Shown here piece by piece: positions 1-64,000 of a stretch of DNA of 64,000 bases. The translations under genes were made by a program, and so were the position numbers. Location: positions 1,464,412-1,528,411 of the forward strand of contig NZ_CP132335.1 of NCBI RefSeq assembly GCF_030758295.1, in the 5' to 3' direction. How positions within the stretch are numbered: position 1 is the first letter of the stretch; each line of letters starts with the position of its first letter. Source of the stretch: Pararhizobium sp. IMCC21322. Lineage in GTDB: Bacteria; Pseudomonadota; Alphaproteobacteria; Rhizobiales; GCA-2746425. The notes under the pieces are model-generated. The model saw nothing but the letters and a program-made list of their open reading frames with translations, was not told where the DNA came from and did not search any database.

Positions 1-907
1 CGTCCGGATCAAAGGCAATGCCTTGTGGGCCCTTGGCGATTGGCAGCAAGACGTGATCTTCCGGGTCCTGCGCATCATGGATATGCATGACACCGGAGAC
101 GTAATTTGTGCTCACAAGATATTTGCCGTCAGGCGAGAAACGCAACCGGATCAACCGGCTTGTTTTGGGGCTGCTGAGGACAGCGCCCTTCAATGCAATC
201 ACCCGAATGATCTTATTGGTCGCTATGTCGATTTCCAGCAGATCCTGCTTGCTGTTTTCCGCCGCATAAAGCCGGTCGCCGCCGGGTGAAATCGAGATGC
301 CCTCGGTCCCCTTTGGCACCTGAATTTCCGCTACGACCTGCCGTGATGCGATATCAAAAACCAGAATATTGCCAAGCTTGCATGAGACATAGATGCGCTT
401 GCCGTCCGGTGTGATTTCAATGAAGGGAGCACGCTTTCCTGCCGCGCCAATGACGCAGGTCTCAACCAACTCCATGGAGCCGGTATCAATCCGTCCCAGT
501 TCACCGGTCTCTTCAAAGATCACCCAAAGATCGCCATTTGCATCAAAGCGCATGGCGTGTGGCCCTTTGAATTCTGATGTGGAAATGCGGTGCATAATGG
601 ATTGTTCTTCCAGATCGACCACGCTGATATGCGCGCCGGACTCGATGAAATTTCCGGCGAAAAACTTGCCGAGTTCCGAGACGAAGGCAAATTTATGATC
701 TGGCGTGACAGCCAGCTCATGGTGGTTTTTCTTGGGAATTATTTTTTGTGTCTCAAGGCTGACAGGGTCAAAAAACAAGATGGCGTCGCCAACCTTATCG
801 ATACCGATAAGACCGTTACGCCCGGTTGGATTGTTCACGGCTCCAAGATTTGAAACGCCAGACGGGCTTTCTTGTGGCGTGCCGTCCTGTTGTGTCGCGA
901 TTGCCAT
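1..907 (-). CDS. YVTN-type beta-propeller repeat protein (partial, runs off left edge)
   Basis: The reverse strand reads an open frame from an ATG at 907 to the window edge, about 302 codons without a stop. The visible protein has repeated blades such as HELAVTPDHKFAFVSE, IEITPDGKRIYVSC and LRFSPDGKYLVSTNY, which are typical of the YVTN/NHL beta-propeller class. A ribosome-binding sequence GAGGAA lies just upstream of the ATG. No signal peptide is visible at the N-terminus, so the protein may be cytoplasmic. Members of this class serve as binding scaffolds or lactonase-like enzymes, and the sequence does not decide between these. It is divergent from the LysR-type gene at 1023, which may regulate it. 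The C-terminal end is not in the window. Confidence 0.75.
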   Translation of the reverse strand, partial: MAIATQQDGTPQESPSGVSNLGAVNNPTGRNGLIGIDKVGDAILFFDPVSLETQKIIPKKNHHELAVTPDHKFAFVSELGKFFAGNFIESGAHISVVDLEEQSIMHRISTSEFKGPHAMRFDANGDLWVIFEETGELGRIDTGSMELVETCVIGAAGKRAPFIEITPDGKRIYVSCKLGNILVFDIASRQVVAEIQVPKGTEGISISPGGDRLYAAENSKQDLLEIDIATNKIIRVIALKGAVLSSPKTSRLIRLRFSPDGKYLVSTNYVSGVMHIHDAQDPEDHVLLPIAKGPQGIAFDPD

Positions 908-983
908 GCTTCCTCACCTGCCGAACTCCCCATCCGGCTTGAATTTGTCCGCAGCTTCGCAATTGCTTTATTCCATTTCAAAT

Positions 984-1003
984 ATATAATTATCATATTA
1001 TAT
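984..1003. promoter_or_regulatory. Candidate LysR-type operator in the divergent promoter
   Basis: A 7-bp inverted repeat, ATATAAT and ATTATAT, separated by six bases, lies between the beta-propeller gene and the CysB-like regulator, 20-39 bases before the regulator start. LysR-type proteins usually bind interrupted AT-rich dyads in such divergent regions. The assignment rests only on symmetry and position, and AT-rich dyads also arise by chance. Confidence 0.35.
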
Positions 1004-1022
1004 TCTTATATGGACTATTAAC

Positions 1023-1922
1023 ATGCGATTTTCACTGAACCAGATTCAGGCCATTGTCGAGATAAGCAGGCAGGGGTTTCATGTGTCGAAGGCTGCAAAA
1101 AAGCTGAACACATCCCAGTCAGTCATCAGCAAGCATTTGAAATCACTGGAAGATACACTCACCCGCAAAATCTTTATTCGCACCGGAAAACGCCTGTCTG
1201 GCCTAACGCCGGAGGGTGAGAAAATTCTGCACCATGCAGAGCGTGTTCTTCAGGATATTGGCAGCATCGAAAAAATCGGACAGGAAGCCAGTACGCTGGA
1301 ACAGGAGACCCTGTCGCTGGCAACAACACCAACCCTGGCGCATTATCTGCTCACGCCAACGGTGAAGAAATTCACGCTCAAGCATCCAAACGTTCACTTG
1401 CGCATGCAGGTGGAGGAATCGGACAAGGCGGTCGAAGCTGTACGCCTCGGGCAATGCGATTTTGCAATTGCACCAATTGGCGCGGAGCCGCGCGGAAATC
1501 TGGCAACAGATATCCTGCTGGAATGGACGCGCTTGCTGATAGGAACTGCAGATTGTCCATTGTTCAGTGCGGAGAATATTACGCTTGAGATGATTTCAAC
1601 CGAGCCGATTATCGCGTTTGAAACGCCAACGGTTTCCCTACGCGAGACCTTTGACAGAAACGGACTCAGCCCCAATTACGCGCTGACCACCAGCAACCCG
1701 GATGTCATGAAAACCTACGCTGCCAATGGGCTTGGTGTTGCCATTGTCGCCACGCCGACCTTTGACGCGGAGCGCGACAGGCCGCTGGTTGCCCGAGATG
1801 TTTCACACCTGTTTCCCAACGTCAAAATTGCCTCTGTGCATCGGATTGATGATTACAGCACGCTGGCCCGTAGAACGTTCCTGGATTATCTGAAATCCGG
1901 TTTGACAGAACAGAACAGCTGA
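1023..1922 (+). CDS. LysR-family transcriptional regulator, CysB-like
   Basis: This 299-residue protein has an N-terminal winged helix-turn-helix at about residues 1-60, followed by a substrate-binding-like effector domain of about 200 residues. The helix-turn-helix (TSQSVISKHLKSLED) and the wing (FIRTGKRLSGLTPEG) resemble CysB/Cbl, which use 'SQPGISKQVRMLED' and 'RSGKHL..VTP' at the same places. CysB controls sulfur assimilation in response to acetylserine or thiosulfate, but the target here is unknown. The likely target is the divergent beta-propeller gene or the regulator itself. Length and domain layout are normal for the family. The family is clear, but the ligand is not. Confidence 0.85.
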   Translation: MRFSLNQIQAIVEISRQGFHVSKAAKKLNTSQSVISKHLKSLEDTLTRKIFIRTGKRLSGLTPEGEKILHHAERVLQDIGSIEKIGQEASTLEQETLSLATTPTLAHYLLTPTVKKFTLKHPNVHLRMQVEESDKAVEAVRLGQCDFAIAPIGAEPRGNLATDILLEWTRLLIGTADCPLFSAENITLEMISTEPIIAFETPTVSLRETFDRNGLSPNYALTTSNPDVMKTYAANGLGVAIVATPTFDAERDRPLVARDVSHLFPNVKIASVHRIDDYSTLARRTFLDYLKSGLTEQNS

Positions 1923-1927
1923 GAAAA

Positions 1928-1960
1928 AAGCGGCGCCCCGGATATCCCGGAACGCCGCTT
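1928..1960 (-). terminator. Rho-independent terminator of katG
   Basis: A perfect 8-bp stem (AAGCGGCG / CGCCGCTT) with a 17-base loop sits between the convergent regulator gene and katG. Read on the reverse strand it is followed by a run of T, so it is well placed to end katG transcription about 70 bases past the katG stop. It may also act on the forward-strand gene, but there the T-run is weak. Confidence 0.75.
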
Positions 1961-2030
1961 CGCAATTTTGGTTCAGATGCTGGCAGATGATGCCCTGTTC
2001 AGGGCACACACATCGCCATAAGTGGCAAAA

Positions 2031-4430
<2,400 letters not shown>

Positions 4431-5354
4431 ATGACAAATATCACTTTCAAGCAGCTTCGCTATTTTGAATCACTGGCGCGGCACACCCATTTTGGTCGCG
4501 CAGCGGATGCCTGTGCCATCTCTCAGCCAGCATTGTCCATGCAGATCAAAGAGTTGGAGGATGAGCTTGGAACAACCCTCATTGAGCGCGGCGCGCGGCA
4601 AATCCGGCTGACAAATTTCGGAGAAGCCTTTGCATTGCGGGTTCGGGATATATTGCGTTCAGTCGATGAATTAGGCGAGTTGGCCCGCGCCTCTCAGGAC
4701 GGGCTGGTCGGACGATTGCGAATCGGTATCATCCCGACCATTGCGCCCTATTTACTGCCGACAATCATTGGCAAGCTGAACCATGCGTATAAAGACCTCG
4801 ACATTCATGTGCGCGAGACCCTGACGCCCAAACTGATTCAGGAATTGTCCGATGGCCGCATAGACACGGCCATAGTTGCATTGCCGGTATCAGAGCCATC
4901 TTTCACGGAAGTCGCTCTGTTTGAGGAAAACTTCATGCTGGTTCGGTCCAGCAAGGATTCCAACAAACCGGTGCCGGAAAGCGAATTGCTGCATGAAATG
5001 CGATTGCTGCTTCTGGAGGAGGGCCATTGCTTTCGCGATCAGGCTCTTTCTTTCTGCGGTGTGCCGTCGGCCCGTCCGTGGGAGGGGCTGGATGGCAGCT
5101 CTCTCTCAACGCTGGTTCAGATGGTCGGTGTTGGCCTTGGTGTCACGCTGCTTCCAGAAATGGCGGTGGCAGTTGAAACGCGCTCGGCCTCTGTTTCTGT
5201 TGCAAGCTTTAAGGAGCCGCAGCCGTCACGAACCATCGGCATGATCTGGCGCAAAACCAGCCCGCTGGCAGCACAATTATTGCGCTTGTCCGAACTGATA
5301 GGTCAATCAGCACTCGCTCTGCGGAACGAGCACGAGCAGGCTTTACGGACCTGA
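4431..5354 (+). CDS. oxyR: Peroxide-sensing LysR-type regulator OxyR
   Basis: This 307-residue protein has a LysR helix-turn-helix (FGRAADACAISQPALSMQIK, residues 21-40) and a regulatory domain. Two cysteines, C200 and C209, lie in EEGHCFRDQALSFC. In E. coli OxyR the peroxide-reactive pair is C199 and C208 in a nearly identical segment, so the redox switch is conserved. When oxidised the protein activates peroxide-defence genes. Its position divergent from katG makes katG the obvious target. AGGAA lies upstream of the ATG. Confidence 0.95.
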   Translation: MTNITFKQLRYFESLARHTHFGRAADACAISQPALSMQIKELEDELGTTLIERGARQIRLTNFGEAFALRVRDILRSVDELGELARASQDGLVGRLRIGIIPTIAPYLLPTIIGKLNHAYKDLDIHVRETLTPKLIQELSDGRIDTAIVALPVSEPSFTEVALFEENFMLVRSSKDSNKPVPESELLHEMRLLLLEEGHCFRDQALSFCGVPSARPWEGLDGSSLSTLVQMVGVGLGVTLLPEMAVAVETRSASVSVASFKEPQPSRTIGMIWRKTSPLAAQLLRLSELIGQSALALRNEHEQALRT

Positions 5355-5831
5355 CTTTATAAGAAAACGGACTATCGTCAGGTCCGGCCTGCAACCTGTT
5401 GGCTATGCCAAAAGGTAGAAAAATCTATGCCGGTGAAGGCATATCTCCGCGCATTGCCTGCAAGGCAGGGCGTGAAATGCTTGCAAAACGGCGATTTGAA
5501 CAAGCTCCAATCCGCTCATCCCAGCACAAAGCATTATAACTCCATATTATAACTGCGCGAGCCATTACTATTGGACCAAAACAGCATTTCACGGCCACTT
5601 TTAGGTGTGCTGCAGATTTGCACACCGGTTGGAGGTAACCAGCAATTTGAGACGACGCTGGAAAGCCGGTGCCAACCGTTGGCAGGCTTGGCCTTGCGCA
5701 AGGCTTTTGCGCCTTTGCGGACCCGGTTTTGAGCGCCCGTCACAAAGGCCTTCAGCGGCGGTGGTGGGATAAACGATCAGCATAATGTCTTGGATAGAGC
5801 ACTATTGGCACCCATCCTGAAAGGGAGTGGA
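5355..5831. other. Intergenic stretch without a recognisable gene
   Basis: Between oxyR and the LVIVD remnant I see only short overlapping frames with no recognisable protein and no strong hairpin. Given the rearranged genes just downstream, this may be eroded sequence from the same rearrangement. No function can be assigned. Confidence 0.4.
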
Positions 5832-6374
5832 ATGCCAGAGGCGCACAATATCAAAGAAGTCGGTTACGTTGATTGTGTCGGTGGAGGACAGGTCGTCGTT
5901 GTGGATGGGATTGCCTATATCGGCCACGTGAACGCCCCTGATGGTACGTCCATCATTGATGTAAGAGACCCAAAAAACGCCAAGGAGCTTGCCTCAATCG
6001 GCATGGCGCCGGCGACCCATTCTCACAAGGTGCGCGTGGCCAACAATCTGATGATTGTGAACCATGAATTGAATGACGCTGACCACGCGCCTGTCCCTGA
6101 TGATTTTGCCGGGGGCGTGGTGATTTATGACGTCTCTAACCCTGCCAAACCGCGTGAAATTTCGCGTTGGACGACGGCAGGCAAGGGCGTTCATCGCTAT
6201 GATTTTGATGGGCGCTACCTCTACATGTCACCCACCGTTGAGGGCTATGTGGGCAACATCGTCATGATTCTGGATCTTATTGATCCGGAAAAGCCGCAGG
6301 ATGGCGATAATAGTGTTTTCGGCGCTGGGTCCACATGGGCGCAGCACCCTGTTTTGAACCCGGTCTTCGTTACC
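5832..6374 (+). pseudogene. LVIVD-repeat protein, 3'-truncated
   Basis: From ATG 5832, preceded by AAAGGGAG, the frame encodes about 180 residues with blade-like repeats (VVDGIAYIGHV, IIDVRDPKNAKELA, VVIYDVSNPAKPREI), as in LVIVD-repeat surface or periplasmic propeller proteins. Such proteins are commonly about twice this length. After about residue 180 the similarity stops and the frame ends at 6404 within sequence that on the other strand encodes a different, also truncated protein. The gene therefore appears to have lost its 3' half in a deletion or rearrangement whose junction is near 6374. A shortened product could still be made. Confidence 0.6.
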
Positions 6375-6553
6375 CCATGCGCCCCGGACAGATTATGCGT
6401 GTGAACATGATCACCAGCTTTGATCGCTTCTTCCGCGATGCCGATGGTCTGGGCGTATTTGTGAACCAGCTCACCTTTAGCCATGTCGCGTAGCGCGACT
6501 TTGTGGCCACGCATGATTTTCTGGTCTGCTTCTGTCAAATAGGGCAATGTCAT
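6372..6553 (-). pseudogene. SAF-domain (UxaA/altronate dehydratase N-terminal type) fragment
   Basis: The reverse strand from 6553 to about 6374 reads RGHKVALRDMAKGE, KYAQTIGIAEEAIKAGDHVH and THNLSGAHG. This matches the SAF domain that forms the N-terminal part or small subunit of altronate/galactarate dehydratases. The similarity ends abruptly at about 6374, exactly where the convergent LVIVD gene loses its own similarity. It is therefore a remnant left by a deletion that fused two gene pieces tail to tail. Loss of the dehydratase body means no enzyme activity is expected. Confidence 0.6.
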
Positions 6554-6582
6554 TTATCCAAAGCAGTATCAGGAGAGCCATT

Positions 6583-7167
6583 ATGCAAAAGCTCCAGTCT
6601 CAGGGCGTCCATCACATCACACTGGTCGGTGCCGACAGGCAGACATCCATTGATTTTTGGGAAGGCGTTCTTGGCATGCCCTTTGTCTTTGAGCAGCCCA
6701 ATCTGGATGACCCTGACGAAGGTCACCTTTATTTTGATCCAGGTGACGGGCGGCTCATTACCGTTTTTACCAACGAAAATCGCGAACGTAATCCAGGCCG
6801 GACTCCAACCGAGCCGGGCTGTGTCCATCATGTTGCATTCGCGGTGAGCCAGGCAACCTATTCGCAACTGGTGGGTCGCCTTGATGCGCGCGGCATCAAA
6901 CATTCCGGCGAGAAAGATCGCGGGTTCATGAATTCGATATATTTCGAAGACCCGCTGGGATTGCTGATCGAACTTGCCTCCTATCGCTTCGAACCACCAA
7001 ACGGCGCGACGCACACAGATGTTTTGTTTGAAGCACATCTTGTCCGCACGGAAGCTGGCGACAACAGTATTGCAGACACGCATGTAGCCGAAGCAATCGA
7101 GCGTCTGTCTCACAGGTTGCAACGCTCACATTCAACAGATCGCGGGCCTAAAAACCCTTATGGATGA
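6583..7167 (+). CDS. VOC-superfamily (glyoxalase/dioxygenase-like) protein
   Basis: This 194-residue protein opens with VHHITLVGADRQTSIDFWEG, the first half of a vicinal-oxygen-chelate fold with a metal-ligand histidine. A second half contains CVHHVAFAVS and, near residue 130, the FEDPLGLLIELAS strand with its metal-ligand glutamate. Such proteins include glyoxalases and ring-cleaving dioxygenases of the MhqO type. The start at 6583 is chosen over one 36 bases upstream because AGGAGA precedes it and because similarity begins there. It is followed by an SDR gene in the same orientation, 63 bases on. The substrate cannot be read from the sequence. Confidence 0.8.
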   Translation: MQKLQSQGVHHITLVGADRQTSIDFWEGVLGMPFVFEQPNLDDPDEGHLYFDPGDGRLITVFTNENRERNPGRTPTEPGCVHHVAFAVSQATYSQLVGRLDARGIKHSGEKDRGFMNSIYFEDPLGLLIELASYRFEPPNGATHTDVLFEAHLVRTEAGDNSIADTHVAEAIERLSHRLQRSHSTDRGPKNPYG

Positions 7168-7230
7168 TGCTGTGGCCGGTGTGTTTTGGTCAACGCGGCT
7201 GGTGCAGAACAAACGATTTAAAGGAATGAC

Positions 7231-7959
7231 ATGAGCAAGTCTCTGGAAGGCAAAACAGCGCTGGTAACTGGTGCAAGTTCAGGCATTGGCCGGGCTATTG
7301 CGCGCAAATTGTCCAAAATGGGGTGCAAGCTGGTGCTGGCCGCACGGGAGCGCAAGACCCTTGAGCTGGTGGCACATGAATTGGAGGGCGAAAGCATCTG
7401 TGTTCCAACAGATCTTGCCGATCGCGTTCAGGTGGAAGCGCTGGTCAAAGAGGCGGTCAAAAAATTTGGCTCACTTGATATTCTGATCGAAAATGCCGGC
7501 ATTTATACCAGCGATGCTTTTTCGGATATGACGCCAGAAGCCATGCAAAAAATGATTGATGTCAACCTGACCAGCATCATGGTGCTGTCTCATGCGGTGC
7601 TGCCCTATATGAAGCAGCAGCAATCCGGGGAGATCATGGTTATCGGCTCAATTGCCGGTGTTGCCGATATGCGTGATGAAGCTGTTTATTCTGCCACCAA
7701 ACACGCGGCCAACGCCTTTGTCCGCTCACTGCGCCGACAAGTGGCACCCGACGGCATTCGGGTCGGGTCAATTCTACCGGGAACCGTGGCGACCGAATTA
7801 TGGGGCGAACTAGATCCCGCTCGCATCGACCAGCAGGTTGCTGAGGGAGAGGTATTGCGGCCTGAAGACATAGCCGACATAGCCGTCTTCATGCTGCAGC
7901 AACCGGCAAATGTGACGATCAGGGAACTTGTGGTTCTGCCGCAGACTCAGGATATTTAG
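7231..7959 (+). CDS. Short-chain dehydrogenase/reductase (SDR)
   Basis: A 242-residue classical SDR, which oxidises or reduces alcohols and ketones with NAD(P). The Rossmann motif TGASSGIG is at about residues 14-21, the NAG motif follows IDILIE-like sequence, and the catalytic serine (GSIAG) and YSATK tyrosine-lysine pair are present. The PG motif (ILPGTVATE) that closes the active site is also visible. AAGGAATG precedes the start. It lies after the VOC gene, and the two may form a small detoxification unit. The substrate is unknown. Confidence 0.88.
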   Translation: MSKSLEGKTALVTGASSGIGRAIARKLSKMGCKLVLAARERKTLELVAHELEGESICVPTDLADRVQVEALVKEAVKKFGSLDILIENAGIYTSDAFSDMTPEAMQKMIDVNLTSIMVLSHAVLPYMKQQQSGEIMVIGSIAGVADMRDEAVYSATKHAANAFVRSLRRQVAPDGIRVGSILPGTVATELWGELDPARIDQQVAEGEVLRPEDIADIAVFMLQQPANVTIRELVVLPQTQDI

Positions 7960-8174
7960 TCAGATCCGTTACTTGTGACACGGCGCGCTTCTGCACGCAT
8001 GGGCTTTGCACACCCAGCGATGCAGCAGCCTGCGCTCTCATTACGGCTGGCGCAGTGTTGGCAGCAAAAGACCTGTTGTTCAAATGCAAGAGCCTTCGAG
8101 TATCTCAAAAACCCGGCTTGCCATTGGCCTTGGGCCGGTGCCAGAGTGACGTCACAACAAACCTGGATCCGCAC

Positions 8175-9578
8175 ATGACATCACCCGGCAAAGCCGCGCC
8201 TGCCCAGTCCGAGGGTGAGGTCAACACATCCTCCCGCCGTGCCCGCTGGGCCGCAGCCAATCATGATGCTGAAACCCAAAAAATGCTGGATGAAGATGCG
8301 CGCTATTTCCTGCATCAAGCGGTGTCGACACCCTGCCTGTCTGTCATCACCGCAGCAGAAGGGGCTTACATCAAGGACGCACAAGGGCGGCGTTATCTGG
8401 ATTTTCACGGCAACAATGTGCATCACATCGGTTATGGCCATCCGCGTTTGAAGGCAGCCATTGCTCAGCAGATGGATGAGCTGCCCTTCGCGCCAAGACG
8501 TTTTGCCTGCGCGCCTGCAACGGCACTTGCCAAAAAACTGGCTGACATTGCACCGGGCGATTTGTCAAAAGTGCTGTTCACAACCGGTGGCTCTGATGCG
8601 GTGGAAGTGGCATTGAAAATCGCCCGCGCAGCGACTGGACGCCACAAGACAATTTCATTCTGGGACTCCTTTCATGGTGCTGGCTTTGGTGCATCATCGG
8701 TTGGCGGTGAGCAATTGTTCCGCTCTGCAGTGGCCGGCCCGCTTTTGACCGGCACAGAACATGTTGCCCCCTTTGCCTGCTATCGCTGCCCTTATGGCTA
8801 TCCGGATAATAATGGCGCGCCACAGCTGGATCTTTGCAAACTGACATGTGCAAATTTCGTGCGTTATGTGCTGGAAAAAGAAGGAGATGTTGCCGCTGTG
8901 ATTGCCGAGCCCGCCCGTGCTGTACCTTATATTCCGCCTCCCGGTTTTTGGGCCGAAGTGCGTAAGGCCTGCAATGAAGCGGGCGCTTTGCTGATCTTTG
9001 ATGAAATTCCAACAGGCCTTGGCAAGACCGGCAAGATGTTTGCATGCGATCATGATGAGGTCGTGCCGGATCTTCTGGTTATGGGCAAGGCATTGGGTGG
9101 CGGTATTCTGCCCATCGCTGCCGTTATGGCGCGTCCGCATTTGGATGTCGCCGGTGGATATGCCTTTGGCCATTACACCCATGAGAAAAACCCGGTCACA
9201 ACGCGCGCGGCGCTGACGACAATCGAGATTATCGAGGATGAGGGCCTGGTCGAATCCGCCGCCACATTGGGCACCTATGCGCTGGAACGTTTGCGGGAAA
9301 TGCAGCAAAAACACCCGACCATAGGTGATGTGCGTGGCCGTGGCTTTTTGTTTGGTGCAGAGCTTGTTCTGGGGCGTGATAGCAAGGAACCCGCCAATGA
9401 GCTTGCAGAAGATGTGCTTTATCGCTGTCTGGACAAAGGCCTGTCGTTCAAACTCTCCATGGGCAACACGATGACATTGACCCCGCCTTTAATCCTGAAG
9501 CGTGATGAGCTGGATCATGCTCTGAACATCGTCGACGAAGCGCTTTCAGATGCAGAACGTCAGTTTGATTTGGCCTGA
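8175..9578 (+). CDS. Class III PLP enzyme, PbfA-like ((R)-1-hydroxy-2-aminoethylphosphonate ammonia-lyase family)
   Basis: This 467-residue protein is a fold-type I class III aminotransferase homologue with the PLP lysine in MGKALGGGILP and the FDEIPTGLGKTG aspartate motif. Two cysteine pairs in the middle (CYRCPYG and CKLTC), the opening RRARWAAANHDAETQ, and FHGNNVHHIGYGHPR closely recall the PbfA group. PbfA removes ammonia from hydroxy-aminoethylphosphonate and so feeds phosphonate degradation through PhnW/PhnX. None of those partner genes is in the window, so the role is inferred from resemblance alone. The frame is open back to 8055, but similarity starts at the chosen ATG. The ribosome-binding site is weak. 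Confidence 0.7.
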   Translation: MTSPGKAAPAQSEGEVNTSSRRARWAAANHDAETQKMLDEDARYFLHQAVSTPCLSVITAAEGAYIKDAQGRRYLDFHGNNVHHIGYGHPRLKAAIAQQMDELPFAPRRFACAPATALAKKLADIAPGDLSKVLFTTGGSDAVEVALKIARAATGRHKTISFWDSFHGAGFGASSVGGEQLFRSAVAGPLLTGTEHVAPFACYRCPYGYPDNNGAPQLDLCKLTCANFVRYVLEKEGDVAAVIAEPARAVPYIPPPGFWAEVRKACNEAGALLIFDEIPTGLGKTGKMFACDHDEVVPDLLVMGKALGGGILPIAAVMARPHLDVAGGYAFGHYTHEKNPVTTRAALTTIEIIEDEGLVESAATLGTYALERLREMQQKHPTIGDVRGRGFLFGAELVLGRDSKEPANELAEDVLYRCLDKGLSFKLSMGNTMTLTPPLILKRDELDHALNIVDEALSDAERQFDLA

Positions 9579-9689
9579 TTGAAAGGAAGGCAATCGCCAA
9601 ACACATTTTGCCGTGCATCCGGAAATAAGTTTTGGCTTGATTCTGCAAAGCTATTCCCCTTTGCTTGAAAAAAGGCAAAGGGGCGAATT

Positions 9690-10298
9690 TTGGCAAAACT
9701 GATCGTGTATTATGCCCATCCCGGGCAGCGTCATTCCCACACAAATCGGGAGATGGCAAAAGTTGCGAGGGATGTGGACGGCATTACCTTTGTGGATTTG
9801 TATGCGGAGTATCCGCGCAGCAATATCGACATAGACAAGGAACAGCAGCGCCTGCTGGATCATGATGTCATTCTGTTTCAATTCCCCCTGTTCTGGTATT
9901 CTACGCCGTCACTCATAAAAGAATGGCAGGATCTGGTGCTGGAACATGGTTTTGCCTATGGCTCCGGCGGTGACAAGCTGGATGGCAAGCGCGTGATGCT
10001 GGCCATTACCGCCGCCGGGCCTGAAGACGCCTATTCGGCAACCGGCTATCAGCAATTTCCGCTGCGCACCTTTCTGACACCGCTTGAGCAAACGGCGGTG
10101 CTTTGCAAAATGGAATTTACACCACCCTACGTGCTGTTTGCGTCCTTGCGCGCGCCGGAAGAAGGTCTGGTTGATCCTCATGCCAAAGGCTATCGCGCAT
10201 TGCTGGAGGCGGTCCGCGATGGCCGGTTTGATTTTGCAGACGCGGCCTCAAAGGATGTGCTGTCCTTTGAGACACTGCCGATAATGGAACGGGCATAG
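9690..10298 (+). CDS. KefF/KefG-like NAD(P)H oxidoreductase, potassium-efflux ancillary protein
   Basis: This 202-residue flavodoxin-like quinone reductase starts at TTG with AAAGGGG upstream. LIVYYAHPGQRHSHTN binds FMN phosphate, and FQFPLFWYSTPSLIKEW is the conserved Kef ancillary-protein segment. KefF and KefG bind to KefC and KefB on the cytoplasmic face and are needed for full glutathione-adduct-gated potassium efflux. The stop is three bases before the start of a KefB/KefC-type transporter, so co-translation and partnership are very likely. Confidence 0.87.
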   Translation: MAKLIVYYAHPGQRHSHTNREMAKVARDVDGITFVDLYAEYPRSNIDIDKEQQRLLDHDVILFQFPLFWYSTPSLIKEWQDLVLEHGFAYGSGGDKLDGKRVMLAITAAGPEDAYSATGYQQFPLRTFLTPLEQTAVLCKMEFTPPYVLFASLRAPEEGLVDPHAKGYRALLEAVRDGRFDFADAASKDVLSFETLPIMERA

Positions 10299-10301
10299 GG
10301 C

Positions 10302-12254
10302 ATGGAAAGTTTTCTGGTTCTCTCCTTCGTTTTCCTCATTGCCGGCGTCATCGCCGTGCCGATTGCCTCCCGTCTCGGCCTCGGTTCGGTTCTGGGCTAT
10401 CTCATCGCTGGCATTGTCATTGCGCCTTTGCTGCAGAATCTGGGTGTTGATGTCATCAGTCTGCAGCATTTCGCCGAGTTCGGTGTGGTGATGATGCTCT
10501 TTCTGGTTGGATTGGAACTGGAGCCACGCCTGCTCTGGCAGATGAAATCCAAACTGCTTGGCCTTGGGGGCCTTCAGGTGGGTTTGACAACCCTGTGTGT
10601 GATGGCCATCGCCATGCTGTTTGATCTGTCCTGGACAGTATCCCTTGCCGTTGGTTTGGTGTTTGCTCTGTCCTCAACAGCTATCGTTTTGCAGACGCTT
10701 AATGAAAAAAGTCTCATGAAATCCGATGGTGGAGAATCCAGCTTTGCCGTGCTGCTGTTTCAGGATATTGCTGTTATTCCCATGCTGGCCTTCATTCCTT
10801 TGCTGGCCCTGCCTGAATTTGCAGAAATTGCCCAAAACGTCGATGTGGCTGGTCACGGGACCGAAGCTGCGGGCGCAGACAATGGCGATCACGGGTCCGG
10901 TATCAATCTGGTCGAAGGGTTGCCAGGCTGGCAGCGTGCTGTTGTAACTATAGCCGCTATTGCAGCCGTTATTGGGGGCGGTTCCTTTCTGACCCGCCCC
11001 ATCTTCCGCTTCATAGCCATGGCCAAGCTGCGGGAATTGTTTACCGCGACCGCGTTGATGATTGTTATTGGAATCGCGCTGCTGATGTCATTGGTTGGTC
11101 TGTCGCCAGCCCTTGGTACCTTCCTGGCCGGTGTCGTTTTGGCGAACAGCGAATATCGTCATGAACTGGAAAGTGACATCGATCCCTTCAAGGGATTGTT
11201 GCTCGGCCTGTTTTTCATGACGGTCGGTGCTGGCATTAATTTCGGTCTGCTTTTTGCCAATTTTGGCGCGATCATCGGTCTGACAATCGGCTTGATAGCG
11301 CTGAAGGCAGCCGTTCTTTTGGTCCTGTCCTATATTTTCAAGATCAACGGCTCCGATCGTTGGCTGTTTGCGCTTGGCCTTGCGCAGGCGGGCGAGTTTG
11401 GCTTTGTGCTGCTGTCTTTCACGGTCGATAACAACGTCATCCCGGAAGCGATTGCCGATCAACTGCTTCTGATCGTTGCTCTGTCAATGCTGCTGACGCC
11501 GGCATTGTTTATCCTCTACGACAAGGTAATCGCGCCGCGCTATGCGGTTGCGCAGACCAAAGAGCCGGATGATATCGATGAGAAGGGCACAATTATCGTT
11601 GTTGGCCATGGCCGATTTGGTGGCATCGTCAATCGCATTCTCATGGGAGCGGGCTTCAACACTGTGGTTCTGGATCACAGTTCTGCGCAATTGGACGTGC
11701 TGCGCAAGTTCGGGTTCGAGGTGTTTTTCGGCGATGGCACACGCCCTGACTTGCTGCATGCCGCAGGTATTGAAGACGCCAGCATGTTGGTTATTGCCAT
11801 TGATGATGAAGAGCAGGCAACGGAACTGGTGCACTACATTTCCAAAACCCATCCCCACATCCACATCTTGGTACGCGCTCGTGACCGCAATCACGTCTAT
11901 GAACTCTACGGTGCCGGTGCCCGTGATATCATCCGCGAGACATTTGACAGTTCTGTGCGTGCCGGACGCTCCGCGCTCGAAGCGCTGGGGTTTCATCCCT
12001 ATGACGCTGAGCGTCAGGTGCGTGATTTTGTGGACGGTGATAAAGAAGCTCTGCGCCAGTTGGCTGAGCTGTATGATCCCGACATACCAATTCACCAGAA
12101 TGAAGCCTATGTAGCGCGCGCCAAGGAAATTGGCGCAGAACAGGAAGCCTTTATGCGCGGTAAATCAATGGCATTTGCCAGCCGCGCAGATCGCGGCTGG
12201 GTTCCGCCCACATTGAGCGATGTTGAAGCAGAGGCTGAAAACAACGATGGCTGA
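10302..12254 (+). CDS. KefB/KefC-type glutathione-regulated potassium efflux protein
   Basis: A 650-residue membrane protein of the CPA2 cation:proton antiporter family. The first about 400 residues hold roughly a dozen hydrophobic segments with GSVLGYLIAGIVIAP and the LFLVGLELEP region. A TrkA-N (RCK) NAD-binding domain starts near residue 430 with IIVVGHGRFGG. The family releases potassium and acidifies the cytoplasm when electrophile-glutathione adducts form, which protects against methylglyoxal and quinones. It is paired with the ancillary oxidoreductase just upstream. Its neighbours, the VOC enzyme and quinone reductases, fit an electrophile-stress theme. KefB and KefC cannot be told apart here. 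Confidence 0.88.
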   Translation: MESFLVLSFVFLIAGVIAVPIASRLGLGSVLGYLIAGIVIAPLLQNLGVDVISLQHFAEFGVVMMLFLVGLELEPRLLWQMKSKLLGLGGLQVGLTTLCVMAIAMLFDLSWTVSLAVGLVFALSSTAIVLQTLNEKSLMKSDGGESSFAVLLFQDIAVIPMLAFIPLLALPEFAEIAQNVDVAGHGTEAAGADNGDHGSGINLVEGLPGWQRAVVTIAAIAAVIGGGSFLTRPIFRFIAMAKLRELFTATALMIVIGIALLMSLVGLSPALGTFLAGVVLANSEYRHELESDIDPFKGLLLGLFFMTVGAGINFGLLFANFGAIIGLTIGLIALKAAVLLVLSYIFKINGSDRWLFALGLAQAGEFGFVLLSFTVDNNVIPEAIADQLLLIVALSMLLTPALFILYDKVIAPRYAVAQTKEPDDIDEKGTIIVVGHGRFGGIVNRILMGAGFNTVVLDHSSAQLDVLRKFGFEVFFGDGTRPDLLHAAGIEDASMLVIAIDDEEQATELVHYISKTHPHIHILVRARDRNHVYELYGAGARDIIRETFDSSVRAGRSALEALGFHPYDAERQVRDFVDGDKEALRQLAELYDPDIPIHQNEAYVARAKEIGAEQEAFMRGKSMAFASRADRGWVPPTLSDVEAEAENNDG

Positions 12255-12262
12255 GGCCGGTC

Positions 12263-13180
12263 CTATTTGACGGGCTTTTCCGGTTTGACCTCTGTGCCGC
12301 TGAGCCGCCCGACATATTCAGGCAGCATCGGTACATAGTCTTCCGGGCCATCACCTCCGGCTGCATGTGCGGCTGCATAAAGGTTCTTCACCGCATTGCC
12401 GACAGGGTTTACCATACCGGCATTGTCAGCCATGGATTCCAGATAGCGCATATCCTTGAATGCATTGGACAGGGTGAATTTATGCGCCTCGCGATTGCCC
12501 TCCATGATGTAATCCATGAAGGTCTGATAGAAGCCGCAATCCATGCGGCTGCCGCGAATAACACTGTCAAATTTCGCGGGTGACAGACCCACCTTGCTGG
12601 CCAGCGCCAGGGCTTCAGAGTAAATCGCGCCATACCCGAGCGACAGGAAATTATTCAGCAGTTTCATGCGGTGACCATCGCCAACGCCGCCAATATGCAC
12701 AATTGTTCCCGCCCAGGCTTCCACCACCGGCTTGATACGCGCAAAGACCTCATCCGCTGCACCGATCATCGCACCCAATTCACCGGCTTCCGCCTGCACT
12801 GGCGTGCCGCCCAAAGGCGCATCAGCCAAAGCAATATCCAAATCCGCCAATTGTTCGGAAAGACTGGCAGTGGATGTCGGGTCGGAGGTTGAGCAGTCAA
12901 CAATGACGGAGCCCGGTTTCAAACCTTCTTTCAGCTCACGCACAATGGCCTCGACCTGGGGCGAGCCCGGCGCACAGATGAAAACAATTGAGGATTTTTC
13001 GCCAAGTTCTTTCAGCGATCCGGCCTCGGCCGCTCCGCGTTTGACAAGATCTTCGACCGGCTCCCGATTGCGGTGGCCGATAACGGTCAAGGCATAGCCC
13101 TTTTCGGCGATATTCTTCGCCATGCCATGCCCCATCAGGCCAACGCCTACAAAGCCAATCGTTTCGTTCGAAGTACTCAT
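12263..13180 (-). CDS. NAD-dependent beta-hydroxyacid dehydrogenase family protein (3-hydroxyisobutyrate dehydrogenase-like)
   Basis: This 305-residue protein has an N-terminal NAD(P) Rossmann motif (GFVGVGLMGHGMAKN, residues 9-23), the family segment DAPLGGTPVQAEAGEL near residue 140, and the catalytic-lysine helix MKLLNNFLSLG near residue 175. Relatives include 3-hydroxyisobutyrate dehydrogenase, tartronate semialdehyde reductase and 6-phosphogluconate-type enzymes. The exact substrate is not predictable. It converges on the potassium-efflux gene with only eight bases between the stops and no visible strong terminator. Confidence 0.85.
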   Translation of the reverse strand: MSTSNETIGFVGVGLMGHGMAKNIAEKGYALTVIGHRNREPVEDLVKRGAAEAGSLKELGEKSSIVFICAPGSPQVEAIVRELKEGLKPGSVIVDCSTSDPTSTASLSEQLADLDIALADAPLGGTPVQAEAGELGAMIGAADEVFARIKPVVEAWAGTIVHIGGVGDGHRMKLLNNFLSLGYGAIYSEALALASKVGLSPAKFDSVIRGSRMDCGFYQTFMDYIMEGNREAHKFTLSNAFKDMRYLESMADNAGMVNPVGNAVKNLYAAAHAAGGDGPEDYVPMLPEYVGRLSGTEVKPEKPVK

Positions 13181-13245
13181 AATATGTATCCTGTCTGCTG
13201 ATATTTGGGCTAGCGATTCCTATAGCGCGTTTTCATGCAAATTTC

Positions 13246-14010
13246 CTATCGCGCAACATGGCGGATGAAGTCTGAATGGCTCGGTGCATCCGGTTTCAAC
13301 TGGCCTTCTTTTGTAAAATCATCGTCACTGTTGAAGTGAAGCCGCGGTAAAGTGTCGTAATCTGCAATGATGTCAGGATGATCTGCCAACGTCTTGCTGA
13401 GCCGCTGAGCCAATGCGTCTGCCGCGATATCCTTGTGATAACTGTGCACGCCACTGACCGTAATCGGGCATAAAACAGAAAATCCCAGATAGCGCAGTGC
13501 CTGGGAAAGCGGCCAGAGCAGCATCTGGGCATTGCCTTCCTTGCCATCCGGCGCGCTTTGCACAGCTGAGGAACCGGTGGTCACGCAAAACAATGCCGAC
13601 TTGTGGCGACAGCGACCCGTGTCAAAGCGCTCATCGGTGTTGTGCATCGCGCCATTGGCCAGCACCCGGTCAAACCAGCCTTTCATGATGGCGGGCGGTC
13701 CGAACCACCACATGGGAAAATGGAAAATGATGCGGTCAGCCGCTTCAATCTTGGCGATTTCAGTTGCAACATCGGCAGGCAAAGTTTTCGTTGCAGCGGC
13801 TGCTTCCTGCGCACGCAGAACATCAAAGGGGTCCGTATCAAGCTGCTGGTAGTGATCTGCCCGCTCTACCGGATCAAATCCCATGGCAACGAGATCAGAC
13901 ACTACAACGTCCTGGCCAAGCGCTGCACTTGCCGCACGAGTAGCCTCTGCCCATTGGCCGTTGAACGACTTTGGGTCCGGGTGAGCCAGAACAATCAGGG
14001 TCTTAACCAC
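13246..14010 (-). CDS. NAD(P)H:quinone oxidoreductase-like flavoprotein
   Basis: From GTG 14010 the frame encodes 254 residues of the NQO1/MdaB/KefF flavodoxin-like family, with LIVLAHPDPKSFNGQ at the N-terminus and FHFPMWWFGPPAIMKGWFD in the middle. These enzymes reduce quinones by two electrons, often for redox protection. The frame is open further upstream to 14193, but that part has no family similarity and would overlap ureD on the other strand. AAGGAGG sits nine bases before the chosen GTG. An ATG inside the same ribosome-binding region is out of frame and stops after three codons. The gene is divergent from ureD. Confidence 0.82.
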   Translation of the reverse strand: MVKTLIVLAHPDPKSFNGQWAEATRAASAALGQDVVVSDLVAMGFDPVERADHYQQLDTDPFDVLRAQEAAAATKTLPADVATEIAKIEAADRIIFHFPMWWFGPPAIMKGWFDRVLANGAMHNTDERFDTGRCRHKSALFCVTTGSSAVQSAPDGKEGNAQMLLWPLSQALRYLGFSVLCPITVSGVHSYHKDIAADALAQRLSKTLADHPDIIADYDTLPRLHFNSDDDFTKEGQLKPDAPSHSDFIRHVAR

Positions 14011-14150
14011 GCATTTCCTCCTTAGCCAAATCTTCAAAGGAGTTTTGACATGGTGCAAAAAACCTGTCTGTTTATGCCCGAAGAAGCCTCGGGAGTCGCG
14101 CCAATTTTGATCCGTATCACTTTCCACATTGGCTTCATACAAATACAGAA

Positions 14151-14987
14151 ATGGCCCAGCACGTGACCCTTTCAAATGAAATCCTGCCCGCAATGCAGCG
14201 CGCCGTCGGCGTCGGTCGGCTGTCGGTCAAGCAACTGGATGGCCGAACCCGTATCAACCGGCTTTATCAGGAAGGCTGCGCGAGAATCCGCATCCCCAAA
14301 ACCTATCACGGAACCGCTCTGGAAGCCGTCATCATCAACACATCTGGTGGCGTAACAGGCGGCGACCGCATGAGTTGGTCTTTTGAGGCTGGCCAGAACA
14401 CACATCTGATGGTGACCACGCAGGCCAGCGAGAAAATCTATAAATCCTCAGGTGGTGTTGCCGCAAACACAGTGGCGTTGAAAGCGGATCAGGGCGCGCG
14501 TCTCGCCTGGCTTCCACAGGAAAGCATTGTCTTTGACCGCGCCGGTTTTTCCCGAACCATCACGGCTGACCTTGCCGAAGGTGCCGAGGCGCTCTTTCTG
14601 GAGCCAATAGTCTTGGGTCGTCGTTCCATGGGAGAGCGCGTTGAAAGTGCCGATCTTCGGGACAGGTGGCGCATTTCGCAATGTGGCCAACTGATCCACG
14701 CTGAAGACTTTTGGCTCAACGGCGAAATTACCTCCATTCTGTCGCAGAAAGCAGTCACCGGTGGTCAGACCGCCTTTGCCACACTCCTGTTTGTGTCGCC
14801 CCGCGCGGACGGTTTTTTGAACGAGGCCCGTCAGTTGATAGGACCCAATGGTGGCGTCTCCTGCTGGAATGGCAAGCTTCTTGCTAGGGTTATGGCTGAA
14901 GACAGTTTTCAACTGCGCAAAATACTGTTGCCGCTGGTCACCTTGATGAATTTTGAGGCGGACCTGCCTAAAGTTTGGTCAATTTAA
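14151..14987 (+). CDS. ureD: Urease accessory protein UreD
   Basis: A 278-residue UreD (UreH), the scaffold that joins UreF and UreG on apo-urease and delivers nickel. Typical segments are INTSGGVTGGDRM at about residue 63, LVTTQASEKIYKS-like sequence near residue 86 and LPQESIVFDRAGFSR near residue 122. Length is normal. It is the first gene of the urease operon, 31 bases before ureA, and faces the quinone reductase across a short divergent promoter region. Confidence 0.95.
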   Translation: MAQHVTLSNEILPAMQRAVGVGRLSVKQLDGRTRINRLYQEGCARIRIPKTYHGTALEAVIINTSGGVTGGDRMSWSFEAGQNTHLMVTTQASEKIYKSSGGVAANTVALKADQGARLAWLPQESIVFDRAGFSRTITADLAEGAEALFLEPIVLGRRSMGERVESADLRDRWRISQCGQLIHAEDFWLNGEITSILSQKAVTGGQTAFATLLFVSPRADGFLNEARQLIGPNGGVSCWNGKLLARVMAEDSFQLRKILLPLVTLMNFEADLPKVWSI

Positions 14988-15018
14988 GAGCCGAATGTGA
15001 ACTTGTAAGGGATCTGGA

Positions 15019-15321
15019 ATGAATTTAACCCCTCGTGAAAAAGACAAGCTGCTTATTTCCATGGCTGCCGAAGTCGCCCGAAAGCGCCTTGCGCGCGGCG
15101 TGGTGCTGAACCATCCCGAAGCCATTGCCCTGATCACTGATTTTGTTGTGGAAGGCGCGCGCGATGGCAGAAGCGTTGCCGAGTTGATGGAAGAGGGCGC
15201 CCACGTTCTCACCCGCGCGCAGGTTATGGACGGCATCCCCGAAATGATCCACGACATTCAGGTAGAGGCAACTTTTCCAGACGGCACCAAGCTGGTCACC
15301 GTGCATGAGCCAATCCGCTAG
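15019..15321 (+). CDS. ureA: Urease subunit gamma
   Basis: The 100-residue small subunit of the (UreABC)3 nickel urease, which hydrolyses urea to ammonia and carbamate. [21 protein letters not shown] and the family segment YPEAIALI-like [19 protein letters not shown] are clear. Length is exactly that of other gamma subunits. AAGGGATCTGGA precedes the ATG. It lies between ureD and ureB. Confidence 0.97.
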
Positions 15322-15355
15322 GATCTGAAGAAAACAAGCATAAAAAGGAAACGCC

Positions 15356-15661
15356 ATGATCCCCGGAGAAGTCATTACTGCCGCAGGTGAGATTGAGTTG
15401 AATGCCGGTCAGCCGACCAAAACCATCATGGTTTCCAACACGGGAGATCGCCCGGTTCAGGTTGGCAGCCATTATCATTTTTTCGAATCCAATGAGAGCC
15501 TGTCCTTCGAGCGGGAAACAGCGCGCGGGATGCGGTTGGACATTGCACCTGGCTCAGCCGTGCGCTTTGAGCCGGGACAGACGCGGGAAGTGACACTGGT
15601 GCCGCTTGCCGGAACCCGCACGGTCTACGGCTTCAATCAGAAAATTATGGGAGCACTCTGA
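15356..15661 (+). CDS. ureB: Urease subunit beta
   Basis: The 101-residue beta subunit with the starting segment [18 protein letters not shown], the [13 protein letters not shown] strand and the ending [10 protein letters not shown], all standard for the family. It is preceded by AAAGGAAA. Its stop overlaps the ureC start in CTGATG, so the two large parts of the enzyme are translationally coupled. Confidence 0.97.
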
Positions 15662-17373
15662 TGCCCGCAAAGATTTCCCGTGCGGCCTATGCAGATATGT
15701 TCGGCCCTACCACAGGCGACAAGGTGCGGCTGGCGGACACAGAATTGTTCATTGAAGTCGAAAAAGACCTGACCACTTATGGTGAAGAGGTCAAATTCGG
15801 CGGCGGCAAGGTCATCCGGGATGGCATGGGGCAATCTCAGGTGACACGCGCGAATGGCGCTGTGGATACGGTCATCACCAATGCACTGATTGTAGATCAT
15901 ACCGGCATTTACAAAGCGGATATCGGCCTGAAAGACGGGCGCATTTCCGCTATCGGCAAAGCTGGCAATCCGGACACGCAAGCAGGCGTCGATATCATTA
16001 TCGGCCCGGGCACAGAAGCCATTGCCGGTGAGGGCAAGATCATCACCGCAGGTGGTTTTGACAGCCACATCCATTTCATATGCCCACAGCAAATCGATGA
16101 AGCTTTGATGTCCGGCCTCACCACCATGCTTGGTGGCGGAACTGGTCCGGCCCACGGCACGCTGGCCACAACCTGCACGCCGGGGCCCTGGCACATCGCG
16201 CGGATGATTGAATCCGCTGATGCATTTCCAATGAATCTGGCATTCGCCGGCAAAGGCAATGCCTCTCAACCCGGTGCGCTGGAGGAAATGCTGCTTGGTG
16301 GTGCCGCCGCCCTGAAACTGCATGAAGACTGGGGCACGACACCCGGCGCGATTGATTGCTGCCTGTCAGTGGCCGATGAGTATGATGTGCAGGTCATGAT
16401 CCACACCGATACGCTGAATGAATCCGGCTTTGTGGAAAATACTGTTGATGCCTTCAAGGGCCGCACCATCCACGCTTTCCATACAGAGGGTGCAGGTGGC
16501 GGTCACGCGCCGGACATTATCAAAATCTGCGGACTGCCAAACGTTATTCCATCCTCCACTAACCCGACCCGGCCCTACACGGTCAACACCATTGCCGAGC
16601 ATCTCGACATGCTGATGGTCTGTCACCATCTGGATTCAAATATTCCGGAAGATGTAGCGTTTGCTGAAAGCCGTATCCGCAAGGAAACCATCGCTGCAGA
16701 AGATATCCTGCACGATATGGGCGCGTTCTCCATCATTGCATCTGACAGTCAGGCGATGGGCCGTGTCGGTGAGGTGATCATCCGCACCTGGCAGACCGCT
16801 GATAAAATGAAGCGCCAACGCGGTGCCTTGCCGGAAGAAACCGGTGATAATGACAATATGCGCGTGCGCCGTTACATCGCCAAATACACCATCAATCCCG
16901 CCATCGCGCATGGCATGTCCACTGAGATTGGCTCACTGGAGGTTGGCAAACGCGCTGATCTGGTAATGTGGGACCCGGCCTTTTTCGGCGTGAAGCCGGA
17001 TATGATCCTCATCGGCGGTACAATCGCTGCCTCTATCATGGGTGATCCGAACGCTTCCATTCCGACCCCGCAGCCGGTGCATTTCCGGCCCATGTTTGGC
17101 GCATTTGGAAAATCACTCACCAACTCCTCGGCAACTTTTGTGTCGCAGGCCGCCATCGACGACGGGTTGGCTGGCAAGTTGGGCATCGCCAAGGAATTGC
17201 TGCCGGTGATCAACACAAGAGGCGGCATCTCAAAGGCGTCCATGATCCACAATGATGCCACACCGGATGTGGAAGTTGACCCGGAAACCTATGAAGTGCG
17301 CGCCAATGGCGAGTTGCTGACCTGCGAGCCTGCGGACGTGCTGCCCATGGCACAGAAATACTTTCTGTTTTAG
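15661..17373 (+). CDS. ureC: Urease catalytic subunit alpha
   Basis: A 570-residue catalytic subunit. The nickel ligands are present: H136 and H138 in SHIHFICPQ, the carbamylated lysine K219 in LKLHEDWG, H248 in [12 protein letters not shown]274 in [12 protein letters not shown] and D362 in [10 protein letters not shown]. The mobile-flap pair C321 and H322 is in VCHHLD. Every key residue is intact, so the enzyme should be active once loaded with nickel by UreDEFG. A start codon overlap with ureB couples translation. Confidence 0.98.
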
Positions 17374-17488
17374 GCGCGTGGCATAAGTGGAACCGGTACT
17401 GAGCGCACTAACAGCTTGTTGTCGTACATTGTGAGGTGATATTGAACGTCACCCACGCAAACGTAACCAACTGAATTGACGGATAAAA

Positions 17489-17785
17489 ATGATCTATCTC
17501 ATTGCTACACTGAAAATCAAACCCGGCTCCCTTCCACAAATCATGGAAGCGGTTACGCCCTGCATAGCAGCTACACGGCAGGAAGCCGGTTGTATTTCCT
17601 ATGATCTGGTTCAAAGCCTGACAGATGAAAACACAGTGATGTTTGTCGAGCGCTGGAAAGACAAAGCGGCACTGGATGCACATTTTCAGGAGCCACATTT
17701 GATTGCCTGGCGTGCAGCCGGCGAACCCTTCTTTCTGGGCCGAAAGCTCGAAATTATCGAACCTGCTGATGTGGAAATTCGCTAA
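17489..17785 (+). CDS. Antibiotic-biosynthesis-monooxygenase (ABM) domain protein
   Basis: This 98-residue single-domain protein has IYLIATLKIKPGS, QEAGCISYDL and FVERWKDKAALDAHFQ, which fit the dimeric alpha/beta-barrel ABM (YgiN-like quinol monooxygenase) family. Many members act on quinols or have no known role. It sits between ureC and ureE in the same orientation, which is not part of the standard urease set. Whether it belongs to the operon or is a passenger cannot be told. The ribosome-binding site is weak (GACGGATAA). Confidence 0.8.
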   Translation: MIYLIATLKIKPGSLPQIMEAVTPCIAATRQEAGCISYDLVQSLTDENTVMFVERWKDKAALDAHFQEPHLIAWRAAGEPFFLGRKLEIIEPADVEIR

Positions 17786-17858
17786 CTTGGGCTGACCAGG
17801 TGAAGTCGTGTCTGGCTCGTGTCGAGGCTCGTCAACGCATTACGGGAGAACAATTCTG

Positions 17859-18332
17859 GTGATCCGCGCTACTCATTTCATCGATCATGTTCATGATGCG
17901 GCCGATACAATTACGCTGGACGAAACGGCTCGGCACAGGCGTCGCCTCAAAATGCAGTCCGACAGTGGCATCTCATTTCTGCTTGATCTGCCGGAAGCAA
18001 GATTGCTGCGTCATGGTGAGGGGCTGGTGCTGGAAGATGGTAGGGTGATTGAAGTGCAGGCTGAACCGGAGCCGCTGTATGAGGTGCGGGCGCGTGACGA
18101 AAAGCACCTTCTGCAACTCGCCTGGCAATTGGGCAACCGGCATCTGCCAGCGCAGATTACTGCGGACAGTATTCGCATCCGCGCTGACCATGTCATCAAG
18201 GCAATGCTGATTGGCCTTGGTGCAAAGGTGGCTGAAATAAATGCGCCGTTTGATCCGGAGGGCGGCGCTTATGGTCAGGCCGACAATACGCACGACCACA
18301 GTCACGGGCATCATGCCCACAGCCACGATTGA
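17859..18332 (+). CDS. ureE: Urease accessory protein UreE (nickel metallochaperone)
   Basis: The frame is open from 17808, but GTG 17859 with GGGAGA ten bases upstream is the likelier start and gives about 157 residues. The protein has the UreE N-terminal peptide-binding part ([12 protein letters not shown]), the middle segment [15 protein letters not shown], and a C-terminal tail rich in histidine and aspartate ([13 protein letters not shown]). This tail binds nickel for delivery to urease through UreG. It lies 11 bases before ureF. Confidence 0.93.
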
Positions 18333-18342
18333 GGATGTTGTA

Positions 18343-19008
18343 ATGTCGGCTGAAGGCATTGGGTTGATCCGCCTGTTAAGCTGGTTGTCGCCGGTTTTTC
18401 CAACAGGGGGCTTTGCCTATAGCAACGGGCTGGAACGGGCTGTTCATGATGGCCTTGTCGGCAGTGAAGCGGAATTATGCGACTGGCTGCGCAGCATCAT
18501 CACCCACGGATCTGCAAAGAATGATCAGATATTCCTGGCGGAGAGCTGGCGGCAAGCTGCTGCCAAGGAGACCTGCCAACCCGTTGCTGAACTGGCAATT
18601 TCGTTGGCTGGCAGTAAAGAACGGCATCTGGAACTGACCGCACAAGGTGAAGCCTTCGTGCTGGCCGTCGATAACTGGGAGTTTGAAACGCGCCCGGATT
18701 TCGCAGAATTATATCCTCTGCCGGTGGTTGTCGGTGCTTATTGTGCCGTGGGGGGCGTGGACCTGAAAACTGCCTTGATCGGTTATCTGCAGGCGATGAT
18801 ATCCAATCAATTGCAGGCAGCCATTCGCTTATCTGTGCTCGGACAGTCTGGCGCGGCGCGTATTCTGGCCGCGCTGGAGCCAGATATTGCCGGTTTATCA
18901 GCCGCAGCCGCTGAAACGACATTGGATGATCTTGGAACTGCGGCCATCAATGCCGATATCGCCACCATGAACCACGAAACACAAAGGGTCAGATTGTTCC
19001 GCTCATGA
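18343..19008 (+). CDS. ureF: Urease accessory protein UreF
   Basis: A 221-residue all-helical UreF, which bridges UreD and UreG and gates GTPase-driven nickel insertion. [21 protein letters not shown] is replaced in position only slightly from other UreF proteins, and [12 protein letters not shown] is the standard C-terminus. The frame is open to 18241 in front, but ATG 18343 with GAGGAT upstream matches the family length and follows ureE directly. Its stop overlaps the next gene by four bases. Confidence 0.94.
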
Positions 19009-19385
19009 GTGATGACACTTATAAAATCGGCAAGGAATTGTCCGAAAGCCTTAATCCGGGCATGGAAGACGCGTTGCGTCAGCGTTATGGTCACCTTGTG
19101 CCCGGCATGGCGGAGTCCGTCGTGGATTTTGCCTATGGCCAACAATATGCCCGCGAAGGCCTGGATCTGAAGACCCGCTACCTGGCAACTATTGCAGCGC
19201 TCACAGCACTTGGAAGCCAGACCAAACCCCAATTGAAAGTCAATATTGCTGGCGCTCTGAAAGCTGGCGCAAGTCAGCGTGAAATTGGCGAAGTGATCTG
19301 GCAGATGGCGCTGTATGGCGGCTTTCCAGCTGCGGTCAATGCGCTCAACGCGGCGTTGGAAGTTTTCGAGGACGAAACAGAATGA
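19005..19385 (+). CDS. Carboxymuconolactone decarboxylase / AhpD-like protein inside the urease operon
   Basis: This 126-residue helical protein has [19 protein letters not shown] and [20 protein letters not shown], which identify the CMD superfamily. The CxxC redox motif of AhpD is absent, so it is more like 4-carboxymuconolactone decarboxylases. It overlaps ureF by four bases at its start and ureG by four bases at its end. It is therefore tightly built into the operon and must be made with UreF and UreG. No role of this family in urease maturation is known to me. Confidence 0.87.
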
Positions 19386-19996
19386 GCAACTCTCAAAACG
19401 GTCCGTTGCGCGTTGGCATTGGCGGGCCTGTGGGCACTGGCAAAACCACACTGACCGCCGAATTGTGCAAGGCGATGCGTGATAAATGGTCCATCGGTGT
19501 CATCACCAATGACATTTATACAAGCGAAGATGCAGATGCGTTGGTGCAGCTTCAGGCGCTTTCCGCAGACCGCATCATGGGTGTGGAAACAGGCGGCTGT
19601 CCGCATACGGCCATTCGTGAAGACGCGTCCATCAATCTTCATGCCATCCGTGAGATGAATGAGCGCCATCCTGATCTGGATGTCATTTTCATTGAATCTG
19701 GCGGCGATAATCTGGCGGCCACCTTTTCGCCGGAACTGGCGGATTTGACGCTTTATGTCATTTCTGTCTGTCAGGGCGGAGATATCCCGCGCAAAGGCGG
19801 CCCTGCGATCACGCGTTCAGATTTGCTGATCATCAATAAAACAGAACTGGCGCCCTATGTTGATGTTGATCTGACGCAATTGGAAGCGGATGCCCATAAA
19901 TCTCGCAGTGGTCGTCCGACAGCCATGACAGATCTGCGTAGTGGCAAAGGATTGGAAGCGGTGATCGGTTTTCTACAGGATTCCGGTGGGCTATAG
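19382..19996 (+). CDS. ureG: Urease accessory GTPase UreG
   Basis: A 204-residue SIMIBI GTPase that binds nickel and drives urease activation. The P-loop [11 protein letters not shown] is at residues 14-24, the nickel-binding CPH motif is in [15 protein letters not shown], and [17 protein letters not shown] and INKTEL follow. The last 53 codons are present again, diverged, 2085 bases downstream. The copy in this gene has YVDVDL where the downstream copy has YVGVDL, and the glycine is the more usual residue in UreG. The gene's 3' end may therefore be an imported version, but it looks functional. Confidence 0.96.
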
Positions 19997-20418
19997 CTAG
20001 AAAAAGCGATTTCTTAAAGTATCTGCGCGCTGTCTGAAGCAGAGAGAGCAAGTTCACTTTGGTGCAAGTTTTGAACGTTGTATTTCTAGTCCTTGTGAAG
20101 CGCTTAAGGAAGGCATCCATCACGCAGTTGCTGTCGATCCGCCAAAAGCCAATTGAAGCATGTATGGCTAGCAGAGCAATTGAAAGTGGGTGGAGTGGAG
20201 GAACTGGATGACCGCTGGTCGCATCAGCCATATGTCCTGATTTCTTCCTGTCGGACGGCTAAACATTGGAACCCCGTTGGGGCGGGACAATAAACAAATG
20301 CAGCGTATTACGTGATAACTGTTTGATCGTAAGAAGATTCATGGCGCATCATCTGACATGGATCTTCATCAAAGCAAAGCGGTGACACATGGACATTGCT
20401 TAAGGAGAGGTGATTGTT
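19997..20418. other. Non-coding stretch after ureG with diverged copy of the ureG downstream region
   Basis: The first hundred or so bases resemble, loosely, the sequence after the second ureG 3' copy at 22082-22180: shared pieces include GAAGCAG...GAG..GCAA and TTTGGTG. Here the hairpin has decayed. Further on I see no recognisable gene. AAGGAGAGG at 20402-20410 is the ribosome-binding site of the next gene. Confidence 0.5.
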
Positions 20419-21897
20419 ATGGATGTTCTGCGGCCAAGCAATGACAGCCGGGAACTCGTCAAGCACAGTCGGCAGATGAACTTTGCCATGCTTCTTGTCG
20501 TTGCTATTGTAACAGTGGGTTTTCTAACACAAAGCACCAGCAGATTGGACCGAGCTATAAGCCAAGCGGAAACTATCCAAGGTATGATTGGGTACATCAT
20601 GGATGAAGTCCAAACCAGCCAAGAGATTCCCAATCTGTCCCGGCTCCTTTTGGGAGCGGTGCCACGCGCTGACACAGCGCTGCAAACTTTCGATATCACG
20701 TTCACACGGGCTTCCCCAAGCCCCTTGGAAAATTCGGCATTACCCACCTCGCTGAGGTGCCGTGCGACCGTCGATTTATCTTACTATTTCTACCCAGATC
20801 GTAAATTGGGGGCACAAAACATCAACTTCACAGACGAAATGTCTGGCGAGTATTCTCTTCTCTTATCGACTTTCGGGGCGGGTGGACAAAGTTGGTCGAG
20901 CACCCCGAGATTGCCGAAAGATCTTGCTGAACTGGAGGTGTTCTGGAACGTCTTTGCGGAAACTGGGGAAGCAGTCCGTATGACTAATGTTAAGCCGCAA
21001 CTTGCTTATGCCGAGTTGTATTCAGGCGAAACCGATACCAGTGTTTATTACGTTGCTGAGTCGTACCTGCCGGTTGAAGAACCGCTCAATGAACGCTTGG
21101 TAATGCCAGGGTTAAGTCAGTTTCAAGAATATTTCGAACGGCCTGACGGCGAGATGATGCCTGATTTTCTCCGGAAGTTACCCCCGATGATAAGCGAACC
21201 TTGGGTCGAACACGACGTTGACGGGTTTACACAATCGGAGTGCATCAATCTCGATGCAACTCTATGGCCAGGGTGGATAAGAATTCCTGCCGAATACAAC
21301 TACGAAACAACCAATTGGATAGGCGCTTGGTTTGAGCAATCCGATGGGGCGGGCTACGTGCAGGATAACTTCCGTCCACATCGCGAAAAGTTCAAATCTG
21401 TTTTCCAGGAATTGTCCGTAGAGACGAGCGGCTTAGAAAGTCTGACTTTCAGTGATGCACGAAAATGGTTGAGAACGAGGGCTGTCGCCTCAAAGCAGTC
21501 TGTTGAGGTCTTCGGCGTAGAGGTGCCGGGGGAACTGCTTCGAATTACTGGTATTTCTCTGATTGTAATGATGCAATTGTATACAACAATTCATCTATTG
21601 GAAGCCAAACGACGCCTGGCTATCAGCGAATTGGGTGATCCAGGGGCGTTCGAACCTTGGATCGTGCTCTACGATTCGCCTATAGCAAGGTATGCTGCGA
21701 CGGCATCGTATATTGCACCCATCGGGGCGGCTATTCTAGTTTTCATCAATGTTATGCAAAATGAAGGGCTCGAGAGTTGGGGCGCTCTAATTGCCGCCTT
21801 GGGGCTGTTGGTAGCATTTCTGCTTGGTTCGATTTCTACCCGGGAGGCAATGGGTATCCGCCGCGAGGCACATAGGCACCGTTTAGGACGCAGTTGA
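20419..21897 (+). CDS. Unrecognised membrane protein, inserted cargo behind ureG
   Basis: This 492-residue protein resembles no family I know. It has one hydrophobic segment near residues 20-40 (MLLVVAIVTVGFL), a long soluble middle of about 330 residues that is probably extracytoplasmic, and three hydrophobic segments in the last 120 residues. It ends with an arginine/histidine-rich tail. AAGGAGAGG eight bases upstream fixes ATG 20419 rather than the GTG at 20410. The gene lies between the ureG stop and a repeated ureG 3' end, interrupting the ureG-urtA spacing. It is therefore very likely an insertion unrelated to urea use. Confidence 0.65.
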   Translation: MDVLRPSNDSRELVKHSRQMNFAMLLVVAIVTVGFLTQSTSRLDRAISQAETIQGMIGYIMDEVQTSQEIPNLSRLLLGAVPRADTALQTFDITFTRASPSPLENSALPTSLRCRATVDLSYYFYPDRKLGAQNINFTDEMSGEYSLLLSTFGAGGQSWSSTPRLPKDLAELEVFWNVFAETGEAVRMTNVKPQLAYAELYSGETDTSVYYVAESYLPVEEPLNERLVMPGLSQFQEYFERPDGEMMPDFLRKLPPMISEPWVEHDVDGFTQSECINLDATLWPGWIRIPAEYNYETTNWIGAWFEQSDGAGYVQDNFRPHREKFKSVFQELSVETSGLESLTFSDARKWLRTRAVASKQSVEVFGVEVPGELLRITGISLIVMMQLYTTIHLLEAKRRLAISELGDPGAFEPWIVLYDSPIARYAATASYIAPIGAAILVFINVMQNEGLESWGALIAALGLLVAFLLGSISTREAMGIRREAHRHRLGRS

Positions 21898-21918
21898 ACT
21901 GCCATGATTCAAAAATTC

Positions 21919-22081
21919 CAATAAAACAGAACTGGCGCCTTATGTTGGTGTTGATCTGACGCAATTGGAAGCAGATGCCCATAAATCGCGCAGTGGTCGC
22001 CCGACTGCCATGACAGATCTGCGTAGTGGCAAAGGACTGGAAGCGGTGATCGGTTTTCTACAGGATTCCGGTGGGCTTTGA
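21919..22081 (+). pseudogene. Second, diverged copy of the ureG 3' end
   Basis: These 163 bases match 19834-19996 with no gaps at a constant offset of 2085, with about ten differences by my count, mostly synonymous. The copy starts inside the coding frame (NKTELAPY), has no start codon and ends with TGA. It is followed directly by a good terminator hairpin and then the urtA promoter. This suggests it is the original end of the urease operon, cut off from the rest of ureG by the inserted 2.1 kb. Confidence 0.9.
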
Positions 22082-22111
22082 GCAGGGTATTGGCCGGTTT
22101 GATGGGTTGCA

Positions 22112-22138
22112 GCGCTCCCCGCCCGAAGCAGGGAGCGC
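22112..22138 (+). terminator. Terminator-like hairpin after the ureG 3' copy
   Basis: A perfect 8-bp stem (GCGCTCCC / GGGAGCGC) with an 11-base loop lies 30 bases after the ureG-copy stop. Only a short ATTTT follows, so it may be a weak intrinsic terminator. It is probably the original end of the urease transcript. Confidence 0.55.
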
Positions 22139-22418
22139 AAGGCCATTTTGGTGTAAACAACCTGCCGCAAAAAATGCAGCCTGCCCATAATAGAGTCGCT
22201 GCAAAAATTTAGCCAAAGAATTCGCTGAAATTTTCAGAGATTGCCAAAATAATGGGCAGTTTTAAATGTTGCTCATTAAATATGCGGTGTTGTGCTTGTT
22301 CCTGGAGCTTTTTGAGTGACCGGTAGCCTGCAAATTCCGGTAATCACTTTAATCATGAGTCGTTTAAGTATTTGAATTTATTGATTAAAAAATAAAGCCG
22401 ATATTTTTGATCTGTGTT

Positions 22419-22434
22419 TGGCATGGCACTTGCA
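22419..22434 (+). promoter_or_regulatory. Sigma-54 (RpoN) promoter of urtA
   Basis: TGGCAT, five bases, then TTGCA matches the -24/-12 consensus TGGCAC-N5-TTGCA with a single difference, and the invariant GG and GC are correctly spaced. It ends 38 bases before the urtA start. RpoN with the enhancer protein NtrC controls nitrogen-starvation genes, so this predicts that urea uptake is switched on when ammonium is low. I did not find a convincing NtrC site upstream. Confidence 0.75.
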
Positions 22435-22472
22435 AACTTTAGTGCGGTGTAAACAAACCTGTCGGAGGTATC

Positions 22473-23768
22473 ATGACTGGTAAACTTAAAACTCTCGCTT
22501 TGGCGTCCCTAGCGTCAACCATAATAGCAACGGCGTCTTTCACTGCCAATGCTCAGGAAACAATTAAGGTCGGTGTTCTGCATTCACTGTCCGGTACAAT
22601 GGCGATTTCCGAGACAACTCTGAAAGACGCAATGTTGATGCTCATTGACGAGCAGAACAAAAAAGGCGGTCTTCTGGGCATGCAGCTGGAAGCTGTGGTT
22701 GTTGATCCGGCCTCTGACTGGCCGCTCTTTGCTGAAAAAGCACGTGAGCTGATCGAAGGCGAAGGTGTTGCGTCCGTATTTGGCGCTTGGACATCTGTGT
22801 CCCGTAAATCGGTTCTGCCAGTATTTGAGGAGTTGAACAGCCTGCTGTTCTACCCTGTTCAATACGAAGGTGAAGAAAGCCAGCGCAACGTATTTTATAC
22901 TGGCGCTGCGCCGAACCAGCAGGCAATTCCTGCGGTCGACTATCTGATGGAGAACGAAAGCGTTGAGCGTTGGGTTCTGGCCGGAACCGACTATGTCTAT
23001 CCGCGCACAACCAACAAGATTCTTGAAGCCTATCTGCAGTCCAAAGGTGTGGCTGCTGAAGACATCATGATCAACTACACGCCATTCGGTCATTCAGACT
23101 GGCAGACAATTGTTGCTGACATCAATGCATTTGGTTCCGCTGGCAAAAAGACAGCTGTTGTCTCCACCATCAATGGTGATGCCAATGTTCCATTCTACAA
23201 GGAACTCGGCAATCAGGGCATCAAAGCGGAAGATATTCCGGTTGTTGCTTTCTCGGTTGGTGAGGAAGAACTGGCTGGCCTTGATACAACACCGCTTGTC
23301 GGTCACCTTGCGGCCTGGAACTACTTCCAGTCCGCAGACACCGAAGAAAACGCTGAATTCATCGAAAAATGGAAGACCTTCATTGGTGATGAAAACCGCG
23401 TAACCAACGATCCAATGGAAGCTCACTACATCGGTTTCAACATGTGGGTCAAAGCGGTCGAAAAAGCCGGTACAACGGATGCGGATGCCGTTATCGATGC
23501 CATCATTGGTGTCTCCGTACCAAACCTGACCGGTGGCTTCTCAGCCATGATGCCAAACCATCACATCACCAAGCCTGTCCTCATTGGCGAAATCCAGGAA
23601 GACGGTCAGTTCGAAACTGTTTGGGAAACCTCCGGTCTCGTTGTTGGCGATGCATGGTCTGACTATCTGCCGGACTCCAAGGATTTGATTTCCGATTGGC
23701 GTGCGCCGATGTCTTGCGGCAATTTCAACACGGCTACCGGCCAGTGCGGCGGTAAAGGTGTCAACTAA
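22473..23768 (+). CDS. urtA: Urea ABC transporter substrate-binding protein UrtA
   Basis: A 431-residue periplasmic binding protein with a Sec signal peptide cut after about residue 27 (TANA-QETIK). The typical start of the mature domain, KVGVLHSLSGTMAISE, is followed by FGAWTSVSRKSVLPVFE, NLLFYPVQYEG-like sequence and the C-terminal NFNTATGQCGGKG, all typical of UrtA. It captures urea for the Urt transporter. CGGAGG stands before the ATG and a sigma-54 promoter further up. A hairpin lies between urtA and urtB and probably keeps urtA more abundant than the membrane parts. Confidence 0.96.
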   Translation: MTGKLKTLALASLASTIIATASFTANAQETIKVGVLHSLSGTMAISETTLKDAMLMLIDEQNKKGGLLGMQLEAVVVDPASDWPLFAEKARELIEGEGVASVFGAWTSVSRKSVLPVFEELNSLLFYPVQYEGEESQRNVFYTGAAPNQQAIPAVDYLMENESVERWVLAGTDYVYPRTTNKILEAYLQSKGVAAEDIMINYTPFGHSDWQTIVADINAFGSAGKKTAVVSTINGDANVPFYKELGNQGIKAEDIPVVAFSVGEEELAGLDTTPLVGHLAAWNYFQSADTEENAEFIEKWKTFIGDENRVTNDPMEAHYIGFNMWVKAVEKAGTTDADAVIDAIIGVSVPNLTGGFSAMMPNHHITKPVLIGEIQEDGQFETVWETSGLVVGDAWSDYLPDSKDLISDWRAPMSCGNFNTATGQCGGKGVN

Positions 23769-23802
23769 ATCCTGACCGGATTTAGCAGACTTTTCCAAAA
23801 CG

Positions 23803-23838
23803 TTTCCGGGCGGAATTTCTGTCCACTTCGCCCGGAAA
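23803..23838 (+). terminator. Hairpin between urtA and urtB (attenuator or 3' stabiliser)
   Basis: A perfect 10-bp stem (TTTCCGGGCG / CGCCCGGAAA) with a 16-base loop lies 35 bases after the urtA stop. There is no clear U-run. Such hairpins after a binding-protein gene commonly stabilise the upstream message or end part of the transcripts, giving more binding protein than permease. Confidence 0.55.
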
Positions 23839-23874
23839 TCATTCAAAACCTCCCATGTTGAAGGCCTTAAAAGC

Positions 23875-25494
23875 GTGTACCGCAACTCAATTCTGGCACT
23901 GCTGACTGTATGGTGTCTGTCGCTCTTTGCGCCTGTCGCAAACGCACAAGAGCCGGATCTCCAGGCAATTGTTCAAAAATTCGCAACATCCAAAAATTTC
24001 AATCAGACCAAAGCCATTGTGGCAGAGCTTGCCGAGACAGGTGATGCATCAGTTGCCGGTGTTCTGAACGCGCTGTCAGATGGTGCTGTGTATTTCCGCA
24101 AATCTGACAGACAGGTGTTCGTGGTTCCGGGAAGCGGGAATACGCTGGAACTGTTCGACCCTCTCACTGGGGAGGCAGCCGGCGAAGCCGGAAAACGCGA
24201 GCTCAAGAAAGTCAGAGTCAATAATTCACTTCGGCGCAGCATCAGAGATGCCATTGGTGGCCTCACACTGGCGTCGGCAGATCCGGCGGTTCGTCTGAAT
24301 GCTGCAAACATTTTTGCGGCAAACCCGGATGTGGATGCGCTGCCGGCCATTGAAGCCGCGCTGGAAAAGGAAACCGATGAAACAGTTGCCATGCGCCTGC
24401 GTCAGGCTCAGGCCGCCGCAACTCTGATTTCCGACCGATCACTGGAAGAAAAGACAATCGCCGTCAGGGTCATGACCACGCTCGGCAATCGGGAGGCACT
24501 GGCTTTCCTGACCCGCTTTGAAGCACAGGCCGAGGGTGAGCTGAAGACCCTTGCAGTCAGCGGCATCACCAAGATTGAGAAATCGCTCAAGCTTTGGGGC
24601 ATGGGTCAGAATATCTGGTACGGGGTCTCGCTTGGTTCTGTGCTGCTGTTGGCAGCCATTGGTCTTGCCATCACATTTGGTGTGATGGGCGTCATCAACA
24701 TGGCCCATGGCGAGATGGTCATGCTGGGAGCCTATACAACGTATCTTGTGCAGGAAATTATCCGCAACTCCATGCCCGAACTCATGGACTGGTCGCTGCT
24801 GATCGCGCTGCCTCTGGCCTTTATGGTGTCGGCTCTGGTTGGGCTGGTTCTGGAACGCGGTGTTATCCGCTTCCTCTACGGTCGCCCGCTGGAAACTTTG
24901 CTGGCAACCTGGGGTGTATCTCTCATCCTGCAACAGGCGGTACGAACCTTGTTTGGCCCCAGTAATCAGGAGGTTTCAAACCCCTCCTGGATGTCCGGCG
25001 CCTTTGAGGTCGGCCTGATAACAATCACCTGGAACCGCCTCTACATTCTCATTTTTGCGCTTTGCGTGTTTGCAATATTGCTCTGGGCTTTCAACAAAAC
25101 ATCGCTGGGTCTGCAAATGCGCGCTGTTACGCAAAACAGACGCATGGCATCGGCCATGGGTATTCGCACTCCATGGGTTGATGCACTGACCTTCATGCTT
25201 GGCTCCGGCATTGCCGGTATTGCTGGCGTGGCTCTCAGCCAGATTGACAATGTGTCGCCTAATCTGGGCCAGAGCTACATCATCGACAGTTTCATGGTCG
25301 TGGTATTTGGCGGGGTTGGCAATTTGTGGGGAACGCTTGTGGGTGCCTTGTCACTCGGGGTCTTCAACAAATTTCTGGAACCCTATGCAGGCGCAGTGCT
25401 TGCCAAAATCCTGGTGCTGATTTTCATCATTCTGTTTATTCAGAAGAAACCGCGCGGCCTGTTTGCACTTAAGGGACGGGCAATCGAGACATGA
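23875..25494 (+). CDS. urtB: Urea ABC transporter permease UrtB
   Basis: A 539-residue protein starting at GTG. It has a signal peptide (SLFAPVANA), a soluble N-terminal part of about 210 residues with helical repeats, and then a LivH-type permease starting near residue 245 (NIWYGVSLGSVLLLAAIG). The long N-terminal part is usual for UrtB and absent from LivH. INMAHGEMVMLGAY is the conserved permease segment. The stop overlaps the urtC start in ATGA. Confidence 0.94.
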   Translation: MYRNSILALLTVWCLSLFAPVANAQEPDLQAIVQKFATSKNFNQTKAIVAELAETGDASVAGVLNALSDGAVYFRKSDRQVFVVPGSGNTLELFDPLTGEAAGEAGKRELKKVRVNNSLRRSIRDAIGGLTLASADPAVRLNAANIFAANPDVDALPAIEAALEKETDETVAMRLRQAQAAATLISDRSLEEKTIAVRVMTTLGNREALAFLTRFEAQAEGELKTLAVSGITKIEKSLKLWGMGQNIWYGVSLGSVLLLAAIGLAITFGVMGVINMAHGEMVMLGAYTTYLVQEIIRNSMPELMDWSLLIALPLAFMVSALVGLVLERGVIRFLYGRPLETLLATWGVSLILQQAVRTLFGPSNQEVSNPSWMSGAFEVGLITITWNRLYILIFALCVFAILLWAFNKTSLGLQMRAVTQNRRMASAMGIRTPWVDALTFMLGSGIAGIAGVALSQIDNVSPNLGQSYIIDSFMVVVFGGVGNLWGTLVGALSLGVFNKFLEPYAGAVLAKILVLIFIILFIQKKPRGLFALKGRAIET

Positions 25495-26669
25495 TTTTAA
25501 CGCACTTCCTCAAAAAGGGCCTCACCTGGCCTATCACGTTGACCATTCTGGTCATTCTGGCCGCGGCCTTTGCGGTTCCCTTCCTGAACCTCTATCTCGA
25601 TACAGCTCATCCGCTACATATCCCCAATCATCTGGTGGGTTTGTATGGCAAATATCTCACCTATGCGCTTCTGGCTCTGGCCCTGGATCTGGTCTGGGGC
25701 TATTGCGGCATTCTCTCGCTCGGGCATGGCGCATTCTTTGCGCTGGGCGGTTATGCCATGGGCATGTATCTCATGCGCCAGATTGGCCCGCGCGGTGTCT
25801 ATGGTGATCCGATCCTGCCCGATTTCATGGTCTTTCTGAATTGGCAGGAGTTGCCATGGTTCTGGCAGGGCTTTGATAATTTCTGGTTTGCCGCACTGAT
25901 GATTGTTCTGGTGCCCGGTGCACTGGCGTTTGTTTTTGGCTGGTTTGCCTTCCGCAGCCGGGTCACAGGCGTATATCTGTCAATCATTACCCAAGCCATG
26001 ACTTACGCTCTGCTGCTGGCCTTCTTCCGTAATGATATGGGCTTTGGCGGCAATAATGGCCTGACTGATTTCAAGGATATTCTGGGCTATGACATTCAGG
26101 CCAGCGCAACCCGCGCCGGACTGTTTTCCGCAAGTGCCATCGCATTGGCGCTGGGTGTTCTGATCACGGCGGCCATTACCAGTTCGCAATTCGGCAAGTT
26201 GATGATTGCTGTGCGGGATGCGGAAAGCCGGACACGGTTTCTGGGATACCGTCCTGAAATGGTCAAGCTGTTCGCCTTCGTAGTGTCCGCTATTATGGCA
26301 GGCATTGCCGGTGCGCTCTATGTGCCGCAAGTCGGCATCATCAACCCGGGAGAATTTGCCCCGGCCAATTCCATCGAAGTGGTTGTCTGGACCGCTGTCG
26401 GCGGACGTGGAACCATTATTGGGCCCATCATTGGTGCCCTGGTGGTAAATGCTGGCAAGAGTTGGTTTACCGGTGCTTTCCCGGAATATTGGCTGTTCGC
26501 GCTGGGCGGCCTGTTTATTCTGGTAACGCTTCTGTTGCCAAAAGGCATTGTCGGCACTGTGCGTGATGGTTGGGCAAAACTGCGCCCCGCCAAGCAACAA
26601 CCGACACAGGATGACCAAACTAAAACGGCTGAAAATAAATCAGGCAGCCAGCCTCAGGCAGCGGAGTAG
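25491..26669 (+). CDS. urtC: Urea ABC transporter permease UrtC
   Basis: A 392-residue LivM-type permease with about nine or ten hydrophobic segments, including LALDLVWGYCGILSLGHGAFFALGGY near residue 60 and WTAVGGRGTIIGPIIGA near residue 302. It pairs with UrtB to form the urea channel. The ATG overlaps the urtB stop. The polar tail of about 25 residues (rich in Q, K, T) is variable in the family. Confidence 0.94.
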   Translation: MILTHFLKKGLTWPITLTILVILAAAFAVPFLNLYLDTAHPLHIPNHLVGLYGKYLTYALLALALDLVWGYCGILSLGHGAFFALGGYAMGMYLMRQIGPRGVYGDPILPDFMVFLNWQELPWFWQGFDNFWFAALMIVLVPGALAFVFGWFAFRSRVTGVYLSIITQAMTYALLLAFFRNDMGFGGNNGLTDFKDILGYDIQASATRAGLFSASAIALALGVLITAAITSSQFGKLMIAVRDAESRTRFLGYRPEMVKLFAFVVSAIMAGIAGALYVPQVGIINPGEFAPANSIEVVVWTAVGGRGTIIGPIIGALVVNAGKSWFTGAFPEYWLFALGGLFILVTLLLPKGIVGTVRDGWAKLRPAKQQPTQDDQTKTAENKSGSQPQAAE

Positions 26670-26672
26670 GTC

Positions 26673-27422
26673 ATGACCGAGAAAACCAATTCATTGCTGT
26701 ATCTGGATGGCGTGTCCGTTTCATTTGACGGCTTTAAAGCCATCAATAATCTGTCGCTGGTGCTGCAGCAGGGCGAAATGCGCGCCATTATCGGCCCTAA
26801 CGGGGCTGGTAAAACCACCATGATGGATATCATGACCGGTAAGACGCGCCCGGACATTGGCGATGTCATTTTCGCTGGCGAAATTGATCTGACCAAGCAT
26901 GATGAAGCCGATATTGCCACAATGGGCATTGGCCGAAAATTTCAAAAGCCGACGGTCTTTGAAGGCCATACAGTCGAGGGTAACATTGCCTTGGCGCTGG
27001 CTGGAACACGGGGCGTTATTGCCACGCTGTTTCACCGCCGCAGTGAAACGGGGGAAGGGCGCATTCGTCAGGTTCTGGATACGATCCGCTTGTCTCACTT
27101 GCGCGGAAATACAGCGGGCAACCTCAGCCATGGTCAAAAGCAGTGGCTCGAAATCGGCATGTTGCTGGCACAGGATCCCAAACTCCTTCTGGTGGACGAG
27201 CCGGTTGCGGGTATGACAGATGCCGAAACCGAAGCAACAGCGTCCTTGCTGCGCGACATTGCCGAGGATCATTCGATTATTGTCGTGGAGCACGACATGG
27301 GCTTCGTTCGCGAATTGGGCGTCAAGGTGACGTGCCTTCACGAAGGCTCGGTGCTCTCGGAAGGTTCATTGGACCATGTGTCAGCCGACCCAAAAGTCAT
27401 AGAAGTTTATTTAGGACGTTGA
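26673..27422 (+). CDS. urtD: Urea ABC transporter ATP-binding protein UrtD
   Basis: A 249-residue LivG-type ATPase. Walker A is GPNGAGKTTMMD, the signature is LSHGQKQWLEIG, and Walker B is LLLVDEPVAGM followed by the switch histidine in VVEHDMGFV. DGFKAINNLSL at the N-terminus is typical of UrtD. It drives urea import with UrtE. The stop overlaps the urtE start. Confidence 0.95.
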   Translation: MTEKTNSLLYLDGVSVSFDGFKAINNLSLVLQQGEMRAIIGPNGAGKTTMMDIMTGKTRPDIGDVIFAGEIDLTKHDEADIATMGIGRKFQKPTVFEGHTVEGNIALALAGTRGVIATLFHRRSETGEGRIRQVLDTIRLSHLRGNTAGNLSHGQKQWLEIGMLLAQDPKLLLVDEPVAGMTDAETEATASLLRDIAEDHSIIVVEHDMGFVRELGVKVTCLHEGSVLSEGSLDHVSADPKVIEVYLGR

Positions 27423-28120
27423 TGATGCTGACTGTAGATAATGCCGTTCTGCACTATGGAGCTGCCGAGGCGCTTCGGGGTGTGTCCATGGAAGCGGCTT
27501 CTGGCCGCATCACTTGTGTTCTGGGCCGTAATGGTGTGGGCAAGACCAGTCTGATGCGTGCTGTCGTGGGGCATCATCCGCTCACCTCCGGCAAAATCAG
27601 CATGGAAGGCAAGGTGCTGGGCAAATCGGCCTCCTATGATCGCGCCCGCTCGGGCATCGGTTTTGTGCCACAGGGGCGCGAAATCTTTCCCCTGCTCAGT
27701 GTTGAGGAAAATCTGGAAACCGGATACGCCGCTGTCAAACGCGCATCGCGCACAATTCCGACCTATGTGTTTGAACTGTTTCCGGTTTTGAAAGACATGC
27801 TGCACCGGCGCGGTGGCGATTTGTCAGGTGGGCAGCAACAGCAACTGGCCATCAGCCGGGCGCTGGTAACACGGCCAAAACTTCTGGTTCTGGATGAACC
27901 GACGGAAGGCATTCAGCCGTCCATCATCAAGGATATTGGCCGCGCCATCCGCTTCCTGCGCGATGAGGAAGGCATGGCCATTTTGCTGGTCGAACAATAT
28001 CTCGATTTCTGCCGCGAACTGGCCGATGACATTTACATTATGGATCGCGGCGAAGTGGTTCACACCGGCGATGCTGCAAGCCTGGACCGGGACGATGTAC
28101 GCCAGCATTTGATGGTGTGA
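27422..28120 (+). CDS. urtE: Urea ABC transporter ATP-binding protein UrtE
   Basis: A 232-residue LivF-type ATPase. Walker A is GRNGVGKTSL, the signature is LSGGQQQQLAIS, and Walker B is LLVLDEPTEGI. MLTVDNAVLHYGAAEALRGVSM is the usual UrtE start. The frame is open upstream through urtD in a different reading, but the ATG in TGATGATG overlapping the urtD stop gives the family length. It is the last gene of urtABCDE. The next gene faces the other way six bases on. Confidence 0.95.
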   Translation: MMLTVDNAVLHYGAAEALRGVSMEAASGRITCVLGRNGVGKTSLMRAVVGHHPLTSGKISMEGKVLGKSASYDRARSGIGFVPQGREIFPLLSVEENLETGYAAVKRASRTIPTYVFELFPVLKDMLHRRGGDLSGGQQQQLAISRALVTRPKLLVLDEPTEGIQPSIIKDIGRAIRFLRDEEGMAILLVEQYLDFCRELADDIYIMDRGEVVHTGDAASLDRDDVRQHLMV

Positions 28121-28126
28121 GCCAAC

Positions 28127-28597
28127 CTATTCAGTATAAATTTCACCGGTGGCCTGATTGATGCGAATGCCAACAATCGCAGGTGTCGTGGACCCGGTTC
28201 CGCCAAAGTCATAGCGCTCTATTGGCACACTCAACAAAAGACCGAGGCCAGCGTCGTAGCTGGCAGTGATGCTGTCAAAACGGATCCAGTTGAAACCGCT
28301 CAATTCCGGGCCATCGGTCAGCAATTTGCACTGTCGGCTTTCCAGTTCCACTTCTGAGCCGGTGGGCGCAAGAACAGCAAGGTAAGAGCTGCAGCAGACC
28401 GGTTCTCCGCCCGTATCCACATGGGCAATTCTGATTTTGCCATTGGCAAAGGTCCGTGTGTGGCTCTCCCATGGTTCAACAATATTGCGCAAGCTGGCGG
28501 GCCAATCGCAGTCGGAAATCGCTTCCTGTGCCATCGCGGTGCTGGACACCAAACAGAACGCGGACAGGAAGCTGAGGCTGGTTGATATGAAGCGCAT
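28127..28597 (-). CDS. Small secreted protein of unknown function
   Basis: From ATG 28597, with TAAGGAGT upstream, the frame encodes 156 residues. A signal peptide (FISTSLSFLSAFCLVSSTAMA) precedes a mature part with four cysteines, including the adjacent pair in EPVCCSSYLAVLAP, and C in SDCDWP and RQCKLL, so disulfide bonds are likely. I do not recognise the family. It converges tightly on urtE with no evident terminator between. Its promoter region backs onto that of the BMP transporter operon. Confidence 0.7.
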   Translation of the reverse strand: MRFISTSLSFLSAFCLVSSTAMAQEAISDCDWPASLRNIVEPWESHTRTFANGKIRIAHVDTGGEPVCCSSYLAVLAPTGSEVELESRQCKLLTDGPELSGFNWIRFDSITASYDAGLGLLLSVPIERYDFGGTGSTTPAIVGIRINQATGEIYTE

Positions 28598-28844
28598 GAG
28601 AAGACTCCTTACAGGTTTCGGTCTGGATGCAAATACTGCCAGTCTTGCCTCACAGCATATCATATCAGCGATCCCGAAACAGCGGTTTCTGCACCTTCCG
28701 CGAGCACTGAAATTGTGAGGGTTTCCGCCTGTTGCAATAAAGTCCTGTGGACAATGTGGCAGCGCTTGTCAGACCCCCGAATTCGAACTACCGTGACGGA
28801 TCGTGGCAATCCCTCCTGCCATTTTTTCAACAAGGAGCCTTTCT

Positions 28845-29888
28845 ATGACAGATCCAATCAAATCGCTGATCAATGCAGCGATTTCACGCCGTTCGGTGTT
28901 GAAAAGTGCAGGCTTGGGTGCCTCCGCGCTGGCCATGCCGGGCCTGATGGGTGCAGCTGGTGCTGCCAGCCACGCACCGCTCAAAGTTGCCGCCATTTAC
29001 ACGCTTCCTGTGGAGCAGCAATGGATCAGCCGCATTCATAAAGCAGCCCTTGCGGCCGCTGAACGCGGTGACATTGAATATGTCTATTCAGAAAGCACAT
29101 CCAACAATGATTATGAGCGCGTCATGCGCGAATATTCTGAAGCTGGCCATGATCTGATCATTGGTGAAACCTTCGCTGTTGAAGATGCGGCACGTGATGT
29201 GGCCCGGGATTATCCGGACAAAGCCTATCTCATGGGTTCCAGCTTCAAGCCGATGGATGATGCCCCGAATTTTGCGGTTTTCGACAATTACATTCAGGAC
29301 GCGGCCTATCTCTCTGGCATTATTGCCGGTGCCATGACCAAAACCAAGAATATCGGCATGGTTGGCGGCTTCCCAATTCCGGAAGTGAACCGCCTCATGC
29401 ACGCATTCATGGCGGGCGCTCTGGAAATGCAGTCGGACATCAAGTTCCAGGTCGCTTTCATCGGCTCCTGGTTTGATCCGGCAAAAGCCAAGGAAACCGC
29501 CTTTGCTCAGATCGATGGCGGCGCTGACATCATGTATGCGGAACGTTTTGGCGTATCGGATGCGGCCAAGGAGAAAAACGTTCTGGCCATCGGCAATGTG
29601 ATTGATACACAGGCAGATTATCCTGACACGGTCGTTGCATCAGCCATCTGGCATTTCGAGCCAACACTGGCTGCAGCCATTGAAAAAGCCAAGGCTGGCG
29701 ACTTCAAGGCCGAGGATTACGGCGTCTATTCCTTCATGAAAGCGGGCGGCTGTTCTCTCGCGCCCTATGGCACATTTGAAGGCAAGATTCCGGAAGAAGC
29801 TCTTGCCATGGTCGCTGCAAAAGAAGCCGCCATCAAGGATGGAAGCTTCACGGTTACCATCAATGATGAAGAGCCGAAATCCAGCTAG
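28845..29888 (+). CDS. BMP-family ABC transporter substrate-binding protein
   Basis: A 347-residue periplasmic protein. A twin-arginine type leader (SRRSVLKSAGLGASALAM) precedes APLKVAAIYTLPVEQQWISRIH, the start of a BMP/PnrA-like domain. Members bind purine or pyrimidine nucleosides and related bases. The frame starts earlier at 28803, but AAGGAG before ATG 28845 and the leader decide the start. Its stop overlaps the ATPase start, and the operon ends in a cytosine deaminase gene, so pyrimidine bases or nucleosides are the most plausible ligand. Confidence 0.9.
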   Translation: MTDPIKSLINAAISRRSVLKSAGLGASALAMPGLMGAAGAASHAPLKVAAIYTLPVEQQWISRIHKAALAAAERGDIEYVYSESTSNNDYERVMREYSEAGHDLIIGETFAVEDAARDVARDYPDKAYLMGSSFKPMDDAPNFAVFDNYIQDAAYLSGIIAGAMTKTKNIGMVGGFPIPEVNRLMHAFMAGALEMQSDIKFQVAFIGSWFDPAKAKETAFAQIDGGADIMYAERFGVSDAAKEKNVLAIGNVIDTQADYPDTVVASAIWHFEPTLAAAIEKAKAGDFKAEDYGVYSFMKAGGCSLAPYGTFEGKIPEEALAMVAAKEAAIKDGSFTVTINDEEPKSS

Positions 29889-31456
29889 TGACGGCACAAC
29901 CGAGCGGAGAGGTTGTTCTCAACCTCTCCGGTATCACCAAGACATTCGGGCCGTTGGTCGCCAATGACTCCATCAGCTTTTCCCTGAAACAGGGAGAGGT
30001 GATCGCCCTTCTGGGTGAAAATGGCGCTGGTAAAACGACCCTCATGAACATCCTCTTCGGCCATTATGTGGCGGATGCTGGAACAGTGACCGCATTCGGT
30101 CATGAACTGCCGAAGGGCGATCCGCAGGCTGCACTCGATGCAAAAATCGGCATGGTCCATCAGCACTTTACGCTGGCGGACAACATGACCGTGCTCGACA
30201 ACATCGCGCTTGGCACACAAAGTCTGTTTCGGCCAAGTTTCGACCGAGCCAATGCCAATCAGCGCATTGTCAGCCATGCCGAGGATTTTGGCCTGTCAGT
30301 GGATCCCGACGCATTGATTGCCGATCTGTCGGTGGGCGAGCGTCAGCGTGTTGAAATTCTAAAAGCGCTGTATCGCGATGCACGCATTCTCATTCTTGAT
30401 GAACCCACAGCGGTTTTGACCCCGCTGGAAACAGATGCCTTGTTCCGCACTTTGAAAATGCTGGTGGCAAAGGGTCTGTCGATCATCTTCATCTCCCACA
30501 AGCTGCAGGAAGTCATGGCCGTCAGTGACCGTGTGCTTGTGCTGCGCGGTGGCAAGATGGTTGGTGAAGAACTGACCGCCAACACGGACCGTAAGGCGCT
30601 GGCCAGCCTGATGGTTGGAGAAGACATCGAGCCACCCAAAATTTCCGAACCGCAAACCGGAAAGACCGTGTTCAAGCTGGAAAATGTGAGCGCAAAAGGC
30701 GTTGGCACGGGCGCAGATCTGCATGATATATTTCTGGAATTGAAAGCCGGAGAAATTACTGGTCTGGCCGGGGTTTCCGGCAATGGCCAGGCCGCATTGG
30801 CGGCGCTGATTTCAGGCACCCTGTCGCCGTCAAAAGGCAGCATAGATATCAATGGCGAGGCTATCCGCAGTTGGTCTCCGCGGTCCGCCTTGGCGCATCA
30901 GATTGGTCGCATTCCTGAAGACCGCCATGCCGTTGGCATGATCGGCGATATGAGCGTCACTGAAAATGTTGTGTCCGAGCGCTATCTCAGCAGCCGCTTC
31001 AGCAAAATGGGCTTTCTCAATTGGGGTGCCGCCCGGCGTTTTGCTGAAAGCATCATCCGCGATTTTGATGTGAAATGCCCATCCCCGGAAGCCCGTGTCC
31101 GGCTGCTCTCCGGCGGTAACATGCAAAAGCTTATTCTTGGCCGCGCCTTTGATGGCGATCCGCAAATGATCCTCGCCAGCCAACCAACCCGTGGGCTGGA
31201 TGTCGGCGCGGTGTCCTATGTCCATGCGCAATTGTTGAAGGCCCGCGCACGCGGTGCGGCCATTTTGCTGATTTCTGAAGATCTGGATGAGGTGATGACC
31301 TTGTCTGATCAGATCATCGTCATGTCCAAAGGCCGTCTGTCATCCCCCTCCAGGCGCGGCGTACGCACGATTGCCGATCTTGGCACTTTGATGGCCGGGC
31401 ACGGCTTTGAAGGTGCTTCCAATACCGCGTCGAAGGAGCCAAATCATGCGGCTTGA
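29888..31456 (+). CDS. ABC transporter ATP-binding protein (double domain, nucleoside/BMP type)
   Basis: A 522-residue ATPase with two ABC domains. The first has Walker A GENGAGKTTLMN, signature LSVGERQRVEI and Walker B ILILDEPTAVL. The second has a degenerate P-loop (GVSGNGQAALAAL), the signature LLSGGNMQKLILG and SQPTRGLDVGA. The lack of a normal second Walker A is usual in RbsA/NupA-like ATPases of this type. It starts at GTG overlapping the stop of the binding-protein gene, and its end overlaps the first permease gene. Confidence 0.93.
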   Translation: MTAQPSGEVVLNLSGITKTFGPLVANDSISFSLKQGEVIALLGENGAGKTTLMNILFGHYVADAGTVTAFGHELPKGDPQAALDAKIGMVHQHFTLADNMTVLDNIALGTQSLFRPSFDRANANQRIVSHAEDFGLSVDPDALIADLSVGERQRVEILKALYRDARILILDEPTAVLTPLETDALFRTLKMLVAKGLSIIFISHKLQEVMAVSDRVLVLRGGKMVGEELTANTDRKALASLMVGEDIEPPKISEPQTGKTVFKLENVSAKGVGTGADLHDIFLELKAGEITGLAGVSGNGQAALAALISGTLSPSKGSIDINGEAIRSWSPRSALAHQIGRIPEDRHAVGMIGDMSVTENVVSERYLSSRFSKMGFLNWGAARRFAESIIRDFDVKCPSPEARVRLLSGGNMQKLILGRAFDGDPQMILASQPTRGLDVGAVSYVHAQLLKARARGAAILLISEDLDEVMTLSDQIIVMSKGRLSSPSRRGVRTIADLGTLMAGHGFEGASNTASKEPNHAA

Positions 31457-32495
31457 ACCCAAGCCCGCACCGTCCATGACGGTGACGTTGCTCTATCCGG
31501 CCATGGCCATTTTGGCGACCTTTGTGATTGCTGCCATTCTGGTCATGATAGCTGGCGCTGCACCATTGCAGGTGTTTGGACTGGTCATCAAAGGGGCCGT
31601 TGGCTCGCAATTCGCGCTTGTCGAAACACTGACACGGGCAACACCGCTGATCTTTACCGGTCTGGCCATCGCCGTCGCCTTCAGAGCAAAGCTCTGGAAC
31701 ATCGGTGCAGAAGCACAGCTTTATGCCGGTGCTGTCATGACCATTCTGCTGGGCACGGGCGCTATTTCCGCGCCAGCATTCGTGCTGATCCCGATCATCA
31801 TTGCCGGTGCCATGACCGCCGGAGCCTTGCTGTTGCTCGGACCCGCCATTTTAAAAACCCGCTTCGGCGTGGATGAAGTGGTGACCACCCTTTTGCTCAA
31901 TTTCATCTTTCTGCTGTTTGTGTCCTTGCTGTTGGAAGGCCCGCTGAAAGACCCGATGGGTCTTGGCTGGCCACAATCGGAACGCGTGGTGTCAGAGGGA
32001 CGTTTGCCGCGCATCATTCAGGGCAAGCGCCTGCATTTCGGGTTCATTCTGGCCATTTTCAGCGCCTTTGCAGTCTGGCTGATCATGGCAAAATCCGTGC
32101 TTGGTTATGAAATGCGGGCCGTCGGGCACAATCCTCAAGCGGCGCGTTTTGCGGGCATTCCAGTCAATCGTGTGCTGGTCAAAACCGCGCTTTTGTCAGG
32201 TGGTCTGGCCGCACTGGCGGGCGTATCTGAAGTGGCTGGCCTCAAGGGCAGTCTGACACTCGATATATCACCGGGCTTTGGCTACACGGGCATTGTGGTT
32301 GCCATGCTGGCGCTGTTGAATCCACTGGGTGTTGTGGTCTCGGCCATCTTTGTTGCCGGCATTTTCGTTGGCGCAGATGCCATGAGCCGCAGCGCGGGCG
32401 TTCCCAGCTACATCTCTGATGTAATGGTGGCCACCGCCTTGTTGAGCATGGTGACAGCCATCATGCTGACCCGCTTTCGCATCAGGTGGAGGTGA
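31446..32495 (+). CDS. ABC transporter permease, BMP-type, first subunit
   Basis: A 349-residue permease of the branched-chain/ribose permease superfamily with about eight to ten hydrophobic segments. FTGLAIAVAFRAKLWNIGAEAQL near residue 76 and DEVVTTLLLNFI near residue 142 are typical of NupP/BmpB proteins. The frame is open from 31407, but AAGGAG and the overlap with the ATPase stop favour ATG 31446. It forms the channel with the next gene. Confidence 0.93.
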   Translation: MRLEPKPAPSMTVTLLYPAMAILATFVIAAILVMIAGAAPLQVFGLVIKGAVGSQFALVETLTRATPLIFTGLAIAVAFRAKLWNIGAEAQLYAGAVMTILLGTGAISAPAFVLIPIIIAGAMTAGALLLLGPAILKTRFGVDEVVTTLLLNFIFLLFVSLLLEGPLKDPMGLGWPQSERVVSEGRLPRIIQGKRLHFGFILAIFSAFAVWLIMAKSVLGYEMRAVGHNPQAARFAGIPVNRVLVKTALLSGGLAALAGVSEVAGLKGSLTLDISPGFGYTGIVVAMLALLNPLGVVVSAIFVAGIFVGADAMSRSAGVPSYISDVMVATALLSMVTAIMLTRFRIRWR

Positions 32496-32497
32496 CC

Positions 32498-33445
32498 ATG
32501 CTGCTTGATGCTTTTGACATTTTTCTGACAACCGGTTTTTGGGTCGCAGCCATCCGCATTGCCTCGCCGCTGATTTTTGCCACCATGGGTGAATTGATCT
32601 GCGAGCGGGCAGGGGTGCTCAATCTGGGCATTGAAGGCATCATGACGGTTGGGGCCTTTACCGGCTGGTTCACCGTCTATGCCGGTGGTGATTTATGGAC
32701 TGGCGTGATGGTGGCAGCCCTATCAGGTGCCATGTTCGGGCTTTTGCACGGCTTCCTGACGGTTCCACTTGGCCTGTCGCAACATGTGACGGGCATTGGC
32801 ATTACCTTGCTGGCCACCAGCCTGACCTATTTCACCTATCGTGTGGCGTTGTCGGAATCCACGTCTCCGCCCAAGATCGAGCCTTTCCAGCCTTATCCAG
32901 TACCGGGTCTGTCTGAAATCCCCTTCATCGGCGAAATCCTCTTCATGCAAACGCCGCTCACCTATCTGGCCTTCATTGTGGTCGCCATGGTGGCCTGGGT
33001 TCTCTACCGCACCCCGTTGGGGCTTGCAGTGCGTGCTGCGGGTGAAAATCCGGTGGCGGTTGAGGCACAGGGCATCAGCGTCACGGCTATTCGCGTTGGT
33101 GCTGTTATGGTCGGGTCCGCTTTAATGGCCATTGGCGGAGCGTTCCTCACCATGTCCGCGTTCAATTCCTTCTTCTTTGAAATGATCAATGGGCGCGGCT
33201 GGATTTGCATTGCCCTTGTTGTGTTCGGCTCCTGGCGACCGGGCAAGGCGCTGATTGGCGCGATTCTGTTTGCCGCCTTTGATGCCTATCAGGTGCGTCT
33301 GCAGCAGGTCACCGGCGGCGTCATTCCCTATCAGATATTCCTGATGTTGCCTTATGTTCTCTCTATCGTGGCTCTCATTGTGGTGGCACGGCGCGCAAGC
33401 TATCCAAAAGCACTGATGGTGCCGTATCAGAAAGGCGAAAGATGA
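32498..33445 (+). CDS. ABC transporter permease, BMP-type, second subunit
   Basis: A 315-residue permease. IASPLIFATMGELICERAGVLNLGIEG near the N-terminus is the hallmark of the NupQ/BmpC subunit. LGLAVRAAGENPVAVEAQGI near residue 175 is the cytoplasmic coupling segment. The start at 32498 is preceded by GGAGGTGA, which overlaps the end of the first permease gene. Its stop overlaps the cytosine deaminase start. Confidence 0.93.
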   Translation: MLLDAFDIFLTTGFWVAAIRIASPLIFATMGELICERAGVLNLGIEGIMTVGAFTGWFTVYAGGDLWTGVMVAALSGAMFGLLHGFLTVPLGLSQHVTGIGITLLATSLTYFTYRVALSESTSPPKIEPFQPYPVPGLSEIPFIGEILFMQTPLTYLAFIVVAMVAWVLYRTPLGLAVRAAGENPVAVEAQGISVTAIRVGAVMVGSALMAIGGAFLTMSAFNSFFFEMINGRGWICIALVVFGSWRPGKALIGAILFAAFDAYQVRLQQVTGGVIPYQIFLMLPYVLSIVALIVVARRASYPKALMVPYQKGER

Positions 33446-34722
33446 GTTTTGACTTTTTACTGACCGGCGGCATTCTTCCGGATGGATCAACTGCTGATAT
33501 CGCGATTTCCGGCGAAAAAATCGCCGCGATAGCCCCGAAGATTGATGGTACTGCGAACGAGACCATCGACATCTCTGGCAATCTGGTCAGCGCGCCTTTT
33601 GTCGATCCGCATTTCCACATGGACGCCACCTTGTCCTATGGCATTCCGCGCATCAACAAATCCGGCACATTGCTGGAAGGCATCGGCCTTTGGGGCGAGT
33701 TGAAGCCGCAACTGACCCATGAGGCGGTCAAACAACGCGCGCTTGATTATTGCGACTGGGCGGTCACGCAAGGGCTGCTGGCCATCCGCACCCATGTCGA
33801 TGTGTGCGATGACAGGCTGCTGGCAGTTGAAGCCCTGCTGGAAGTTCAAAAAGAAGTTTCCGACTATATCGATCTGCAACTGGTTGCCTTCCCGCAGGAC
33901 GGTGTTTTTCGCAGCCCCAACGCCATGCAGAACACGCTGCGTGCGCTGGATTTGGGCGTTGATGTGGTCGGCGGCATTCCCCATTTTGAACGCACCATGG
34001 AGGATGGCCGCCGCTCGGTGACAGAGCTGTGCGAAATCGCCGAAAAGCGCGGCCTGCCGGTGGATATGCATTGCGATGAAACCGACGATCCCCAGTCACG
34101 CCACATCGAACAACTGATCTATGAAACCCAGCGGCTCGGTCTTCAGGGACGCGTTGCCGGGTCGCACCTGACCTCCATGCATTCCATGGACAATTACTAT
34201 GTTTCAAAACTGCTGCCGCTGATGGCGGAAGCAGAAGTCTCTGCCATTCCCAACCCGCTGATCAACATCACCATTCAGGGCCGCCACGACACTTACCCCA
34301 AGAGAAGGGGCATGACCCGCGTGCCGGAAATGCTGGCCCATGGCATCCGCGTTGGCTGGGGTCAGGATTGCGTGCTCGACCCCTGGTATCCGCTCGGCAA
34401 TGCCGACATGCTGGACGTCGCCTTTATGGGCCTGCATGTCGCCCAGATGACCAGCCCCGCAGATATGGCCCGTTGCTACGACATGGTCACCAACCAGAAC
34501 GCCGCCATCATGAATCTGCAAGATTACGGCCTGGAAACCGGTAAAAAAGCCAGCCTTGTGGTGCTGGATGCCAGCAACCCCGTCGAGGCCATCCGCCTCC
34601 GCCCGGAGCGCCTGCTGGTCATGGCCAAAGGCAAGGTGATAGCCAGGCGGGAACGGCAGGACACGCAAGTGACGCTGCCGGGGCGGCCATCACACGTAAA
34701 CCGGCGTCACAAAACACCTTAG
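33442..34722 (+). CDS. codA: Cytosine deaminase (amidohydrolase family)
   Basis: A 426-residue amidohydrolase that probably converts cytosine to uracil and ammonia. Metal ligands are H57 and H59 in DPHFHMDATL, a histidine in DMHCDETDD with the proton-shuttle glutamate, a histidine in GSHLTSMHSM and the aspartate in GWGQDCVLDPWYPLGNADM. Length equals that of E. coli CodA (about 427). Its start overlaps the second permease, so transport and deamination are coupled. Three separate fragments of this gene's 3' half lie downstream at about 35.7, 38.6 and 50.1 kb. An isocytosine or related base as substrate is possible. Confidence 0.88.
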   Translation: MSFDFLLTGGILPDGSTADIAISGEKIAAIAPKIDGTANETIDISGNLVSAPFVDPHFHMDATLSYGIPRINKSGTLLEGIGLWGELKPQLTHEAVKQRALDYCDWAVTQGLLAIRTHVDVCDDRLLAVEALLEVQKEVSDYIDLQLVAFPQDGVFRSPNAMQNTLRALDLGVDVVGGIPHFERTMEDGRRSVTELCEIAEKRGLPVDMHCDETDDPQSRHIEQLIYETQRLGLQGRVAGSHLTSMHSMDNYYVSKLLPLMAEAEVSAIPNPLINITIQGRHDTYPKRRGMTRVPEMLAHGIRVGWGQDCVLDPWYPLGNADMLDVAFMGLHVAQMTSPADMARCYDMVTNQNAAIMNLQDYGLETGKKASLVVLDASNPVEAIRLRPERLLVMAKGKVIARRERQDTQVTLPGRPSHVNRRHKTP

Positions 34723-34917
34723 GCGCTGGACCTTTGATGTAACAGCCGCCGCTATCGGTCCCAAGCCATCATTCGTTCCACTGGATTTGCAGAATTAGAC
34801 TTCGTCAAGCCAGACATTCATATTTTTGAACAACCAGATTTCATTTGAAGTCAGCAGATTGATGTGCCCCCTGAAAACGCACTCATTTTTGTTCAGAGTT
34901 TTCTGCAACGAATCCTA

Positions 34918-34998
34918 GGGTGCGGACCCTTTATGGGTGGTGAAATAGTCGGGATCTGTTTGCCCGCAGCCCGCGTCGCAAAGACTTGGAAGTCTTCA
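34918..34998 (+). mobile_element. Remnant of an IS427-type MITE
   Basis: After TA at 34916-34917 the sequence GGGTGCGGACCCTTTATGGG and about 15 further bases equal the reverse complement of the right end of the complete 264-bp element at 54497-54760. It then jumps to the element's inner part (TTTGCCCGCAGCCCGCGTCG and the AAGACTT...AAGTCTTC dyad). No second terminal repeat follows, so this copy is a truncated or internally rearranged remnant. Confidence 0.7.
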
Positions 34999-35052
34999 CG
35001 ACCACAAGTGGGCTGTAACGATGTCCAGCGATCTCGCAACTCCGGCCTTCGG

Positions 35053-35160
35053 TGACCCAGAACAGCCCACCAGCAGCGTTAGCCAGCTTGCCCGACGCGC
35101 CGCCCCCGACACGATTGGGCGCTGCGCTGACTGCCTTGCGGGATGAACTGTTCTGGGTCA
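35053..35160. repeat. 108-bp segment bounded by a 13-bp inverted repeat
   Basis: TGACCCAGAACAG and its exact complement CTGTTCTGGGTCA bound a GC-rich segment directly after the MITE remnant. It could be another small non-autonomous element or a long stem in RNA. No gene is recognisable inside it, and no target duplication is evident. Confidence 0.4.
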
Positions 35161-35191
35161 TCAAATGAGTCCGTATAAACAAGAATGGCTC

Positions 35192-35222
35192 TTGGTTGGG
35201 CTGCATGATGCAGCCCAACCAA
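35192..35222 (-). terminator. Strong hairpin terminator after the DUF1344 gene
   Basis: A perfect 14-bp stem (TTGGTTGGGCTGCA / TGCAGCCCAACCAA) with a three-base loop lies 12 bases past the stop of the reverse-strand gene. No long U-run follows, but the stem is very stable. It may stop transcription from both sides. Confidence 0.7.
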
Positions 35223-35233
35223 GGCATTTAGAA

Positions 35234-35476
35234 TTATTCGATGATCGAGATTTCGGTGGCTTCGGATGTTCCGTCGGTGAACATGACATTGACCATCGTA
35301 CCGACCTCAAGGCCTTCCAGCTCAATTTCTTCGGTAACCGTGAACATTTCGCCGGTTTCAAGTTCGACGGTTGCGTTTGCCGGGTCTACAGCCTTGACCA
35401 CGCCTTCAACTGCGCCTGCAAAGGCGGTCGAGATCATGGCGACGGATGCGAGAGCGATTGTAACAATCTTTTTCAT
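35234..35476 (-). CDS. Small secreted DUF1344-like protein
   Basis: From ATG 35476 the frame encodes 80 residues: a signal peptide (MKKIVTIALASVAMISTAFA) and a short mature domain with GVVKAVDPANATVELETGE. This looks like the small beta-barrel DUF1344 domain common in Rhizobiales and of unknown function. The mature part is strongly acidic. The longer frame from 35497 would put seven polar residues before the signal peptide and is less likely. It stands alone, flanked by a strong terminator and by fragmentary sequence. Confidence 0.78.
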   Translation of the reverse strand: MKKIVTIALASVAMISTAFAGAVEGVVKAVDPANATVELETGEMFTVTEEIELEGLEVGTMVNVMFTDGTSEATEISIIE

Positions 35477-35720
35477 GGGTTTTCCATTCGTTGACACCCC
35501 GAACCGAAGCCTGCCGGTTCTCGGCCGGGCCAGTTTACACCTCGTCGGGTCACTGTTGATATGAGCTAGCCAAATGGCCGCTACAAGCGGAAAAAAGATA
35601 TATTTTTCAAGCCCTAACCAGATGTAATTTAGTCGTAATTTGATCTTTACAATGCGCTTTTGGACTGATTTTCAGCCTCGGAGGCCGGGCGAATTGGCTC
35701 CGCCTGATCCGATGCCGGAT

Positions 35721-35800
35721 CAGACCTGACCTCCATGCATTTCATGGGCAATGACCATGTCTCAAAACGGTGGCCTCTGATCGCCCGCGCACCGGAAATG
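35721..35800 (+). pseudogene. Cytosine deaminase gene fragment 1
   Basis: ACCTGACCTCCATGCAT and the following 45 bases match codA from about 34165 (the SHLTSMHSMDN region). A second short piece (GCACCGGAAATGC) matches about 34320. Intervening codA sequence is missing and no reading frame is kept. It is a non-functional relic just upstream of the cupin gene. Confidence 0.65.
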
Positions 35801-35907
35801 CGGCTGGCAATATTTCCTGCTATTATAGACGATACAAATGAGCAACCATCAGGGCCTCACGATTTAGGGAAGTAAAAGCCGCGGACAGATCAACACAGGA
35901 CATCAAG

Positions 35908-36468
35908 ATGACAACAGAAAGCTACACAAGCAAAGCTGAGAAGAAAATTCCCAACAACCGTCTTCCGCTGCTGGTTCACCGCAATGCGATTCCAGGCGGT
36001 GGCGTCGAGGCGGTCAAGGCCTGTTTTAAAAACAATGGATGGAGCAATAATTGGGACTATCCGGGTGTGTATAATTACGCGCATTTTCACTCCACAACAC
36101 ATGAATGCCTTGGCTGCGCGCGTGGCTGGATTGATTTCAAATTATCCATCGGGCCAGACGGCTGGACGAAGCTGCGCGTGACGGCAGGCGATGTGATCGT
36201 CATGCCAGCCGGTGTCAGCCATGAAGATGTCGGGCACTCGGACGATAACATCATGTGCGGAGGCTATCCGGGTGGACGGGATTGGGACAATATCCAACCG
36301 GAATTCCTGTCGCAGGACCTGTACCACCAGGCCTGCAAGCGGATCATGTCATTGCCAATTCCTGACAAGGATCCGGTGAGCGGTGAGGCCCTGCATCATT
36401 GGCTCGATGCGCCTTCATCTACGGAAAATTGGAATGACTGGCGCGACTCTCTGGACCGCAGATCCTGA
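35908..36468 (+). CDS. Cupin-domain protein, YjlB-like
   Basis: A 186-residue single-cupin protein. NNGWSNNWDYPGVYNYAHFH, STTHECLGCARG and GDVIVMPAGVSHEDVG give the two cupin motifs with their metal-ligand histidines and glutamate, and GGYPGGRDWDNI is a family segment of the YjlB group. Function is unknown. A second copy of the last 295 bases lies at 38659, and there the frame continues 19 residues beyond the point where this gene stops. The present gene may therefore have lost its original C-terminal tail when the barrel gene downstream was inserted. The cupin core is complete. Confidence 0.8.
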   Translation: MTTESYTSKAEKKIPNNRLPLLVHRNAIPGGGVEAVKACFKNNGWSNNWDYPGVYNYAHFHSTTHECLGCARGWIDFKLSIGPDGWTKLRVTAGDVIVMPAGVSHEDVGHSDDNIMCGGYPGGRDWDNIQPEFLSQDLYHQACKRIMSLPIPDKDPVSGEALHHWLDAPSSTENWNDWRDSLDRRS

Positions 36469-36573
36469 CCTCTTCGAGCGGCGCGAATGCTGGCTGACCA
36501 GGACGGATACTCGAATGCTGCTTTTCGGCATCAACCGCACGGAAATCAAGCCATGCTCCATGCAGACATGGGG

Positions 36574-38430
36574 TCAGTATTTGATTTTGACGCCGACCCG
36601 AACCGTGCTGTTTACGCTATAGGCCGTACCAAGCTGCATCTGTTGACCTGCGCCAATGGATGATGGCCGATTGACCTCCGTGGTCGGAACAGCTTCAACT
36701 TCGGCGCTGGCAACCATCTCGACGCAACGATTTTTCAATTGATCAACAGCTGCGGAAATAACACCGGCCAGTATCTCTGTTTTTCGATCCCTGCAGAAAA
36801 CATAGAACCCCAGGGCAGCTTTCAAACCACCAAAAACATCAAAGCTGTTGTTACCGGTTGTAATTCCCGAATTCTGGAAAAGAGTACCATCACATCCCGG
36901 TGTCGCAGTGAACCCGTCTCCACAATCGCTGCCTCGATACTTGGCATTGGTAAAAATCCCGCCGACATGGCCGCCAACTGTCATTGATAAATTGGCATTT
37001 ATCAAATGCGTCAGGTCCAGCCCTGCATCAAAACCAAACTGATTTTCACGTATGTCCTCAGTCAGCGTATTGACGAATGTACCACCGAGAAAATCCGTTT
37101 CAAGACTGACATTCGTACCTGTGTCATTGAAACGATAGAGCAGCCCGCCATAAGGCCTTACGAAAAGGCGATCAGACAGTCTTCGCTTGAATCCAAGCTC
37201 CCCTGAGATCTTGAAAGTCGTCCGGTCAAAATCGGCATCAATCCGGCTGTTATCGTTAAACCCGAAGCCGCCGGTCCCGGTAATGTCGATGTAAGTTGGT
37301 AGCTGACCGCCCGGGAATGAGGCAATCTTGTCTCTGTCTCCTCCAAACAGTCTGGCGTATTCGCCGTCAATGCCGCCATGCCAACCTTCATTTTGGTTGA
37401 ATGGCCCCGTCTGGCCAATTTTGATGCCAGCCGTCACGACAGGTCCGTAAAGGTCGGCATCCAGATTATGAAGAGGGGTCCGGTTTGTATTCAGGCTTTT
37501 AATACCAAGAGACAAATCAGGAAGCCGTAAATACCGCCCACCGATGATAAACTCGAGCGTAACATCCGGTCTGGACACAACTTCTTCCGTAACATCCCCC
37601 TCTGGTTTTTTTCCCGGTTCTCCCCCCGGTTTTTCAGCCTTTTCCGGCAGCGGCGTCGGCGGTTGATCAGACCCGGCAGGTGGCTTGGAGCGGGCAGGCG
37701 GTTTTGGATCTTTTCTCGCAACACCGGATGTTGTTATTGGAGGACAATTCGGCCGATTAGTGCTTACGGTCCAGTCTTCTGCGACAGTTCTGACTTGCGA
37801 ACTATAGACGACCTCTTTTTCCAAAATCAGCTCGATATAGTATCTGTAGTCTGCCAAAACCTTTTCGCGGACGAGTAGCAACGCCCTGTCGGATGGACCT
37901 TCAATCTCAATCAACCCCGTGCGTTTCAAATAGTCGGTGGCCGCTGCACGATCTTCGGCTGACAGTGCCTCATTCGTAATAGGCTCAATGCCTGATTCCA
38001 GATCGGTTGCCAGTCTGGACGTTTTTTCAAGGATACCGTGGAGATATGACCACCTGTGCCACAATTCTTGTTCAACCGTATCTTCAATTGCGGAAAGCTC
38101 TCTTAGAACGGTCTCAATTTTGCATCCATTAATGGCTGTGCTGATTGGCCCGGTGAATGAACCCAACAGTTGAGAGTTTTTGGTTGGAAGCCCGACATAG
38201 GTTGTGGCACTCCCGCGACCATACCGGGAACTACAACTGCGTGCATCAAGATCAAGTTGAGCAGAATCATATACACCGTTGAATGCATTTTCTGCAGCAT
38301 TTCGGCACGTGCGGTCATTTTGCAGGTCTTCGATACGAGATAGAATATCAAAACCCGGCGGTTCAGCAGCCAAAGCCGCCATCATGGAAGACAGCCCGAA
38401 TGCTATGACAAAGATAGCGCGCAGCAACAT
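36574..38430 (-). CDS. Predicted outer-membrane beta-barrel protein with helical periplasmic domain
   Basis: A 618-residue protein in three parts. A signal peptide (ends near residue 21, ALAAE) leads to a helical region up to about residue 235 with several cysteines. A linker rich in proline, lysine and glutamate follows (residues about 240-285). The last about 330 residues alternate polar and aromatic residues and end in VRVGVKIKY, the aromatic C-terminus that the BAM complex recognises in outer-membrane barrels. I do not recognise the family. It runs against its neighbours and lies exactly between the cupin gene and the repeated cupin 3' end, so it looks like inserted cargo. Confidence 0.7.
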   Translation of the reverse strand: MLLRAIFVIAFGLSSMMAALAAEPPGFDILSRIEDLQNDRTCRNAAENAFNGVYDSAQLDLDARSCSSRYGRGSATTYVGLPTKNSQLLGSFTGPISTAINGCKIETVLRELSAIEDTVEQELWHRWSYLHGILEKTSRLATDLESGIEPITNEALSAEDRAAATDYLKRTGLIEIEGPSDRALLLVREKVLADYRYYIELILEKEVVYSSQVRTVAEDWTVSTNRPNCPPITTSGVARKDPKPPARSKPPAGSDQPPTPLPEKAEKPGGEPGKKPEGDVTEEVVSRPDVTLEFIIGGRYLRLPDLSLGIKSLNTNRTPLHNLDADLYGPVVTAGIKIGQTGPFNQNEGWHGGIDGEYARLFGGDRDKIASFPGGQLPTYIDITGTGGFGFNDNSRIDADFDRTTFKISGELGFKRRLSDRLFVRPYGGLLYRFNDTGTNVSLETDFLGGTFVNTLTEDIRENQFGFDAGLDLTHLINANLSMTVGGHVGGIFTNAKYRGSDCGDGFTATPGCDGTLFQNSGITTGNNSFDVFGGLKAALGFYVFCRDRKTEILAGVISAAVDQLKNRCVEMVASAEVEAVPTTEVNRPSSIGAGQQMQLGTAYSVNSTVRVGVKIKY

Positions 38431-38565
38431 CTGATTTCCCCAACTTTATTCAAAAAACGCACAGACCAGCGCCAAAAGTTAACAAGAACTTACCGAATTC
38501 TGAGGATTTAGGGAAGCCTGCTTCAAAATGGAGACATTTGCTGGTCGCAGAACAGGCTGGCAAAC

Positions 38566-38653
38566 GGAGAGGAATGACCCGCGTTCCGGAAATGCTGGCT
38601 CATGGCATTTGCGTTGGCTGGGGGCAAAAAAGCCAGCCTTGTGGTGCTGGATG
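38566..38653 (+). pseudogene. Cytosine deaminase gene fragment 2
   Basis: ATGACCCGCGTTCCGGAAAT and the next 40 bases match codA from about 34312 (MTRVPEMLAHGI). The match then skips to GGCAAAAAAGCCAGCCTTGT, which equals codA at about 34541 (GKKASLVVLDA). About 170 codA bases are missing between the pieces. It joins the cupin fragment at about 38655, forming a chimera of two broken genes. Confidence 0.75.
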
Positions 38654-38658
38654 CAGAT

Positions 38659-39007
38659 GCGCCTGACGGCAGGCGATGTGATCGTCATGCCGGCAGGTGT
38701 CAGCCATGAAGATGTCGGGCACTCGGACGACAACATCATGTGCGGAGGCTATCCGGGTGGACGCGACTGGGACAATATCCAACCGGAATTCCTGTCGCAG
38801 GACCTTTACCACCTAGCCTGCAAGCGGATCATGTCGTTGCCAATTCCCGACAAAGACCCGGTGAGTGGCGAGGCCCTGCATCACTGGCTTGATGCGCCAT
38901 CATCTACGGAAAGTTGGAATGACTGGCGAGACTCTCTGGACCGGCGGTCCCAACGGTTGGAATATACGACCTACGCGAAAGGCGGCCCAAAGCTGTCGTT
39001 CGACTAA
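38659..39007 (+). pseudogene. Second copy of the cupin gene 3' end
   Basis: Bases 38659-38953 match the cupin gene at 36174-36468 without gaps at a constant offset of 2485, with only scattered differences. The frame is kept and continues 19 residues past the point where the upstream gene stops (QRLEYTTYAKGGPKLSFD), ending in TAA. It has no start of its own. A 159-codon frame runs into it from the codA fragment, but that chimera would lack the first cupin motif. Confidence 0.85.
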
Positions 39008-39206
39008 GTCGTCGAATTCTTATCCAAATTTCTGAAAGCTGACATTCGGATTGACGTTCGCCAACTTGAACTCATTGGGCGCTCAGTGGACAAACTGCAG
39101 AACCTAGCCATGCCGCGGGTTGGCCAAATGTTCCATGTATTCAGTTATGCAGTAATTATTGTAATAAGAACTTTCGCGACTACCGATCAGTGAGGAACAT
39201 AGTGTT

Positions 39207-40103
39207 ATGAATGACGTCAAAAAGTTTTTAGCAACAAAATTTGCTGACAACGATTACGTTCGTGAGCTCCTCACTGCCCTGTATGAGGAATTTACGTCTT
39301 GGGGCATCAAAGACAATATTTTTGATCAGGATTTTACCGATGGAGAACCTCACCACTTTTTTCCACGCGTCTGGGAAATGGTTCTCGCTCGGCATTTAGT
39401 TCAGTTGGGTTATGACGTTTCGTCAAAAGATGCCGGCCCCGATTTTCTGATTGAACACAACGGTCAACGGATCTGGATTGAGGCTGTTTGCCCGTCACCG
39501 GTGGGATTACCAGACGAATGGATTAATCCAATGCGACCGGATGAAGGATCGCGTTTATTCTCTGTGCCACATGAGGCAATGCTTCTGCGCTGGACTTCTG
39601 CCCTTAAAGAAAAGAATGACAAGCTTGTCGGCGCGAAAAATAAGGAGGGTTATTTAGAAAAAGGCATCGTCGACGAGGATGACGCGTACATAATTGCAAT
39701 CAGCGCCTGCCAGCTTGGTATGGGATTGCTTACCTACCGAGGAATTTCGCAATATCCTTTTGCTGTCGAAGCGGTGTTTCCAATTGGGCCGTATGAGATT
39801 GTCCTGGACCGGGAGACGTTCAGTACAACTGAAGTTCGCCATCAATACAGACCAGCAATTGCCAAGCCCAAGACCGGGGCTGAAGTCAGCACGGACAATT
39901 TCCTAGATTCGGACTACAAAGGTGTAAGTACCGTGATAGGTACCAACGCTGGAATCAACGCAGCATGTGGAGCCGCGTGGCCATTGGCGCACGTGCACAA
40001 TCCGAATGCGCGCAATCCGATTCCTAAAGGCATTCTTGAAGGGGCGGAGGAGTTCTTCGCGACTGACATGGGAGATTTTCTACAACTTGAGAAGCTCTCC
40101 TAA
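39207..40103 (+). CDS. Unrecognised protein with PD-(D/E)xK-nuclease-like motif
   Basis: A 298-residue protein with GAGGAA before the ATG. An N-terminal helix with E57 (WEMVLARHLVQLGYDV) is followed by D79 in AGPDFLIEHNG and E92 in IWIEAVCP. This is the order of a PD-(D/E)xK restriction-nuclease core, except that the usual lysine after the last acid is replaced by valine (EAV). It could therefore be an inactive or altered nuclease, or a chance likeness. The rest shows no known domain. It lies in the accessory zone next to HEPN-like and GIY-YIG genes, which suggests a role in mobile-element or phage conflict. Confidence 0.55.
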   Translation: MNDVKKFLATKFADNDYVRELLTALYEEFTSWGIKDNIFDQDFTDGEPHHFFPRVWEMVLARHLVQLGYDVSSKDAGPDFLIEHNGQRIWIEAVCPSPVGLPDEWINPMRPDEGSRLFSVPHEAMLLRWTSALKEKNDKLVGAKNKEGYLEKGIVDEDDAYIIAISACQLGMGLLTYRGISQYPFAVEAVFPIGPYEIVLDRETFSTTEVRHQYRPAIAKPKTGAEVSTDNFLDSDYKGVSTVIGTNAGINAACGAAWPLAHVHNPNARNPIPKGILEGAEEFFATDMGDFLQLEKLS

Positions 40104-40462
40104 CGTACCATCGACTGCTCATTCGCAGAACTTGGTCTGAATTTCTTTGCGAAGTTTTACGGCTTCAGGCACCGCGGGTTGGATCTATTGAGTTAGCAAT
40201 ATTTTGGTGTGGGTATTTCCTGGCTATTTTTGCTTGGCCAACCTGACTAGGAGCAGTCTCTGGGGCTACCCCAAACGTATCAACAATTCGTAGTGGGCGA
40301 ATGTTCGGTTCGAGAAGATAGATCGGAAGTTGACTATAGCATTCAACGTCCATTTCTCGCCCGAAATTACCGGACAGAGGCAGTCAATCACGGCTCATTG
40401 CTGCCACTAGACATCATTGTCTTATGCCGCGGCGCAGCTATTCAGAATGGACCAACAAAAAC
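40104..40462. other. Intergenic stretch without a recognisable gene
   Basis: Between the nuclease-like gene and the converging HEPN-like remnant I see only short overlapping frames. No hairpin, repeat or protein was recognised. Confidence 0.4.
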
Positions 40463-40975
40463 CTATTCTGAATGCCAGATCGTTGGCACCTCTTCAATGC
40501 GATACCTCTTCTTAAATTCACTTAGAACCATTTCGAGCGTAGCTACGAATGTGCTTTCATCAAATCTCAGATTTTTCGCCTCATAAATGTGACGCCAATC
40601 AACAAACGCTTTTTCATGCTGCTAAAGGACATTTCTTATTCCGTGGTCAATGGAGAAAAAATCAGGATGATGCGGGGCAACTGAACGTCTGAACTCAGAA
40701 TCCAATTTGGATTGGCTCTCCGATTTCAACCTAGCAAACAATTCTGGAAGGTTATGAGACTTTATGACTTTGGGAGTGTCATGGTCAAACAGAAACCAAG
40801 CTTTCAACGCCAACTCCATTGAGAGAGCCAGCAACATTTGCTCGATCCATATATGAGCGCGAATGTCCCGTTCTTTCTTGTTACGCAGATTTTCTTGATC
40901 GAAGGCTTTGACGCGTTGCAGTGCGGCATTTGCTGAATCGGCAATTCTTATAGCAATTGTTATTGCGGCACTCAT
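40463..40975 (-). pseudogene. HEPN-like protein gene with an in-frame amber stop
   Basis: The frame from ATG 40975 reads 117 residues to TAG at 40622-40624 and then continues in the same frame for another 52 codons to TAG at 40463. The part before has IEQMLLALSMELALKAWFLF and KSHNLPELFARLK, and the part after has FVDWRHIYEAKNLRFDE. Together they look like one compact helical protein of the HEPN type. That class occurs in toxin-antitoxin and abortive-infection systems. Either one base change has inactivated it or the amber codon is read through. No RNase motif R-x4-H is evident in it. Confidence 0.55.
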
Positions 40976-41273
40976 GAACCTCTCCTGAGAACTATAATCT
41001 ACAAGGATTGCTTAGTGGAAAATCGAACTCAAGCCAACTATCCCGGATTGGGCGCACGCCATCGGCTCAAAGTTCCTCGTTCCGAGTCGCAACATCCCAA
41101 GAAACAATCAGAATTGCCTGATCACTCTCGGCCGTCTGCAAGAATTGGCTTGCCACTCAAAATCCAGTATTCCAGCTTTTGCGTGGCAATCGTATGTGCG
41201 AGGCGCTACTCTTCATCATTCTAAAATTTTGCTGCCTGGAATTGCAGCTTCGAGGATGCCCTGTTGAGAAGAC

Positions 41274-42128
41274 TCACAGCTTACCGCTGACACCGGCGAT
41301 CCAAGCTGTGGTCAAATCGTCATCCTTAAGACCCTGAACGATTTCGTTGTTTGCAAAATGCCTGAGACAATCGAAACGTAGGAGCAATGCCTGTTCCATG
41401 GCGTACGCTTGCCGCGCAGTGTCCCAAAGGTGAAAGCTAAAAGGCGCATATTTGAGGCCACCGAGATCCGGCATAGAAGCGTGATTCAACTGGCGTGCAC
41501 GTTGCTTGAAGTCAAAGGCCCAGCCAATCTTGAACGCATTGGTCTTCGCGCCAACGACTCGCATGGCGTAGGTGTATGCGGGTGCCCGCCGCATATGCAT
41601 GACACCGCTGCGCGTCGTAGAAGGCGGTGGGGCTGTCCGTTTGGCGGTTCCATGCTTGCGCGCCATGCGTTCCTGCGCCTGAGCGGTCGGTTGCAACAAT
41701 TTCTCTTCTGACCATTCCAAGGCTTCGATTCGTGCCACCTCTGAGTCGGCTAAAGGAACAATTCCCTGTGCGGCATCCATGCTGAACTTCCGGTCGCTGA
41801 TTTCCGTCAATTTTGGGCGTTCTGGCAGTGACCAAGCGCGCAGGTTCATTAATCCCACCGGCCATTTATATTCTCCATCCACAAAGTCGCCAGGTCGCGC
41901 TTTTACTTTGAAATCCAACGACATAACGGGTTCAGGCGATGGCTTCATGATACCTAGAACACGCCCCCTCATAACTTCGGGGGTTTGGTTGCCCATCGTT
42001 CCGACCAGCACCACGCGGTCGCCCGGTTCCAGTTGACGCAAGGCGTTGTCGCGCCAGCCACTCGTGCTGAATTGCAGGGGGCCGACAGGGACGTCCCAGC
42101 CCCAGACTTTTGTGAGAAAGAACTTCAT
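41274..42128 (-). CDS. PUA-like/GIY-YIG (T5orf172-type) protein, partner of a DUF3644 gene
   Basis: A 284-residue protein. Residues 1-75 (VWGWDVPVGPLQFSTSGWRD, LEPGDRVVLVGT, MRGRVLGIM) look like a small beta-barrel such as a PUA/EVE-type modified-base reader, though this is only a resemblance. A basic, proline-containing linker follows. Residues about 184-265 fit the GIY-YIG-like T5orf172/MUG113 nuclease domain: AYTYAMRVVGA, FKIGWAFDFKQRARQLNHA and the glutamate in YAMEQALLLRF. The start overlaps the stop of the DUF3644 gene in ATGA, so both come from one transcript. Since that gene is now broken by a transposon, expression of this gene is uncertain. Confidence 0.6.
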   Translation of the reverse strand: MKFFLTKVWGWDVPVGPLQFSTSGWRDNALRQLEPGDRVVLVGTMGNQTPEVMRGRVLGIMKPSPEPVMSLDFKVKARPGDFVDGEYKWPVGLMNLRAWSLPERPKLTEISDRKFSMDAAQGIVPLADSEVARIEALEWSEEKLLQPTAQAQERMARKHGTAKRTAPPPSTTRSGVMHMRRAPAYTYAMRVVGAKTNAFKIGWAFDFKQRARQLNHASMPDLGGLKYAPFSFHLWDTARQAYAMEQALLLRFDCLRHFANNEIVQGLKDDDLTTAWIAGVSGKL

Positions 42129-42947
42129 GACGTTTTGTACCTGTCGCTATTCTCGGCACAATGCTCCAGCACGCGCGCGATCCAGTTGTCGAACCATACC
42201 CAAGTGTTCTTGTAGTCACCTTCGCAGCCGTAGCCTTTGGCCGGGTCTTTTGCCTCTAGGGTTTGCCAAAGCGCCGTGTGATCGCTGATACCAAACCTCT
42301 TAAAATCCTCCTTTCTGACAGCCTTTACAACCTCTGTCGCTGTATGACGTTTCTTGTTCACTTCCTTAAGAAGAATCCTGTTGACCGCTTCGGCATTCTC
42401 GCTACCTGGCTTAATAAACTCCACAGCGCGGTCGGCGCCTGAGGCCCGGTTGCTCGTCATGGGAACGAAGGCTACGCGGTAGCGGAACGCCGGATTGGCT
42501 AGGTCTTCATCCGACAAGCAATGTTCAAAGGCACTTATGAAGCTCGATACATGTGACGGAAGGTCCGCAGCCTGCTTTAGCCGCGCTCGTTGATCGTCTC
42601 CAAAAGAAACGAATTGCAGGGCTATTGGCAGACGTTTTTCCAATCCGTGCTGGACACCAAAAAGACTTTTAAGTGCTTCATTAAAATTAATGCAGCATGC
42701 CTGCAATTCGCCGCCTATGGCATCGTCAATTCTGCTGGTGGAGCGATGTTCTATTTCATGGCGAATTTCCAACAGGAATTCCAGGTTTTTAACCGCACCA
42801 GCAGGAACAGGACATTTTGCGTGTTTTAGGCATTTCCCAAGCTCCCAGTATTTATCGGCTCCCTGCTTAGTCTTTTCAGTGTAACGATAGTCAACACCTC
42901 CTCGCTTAAACCAAGCGTGCATGAGGTAGGTCCATGCAATTATGCTA

Positions 42948-43781
42948 GGGTGTGAACCCAATTCAGTCCCTTGATTTTGCTTGTGAAAGTGTGATTCACA
43001 ACCTCCTTTGATGGAGGTAGTTATGGCACGATTTGATTTGACTGACGAAGAATGGGCAATTATTGCACCGCTTCTTCCCAAGCAGGGACGCGGTCCGGAA
43101 CGCAAGGATGATCGCAGGGTGCTGAACGGCATCTTCTATGTTCTGCGAACGGGAGCACCTTGGCGTGATTTGCCGGAACGATACGGCCCCCGCACGACGG
43201 TTTATAACCGATACATCCGATGGGGTGAGCGTGGCGTCTGGCAAGGCATATTCGAAGCCCTTGCGCAAGAATGTGAAGACGCTTTGGTACTCATAGATGC
43301 TTCCATCGTCAAGGCTCACCGCGCAGCGGCTGGGTCAAAAAAGGGGAACTGGAAGAAGGTATTGGCCGCTCACGAGGTGGTCGCACAAGTAAGGTTCACG
43401 CGGCTGTAGATGCCAAAGGCCGTCCGTTGAGACTGGCCATATCCGGCGGACAACTACACGATAGCCAGATGATGGATACGTTTTTGAATTGGGACACTCC
43501 GCCACTCGCCATCGTCGCAGACAAAGCATATGGCAGTGGAAGAATTAGACAGCAAATTGCCGATGAAGGCGCATTGGCTGTCATTCCATCTAAGAGCAAC
43601 GCGCGCCAACAGATCCCGCACGATGCCAACCTCTACAGGCAACGAAATGTCGTTGAACGCTTTTTTTGTAAGATGAAGGATATGCGAAGGCTGGCGACCA
43701 GGTTCGAGAAGAAAGCACGAAACTTCCTTTCAATGATCCAGATATTCGCAATCAGATGTTGGGCCAATTGAGTCCACACCC
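42948..43781 (+). mobile_element. IS5-family (IS427 group) insertion sequence
   Basis: The 834-bp element is bounded by imperfect inverted repeats, GGGTGTGAACCCAATT at the left and the complement of AATTGAGTCCACACCC at the right. It is flanked by a TA duplication (42946-42947 and 43782-43783) within an original CTAG. It carries one transposase in two frames. Both ends and the transposase look intact, so it may still be mobile. It breaks the DUF3644 gene. Its terminal sequence GGGTGYGRACYC also occurs on the MITE at 54497. Confidence 0.92.
43023..43771 (+). CDS. IS427-group transposase made by -1 frameshifting
   Basis: The first frame starts at ATG 43023 (MARFDLTDEEWAIIAPLLPK) with GGAGG upstream and contains the first DDE aspartate in VLIDASIVKAHRAA. 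At 43337-43343 the sequence AAAAAAG lies in the frame A-AAA-AAG, a standard -1 slippery site. After slipping, the frame reads IGRSRGGRTSKVHAAVDAKG, then IVADKAYGSG with the second aspartate, and RNVVERFFCKMKDMRRLATR with the catalytic glutamate, ending at 43771. The first frame alone stops at 43409 and would lack two catalytic residues. This two-frame design is normal in IS427-group elements. Confidence 0.9.
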
Positions 43782-44327
43782 TAGTCACGATAAACAATTC
43801 TGCGCGGAAGGTCAGTCCAGCGCCGTTGAACGTATGAACAGCAGCAATCATCGCCTCACGCGCTTTTATTAACAGTTCATCGCCACGACAGCTAAGGCCC
43901 GTATCCTGATCAACATCAGGCCATGCCGCTAAGAATATCGCTAAGGTGTCGTCGCTGGTTGCTTTGACTGACTTGTGTTTTGAACCCCTACGAATTTCGC
44001 CAAAAGCTCTATGGTTTACCGTTCGCATTGGTCGCGTGAAGTATGCCTGTATGTCTTGGTCTGAATAGACTCCGCGTACAAGCATCGCCTTGACAAGAGC
44101 TACCTCCCATCGCTCTAAAGTATTGCCGCGTTTTCGCTTAACCTTTGGGATTTGTACCGAATGTGAAATTGGGAATTGTGAGGAATCATCTGGCATACAC
44201 ACCATGATAGAGTATCAGTTTGGCTCGCTCAACTAATCGTACAGCAGCACGCAAGAACTGTTTGGGAAAGCCCGCAATTCCATGCAACATTTTCCGCCTC
44301 AAAAACAAAAAGGGGAGGGAACAAATC

Positions 44328-44612
44328 ATGGCTTACTCAACGATTTCTCACTGGCTGGCGACTGAATGGACGGATGAAATGGAGACCATCGCGCGCGAAA
44401 AATTTGTGCCGTTGATCATGTCTGTGGGTGCGCAGAGTGTTCAGATGATCAGGACAGGAGAGCTGACATTCACAGTTGTCACAGATTATGCCGACGAAGC
44501 TGCAGCTCAGACAGCGCTGGCCCGGATTGCTGAAATTCGGGCAAAGGCGGCTGACGAGCTTCCCATGTCGATGACGGAAAGTGCGGCTGGCGGCGTGTTT
44601 GCAAGCGGATAA
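44328..44612 (+). CDS. Small protein of unknown function before an oligopeptide-type ABC operon
   Basis: A 94-residue protein, start chosen for GGGGAGGGA upstream of ATG 44328. It has WLATEWTDEMETIAREKFVPLIMSVGA and FTVVTDYADEAAAQTALARIAEIRA, which suggest a small alpha/beta fold like a ferredoxin-like or dimeric alpha/beta barrel domain. No function is known to me. It lies about 200 bases before the ABC operon in the same orientation. Confidence 0.6.
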   Translation: MAYSTISHWLATEWTDEMETIAREKFVPLIMSVGAQSVQMIRTGELTFTVVTDYADEAAAQTALARIAEIRAKAADELPMSMTESAAGGVFASG

Positions 44613-44767
44613 GAAGGACGAAGCTGAAGCCTGGCATGTTGTTGGGCTTCGGCAGTCTGAACGAGACCATAGAACGATGCCTCAAATACCCACCCCATCA
44701 AAGCCCGGGCTTGACCTCGCCCCTCACACCCCAAAATTGTTTTCTTGACCTGAGAAGTGCGTTTTGC

Positions 44768-44784
44768 TCTGACCTAGGGTCAGA
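44768..44784. promoter_or_regulatory. Palindrome upstream of the oligopeptide-type ABC operon
   Basis: TCTGACC and GGTCAGA, separated by TAG, form a perfect 7-bp dyad 35 bases before the start of the substrate-binding-protein gene. The position suits an operator for a GntR- or LysR-type regulator, but no regulator gene is adjacent. Chance symmetry is possible. Confidence 0.35.
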
Positions 44785-44819
44785 AGAATAATCAAAAATA
44801 CAAAAATGGGGAAATCAAC

Positions 44820-46400
44820 ATGACTTTTTCAAAGTTTATGCAGAGCAGCGCCCTTGCCGGTGTGCTCTTGCTGGGTGCCCAGGGTGCTTATGCCGAGACA
44901 TTCCGCTGGGCCTCGACCACGGATCCACAGACCATGGATCCGCATGCGGTTAATGCAACCCCTGTGCTGTCCTTCCTCAACAATGTGTATGAAGGCCTTG
45001 TGCGCAGAAGCGAGACCATGGCCATTGAGCCATCTCTTGCGACATCCTGGGAGCCGCTTGAAGGCGAAAATGGCTGGCGCTTTAATCTGCGTCAGGGCGT
45101 GAGCTTTCAAAATGGCGCAGCGTTTACCGCTGAAGATGTGATGTTCTCGTATCAACGTGCCTCTGATGAAGCGGCTGATGTGCGCTCGTGGTTTGCGCCT
45201 GTGTCAGAAGTGCGTGTTGTTGATGATTACACCATTGATTTCGTCACAAACGCGCCGAACCCGCTGTTTCCCGACAGCATTGCGAATTTCATGATCCTCG
45301 ACAAGGATTGGGCCGAAAGCAATGACGCTGCCCTTCCGGCACGGGATGCCGAGAACTTTGCGACGATGAATGTCAACGGAACCGGCCCCTTCATGCTGGC
45401 CAGTCGCGACCCCGGGGTGGAAACCCGTCTGGCACCCAATGCAGGCTGGTGGGATACGGCCAGTCACAATGTGACAGAAGCGATCTTCACACCTATTGGC
45501 AACTCTGCCACGGGTCTTGCGGCGCTGCTGTCGGGCGAGATCGATTTCATCCAGCCGATCCCCTTGCAGGATGTGGCGCAGGTGGAAACCCGTGATGGCT
45601 TCAAGGTGCTGGAAGGTGAGGAGACCCGCGTTATCATGTTCGGCTTTGGCCATGAGCATGACAAACTGCTCTATTCCAGTGACATCACCGACACAAATCC
45701 TTTCCAGGACCCAAAGGTGCGTCTGGCAGCGGCTCATGCCATTGATATTGCGGCCATCGATCGGGTGATCATGCGCGGCAAGATCGAAGCTGCATCACAA
45801 CTGGTGCCAGCAGGTATTTCAGGCTTTTCAAAAGCCAATGCAGACCGCCCCGGATATGACCCCGAACGCGCAAAGGCCCTGCTGGCTGAAGCAGGTTATC
45901 CAGACGGGTTTTCCTTTGGCCTCAAATGCACCAATGATCGCTACATTAATGATGAGGCGCTGTGCCGCGCCGCTGCATCCATGTTTGCAGCCGTTGGCCT
46001 GAAGGCAGACCTGACGACAGGGCCAGTGCGCGATTACTGGACCCAGTTGCGCGCCGATGATTTCGATATGTATCTGCTCGGCTGGTCGCCAGGCACGTTC
46101 GATGCCGAGCATCCCATTCGGTTCCTGCTGCACACGCAGAACGATGAAAAGAAGCTGGGTTCCTGGAATTTTGGCAATTATTCCAACGCACGTGTGGATG
46201 AACTTCTGCCACTCATTCAGCAAGAGATCGACCCGGCAGCCCGACAGGCCCTGATCGATGAACTGGTTGGCATCACACAGGATGAAGTGGCCTATATTCC
46301 GCTTTATACGCAGCCGCTGATCTGGGCCGCAAAAGACAATATCGAGCTCACACAACGTGCGGACAATTTCTTCATGCTGCGCTGGGTCACGGTCAACTGA
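44820..46400 (+). CDS. ABC transporter substrate-binding protein, family 5 (oligopeptide/dipeptide type)
   Basis: A 526-residue periplasmic protein with a Sec signal peptide (ALAGVLLLGAQGAYA). The family-5 segments ETFRWASTTDPQTMDPHA, YEGLVRRSETMAIEPSLATSWE and GWRFNLRQGVSFQNGAAFTAEDV follow. Family members carry peptides, nickel, opines or sugars. The residues visible do not settle the ligand. It heads an operon with two permeases and one double ATPase. A 7-bp palindrome lies just upstream. Confidence 0.93.
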   Translation: MTFSKFMQSSALAGVLLLGAQGAYAETFRWASTTDPQTMDPHAVNATPVLSFLNNVYEGLVRRSETMAIEPSLATSWEPLEGENGWRFNLRQGVSFQNGAAFTAEDVMFSYQRASDEAADVRSWFAPVSEVRVVDDYTIDFVTNAPNPLFPDSIANFMILDKDWAESNDAALPARDAENFATMNVNGTGPFMLASRDPGVETRLAPNAGWWDTASHNVTEAIFTPIGNSATGLAALLSGEIDFIQPIPLQDVAQVETRDGFKVLEGEETRVIMFGFGHEHDKLLYSSDITDTNPFQDPKVRLAAAHAIDIAAIDRVIMRGKIEAASQLVPAGISGFSKANADRPGYDPERAKALLAEAGYPDGFSFGLKCTNDRYINDEALCRAAASMFAAVGLKADLTTGPVRDYWTQLRADDFDMYLLGWSPGTFDAEHPIRFLLHTQNDEKKLGSWNFGNYSNARVDELLPLIQQEIDPAARQALIDELVGITQDEVAYIPLYTQPLIWAAKDNIELTQRADNFFMLRWVTVN

Positions 46401-46422
46401 TCGACGGCAGGTAAACCCGGCG

Positions 46423-47397
46423 ATGGCGTTCTTTATTCTCAAACGGCTGGTCCAGTCGATTTTTGTGATGATCGCCGTCGCCTTTCTGGCTTTTTCGCTG
46501 TTCCGTTTTGTCGGCGATCCCGTCAGCCAGATGACGGGCGTTGAAACCTCTGCAGAAGATAGCGCGCGCCTGCGTCAAGAACTGGGGCTGAACGATGCTT
46601 TCATCGTCCAGTTCGGCCGGTTCACCAGCAACATGCTTCACGGTGATTTTGGCTATTCCTACCGGACCCGCCAGCCCGTTGCTGACATGATCGCCTCGCG
46701 CATTCCTGCCACGTTGGAGCTGGGTACGGTTGCCTTGCTGATCTCGCTGCTGGTCGGCATACCCACCGGTGTTTATACGGCGCTGCGCCCGCGCGGCTTC
46801 GTGACCCAGGCCGTTCTGCTGACCACCCTTGTCGGCGTCTCGATTCCGACCTTTGTCATCGGGATCATGCTGATCTTTCTGTTCGGGGTTCAGCTGGGTT
46901 GGCTGCCCACCTTCGGGCGCGGCGGTACTGTGCAAATCGGGGGTTGGACCTCGTCCCTGTTCACGCTTGATGGCTGGCGCGCCCTGATCCTGCCCGCCCT
47001 GACCCTGGGCGTTTACCAGCTGACGCTGACCATGCGGCTGGTGCGGGCCGAGATGATGGAAGTTCTGCGCTCCGACTTCATCCGCTTTGCCACAGCGCGG
47101 GGCATTCCCTATCGCTCGCTTTATTTCCGCCATGCGCTGGCCAATACCATGGTGCCCGTCATCACCATTATCGGTCTCCAGTTTGGCGGGGTCATTGCGT
47201 TTTCAATTGTCACGGAAAGCGTTTTTCAATGGCCCGGCATGGGGTTGTTGTTTCTTGAATCCATCCGCTTTGTCGATATCCCCGTTATGGGCGTCTATCT
47301 GGTGGTGATCGCGTTCTTCTTCGTCCTGGTGAACATGATTGTGGATCTGTTGTATGTCGCCATCGATCCGCGCCTGCGGGTCAGGGAGGATGGTTGA
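46423..47397 (+). CDS. ABC transporter permease, DppB/OppB type
   Basis: A 324-residue inner-membrane permease. FILKRLVQSIFVMIAVAFLAFSLFRFVGDPV is the usual opening and RATARGIPYRSLYFRHALAN-like sequence near residue 225 holds the EAA coupling helix. ATG 46423 is chosen because similarity begins there, and the frame's upstream part overlaps the binding-protein gene. Its stop overlaps the next start in TTGATG. Confidence 0.93.
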   Translation: MAFFILKRLVQSIFVMIAVAFLAFSLFRFVGDPVSQMTGVETSAEDSARLRQELGLNDAFIVQFGRFTSNMLHGDFGYSYRTRQPVADMIASRIPATLELGTVALLISLLVGIPTGVYTALRPRGFVTQAVLLTTLVGVSIPTFVIGIMLIFLFGVQLGWLPTFGRGGTVQIGGWTSSLFTLDGWRALILPALTLGVYQLTLTMRLVRAEMMEVLRSDFIRFATARGIPYRSLYFRHALANTMVPVITIIGLQFGGVIAFSIVTESVFQWPGMGLLFLESIRFVDIPVMGVYLVVIAFFFVLVNMIVDLLYVAIDPRLRVREDG

Positions 47398-48299
47398 TGC
47401 TGGCCCGCATGTTCAAATCCGAGCCGGTCTATCTGTTCTTCCGCAGCCCTGCGGCGATGCTGGCCGCAATTGTGGCAATCCTTGTTGTTGGCGGAGCGAT
47501 TTTTGCGCCGCTGCTGGCCAGCACTGACCCTTATGATCTGGCCTCATTTTCGCTGATGGACGGGCTTTTGCCTCCGCTTTGGGAGGGCGGGAACCCGCGT
47601 TTTCTGCTGGGGACTGATGATCAGGGGCGCGACATGATCTCTGCAATCCTTTATGGCGCGCGGCTTTCGCTGACCATCGGCCTGATGGCGATGGCAATTG
47701 CATCGGTCCTTGGTGTCGGTCTGGGTTTGGCAGCCGGGTATTTCGGCGGACGCTTCGATGCCATCGTCATGCGCATCGCCGACATACAATTGGCATTGCC
47801 TGCCATCCTGACAGCCCTGCTGATTGACGGCATCTCGCGCGGGGTTCTGCCAGCGGCAATCCACCAGGATTTGCGCGTTGCGGTGTTGACCCTGGCCATC
47901 GCGTTATCGCTTTGGGTCAATTTCGCGCGCACAGCGCGGGCCAGTGTGTTTGTCGAGCGTAACAAGGATTATGTGCAGGCCGCCATGATCATGGGCCAAC
48001 ACCCCGTGCGCGTGATGCTGCGGCACATCCTGCCCAACATCATGGGGCCTCTGCTTGTCATCATGACGGTCGATCTGGCATCTGCCATCCTGCTGGAAGC
48101 GACGCTGTCTTTCCTGGGCATTGGCCTGCCTGCGGACAGCCCGTCGCTGGGAACCCTGATACGCATCGGCATGCAGTTTTTGCTGTCGGGTGAGTGGTGG
48201 ATTCTCTGGGTGCCGACGCTGTTCCTTGTGGCGCTGGTGGTCTCCATCAATGTGCTGGGCGATTTCCTGCGCGATGTTTTCAACCCGAGGCTGCGCTGA
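47397..48299 (+). CDS. ABC transporter permease, DppC/OppC type
   Basis: A 300-residue permease starting at the ATG that overlaps the previous stop, with AGGGAGGA seven bases upstream. LLGTDDQGRDMISAILYGARLSLTIG near residue 70 is the family hallmark, and RNKDYVQAAMIMGQHPVRVMLRHILPN holds the coupling helix. It pairs with the upstream permease. Its TGA overlaps the start of the ATPase gene. Confidence 0.94.
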   Translation: MLARMFKSEPVYLFFRSPAAMLAAIVAILVVGGAIFAPLLASTDPYDLASFSLMDGLLPPLWEGGNPRFLLGTDDQGRDMISAILYGARLSLTIGLMAMAIASVLGVGLGLAAGYFGGRFDAIVMRIADIQLALPAILTALLIDGISRGVLPAAIHQDLRVAVLTLAIALSLWVNFARTARASVFVERNKDYVQAAMIMGQHPVRVMLRHILPNIMGPLLVIMTVDLASAILLEATLSFLGIGLPADSPSLGTLIRIGMQFLLSGEWWILWVPTLFLVALVVSINVLGDFLRDVFNPRLR

Positions 48300-50002
48300 T
48301 GTTGCAGATTGAAGGCCTCACCGTGCAATTCCCCGGCCGCTTTGGCGTTTTCACCGCGATTGATGATGTCAGTCTGTCTGTCGCAGCGGGTGAAATCCAT
48401 GGGCTGGTGGGCGAAAGCGGCGCTGGCAAATCCACCCTTGGCGCGGCAATCATTGGCCTTCTGCAAACTCCAGGGTTTGTTGCAAAGGGCAAGATGAGCT
48501 TGGGCGATACGGATTTGCGCAGTCTCAGCCCGGTGCAGGCGCATGACCTGCGTGGCAAGCGGATATCAATGATCTTTCAGGACCCGCAAACCAGCCTGAA
48601 TCCGTTGATGACCATTTCGGACCAACTGATCGAAACCATTCAGGCGCATGAGGATGTCAGCACCTCTGAGGCCCGGGACCGCTCTATCGCGTTGCTCGAA
48701 GAAATAGGGATCGAAAACGCAGCCTCGCGCATAAAAGCCTATCCGCATCAGTTCTCCGGCGGCATGCGCCAGCGGGTTGTCATTGCACTGGCGCTTTGCA
48801 CCAATCCGGAACTGATCATCGCGGATGAGCCGACAACCGCGCTGGATGTGGCGGTTCAAAGCCAGGTTCTGGATCTGATACGCAGATTGGCCAAAACGCG
48901 TGACATTGGCTTTCTGCTGATCACCCACGATATCGGGGTGATCGCGCAGATCACCGATAATGTCACCGTTTTGCGCGGTGGCCGGCTGATGGAAACTGGC
49001 CCGACCCAAAAGGTGCTTCGCACGCCGGAACATGCCTATACAAAATCCCTGATGGCCGCCGTTCCACCGCTGGATCGAAAGCTGGACCGTTTTCTTGTGC
49101 CAGATAGTGACGCGCCGGGCAGCAACACGCCTGATTTGTCAGCACCTGCGGGACGCTCCGCCGCTGATGCCGAGAAATGGCTCACCGCCGGGACGCAAAT
49201 CTTTGGCGAGGGGCTTGGGATGAAGGATGTAACGGTAAAATTTTCCGGTAACCGAACCAGCCTGTTTTCCAGGCCTGCTGCCTTCACGGCGCTCGATGCT
49301 GTGTCCCTGTCCGTGCGTCCCGGTTCCGTCATGGGGCTGGTTGGGGAAAGCGGGTCCGGCAAATCGACCATCGCAAAAGTGCTGACAGGCCTCGTGCAAC
49401 CCAGCGCCGGACAATTGTATCTCGGCGATAATGACTTGCCACCAGCACGTTCGCGCAGTCGTAAAGACCCGTCACGCCGCCAGATTCAAATGGTTTTCCA
49501 GGACCCTTATTCAAGCCTCAATGGCCGCCACAGGATCGGGGACATTCTCGCCGAACCGCTGTGGCATTACGGGCTCGAAGCCGATGCCGACAAGCGCCGC
49601 GACATTGCTGCGGCCATTCTCGACCTCGTAGGCCTCTCGGCAGACGCAATCGACCGGTTTCCGCACCAGTTCTCGGGCGGACAACGCCAGCGCATCGCCG
49701 TTGCCCGCTCGCTTTTGGCACGGCCCAATGTATTGATCTGTGATGAGCCAACCTCTGCGCTTGATGTCTCGATACAGGCGCAAGTGTTGAACCTGCTCAA
49801 GGATTTGCAGGCGCGTTTTGGCCTCACAATCCTGTTCATAAGCCACAATCTGGCCGTGGTGCGCCAAATGTCAGATGATGTGACAGTCCTCAAAGGTGGC
49901 ACTATCGTGGAAACCGGCGCATCAGAAGACTTCTTCACCAACCCAAGCGCGGCCTATTCCCGCGAGCTGCTGTCCTTGACGCCTGGAATGCCAGGTCAAT
50001 AG
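48299..50002 (+). CDS. ABC transporter ATP-binding protein, fused DppD-DppF type
   Basis: A 567-residue double ATPase. The first domain has GESGAGKSTLGAAI, FSGGMRQRVVIA and LIIADEPTTALD. The second has GESGSGKSTIAKVL, FSGGQRQRIAVA and VLICDEPTSALD. Both are complete, so both sites should bind ATP. This fusion replaces separate OppD and OppF proteins. ATG 48299 overlaps the permease stop. It is the last gene of the operon. Confidence 0.94.
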   Translation: MLQIEGLTVQFPGRFGVFTAIDDVSLSVAAGEIHGLVGESGAGKSTLGAAIIGLLQTPGFVAKGKMSLGDTDLRSLSPVQAHDLRGKRISMIFQDPQTSLNPLMTISDQLIETIQAHEDVSTSEARDRSIALLEEIGIENAASRIKAYPHQFSGGMRQRVVIALALCTNPELIIADEPTTALDVAVQSQVLDLIRRLAKTRDIGFLLITHDIGVIAQITDNVTVLRGGRLMETGPTQKVLRTPEHAYTKSLMAAVPPLDRKLDRFLVPDSDAPGSNTPDLSAPAGRSAADAEKWLTAGTQIFGEGLGMKDVTVKFSGNRTSLFSRPAAFTALDAVSLSVRPGSVMGLVGESGSGKSTIAKVLTGLVQPSAGQLYLGDNDLPPARSRSRKDPSRRQIQMVFQDPYSSLNGRHRIGDILAEPLWHYGLEADADKRRDIAAAILDLVGLSADAIDRFPHQFSGGQRQRIAVARSLLARPNVLICDEPTSALDVSIQAQVLNLLKDLQARFGLTILFISHNLAVVRQMSDDVTVLKGGTIVETGASEDFFTNPSAAYSRELLSLTPGMPGQ

Positions 50003-50120
50003 GTTTTTCTGAAATTTAGCGTTTTCTTGGTCCGTTCAAGGTGCCGTGTGCAAGCGGCAGCGAAACACTGCATTCAACGTATGGTGTCAAATACTTCGGC
50101 TTGTGCAAATGGCATTGCAG

Positions 50121-50455
50121 GACCTGCGTTCCAGAAATGTTACCCACAAAATCCGCCTTAGCTGGGGGCGGAATTGTGTGCTGGACCCGTGGTACCCGGA
50201 CGGCAACGACGACATGCTGGACGCGCCTTCATGGGCCTGCATATGACTAGTCCCGCAGCCATGACCCGCTGCTACGAAAGGGTCACCAACCAGACCGCAG
50301 TTATCATGAATCTACTGGATTACGGCTTCGCAATCGGCAAAAAAGCCAGCCTCGTGGCCCTAAACGCCGGAAACTCCATAGAAGCCATCCGCCACCGCCC
50401 GGAGCGCCAGCTGGTCATGGCCAAATGCAGGGTGATAGCCCCGAGCGAACGGTAG
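50121..50455 (+). pseudogene. Cytosine deaminase gene fragment 3 (3' part)
   Basis: This stretch follows codA from about 34318 to its 3' end: TGGGGGCGGAATTGTGTGCT (GWGQDCVL), GACATGCTGGACG, ATGGGCCTGCATATGACTAG (MGLHVAQMTS) and CGGAGCGCCAGCTGGTCATG. One base is missing near 50222, which breaks the frame, and many substitutions have built up. Weak similarity continues past the stop into the codA downstream sequence (GGCGTAACAAGACGCCATAGGCG). It is older than the other fragments and marks the far end of the accessory zone. Confidence 0.85.
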
Positions 50456-50850
50456 GATACAGAATTGACTCTGAAGGGGCCTATTTGCGAGAGACCCGGC
50501 GTAACAAGACGCCATAGGCGCAGAAAGTCAGATACAACAGACGCGAGCGCCATTGTCAGCTCAATGTGACCATTCGAAAAGAACAAGTCGAATGACCGAT
50601 CCGGTCTGAAACCGACTTAAGTCTATGTTCTGGACGATGGCTGTGATGCGAAACCCGAGCGGCTTGGAATCTGGCAGTTCAAAATATTTTCGACAGTACC
50701 CAAAATCCGTATCTCCCAATACTATGAAAATTCCGTGACTAATCAATAATTTAGATCGTCTATGATGGAACCAAGATTCAGTTTTTTGTTGAGTTCGTAG
50801 AGCCTTGACAGTCGGAGAAAATTTCCATGTTTAGATAGCAAACTCTGGGG
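50456..50850. other. Intergenic stretch without a recognisable gene
   Basis: The first 60 bases still resemble the sequence after codA. Beyond that I see no gene, repeat or strong hairpin before the converging PIN-domain gene. Confidence 0.4.
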
Positions 50851-52038
50851 CTACGGTTGCTCTGCCTCGTCTTCGTCCTCGTAATCCTCAGATTCGAAGA
50901 CATCGACTGTGCCAAGCTCAATCTCATGATGCAGATCATCCAATTTGCTTTCTATAAACTCGATCTGCTGATTGGGCGTTCCCAGAGAATGGACGTCGAG
51001 TGTAACGGTTGTGCGTGCCTCAATCTCCTCTTCAACCTCAATTCCTCGCCCTCCCATTTCGACAGACTCTTTGTCAACACTGTCCCAGAATGAAAAATTT
51101 AACTCCACTTGAACCTTCACGACGAGGCTAACTGGTAAACTAACGACTACACGCATGACACCATCGTCATCTCGTCCTACCAACTCTATGATGTCAATTT
51201 CTTCTGGGCTCGGCCAGCCTAGGCTTTTGAGTTCTCCAGCCCATGTGAAAATCTCCACCTCGCCGTGGTTAGGAGAAGCATTCGCGGTAAAATCAAGACG
51301 CTCTATATTGTCGGAAACGCTATCTTGAAATTCGTCTGAGCCATCGCCGTCTTCAGCCAACCACAAGGTTACCGCAGTTCGCAGGCCAAGTGGTGCGTCC
51401 GTAATGAGAGACAATGCGCGTTCGATTTCAGGCCCAAGGAAAAGGCGAGGGGAATTGTTACAAAACGCTTTCCAGTCACCATCTTTTGAAATGACTAGAA
51501 TCCCAATATCTCGATCAGTAGCAATTTGTTCCAAAGCGTTAAGCGCCAAAGCGTCTGGAAACTCATCTTTCTTTCGTCCTGACCCGAAGGGTGGTTCACC
51601 GGCAAAATAATCATCATAAATTGTGGCCGTGTCCACAAGATTAGCGTCGTCCAGCACCTCGCAATTTGTGTCAGCGATGTATTTGTCCCAGCGCGCGCTC
51701 GCAGCTTGCTCAGCAGTCCGTCCACCAGAAATCTGCGTCAGCAATTCTTCGCGCGTAGGTGCAACTGTTTCGAATGAAAATAGTGCCTTTCCAATGGCTA
51801 TTTTGGTCGACCGGAGTGAATCACTTGTCGATTTTTCTAGATGGGCCAAGACTTCCTTAGCAACGGTTTCTGAGAGCAAAAAATCAAACGGGCGTCCGGT
51901 AAGACCTGCGAAAGATTGCAACGTAGCTGAGTTCAATTGCAGGCGTTTTTGATGAAATATGCTAGTATCAATAGAAATAGCGGAAATTTGATCGCGCGCC
52001 AAAAGCGCCTTGAGCTCTTCATCGTTTACAATTGGCAC
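50851..52038 (-). CDS. PIN-domain (DUF4935-like) ribonuclease-like protein
   Basis: A 395-residue protein. The N-terminal half fits a PIN nuclease: D24 in ISIDTSIFHQKRLQL, a glutamate in LSETVAKEVLAHLE, aspartates in EFPDALALNALEQIA and in ILVISKDGDWKAFC. These would bind the metal ions. The C-terminal 180 residues are rich in glutamate and aspartate and beta-strand-like, ending in a very acidic tail (ESEDYEDEDEAEQP). PIN proteins of this class occur in toxin and defence settings. It lies downstream of the TcmP and three-Cys genes in the same direction, 131 bases away. Confidence 0.75.
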   Translation of the reverse strand: MPIVNDEELKALLARDQISAISIDTSIFHQKRLQLNSATLQSFAGLTGRPFDFLLSETVAKEVLAHLEKSTSDSLRSTKIAIGKALFSFETVAPTREELLTQISGGRTAEQAASARWDKYIADTNCEVLDDANLVDTATIYDDYFAGEPPFGSGRKKDEFPDALALNALEQIATDRDIGILVISKDGDWKAFCNNSPRLFLGPEIERALSLITDAPLGLRTAVTLWLAEDGDGSDEFQDSVSDNIERLDFTANASPNHGEVEIFTWAGELKSLGWPSPEEIDIIELVGRDDDGVMRVVVSLPVSLVVKVQVELNFSFWDSVDKESVEMGGRGIEVEEEIEARTTVTLDVHSLGTPNQQIEFIESKLDDLHHEIELGTVDVFESEDYEDEDEAEQP

Positions 52039-52169
52039 ATCAATTCCTTATTTTAGGTTGTGTGATCAGCCTTCATCAATTGCTTAGGAAGCAAGTGTGC
52101 TGCCAATGGGTTAAACTTTTACTAGCAACCCAATATCATCGGTTCTTCTTTGGGTTCAAACTGATTTCG

Positions 52170-53309
52170 CTACGTTAAAGTGATCCGAGTATTGAATTGT
52201 GGCACTCGCTTTCGCGCGGGCAGATCGAAGCGGACTACGCCTCGTTCGCGCATGTTGAGGATCAGAACATTTAGCTGTGTTCGTCTAATCGGAACCGACT
52301 CCATAACTGCGTTGTACAGTGGACCGGGAAAAGCGTGAGCCCGTCCTCTTAGGAAATCACCAATGATAACTTCGGCGCGGTCACAGTTTGTTTTGCACCC
52401 TACACCTCTCTGTTTCTGATGGAACGCTGCAATGTCCTCTGCAGAAAACAGACTTACCTGAGGGCTGTCACCTTCGCGAAGGTTGTGGCGCATTTCCATT
52501 TCCTGCTTTTCAACTTTCTCTTGAACGTCACGGAAGACTTCAAGACCTTTGGGGCTATGTGTGCCGAGAATAAGGCGCATCTTTACCCGCTCTTTCTTTG
52601 GCACCATGATTGAGAAATCTGGCACATAGGTCGCAACCTTGTGCGTCCGCATAGCTTCTTTCATTAAGTGAAGAATTTTCCGTTCGTTACTCCAATCCTC
52701 TGGTAACTTGGAAAAATCATCCTCCCACTGTGCATCGGCAAGGAAGCGACCGAACGATGCCGCTACCTCGGCAAACTCAGCATGCCGATTGATGTGATCA
52801 GACATGAAATTAAGTATGAATTCCCCGCGCCGATCGCGTAGGAACCGAAACACCGCCTCATTTCGGATGTTCCATCCAGTAGGGTCAATGAAAGTGAACG
52901 TGAAGCCGTCAGGCAGTTTCGCCGCAATACTATCCAGATTGTCCTCGAACGCTCCTTCAAAGATGTGAATTTCAAATTTATTTTTCGTGACTGCGTATTC
53001 GCGGAGTCGTTGCACAGCTTCGGATCGCTGTTCACAAAAGCAAAATCTAATCTTTAAGCCGTTGATGCCTCTTTCTTCCAGATTCGAACGCACTTCCTCC
53101 AGGGTGTTGATTGCTTGATCGAAGGAGGCATCGGAATATTTTGCATCATCGGACACTTTCCAAGGTCCAGCGAAGGCATCCACAAAGTTAAATGTAGGTG
53201 AATGGCCTTGCAGCGTAATAATGGCTGCTGCTTGTAGATATTTCGTCAAGAATTGATGCTTGATGAATGATTGTTCGCGGTCACGGTAGAGGTCTATATC
53301 TACTGTCAT
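52170..53309 (-). CDS. tcmP: Three-Cys-motif partner protein TcmP
   Basis: A 379-residue protein of the TcmP family. HQFLTKYLQAAAIITLQGH and FNFVDAFAGPWKV at the N-terminus and TFTFIDPTGWNI near residue 138 are hallmarks, and the core resembles a Rossmann-type methyltransferase-like fold. TcmP is named for its constant association with a protein bearing a three-cysteine motif, which is the next gene upstream, 12 bases away. The biochemical role of the pair is not established. Confidence 0.87.
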   Translation of the reverse strand: MTVDIDLYRDREQSFIKHQFLTKYLQAAAIITLQGHSPTFNFVDAFAGPWKVSDDAKYSDASFDQAINTLEEVRSNLEERGINGLKIRFCFCEQRSEAVQRLREYAVTKNKFEIHIFEGAFEDNLDSIAAKLPDGFTFTFIDPTGWNIRNEAVFRFLRDRRGEFILNFMSDHINRHAEFAEVAASFGRFLADAQWEDDFSKLPEDWSNERKILHLMKEAMRTHKVATYVPDFSIMVPKKERVKMRLILGTHSPKGLEVFRDVQEKVEKQEMEMRHNLREGDSPQVSLFSAEDIAAFHQKQRGVGCKTNCDRAEVIIGDFLRGRAHAFPGPLYNAVMESVPIRRTQLNVLILNMRERGVVRFDLPARKRVPQFNTRITLT

Positions 53310-53321
53310 AACGCTCTTTCA

Positions 53322-54077
53322 CTATCGCAATTCAGCCATGATCGATTTAGGAACAATTTGCCAAGGGAAACCATTCCATTCTGCGCCCTCAAGCATGCGC
53401 CCACCAGATTTTGGTCGCGCTCCGCCCCATTGTTTAAAGAAGAATGCCACATCGAAGAGTTTACAGGCGAGACGTAGTTCTGTCGCCCACGCAGCCTCCA
53501 TTGGTCGCGACCTTGGTCCGCTTTCGCCGCCGACAATCGCCCATGCGATCCCCGATAGGTCGACTTCACCGATTTGCCCCAAGAGGGGTTCGAATGAGAT
53601 GAATCGAGCATCCGAATTGATTTGGCGAAGGTGTTCGATACGACCTTTGTGCGCGCTGTCCTCGACGGAAACACCCAGCCAGATATGCGACGGCACTTTG
53701 CCTTCGCTATACCGCTGCTTGACGTAATTGCGCATAAGTGAAGATCGCTTGGTCAAAACCTGATAGACGTGCCAATCCGCTGCCTCCATAGCATCGAACA
53801 CTTTATCGATATGGGTACGGTCGATCTCTTTGTGGAATAGATCACTCATCGAGTTGACGAAGATCATTCGCGGCTTCTTCCACTGGGCCGGCTGTGTCAG
53901 CCGAGACGGCCAAAGGCGGAGATCGAAACCTTGTTCATACGGGTGTCCTTCGATCCCACGCCAACGTTCTGCAAATCTTTCCGCATAGCAGTTGTCGCAA
54001 CCGGGGCCGACTTTTGTGCAGCCGGTAACCGGGTTCCAAGTTGCATCAGTCCATTCGATTTCAGATTTTTGCGCCAT
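53322..54077 (-). CDS. Three-Cys-motif protein, phage Gp37/Gp68-like (DUF5131)
   Basis: A 251-residue protein. IEWTDATWNPVTGC at the start leads to C20, C27 and C30 in CTKVGPGCDNCYAE, a C-x6-C-x2-C motif that could bind an iron-sulfur cluster as in radical-SAM-like proteins. FVNSMSDLFHKEI, VLTKRS and WLGVSVED are further family segments, and FFFKQWGGARPKSGGR is the usual C-terminal part. Homologues occur in phages and mobile elements. It is the first gene of the set with TcmP. Confidence 0.88.
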   Translation of the reverse strand: MAQKSEIEWTDATWNPVTGCTKVGPGCDNCYAERFAERWRGIEGHPYEQGFDLRLWPSRLTQPAQWKKPRMIFVNSMSDLFHKEIDRTHIDKVFDAMEAADWHVYQVLTKRSSLMRNYVKQRYSEGKVPSHIWLGVSVEDSAHKGRIEHLRQINSDARFISFEPLLGQIGEVDLSGIAWAIVGGESGPRSRPMEAAWATELRLACKLFDVAFFFKQWGGARPKSGGRMLEGAEWNGFPWQIVPKSIMAELR

Positions 54078-54153
54078 TGCTCATACCTTGGTCTAGAAAG
54101 CTTTAACTCACTTACCACAAACAGGGAACTCATTTTCGGGTTGATCCAGCCCC

Positions 54154-54352
54154 CTAAAGACACGCCTCAAACAACGCCCGCGTATTCGCCTCCGTCATCG
54201 AAATCGGATTACCACCCACACTCGAGTCTTTGAGGGCCTCGGCGGCCAGACGGTCCAGATCAGGATTGATGCTGCCAAGTTCTGTCAGGCCTTTTGGGAT
54301 GCCCAGCGCGGCGTTCAAATCTCCCACATAGGCATAGAATTCATCAAAGCTG
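54154..54352 (-). pseudogene. Second copy of the alcohol dehydrogenase 3' end
   Basis: These 199 bases match 56663-56861, the end of the Fe-type alcohol dehydrogenase gene, without gaps at an offset of 2509, with roughly 15-20 percent differences by eye. The frame is preserved (FDEFYAYVGDLNAALGIPK to RALFEACL) and a stop follows. The copy has no start. At 54352 it meets the truncated GNAT gene. The divergence is higher than for the ureG and cupin repeats. Confidence 0.88.
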
Positions 54353-55019
54353 TTTTCGAGCGCAAAGTTGCAACCAAAATGTCGGAGTTCATGGCGCGGA
54401 TTGACAAGCCCATGAACGCGACATTTTCTGCCTACCCGGGTGACGAGCTGCTGGGGTCGGTATCTCTTGACGGTGAAGACCTTGAAGAAGGCGTTAGGGT
54501 GCGGACCCTTTATGGGTGACGAAATAGCAGAACAAATGGCAAAGAGATGCAAGGAAATGCGCGCAGAGCGGGCTTTCTGCCCGGTCAAGCGCTTTGACGC
54601 CGCAGGTCGCAGCCATTTTTCTGTCCATCAAGGATCGGGCCTGTTTGCCCGCAGCCCGCGTCGCAAAGACTTGAAAGTCTTCAGACTTCCTGCTTCTTTG
54701 CTCCTGGTCTGCAAACAAACCGATCCCGACTATTTCACCACCCATAAAGGGTCCGCACCCTAGTCGCCTGCGATGGTTCATTGTCGGCCCCAAGGCAAAA
54801 GGTATGGGCATCGGGCGCCTTTTGCTTAAGAAGGCCACATCCTTCGTGGACCAGAACGCTATTGACCGCACACGCCTTTGGACATTCAAGGGGTTGGACG
54901 CAGCCCGGCATTTATACCAGAAACACGGCTTTCAACTCGAACATGAATCCCCCGGCGCGCAATGGGGCGAGGAAGTTCTTGACCAAGAGTTTTTGCGATT
55001 ACGGACATTGCGCGGCTAA
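54353..55019 (+). pseudogene. GNAT acetyltransferase gene, 5'-truncated and split by a MITE
   Basis: Removing the 264-bp element at 54497-54760 and one TA joins the frame as DGEDLEEGV-S-RLRWFIVGP. The rest reads KGMGIGRLLLKKATSFV, LWTFKGLDAARHLYQKHGF and ends at TAA 55019. This is the C-terminal GNAT domain found in MarR-GNAT two-domain proteins, including the acetyl-CoA-binding G-x-G-x-G/L segment. The 5' part, with the MarR domain and start, is missing: the frame begins at the junction with the alcohol dehydrogenase fragment. The gene is doubly broken. Confidence 0.8.
54497..54760. mobile_element. 264-bp MITE with IS427-like termini
   Basis: The element starts with GGGTGCGGACCCTTTATGGG and ends with its complement, with terminal repeats of about 31 bp containing two mismatches. 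It is flanked by TA at 54495-54496 and 54761-54762. Inside lies a second dyad (GATCGG...GTTTG / CAAAC...CCGATC) and AAGACTTGAAAGTCTT, but no coding frame. The outer dozen bases agree with the ends of the IS427-group element at 42948, which suggests mobilisation by such a transposase. It interrupts the GNAT frame exactly at TA. Confidence 0.85.
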
Positions 55020-55353
55020 AGGAGAACGGTCGCAAAGTCGGCATTGCTGCCTTTTCGCCAAAGAGCAAATTAGTGCGCTCCGGTTTATTCTGCAAAAGGT
55101 CCGCCGTGGCGAGCCTTGTAAGTTGCAATTTAGGTTGAAGCCTCATTAATTCAAAGGATGCAATGACCGTTTCGAGCCCATCTTGCAGGTTTTCTGCATC
55201 GCGGCGAAAGTCAGCATTGAGAGAACTGGCGCATTGCAAGATGGGAATGGTGGACATGGTCGAAACCATCGGATTAAGGTTGAAAGGGAGCAGGAAGTTG
55301 CTGCCACCAGGCAAGCTGGTACAATGTTTTTGAATTATTCAAAGGAATTCACT
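55020..55353. other. Non-coding stretch upstream of a membrane-protein gene
   Basis: A reverse-strand frame covers 54886-55314, but it overlaps the GNAT remnant and resembles nothing, so it is not called. AAAGGAAT at about 55340 serves the next gene. Nothing else is recognisable. Confidence 0.4.
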
Positions 55354-56349
55354 ATGTGGGATTTTAGTATGGGGACAGCGTTTGGATTGATGCGCAAGAC
55401 AGCGCCCTTTCTGTTATTTCGAATTGTTGTCTACTTTGGGATCGCAGTAGCATATGTGCTGGTGACAGGTACGGGCGCTGGTATCGGTTACGGTGTTGGT
55501 GGCTTTGGAGATGACGATTTTCAGGCATCCACAACCGTTTGGGGAGGCATCATCGGCTTCGGAGTTACAGCTGGTGTGCTGTATCTTATGCGCGAGTATC
55601 TATTGTATGTTGTCAAAGCGGGCCATATCGCGGTGATGGTAGAGATCTTGGACGGTCGCGAATTGCCGGATGGCCAAGGTCAAATCGCATACGCCCGAAA
55701 GATCGTCACCGAACGTTTTGGAGAAGCCTCGGTTCTGTTCGGGATCGATCAGTTGATCAAAGGGGTAGTCAGAGCGATTACCGGGCTGATCCAAGGGCTT
55801 TTGACGATCATTCCGATCCCCGGGCTAAACAAGGTAATGTCGCTGGTGCGGGCCTACTTGAAGCTCGCTGTTGGGCTTGTTGATGAGGTAATCCTTGCTC
55901 ATGGGCTGCGCACAAGGGCTGAAAATCCCTATGCCTCCGCGAAAGAAGCGCTCGTGCTTTATGGTCAGAACGCCAAGCCTATGCTGAAGAATGCTGCATG
56001 GCTGACTTTGTTCACATGGGGTCTTTCAATCGTTGTATTCCTGTTCATGTTGGCTCCTGCGGCGGCGGTTGTTTACATCATGCCGGGTACGTGGTCGGCA
56101 GGAGGTATGGTCTTTGCCTTGCTCTTTGCCTGGGCCGTGAAGGTCGCAGTGATTGAGCCATTTGCGATTGCCTGTCTCTTGCAGGCATTCTTTAAGGTCA
56201 CGGCAGGTCAGGAGCCCAATCCAGAATGGGAAGCCAAACTTGAAACGGCTTCGGTGAAGTTCAAAACCCTGGGCGAGCGAGCCGTGACTTGGGCGAGTGG
56301 TGGGCGCGGTAATCCCACCCCAAAGGCACCACCAGGTACCACAGCTTGA
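55354..56349 (+). CDS. Multi-pass membrane protein of unknown function
   Basis: From ATG 55354, preceded by AAAGGAAT, the frame encodes 331 residues with about six hydrophobic segments: two in the first 100 residues (IVVYFGIAVAYVLVTG, VWGGIIGFGVTAGVLYL), one or two amphipathic ones around residues 140-180, and two or three after residue 210. A soluble tail rich in G, P and K follows. I do not recognise a named family. The frame is open upstream to 55183 without support. It lies between the alcohol dehydrogenase 3' copy and the intact alcohol dehydrogenase, so it is part of the inserted cargo. Confidence 0.7.
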   Translation: MWDFSMGTAFGLMRKTAPFLLFRIVVYFGIAVAYVLVTGTGAGIGYGVGGFGDDDFQASTTVWGGIIGFGVTAGVLYLMREYLLYVVKAGHIAVMVEILDGRELPDGQGQIAYARKIVTERFGEASVLFGIDQLIKGVVRAITGLIQGLLTIIPIPGLNKVMSLVRAYLKLAVGLVDEVILAHGLRTRAENPYASAKEALVLYGQNAKPMLKNAAWLTLFTWGLSIVVFLFMLAPAAAVVYIMPGTWSAGGMVFALLFAWAVKVAVIEPFAIACLLQAFFKVTAGQEPNPEWEAKLETASVKFKTLGERAVTWASGGRGNPTPKAPPGTTA

Positions 56350-56662
56350 ATCTAATAAATGCAGACCCGGCGTGGGCCGCTATCCAGTATTGATGATTGC
56401 AGATCAAAGCCACTGATATCATATGCTACGGAATCAGCCTTTTGACCTTGCTGCCTCCACCATTTGTTGCACGCCGAATCCGGTCATTGGTCAGGTTTCG
56501 GCGCAGCGAAGGTCCGCTTCCCGCCCATATTGCCAGGCGTTTAGTTTAACGCGAATGTGGTCGAAAGATTGTCAGAGGGGCGCGGCCACTGCGACAAGTG
56601 TCCTGTTTCACTATGCCTTTGCCTTACGACAGCGGTATTGCTTTTGTTACGAGGCCCGGAGC
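56350..56662. other. Intergenic stretch without a recognisable gene
   Basis: Between the membrane protein and the converging alcohol dehydrogenase I see no gene and no strong terminator. The right-hand cargo junction of the alcohol dehydrogenase duplication must lie in or near this stretch. Confidence 0.4.
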
Positions 56663-57808
56663 CTAAAAACACGCCTCAAACAACGCCCGTGTATTCTCTG
56701 CATTCATCTCAACCGGATTACCACCCACACTCGGGTCTTTCAGCGCTTCCGCCGTCAGATGATCCAGATCAGGATCGCTCACCCCAAGTTCTGTCAGGTC
56801 TTTCGGGATGCCCAGCGCGGCGTTCAACTCTCCCACATAGGCGTAGAATTCATCAAAGCTGGAGCCGATGCCAAGATAGGCGGCGGCCTGAGCAAGTCGC
56901 TCTTCGATGGCGGGCCGGTTGAACATCAGCACGGGCTGCATGACCACCGCATTTGTGGTGCCATGATGGGTGTGATGGATCGCGCCGATGGGGTGTGAAA
57001 GGGCATGGATGGCCCCGAGCCCTTTTTGAAAGGCGGTTGCACCCATGGCCGCAGCGCTCATCATGTTCGCACGGGCTTCCAGATCAGTTCCGTCTCGATA
57101 GGCGCGCAGAAGATTGTCCTTCACCAGCTTCATGCCTTCCAGCGCAATGCCTTGGGACATGGGGTGGTAATGCGGCGAGCAATAAGCTTCCAGACAATGG
57201 GCAAAAGCATCCATACCGGTGCCGGCGGTAATCATTTTCGGCATGCCGACCGTCAGTTCGGGATCGCAGATGACAATGGCCGGAAGTGTTTTGGGATGAA
57301 AAATGATCTTCTTCACATGGGTGTCTGAATTGGTCAGAACACCGGCACGGCCAACTTCTGAACCGGTGCCAGCCGTGGTTGGAACCGCAATGATCGGATG
57401 AATGGCATCCGCATTGGCGCGGGTCCACCAGTCGCCGACATCTTCCAGGTCCCAAACCGGGATGGTCTGGTCTGCCATCAGCGCAATCAGCTTGCCAAGG
57501 TCGAGACCGGAGCCGCCACCAAATGCAATGACACCATCATGCTTGCCAGCCTTGAAAGCTTTCACGCCGTCGGTCAGGTTTTGTTCATTCGGATTTGGGT
57601 CAACGTCGCTGAACAGAGCACGGCCAAGGCCCGCCTGGTCCAGAATATCCAGCGTGGCGGCGGTAATCGGCAGACTTGCCAGACCCTTGTCCGTCACCAG
57701 AAGAGGCTTTTTGATGCCCGTGGCCGCACAGGCTTCTGCGAGTTCGGTAATGCGCCCGGCACCAAAACGAATGGCGGTCGGGTAGCTCCAGTTTGCAGTT
57801 GGAACCAT
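56663..57808 (-). CDS. Iron-containing (group III) alcohol dehydrogenase
   Basis: A 381-residue NAD(P)-dependent dehydrogenase. GGGSGLDLGK near residue 95 binds the nucleotide. TTAGTGSEVGRAGV, TAGTGMDAFAHCLEAYCSPHYHP and LSHPIGAIHHTHHGTTNAV carry the metal-binding aspartate and histidines. ATG 57808 follows GAAGGCCTGACC and begins with the family strand WSYPTAIRFGAGR. It stands five bases after the aldehyde dehydrogenase in one operon. In that setting it would oxidise an alcohol, perhaps a gamma-glutamylated amino alcohol. The last 199 bases are repeated at 54154. Confidence 0.9.
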   Translation of the reverse strand: MVPTANWSYPTAIRFGAGRITELAEACAATGIKKPLLVTDKGLASLPITAATLDILDQAGLGRALFSDVDPNPNEQNLTDGVKAFKAGKHDGVIAFGGGSGLDLGKLIALMADQTIPVWDLEDVGDWWTRANADAIHPIIAVPTTAGTGSEVGRAGVLTNSDTHVKKIIFHPKTLPAIVICDPELTVGMPKMITAGTGMDAFAHCLEAYCSPHYHPMSQGIALEGMKLVKDNLLRAYRDGTDLEARANMMSAAAMGATAFQKGLGAIHALSHPIGAIHHTHHGTTNAVVMQPVLMFNRPAIEERLAQAAAYLGIGSSFDEFYAYVGELNAALGIPKDLTELGVSDPDLDHLTAEALKDPSVGGNPVEMNAENTRALFEACF

Positions 57809-57813
57809 GATGG

Positions 57814-59196
57814 TCAGGCCTTCTTCAAGTGGTAGGATTTGGGTCTTGTGACGCTTTGATAGCCAAGCGCGGACAGTGATGCGCCGCGTCCGGTTTCCTT
57901 GCAGCCGGTCCAGCAAAGGGCGGGATCAAGATAGTCGCAACGGTTCATGAAAATGGTGCCGGTTTCAATGGCGCGGCCAATGTTCTCGGCAGCTTCCGCA
58001 TCGGCAGTCCACACAGATGCGGTCAGGCCGAACACGGAATCATTCATCAGTTTGATGGCTTCTTCGTCGGATGACACTTTCATGATGCCAACAATGGGAC
58101 CAAAGCTTTCATCGTTCATGACACGCATGGAATGATCGACATCCACCAGAATTTGCGGTGCCAGATAGGCCGTGTCGCCCGTGTCTTTTGGAAACAGGGC
58201 AGGGTCGATCAGGGCCGTGGCACCGGCAGCAATCGCTTCGCGGGTTTGCGCCCGCACTTCATCTGCAAAGCGAATATGCGCCATGGGTCCAAGCGTCGTT
58301 TCGGCGTCTAACGGATTGCCAAGCTTGTAGGTTTCAACCAGCGCCTTTGCCTTTGCAACAAATGCATCAAACAGGCTTTCATGCACATAAATGCGCTCAA
58401 TTCCGCAACAGCACTGGCCCGAATTGAACATCGCACCGTCCATCAGCGTATCAACAGCTGCATCCAGATCAGCGTCAGCACGTACATAGCCGGGGTCTTT
58501 TCCACCCAACTCCAGACCCATGCCGGTAAAGGTTCCGGCAGCGGCGCGCTCCATTTCACGGCCACCATTCACCGAGCCGGTGAAATTGATGAAGTCGAAA
58601 CTTTTGGCAGCGATCAGTTCGCTGGTGTCGCCATGGCTGAGAAACAGATTGTTGAACAGGCCGTCCGGCAGTCCCGCTTCGTGCAAGGCCGCCGCAAAGC
58701 GTTCACCTGCAAGGATCGTCTGCGTTGCAGGTTTCAACATCACGGCATTGCCGGCAATCAGGGCAGGCGCAATGGAGTTGATTGCCGTCAGATAAGGATA
58801 GTTCCAGGGCGCGACGACAAACACAACGCCAACCGGCTCGCGGGCAATAAAGCGGTGAAACGCATCACTGTCTTCAATGGTGGTCGGTGCCAGTGCATCC
58901 TCGGCAATGGTTGCCATGTAACCGGCCCGTTCGCGCACGCCGCCGATTTCGCCGCCATAACGCGTCGGACGGCCCATCATATGGGCAATCTCAATGGTGA
59001 TTTCATCATTCACGGCAGCCAGCGCATCAATGGCTTTCAGCACAATGGCACTGCGTTCATTGATGCTGCGGTTGGCCCAGCTTTTCTGAGCCTTCTTTGC
59101 TGCTGTCAGCATGGTTTGCACTTCGGCAAAACTGTGTGTTTCACGCGTTGCAAAAACACTGCCATCGATGGGTGATGTGCAAGTGAGCGTTGTCAT
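57814..59196 (-). CDS. NAD(P)-dependent aldehyde dehydrogenase
   Basis: A 460-residue aldehyde dehydrogenase. VVAPWNYPYLTAINSIAPAL near residue 125, FTGSVNGGREMERAA near residue 200, the catalytic glutamate in LELGGKDPGYV and the nucleophilic cysteine in NSGQCCCGIERIYV are all present, with ESFGPIVGI further on. Start at ATG 59196 after TAGGGATAAT. It lies between the glutamine-synthetase-like gene and the alcohol dehydrogenase, which supports sequential oxidation of one substrate from alcohol to acid. Confidence 0.93.
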   Translation of the reverse strand: MTTLTCTSPIDGSVFATRETHSFAEVQTMLTAAKKAQKSWANRSINERSAIVLKAIDALAAVNDEITIEIAHMMGRPTRYGGEIGGVRERAGYMATIAEDALAPTTIEDSDAFHRFIAREPVGVVFVVAPWNYPYLTAINSIAPALIAGNAVMLKPATQTILAGERFAAALHEAGLPDGLFNNLFLSHGDTSELIAAKSFDFINFTGSVNGGREMERAAAGTFTGMGLELGGKDPGYVRADADLDAAVDTLMDGAMFNSGQCCCGIERIYVHESLFDAFVAKAKALVETYKLGNPLDAETTLGPMAHIRFADEVRAQTREAIAAGATALIDPALFPKDTGDTAYLAPQILVDVDHSMRVMNDESFGPIVGIMKVSSDEEAIKLMNDSVFGLTASVWTADAEAAENIGRAIETGTIFMNRCDYLDPALCWTGCKETGRGASLSALGYQSVTRPKSYHLKKA

Positions 59197-59218
59197 CAAG
59201 ATTATCCCTAAAAATGCT

Positions 59219-60586
59219 CTATGAGCGTTCAAAACCGCGAGAGACTTCCCAGTCCGTCACGCGGGTGTCAAAAACTTCCTGCTCCCAGCGAGCAGCGCGT
59301 ACATAGTGATCAATCACGTCATCGCCCATAGCGGCGCGCAACATGTCCGAGCTGTCCAATGCAGCGGCAGCGGCGCGCAGGGTGTTGGGAATTTCCCGAA
59401 TACCTTTGCCGCCATATGCATCGCCCTCAAAGGCCGGTTCCAGTTCCATTTCTTTCTCAATACCGTCCAGCCCGGCTGCCAATTGCGCGGCAAAGGCAAG
59501 ATGCGGATTGAGATCAGACCCGCCAACCCGACACTCAATGCGAATGCCCTTGGTTTTTTCAGCGCAAAGGCGATAGCCCGCTGTGCGGTTGTCCGGGCTC
59601 CAGATTGCTTTGGTCGGTGCAAAGGTTCCAGCCACGAACCGCTTATAGGAATTGATGTTGGGCGCCAGAAAGTAGGTCGTTGCATTGGCATGGGCCAGCA
59701 GACCGGCAACATAATGCTGCATCAGTTTCGACATGCCGTGTTTGGCGCTTTCGTCCAGAAACAGCGGCTTGCCATCATCGCTCCACAGTGATTGATGGAC
59801 ATGGGAGGATGATCCGGCGGAGTCATTGTCCCATTTCGCCATGAATGTCAGTGCTTTGCCCTTTGACCAGGCAATTTCCTTGCAGCCATTTTTGACAATC
59901 GCGTGATTGTCAGCGGCGATCAGCGCGTCTGCATATTTGACATTGATCTCTTCCTGACCGGCAGAGGCCTCACCCTTGGAACATTCAACCGGTATACCGG
60001 CACCATAAAGCCCGTTGCGGATGGCCCGCATTACATCCTCTTCCTTGGTGGTCTGGAAGATGTGGTAATCCTCATTATAAGGCCCGATCAGATTCATGCC
60101 GCGATAGCCGCTTTGATGGGCTTCGTGATAGCTTTCGTGAAACAGGAAGAATTCCAGCTCAGAGGCCATCATCGCCTTCATGCCCATGGCTTCCAGACGC
60201 GCCAGTTGCTTTTTCAGCACGGCGCGGGGGCCGTGAGGCACGTCCGTGTGGCTGTGATGATCTTCCACATCGCACATCACCATGGCCGTTCCTTCTAGCC
60301 AGGGAATGTGGCGCAGGGTCGTCATGTCAGGGCGCATCACATAGTCGCCATAGCCCGATGCCCAGGACGTGGATTTATAGCCTTCAACGGCTTCCATCTC
60401 GAAATCGGTCGCAATCAGATAGTTGCAGGAATGGGTTTCGGCGTGCGCGCTTTCAATGAAATTGGAAGCGTGGAACCGTTTGCCCATCAGTCGGCCCTGC
60501 ATGTCCACCTGAACGGCCAGAACAGTATCAATCTCTCCAGCCGCGAAGGCTTTCTTCAGCGCATCAAAAGTCAAATTCCCAGACAT
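59219..60586 (-). CDS. Glutamine-synthetase-like ligase (gamma-glutamyl amine ligase type)
   Basis: A 455-residue protein of the glutamine synthetase superfamily. LMGKRFHASNF near the N-terminus, SELEFFLFHESY, AGSSSHVHQSLWSDDGKP, NSYKRFVAGTFAPT and RIECRVGGSDLNPHLAFAAQLAAGLDGI match the catalytic core. The variable N-terminal part and the gene context fit ligases such as PuuA, GlnA3 or GlnA4, which couple glutamate to putrescine, polyamines or ethanolamine, rather than true GlnA. The first ATG at 60604 is six codons upstream. ATG 60586 is chosen because MSGNLTFDALKKAF resembles relatives. It heads the two dehydrogenase genes. Confidence 0.85.
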   Translation of the reverse strand: MSGNLTFDALKKAFAAGEIDTVLAVQVDMQGRLMGKRFHASNFIESAHAETHSCNYLIATDFEMEAVEGYKSTSWASGYGDYVMRPDMTTLRHIPWLEGTAMVMCDVEDHHSHTDVPHGPRAVLKKQLARLEAMGMKAMMASELEFFLFHESYHEAHQSGYRGMNLIGPYNEDYHIFQTTKEEDVMRAIRNGLYGAGIPVECSKGEASAGQEEINVKYADALIAADNHAIVKNGCKEIAWSKGKALTFMAKWDNDSAGSSSHVHQSLWSDDGKPLFLDESAKHGMSKLMQHYVAGLLAHANATTYFLAPNINSYKRFVAGTFAPTKAIWSPDNRTAGYRLCAEKTKGIRIECRVGGSDLNPHLAFAAQLAAGLDGIEKEMELEPAFEGDAYGGKGIREIPNTLRAAAAALDSSDMLRAAMGDDVIDHYVRAARWEQEVFDTRVTDWEVSRGFERS

Positions 60587-60619
60587 CAAAAAGGTCCATT
60601 CCAACAGGTCATTAAAGGA

Positions 60620-60669
60620 AAGCGGCCCCGCTCACACAAGGCCAAGCGCAAGGCAAAGAGGGGCCGCTT
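60620..60669 (-). terminator. Hairpin between dctP-like gene and ligase gene
   Basis: A perfect 10-bp stem (AAGCGGCCCC / GGGGCCGCTT on the forward strand) lies just after the TRAP binding-protein stop. On the reverse strand it is followed by TTTCCTTTAAT. It probably ends most TRAP transcripts and keeps the binding-protein message abundant, while some read through into the ligase gene. Confidence 0.65.
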
Positions 60670-60678
60670 CTAATTGTC

Positions 60679-61734
60679 TTAGCTGTAGCGGTAAGGCCGT
60701 CCAGCCTTATCCATGGCAGCATTATAATCTTTCAGAATCTGAACGATCTTGGCTTTCAGCTCACTCTCCTGGGCAATTTCATCCCAGAATACGCGTGCTT
60801 CGGCTTCAACAGTTGCCCATTCTGCATCGGGAATGCTGGTCAGCTTCATCTTTGTGCCATCGACACGCAGTTTCGCTTCTCCGCCCCAATACCAATGCTG
60901 ACGATAATAGTGCGAGGAATCCATCGTCAGTTTGAAGAGGGTTTTCAGATGCTCTGGCAACTCATTCCAGCGATCCATATTGGCAAAGAAAGAGCCACAC
61001 CATGCGCCGGAAATATTGTTGGTCAGGAAGTAGTCAGTCACGTCAGCCCAGCCAACTGTGTAATCTTCCGTAATGCCGGACCATGCAATGCCGTCCAGCT
61101 CACCGGTCTGAACCGCAACTTCAATGTCTTCCCATGGCAGCGTGACAGGGACAACGCCAAAGCGGGTCAGGAAACGACCGGCTGTCGGGAAGGTGAAGAC
61201 GCGTTTGCCTTTGAGATCTTCCAGCGAGTTGATCGGGTCTTTGGTTGCAAAATGGCATGGATCCCAAGATCCGGCAGACAGCCATTTTACGCCAACCTTG
61301 TCATATTCAGCTTCCCAGATATCGCCGAGACCCCATTGGTTAAACAGGACCGGAATATCCAGTGAATAGCGTGACGCAAATGGGAAGTAGCCGCCAAAGA
61401 CCGTGACTTCTGTCGGCGAGGCCATGGAATCATCATCAGACTGAACCGCATCAATCGTGCCGTTCTGCACAGCGCGGAACAATTCGCCCGTTGGGACCAG
61501 CTGATCGGCATAGAACAGCTCGATTTCCATCTCGCCATTGGCCGCTTTGTTGAAATCATCAATTGCCGGCTTGATCACATGTTCACCCAGCGCTGCGCCT
61601 GCGTAAGTCTGCAAACGCCACTTGATCATGGACTGACCGTGAACAGCTGGCGCTGCCAGAGTAGAAGCACCAGCTCCCACACCAACCACACCGGCTTTTT
61701 TCAGAAAGTCTCGCCTGTTGGTATTTTTTGTCAT
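60679..61734 (-). CDS. TRAP transporter substrate-binding protein (DctP family)
   Basis: A 351-residue periplasmic protein with a twin-arginine leader (NRRDFLKKAGVVGVGAGASTL) cut near residue 33 (VHGQ). KWRLQTYAGAALGEHV and LFYADQLVPTGELFRAVQNGTID are characteristic of DctP proteins, and DLKGKRVFTFPTAGRFLTRFG holds the ligand-binding arginine region for a carboxylate. It captures an organic acid or amine-containing acid for the DctQM pair. Stop followed by a hairpin. Confidence 0.92.
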   Translation of the reverse strand: MTKNTNRRDFLKKAGVVGVGAGASTLAAPAVHGQSMIKWRLQTYAGAALGEHVIKPAIDDFNKAANGEMEIELFYADQLVPTGELFRAVQNGTIDAVQSDDDSMASPTEVTVFGGYFPFASRYSLDIPVLFNQWGLGDIWEAEYDKVGVKWLSAGSWDPCHFATKDPINSLEDLKGKRVFTFPTAGRFLTRFGVVPVTLPWEDIEVAVQTGELDGIAWSGITEDYTVGWADVTDYFLTNNISGAWCGSFFANMDRWNELPEHLKTLFKLTMDSSHYYRQHWYWGGEAKLRVDGTKMKLTSIPDAEWATVEAEARVFWDEIAQESELKAKIVQILKDYNAAMDKAGRPYRYS

Positions 61735-61799
61735 CTCATTCTCCTCAGTTTAAGACCACGGATGATACCGGGCCAGGTTTTCGCCTACCGATGTGTCGG

Positions 61800-63122
61800 T
61801 CATTTGCCATACACATATTCGGGAAGCCAAAGGGCGATCTGCGGAAAGGCTGTCACAAGGGCCAGACCAATCAGCATAACAAATACAAACGGAATGATGG
61901 AAATATAGATGTCCTTCAGGCTGACTTCCTTGGGCGCCATCGCGCGCATCAGGAAGAGATTGTAGCCGAAAGGCGGTGTCATATAAGCGATCTGACAGGT
62001 GATGGTGTACAGAATTCCATACCAGATGAGATCGAACCCAAGCATTTTCACCAGCGGCACATAAAGCGGGGCCACGATCACCAGCATCGCCGTGTCATCC
62101 AGAAACGTGCCCAAAATCAGATAGGACAATTGCATCAGGATCAGGATTTCCCACGGGCTGAGACCGAGCTGCCCAATAAAGAAACCTTCAATCGCCTTCA
62201 CCGCGCCCAGCCCGTCAAACACAGCGCCAAAGCATAATGCTGCCAGAATGATCCACATGAACATGCAGGATATGGCAAGGGTCTTGCGGGTTGAGTTTTC
62301 AAACACTTCCCGTGTGAAACGTCTCTTGGCGACAGCGGCCACCACAGCCGTTAACGCGCCGATTGCGGAGCTTTCCACCAGGCTTGTCCAGCCATTCACA
62401 AAGGGCACCATCATGGCCGCAAAAATGATGAAGGGCAGCGCGCCTGCACGCAGCAGGCGCAGCTTCTCGGACAACGGCACATTGCGCTCATCATCGTTGA
62501 GCGCAGGCCCCAGATGCGGCTGAAACTTGCAGCGGATGACGACATACAGAATGAAGAGTGTTGCCATCATCAGGCCGGGGAACACGCCTGCCAGCCACAA
62601 TTGACCCACAGGTTGGCGCGCAATCATGGCATACAGCACAAGCACGACAGAGGGCGGCACCAGAATACCAAGCGAGGAGCCTGCCTGGATCACCCCCGTC
62701 ACCATCTGTTTGTCATAACCCCGCTTCAGCAACTCCGGCAAGGCAATGGTGGCCCCGATGGCCATGCCGGCCACCGACAGGCCATTCATGGCTGAAATCA
62801 GCACCATCAGCAGAATTGTACCAATCGCCAGACCGCCATTCAGGGGCCCCATCCACACATGGAACATCTTGTACAGATCATCCGCCATGCGGGATTCAGA
62901 CAGCACATAGCCCATGAAAATGAACAGCGGCAGTGTCAGCAGCGGGTACCATTTCATCAGCTTCATGGAGGCCGAGAAAGCAATGTTAAACCCACCGGTT
63001 CCCCACAATGGCAGGGCCACGATGACCGCAACAAAGCCAATGGCTGCAAAGATGCGCTGGCCGGTCATCATCATAAGCATCATGCAGGCAAACATGATGA
63101 TGGCGATGGCTTCGTAGGACAT
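61800..63122 (-). CDS. TRAP transporter large permease (DctM family)
   Basis: A 440-residue integral membrane protein with about 12 hydrophobic segments. PLFIFMGYVLSESRMADDLYKMFHVWMG near residue 60 and IQAGSSLGILVPPSVVLVLYAMIA near residue 145 are DctM hallmarks. It carries out sodium-driven uptake with the binding protein and the small permease. It abuts the DctQ gene with no gap and is followed by the binding-protein gene after 65 bases. Confidence 0.95.
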   Translation of the reverse strand: MSYEAIAIIMFACMMLMMMTGQRIFAAIGFVAVIVALPLWGTGGFNIAFSASMKLMKWYPLLTLPLFIFMGYVLSESRMADDLYKMFHVWMGPLNGGLAIGTILLMVLISAMNGLSVAGMAIGATIALPELLKRGYDKQMVTGVIQAGSSLGILVPPSVVLVLYAMIARQPVGQLWLAGVFPGLMMATLFILYVVIRCKFQPHLGPALNDDERNVPLSEKLRLLRAGALPFIIFAAMMVPFVNGWTSLVESSAIGALTAVVAAVAKRRFTREVFENSTRKTLAISCMFMWIILAALCFGAVFDGLGAVKAIEGFFIGQLGLSPWEILILMQLSYLILGTFLDDTAMLVIVAPLYVPLVKMLGFDLIWYGILYTITCQIAYMTPPFGYNLFLMRAMAPKEVSLKDIYISIIPFVFVMLIGLALVTAFPQIALWLPEYVYGK

Positions 63123-63629
63123 CTAGATCTCGTCCCCGCGCAGTTTCGCGACATCCTTGAAGAAGGTCGAAATGGCCTGAAGCAGCATCAGAAGAATGCC
63201 AAAGCACATGATGATTTTTATCGGTGACATTTGGGGCCGCCATGCAGTCGGGCTGCGCTCGCCATATTGCAGCGCATAGCTCGTGCTTTCGATGCCGCCA
63301 TACAGAAGGATCACCAGATAGAAAATCAGGAAGAAAATGGTGAACGCATCAACCCAGGCCTTGGTGCGCTCCGACCATGATCCGTAGAACAAATCCATAC
63401 GCACATGCTCGCCCATCTGCATCGAATAGGCCCCGCCTAAAATGTAGTAGGCGGTTAGCGTGAATTGCGCCATTTCAAGCGTCCACAATGACGGCAACAG
63501 GAAGGTCTTCGAAAACGAAGACCACAGTAAAATGCCCATCATCACAAACAACAGATACATGGCAAACCGGCCTACGCGGTAGTTGAAGGCATCGATATAT
63601 CGGACAAGGGTTTTGATCCATTGCGGCAT
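63123..63629 (-). CDS. TRAP transporter small permease (DctQ family)
   Basis: A 168-residue protein with four hydrophobic segments. GGAYSMQMGEHVRMDLFYGSWSERTKAWVD near residue 65 is the DctQ signature. ATG 63629 is chosen over a frame open to 63776 because the extra part would overlap the gene upstream and shows no similarity. It starts four bases after the stop of the amidohydrolase-like gene, so they are likely one operon. Confidence 0.92.
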   Translation of the reverse strand: MPQWIKTLVRYIDAFNYRVGRFAMYLLFVMMGILLWSSFSKTFLLPSLWTLEMAQFTLTAYYILGGAYSMQMGEHVRMDLFYGSWSERTKAWVDAFTIFFLIFYLVILLYGGIESTSYALQYGERSPTAWRPQMSPIKIIMCFGILLMLLQAISTFFKDVAKLRGDEI

Positions 63630-63633
63630 GATT

Positions 63634-64000
63634 TTAAGCTTGTGCTCCCGCTGAAACCGGATGCTGGATTGATGGCTGCGACAGTTCAGACAGAGCTGAC
63701 AGCAACAGGGTCTCAATGATCTGCGCCACTTTATTCTGCTGCTCTGCAGTTGCGACAAGATCGTTTCGGATTTCAAGCATCACATTCAAGATACCGCGCG
63801 GCAATGCGTGTATCTCAAGGGAATGCGCCACGCCGTCTTCCGGCCCATATGGCGCGTTTCGCAACGTCGTGAAGTCCGTGATGCGGGGCGCCACACGCAA
63901 TAATTCATCGGCCAGCCGCGTATCAGAACCATGCAGAATGCCAAGTTCAACTTCGCGCTTGTTGCCAAGATATACCGGCGTGAATGTATGAATTGTGACA
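63634..64000 (-). CDS. N-formylglutamate amidohydrolase family protein (partial, runs off right edge)
   Basis: The reverse strand reads about 121 residues from the window edge to a stop at 63634. VTIHTFTPVYLGNKREVELG, APYGPEDGVAHSLEIHALPRG and NVMLEIRNDLV match the C-terminal half of N-formylglutamate amidohydrolase (FGase) family proteins, which cleave acyl groups from glutamate or related amides. In this cluster it could release glutamate from a gamma-glutamylated product. The N-terminal half is outside the window. Confidence 0.85.
   Translation of the reverse strand, partial: VTIHTFTPVYLGNKREVELGILHGSDTRLADELLRVAPRITDFTTLRNAPYGPEDGVAHSLEIHALPRGILNVMLEIRNDLVATAEQQNKVAQIIETLLLSALSELSQPSIQHPVSAGAQA

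What the first reader, a model, noticed from the sequence alone, without database searches (positions are those of the whole stretch)
19834..56861. Possible general mechanism: cargo of about 2 kb repeatedly integrated at gene 3' ends with duplication of the anchor
Three independent loci share topology (full gene, cargo, 3'-only copy, direct repeats), anchor length (163-295 bp) and spacing (2085, 2485, 2509). The codA locus shows the same order over a longer range. A single-crossover (Campbell-type) integration of circular DNA carrying a related gene end would yield this, as would an unknown element that captures gene ends. No integrase is present in the cargos. I know of no described system that fits exactly.
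Basis: inference. Interest (0 to 1): 0.8.

Follow-up and report, generated by a model that had tools for sequence, protein, structure and literature searches.

The report
Gene-end scars from one-sided DNA insertion
In a bacterium of the order Hyphomicrobiales, DNA from related strains seems to have been added repeatedly next to ordinary genes, each time leaving the tail end of the old gene copy behind as a scar; the likely mechanism is a known kind of recombination, but layered scars at housekeeping genes are unusual.

Summary
The repeats are real. ureG, a cupin gene and an iron-type alcohol dehydrogenase (ADH) each have an intact copy, inserted DNA and a 3'-only copy; codA shows it over 15.8 kb. 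Congener G002 has the empty ureG site: stop codon to urtA is 392 bp, against 391 bp after the 3' fragment here. The fragment is therefore the native gene end; cargo and a foreign ureG end were added. A second hotspot 0.85 Mb away repeats the pattern. There the intact gene's tail switches to a G001-like haplotype, contiguous with G001-like cargo, while the fragment stays G002-like along its length. G002 and G003 have further cases. Spacings run from 2.1 to 23 kb, breakpoints differ for the same gene, and no integrase was found in 50 proteins scanned. Best explanation: one-sided homologous recombination with congener DNA, closed by illegitimate joining. Homology-facilitated illegitimate recombination and rhs C-terminal displacement are known parallels, so this is not a new element; nested scars at both borders of integrase-free hotspots are a new variant. 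Donor and recipient are identifiable at one locus only. The pattern is rare elsewhere: 1 of 94 sampled 20-kb stretches.

The parts
19382..19996 (+). ureG, intact; its 3' end is read as the foreign allele
   Evidence: Pfam CobW/HypB/UreG; downstream sequence differs from that of G001 and G002
20068..21918 (+). cargo A, with one ORF 20410-21897 (495 aa, no Pfam match; looks like a membrane protein by eye)
   Evidence: found only in its own genome among 101 searched; no match in phages or plasmids or in the pattern-based scan of genome contigs
21919..22081 (+). native ureG 3' end left as scar; followed by the native 391-bp ureG-urtA spacer
   Evidence: spacer length 392 bp in G002
33442..34722 (+). 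codA (amidohydrolase family), intact; left border of the hotspot
   Evidence: Pfam; matched in G001-G004
35681..35791 (+). short internal codA fragment (residues 228-264) just upstream of the intact cupin gene; not a 3' end
   Evidence: tblastn E 6e-4; blastn 75 bp at 81%
35908..36468 (+). cupin gene, intact
36574..38430 (-). cargo B: 618-aa protein, sub-threshold autotransporter beta-domain match
   Evidence: found only in its own genome among 101 searched
38561..38654 (+). codA fragments fused to the cupin scar
38646..38953 (+). cupin 3' scar (residues 86-186)
44820..50002 (+). peptide-type ABC transporter operon; conserved in G001 and G002, separates two variable segments
   Evidence: three of its four genes scanned
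50117..50544 (+). codA 3' scar (residues 298-424, frame broken)
50851..54077 (-). genes between the codA and ADH scars: PIN-domain protein (no PADLOC match), a protein matching PADLOC PDC-M30A, and a DUF5131 protein matching PDC-M41B/M30B
54153..54366 (-). ADH 3' scar (residues 348-416)
55183..56349 (+). cargo C: 388-aa ORF; homologue at another place in G002
56663..57916 (-). Fe-type alcohol dehydrogenase, intact; right border of the hotspot
   Evidence: Pfam; matched in G001-G004

Best explanation
DNA from a related strain or species enters the cell. It pairs with the chromosome through one gene it shares at the edge of a variable region (ureG, codA, ADH, a pcaD-like gene) and recombines there homologously. 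Its other end, which has no homology, is joined illegitimately inside the resident copy of the same gene, upstream of that copy's 3' end. The product is a complete gene whose 3' end and downstream DNA are foreign, then the cargo, then the resident 3' end as a presumably silent scar, then the old neighbours. Repetition at both borders of a region between convergent genes gives nested scars. Shown: empty site at ureG, haplotype switch at one locus, varying breakpoints. Inferred: linear donor, route of entry, extension of the mechanism to the other loci, and selection (insertion beyond a gene end harms neither gene nor promoter) as the reason for 3' ends.
For: Empty ureG site in G002, spacer 392 versus 391 bp. 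At ureG the coding copies are 95.6% identical over 159 bp but the DNA after the stop only 50.7% (shuffles: mean 43.4, best of 30 was 62.5); after the stop G002 matches the fragment 78.5% and the intact gene 59.2%. At the pcaD-like locus G001 has the same gene plus cargo contiguously without a scar (80-82%). At sites where G002 and G001 differ the intact gene matches G002:G001 51:13 upstream but 8:15 in its last 120 bp (p = 0.00017, one of 8 tests in that call; the 120-bp cut was chosen), while the scar is 56:18 and not mosaic (29:11 and 27:7 in its halves). Copy differences pooled over ten pairs fall 131/110/260 on codon positions 1/2/3. Breakpoints in ADH differ in three genomes. A 6-bp shared word lies at the codA/cupin fusion.
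Against: Only the pcaD-like locus has identifiable proxies for both donor and recipient; ureG and codA show no haplotype switch (p > 0.4) and ADH only a marginal shift (p = 0.046 over the span, 0.61 over the last 120 bp). Cargoes A and B have no known source. Two of ten pairs (ADH in G000, ADH in G002) show no significant third-position excess, and the G002 ADH alignment is poor. blastn carries the intact ureG/G002 match 71 bp past the stop, so that downstream DNA is not wholly foreign. Laboratory homology-facilitated illegitimate recombination usually deletes about as much as it inserts and is rare (PMC3240628 introduction); at ureG nothing visible was lost. No Ku gene in 5 of 5 genus genomes. 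Gene 5'-end repeats occur in 2 of 80 control loci, so a 3' bias is not universal. 8-mers shared by 3 of 10 junctions were reached by only 3 of 300 shuffles.
Confidence: 0.62

Rival explanations
1. Campbell-type single crossover: a circular molecule carrying a gene 3' end plus cargo integrates by one homologous crossover in the resident gene, as Jackson et al. 2009 propose for rhs.
For: Gives the same topology with no illegitimate step in the recipient; proposed for rhs displacement (passages of PMC2935791).
Against: It predicts a mosaic scar: donor-like before the crossover, native after it. At the pcaD-like locus the scar is G002-like in both halves (29:11 and 27:7, p = 0.59), and its first part (21:7) differs from the donor-like tail of the intact gene (8:15, p = 0.005). 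The G001 arrangement there is an ordinary chromosomal gene order, so no circle is needed. One locus only.
Confidence: 0.2
2. Ordinary tandem duplication of a gene and its surroundings inside one genome, followed by loss of the 5' half of one copy.
For: Direct orientation; some scars are clearly decayed (the G000 codA scar matches codA only in two different frames).
Against: At ureG the scar's downstream DNA, not the intact gene's, is that of the empty site; third-codon excess in 8 of 10 pairs; downstream DNA far more diverged than coding DNA; haplotype switch at the pcaD-like locus.
Confidence: 0.08
3. Remnants of integrative elements that insert site-specifically in gene 3' ends and restore them (phage 21 at icd, CIME-like accretion; both recalled, not looked up).
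For: Topology and nested accretion resemble it; 8-mers shared by 3 of 10 junction windows are rarer in shuffles (3 of 300).
Against: At least five different genes, no integrase in 50 proteins scanned, breakpoints at ADH residues 275, 292 and 348, repeat lengths 145-544 bp; one of the three 8-mer occurrences is codA coding sequence.
Confidence: 0.05

Closest known systems
Homology-facilitated illegitimate recombination (Streptococcus pneumoniae, Acinetobacter baylyi, Pseudomonas stutzeri; rare in E. coli), PMC3240628 (outline, abstract and introduction read)
   Same: One homologous end, one illegitimate end, foreign DNA gained without a mobile element.
   Different: The laboratory product usually loses about as much as it gains; here DNA is added and the gene end is duplicated. 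Seen here only as evolutionary scars.
Rhs C-terminal displacement, PMC2935791 (passages read), and T6SS effector/immunity displacement in Vibrio cholerae, PMC5361080 (passages read)
   Same: Complete gene, new segment, displaced old 3' ends downstream, repeated in arrays; circular intermediates or homology-facilitated illegitimate recombination proposed there.
   Different: There the anchor is a polymorphic toxin gene and the tip itself changes; here the anchors are housekeeping-type genes whose product stays the same, and the cargo is unrelated genes.
Hotspots without mobile elements driven by recombination at flanking core genes, PMC5635113 (passages read)
   Same: Variable region between core genes, no integrase seen, recombination in the flanking genes.
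   Different: The model there is double homologous recombination; by my reasoning that leaves no duplicated gene ends, whereas the scars here point to one-sided, additive events.

Membership tests
Homology-facilitated illegitimate recombination | homologous exchange at one end only | tested here: met
   Haplotype switch inside the pcaD-like gene at one end, no evident homology at the other; shown at one locus only
Homology-facilitated illegitimate recombination | 3-10 bp microhomology at the illegitimate junction | tested here: inconclusive
   6 bp at the codA/cupin fusion, which may be a later deletion; other junctions lack a known donor sequence or are too diverged
Homology-facilitated illegitimate recombination | insertion accompanied by a deletion of similar size (usual in the laboratory) | tested here: not met
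   At ureG the native spacer is intact, 391 versus 392 bp; the source says 'generally observed', not always
Homology-facilitated illegitimate recombination | RecA dependence | not testable with these tools
   needs an experiment
Campbell-type circular integration | mosaic donor/native fragment | tested here: not met
   pcaD-like scar G002-like in both halves; one locus only
Site-specific integrative element at gene 3' ends | integrase gene and fixed core site | tested here: not met
   No integrase in 50 proteins scanned; three ADH breakpoints
Rhs/polymorphic toxin displacement | anchor gene encodes a polymorphic toxin | tested here: not met
   Anchors match UreG, amidohydrolase, cupin, Fe-ADH, alpha/beta hydrolase and CrtC families
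Flanking-core-gene recombination hotspot | variable contents between syntenic core genes without recombinase | tested here: met
   codA-ADH distance about 11 kb in G001, 32 kb in G002, 18 kb in G003, 22 kb here; one DDE transposase among the G003 proteins scanned; not all ORFs scanned

The most novel reading that the evidence does not exclude
In this genus, integrase-free hotspots grow mainly by addition rather than exchange: one-sided recombination repeatedly stacks new DNA against whichever core gene faces the hotspot, and the 3' scars are datable growth rings that record order, donor and direction of each gain.
Probability: 0.35. Interest if true: 0.6.

Novelty: new variant of a known kind. 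Interest (0 to 1): 0.45.

Why it matters
Many bacterial gain hotspots have no recognisable mobile element (PMC5635113), and the model proposed for them, double exchange at flanking core genes, should leave no duplicated gene ends. Gene-end scars are a trace that can be read by alignment: they mark single additive gains, show which allele is native, and give the order of events. Scanning related genomes for intact gene/cargo/3' fragment triplets would test how hotspots and the defence-like genes in them accumulate.

Tried and rejected
Site-specific element: rejected on breakpoints, repeat lengths and lack of integrase. Junction motif search: two overlapping 8-mers occur in 3 of 10 junction windows, which only 3 of 300 simple shuffles reached; one of the occurrences is codA coding sequence, so I do not read it as a motif. 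Gene transfer agent as carrier: the GTA domain PF13547 is in G004 only, 1 of 5 genus genomes, and not in this one. Ku end joining: 0 of 5. Phage or plasmid source of the cargoes: cargo A no match in phages or plasmids, cargo B none in plasmids; cargo C matches 87 plasmid records, 80 of them at 60-80% identity; cargoes B and C were not tried against phages. Generality outside the genus: in 80 codA loci from named genomes (one of them, L218, is the G001 record) no extra codA fragment was found at E 1e-6. Claim of a universal 3' bias: dropped, since two of those loci (L238, L242) show repeats at gene 5' ends; the other direct repeats there I judged by eye as paralogues, repeats inside genes or unclear (for example L239, L269). 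In the G000 sample one further direct pair (L146, 185 bp, 75%, 18 kb apart) may be a worn gene-end fragment and was left uncounted.

Two paper look-ups failed on a character in a term and were repeated without it.
Full report
Setting. The window is bases 1464412-1528411 of a 5.25-Mb single-contig genome (G000). Four congeners are held, G001-G004.

Self-comparison gives exactly the pairs described: ureG (159 bp, 95.6%), cupin (298 bp, 92.3%), Fe-ADH (200 bp, 85.5%), and codA over a longer range (441 columns, 75.7%). These are far beyond chance (E from 1e-60 to 1e-122). For the first three the homology stops within about ten bases of the end of the stop codon.

Locus A, ureG. In G002 ureG is followed by urtA after 392 bp, with no cargo. 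In the window the 3' fragment, not the intact gene, is followed by the matching 391-bp spacer; G001's sequence upstream of urtA matches that spacer too. The fragment is therefore the resident gene end and the cargo was added upstream of it. The two ureG ends are 95.6% identical in the coding part but only 50.7% in the 76-80 bp after the stop, within the range of shuffled sequence (mean 43.4, maximum 62.5 of 30). Over that stretch G002 matches the fragment 78.5% and the intact gene 59.2%, and blastn carries the intact/G002 match 71 bp past the stop, so some old homology may remain there. My reading is that the copies diverged as functional genes in different chromosomes before they met. G001 has a different cargo between ureG and urtA (including a GGDEF/EAL protein) and no fragment; in G003 ureG is followed directly by sequence homologous to window 27503 onward.

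Locus codA-ADH. Both genes point their 3' ends into the region between them. Its length is about 11 kb in G001, 32 kb in G002, 18 kb in G003 and 22 kb here. In the contiguous regions examined (window plus 20-kb flanks, and 80, 100 and 60 kb of G001, G002 and G003) every direct repeat of at least 80 bp is a gene 3' end with the rest of the gene missing: 8 of 8 (four, none, two and two); the one other pair, in G003, is inverted. Shorter repeats exist that are not gene ends (two internal codA fragments and pieces of a MITE-like element). ADH scars begin at residue 348 here, 292 in G002 and 275 in G003, so breakpoints are not fixed. The cupin scar does not look independent: it is joined to codA fragments over a shared GCTGGA, and another codA fragment lies just upstream of the intact cupin gene. 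I read this as codA-anchored events followed by deletions; that order is inference. Contents include genes matching PADLOC candidate-defence models (39207-40103, 42125-44205, 52170-54077).

A second hotspot. Forty 20-kb stretches of G000 (0.8 Mb; one of them adjoins the window) gave nine repeat pairs, eight of them direct, of which one is a clean gene 3' end: a pcaD-like hydrolase with a 354-bp, 84% copy 2750 bp on; one more (L146) is unclear. The place lies 0.85 Mb from the window. On the other side of the same region a CrtC-like gene facing inwards has a 3' scar too. Spaced stretches of G001 (14), G003 (20) and G002 (20) gave no such triplet, only tandem paralogues and repeats within or beside genes. 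So 1 of 94 stretches; pairs that straddle a stretch border are missed, as happened with the CrtC-like pair.

Donor and recipient at the pcaD-like locus. G001 carries gene, cytochrome c', LysR and reductase in one contiguous run, 80-82% identical to the window genome, without a scar. The fragment's match to G002 runs about 65 bp past its stop (81% overall). At sites where G002 and G001 differ, the intact gene matches them 51:13 upstream of the duplicated part, but 8:15 in its last 120 bp (Fisher p = 0.00017). Eight such tests were made over four loci; besides this locus (also 0.0038 over the whole span) only ADH over its span fell below 0.05 (0.046), and the 120-bp cut was chosen after seeing the sliding-window table. 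The last eleven informative sites are all G001-like. The scar matches 56:18 and does so evenly in both halves (29:11, 27:7, p = 0.59). A G001-like haplotype has therefore been added to a G002-like chromosome by exchange inside the gene. A circular donor would have made the scar mosaic; it is not (its first part, 21:7, differs from the intact tail, 8:15, p = 0.005). This is one locus.

Age and selection. Differences between copies, pooled over ten pairs, fall 131, 110 and 260 on codon positions 1, 2 and 3 (52% third; p about 1e-17 against one third), compared with 74% third between intact orthologues. Most pairs thus diverged largely under selection, with later decay. Two pairs alone show no significant excess (G000 ADH, p = 0.14; G002 ADH, p = 0.07); the G002 ADH alignment is poor, with 649 gap columns, and leaving it out gives 55% third. 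The pairs share genes and ancestry, so the pooled p overstates independence.

Why 3' ends? Regions between convergent genes expose only 3' ends, and insertion after a stop codon leaves promoters intact; a 3' fragment is probably silent. That is inference. It is not universal: in 80 codA loci from named genomes (one of them G001's own record) no extra codA fragment was found and two loci show gene 5'-end repeats.

Carrier. No Ku gene in 5 of 5 genus genomes and a GTA domain in 1 of 5, not in this genome. How the DNA enters is unknown.

Comparison with print. Homology-facilitated illegitimate recombination is reported in three transformable species and is rare in E. coli conjugation; the insertion is generally paired with a deletion of similar size (PMC3240628, outline, abstract and introduction), which is not seen at ureG. 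PMC2935791 describes displaced 3' ends of rhs genes and proposes circular intermediates (passages). PMC5361080 invokes homology-facilitated illegitimate recombination for T6SS immunity arrays (passages). [quoted passage not shown] PMC2884548 invokes the one-sided process for small variable segments (passages). I also saw passages of PMC3784515 on transformation-made merodiploids. Five searches of the held library listed no title or abstract start that describes nested 3' scars of housekeeping genes at hotspot borders; for most papers only the listing was seen, the lists showed at most 25 rows, and most subscription papers are not held.

Verdict. The finding is real and more general than its three loci, but it is best explained by known recombination acting in an additive way, not by a new element. 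New variant of a known kind; interest 0.45.

Noticed in passing
54494-54762: 269-bp element with 33-bp inverted ends, six further copies at 98-99% in this genome and several in G002: MITE-like, no ORF examined. It lies between the ADH scar and cargo C.
   Followed up: partly
34984-35192: About 200-bp interspersed repeat with further copies in each of G000-G003.
   Followed up: no
42125-44205: DUF3644 protein (PADLOC PDC-S19) appears in two pieces: the N-terminal part matches in ORF 43633-44205, the rest in 42125-43132.
   Followed up: no
50851-54077: PIN-domain protein, PDC-M30A-like protein (TcmP-like by recall) and DUF5131 protein in one run.
   Followed up: no
G002:C18:64939-66084 (L115): Homologue of cargo C at another chromosomal place in G002; the search reports four stop codons inside its frame.
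   Followed up: no
G004:C6:35558-36469 (L217): GTA domain PF13547 present in G004 but not found in the other four genus genomes, which may mean loss of a gene transfer agent.
   Followed up: no
L238:5210-5320 and 7957-8066; L242:8852-9029 and 17676-17854: Direct repeats at gene 5' ends near codA in other alphaproteobacteria, the mirror image of the pattern studied.
   Followed up: no
L182:9829-19962: 3377-aa ORF made largely of tandem repeats with a period of about 294 bp in this genome.
   Followed up: no
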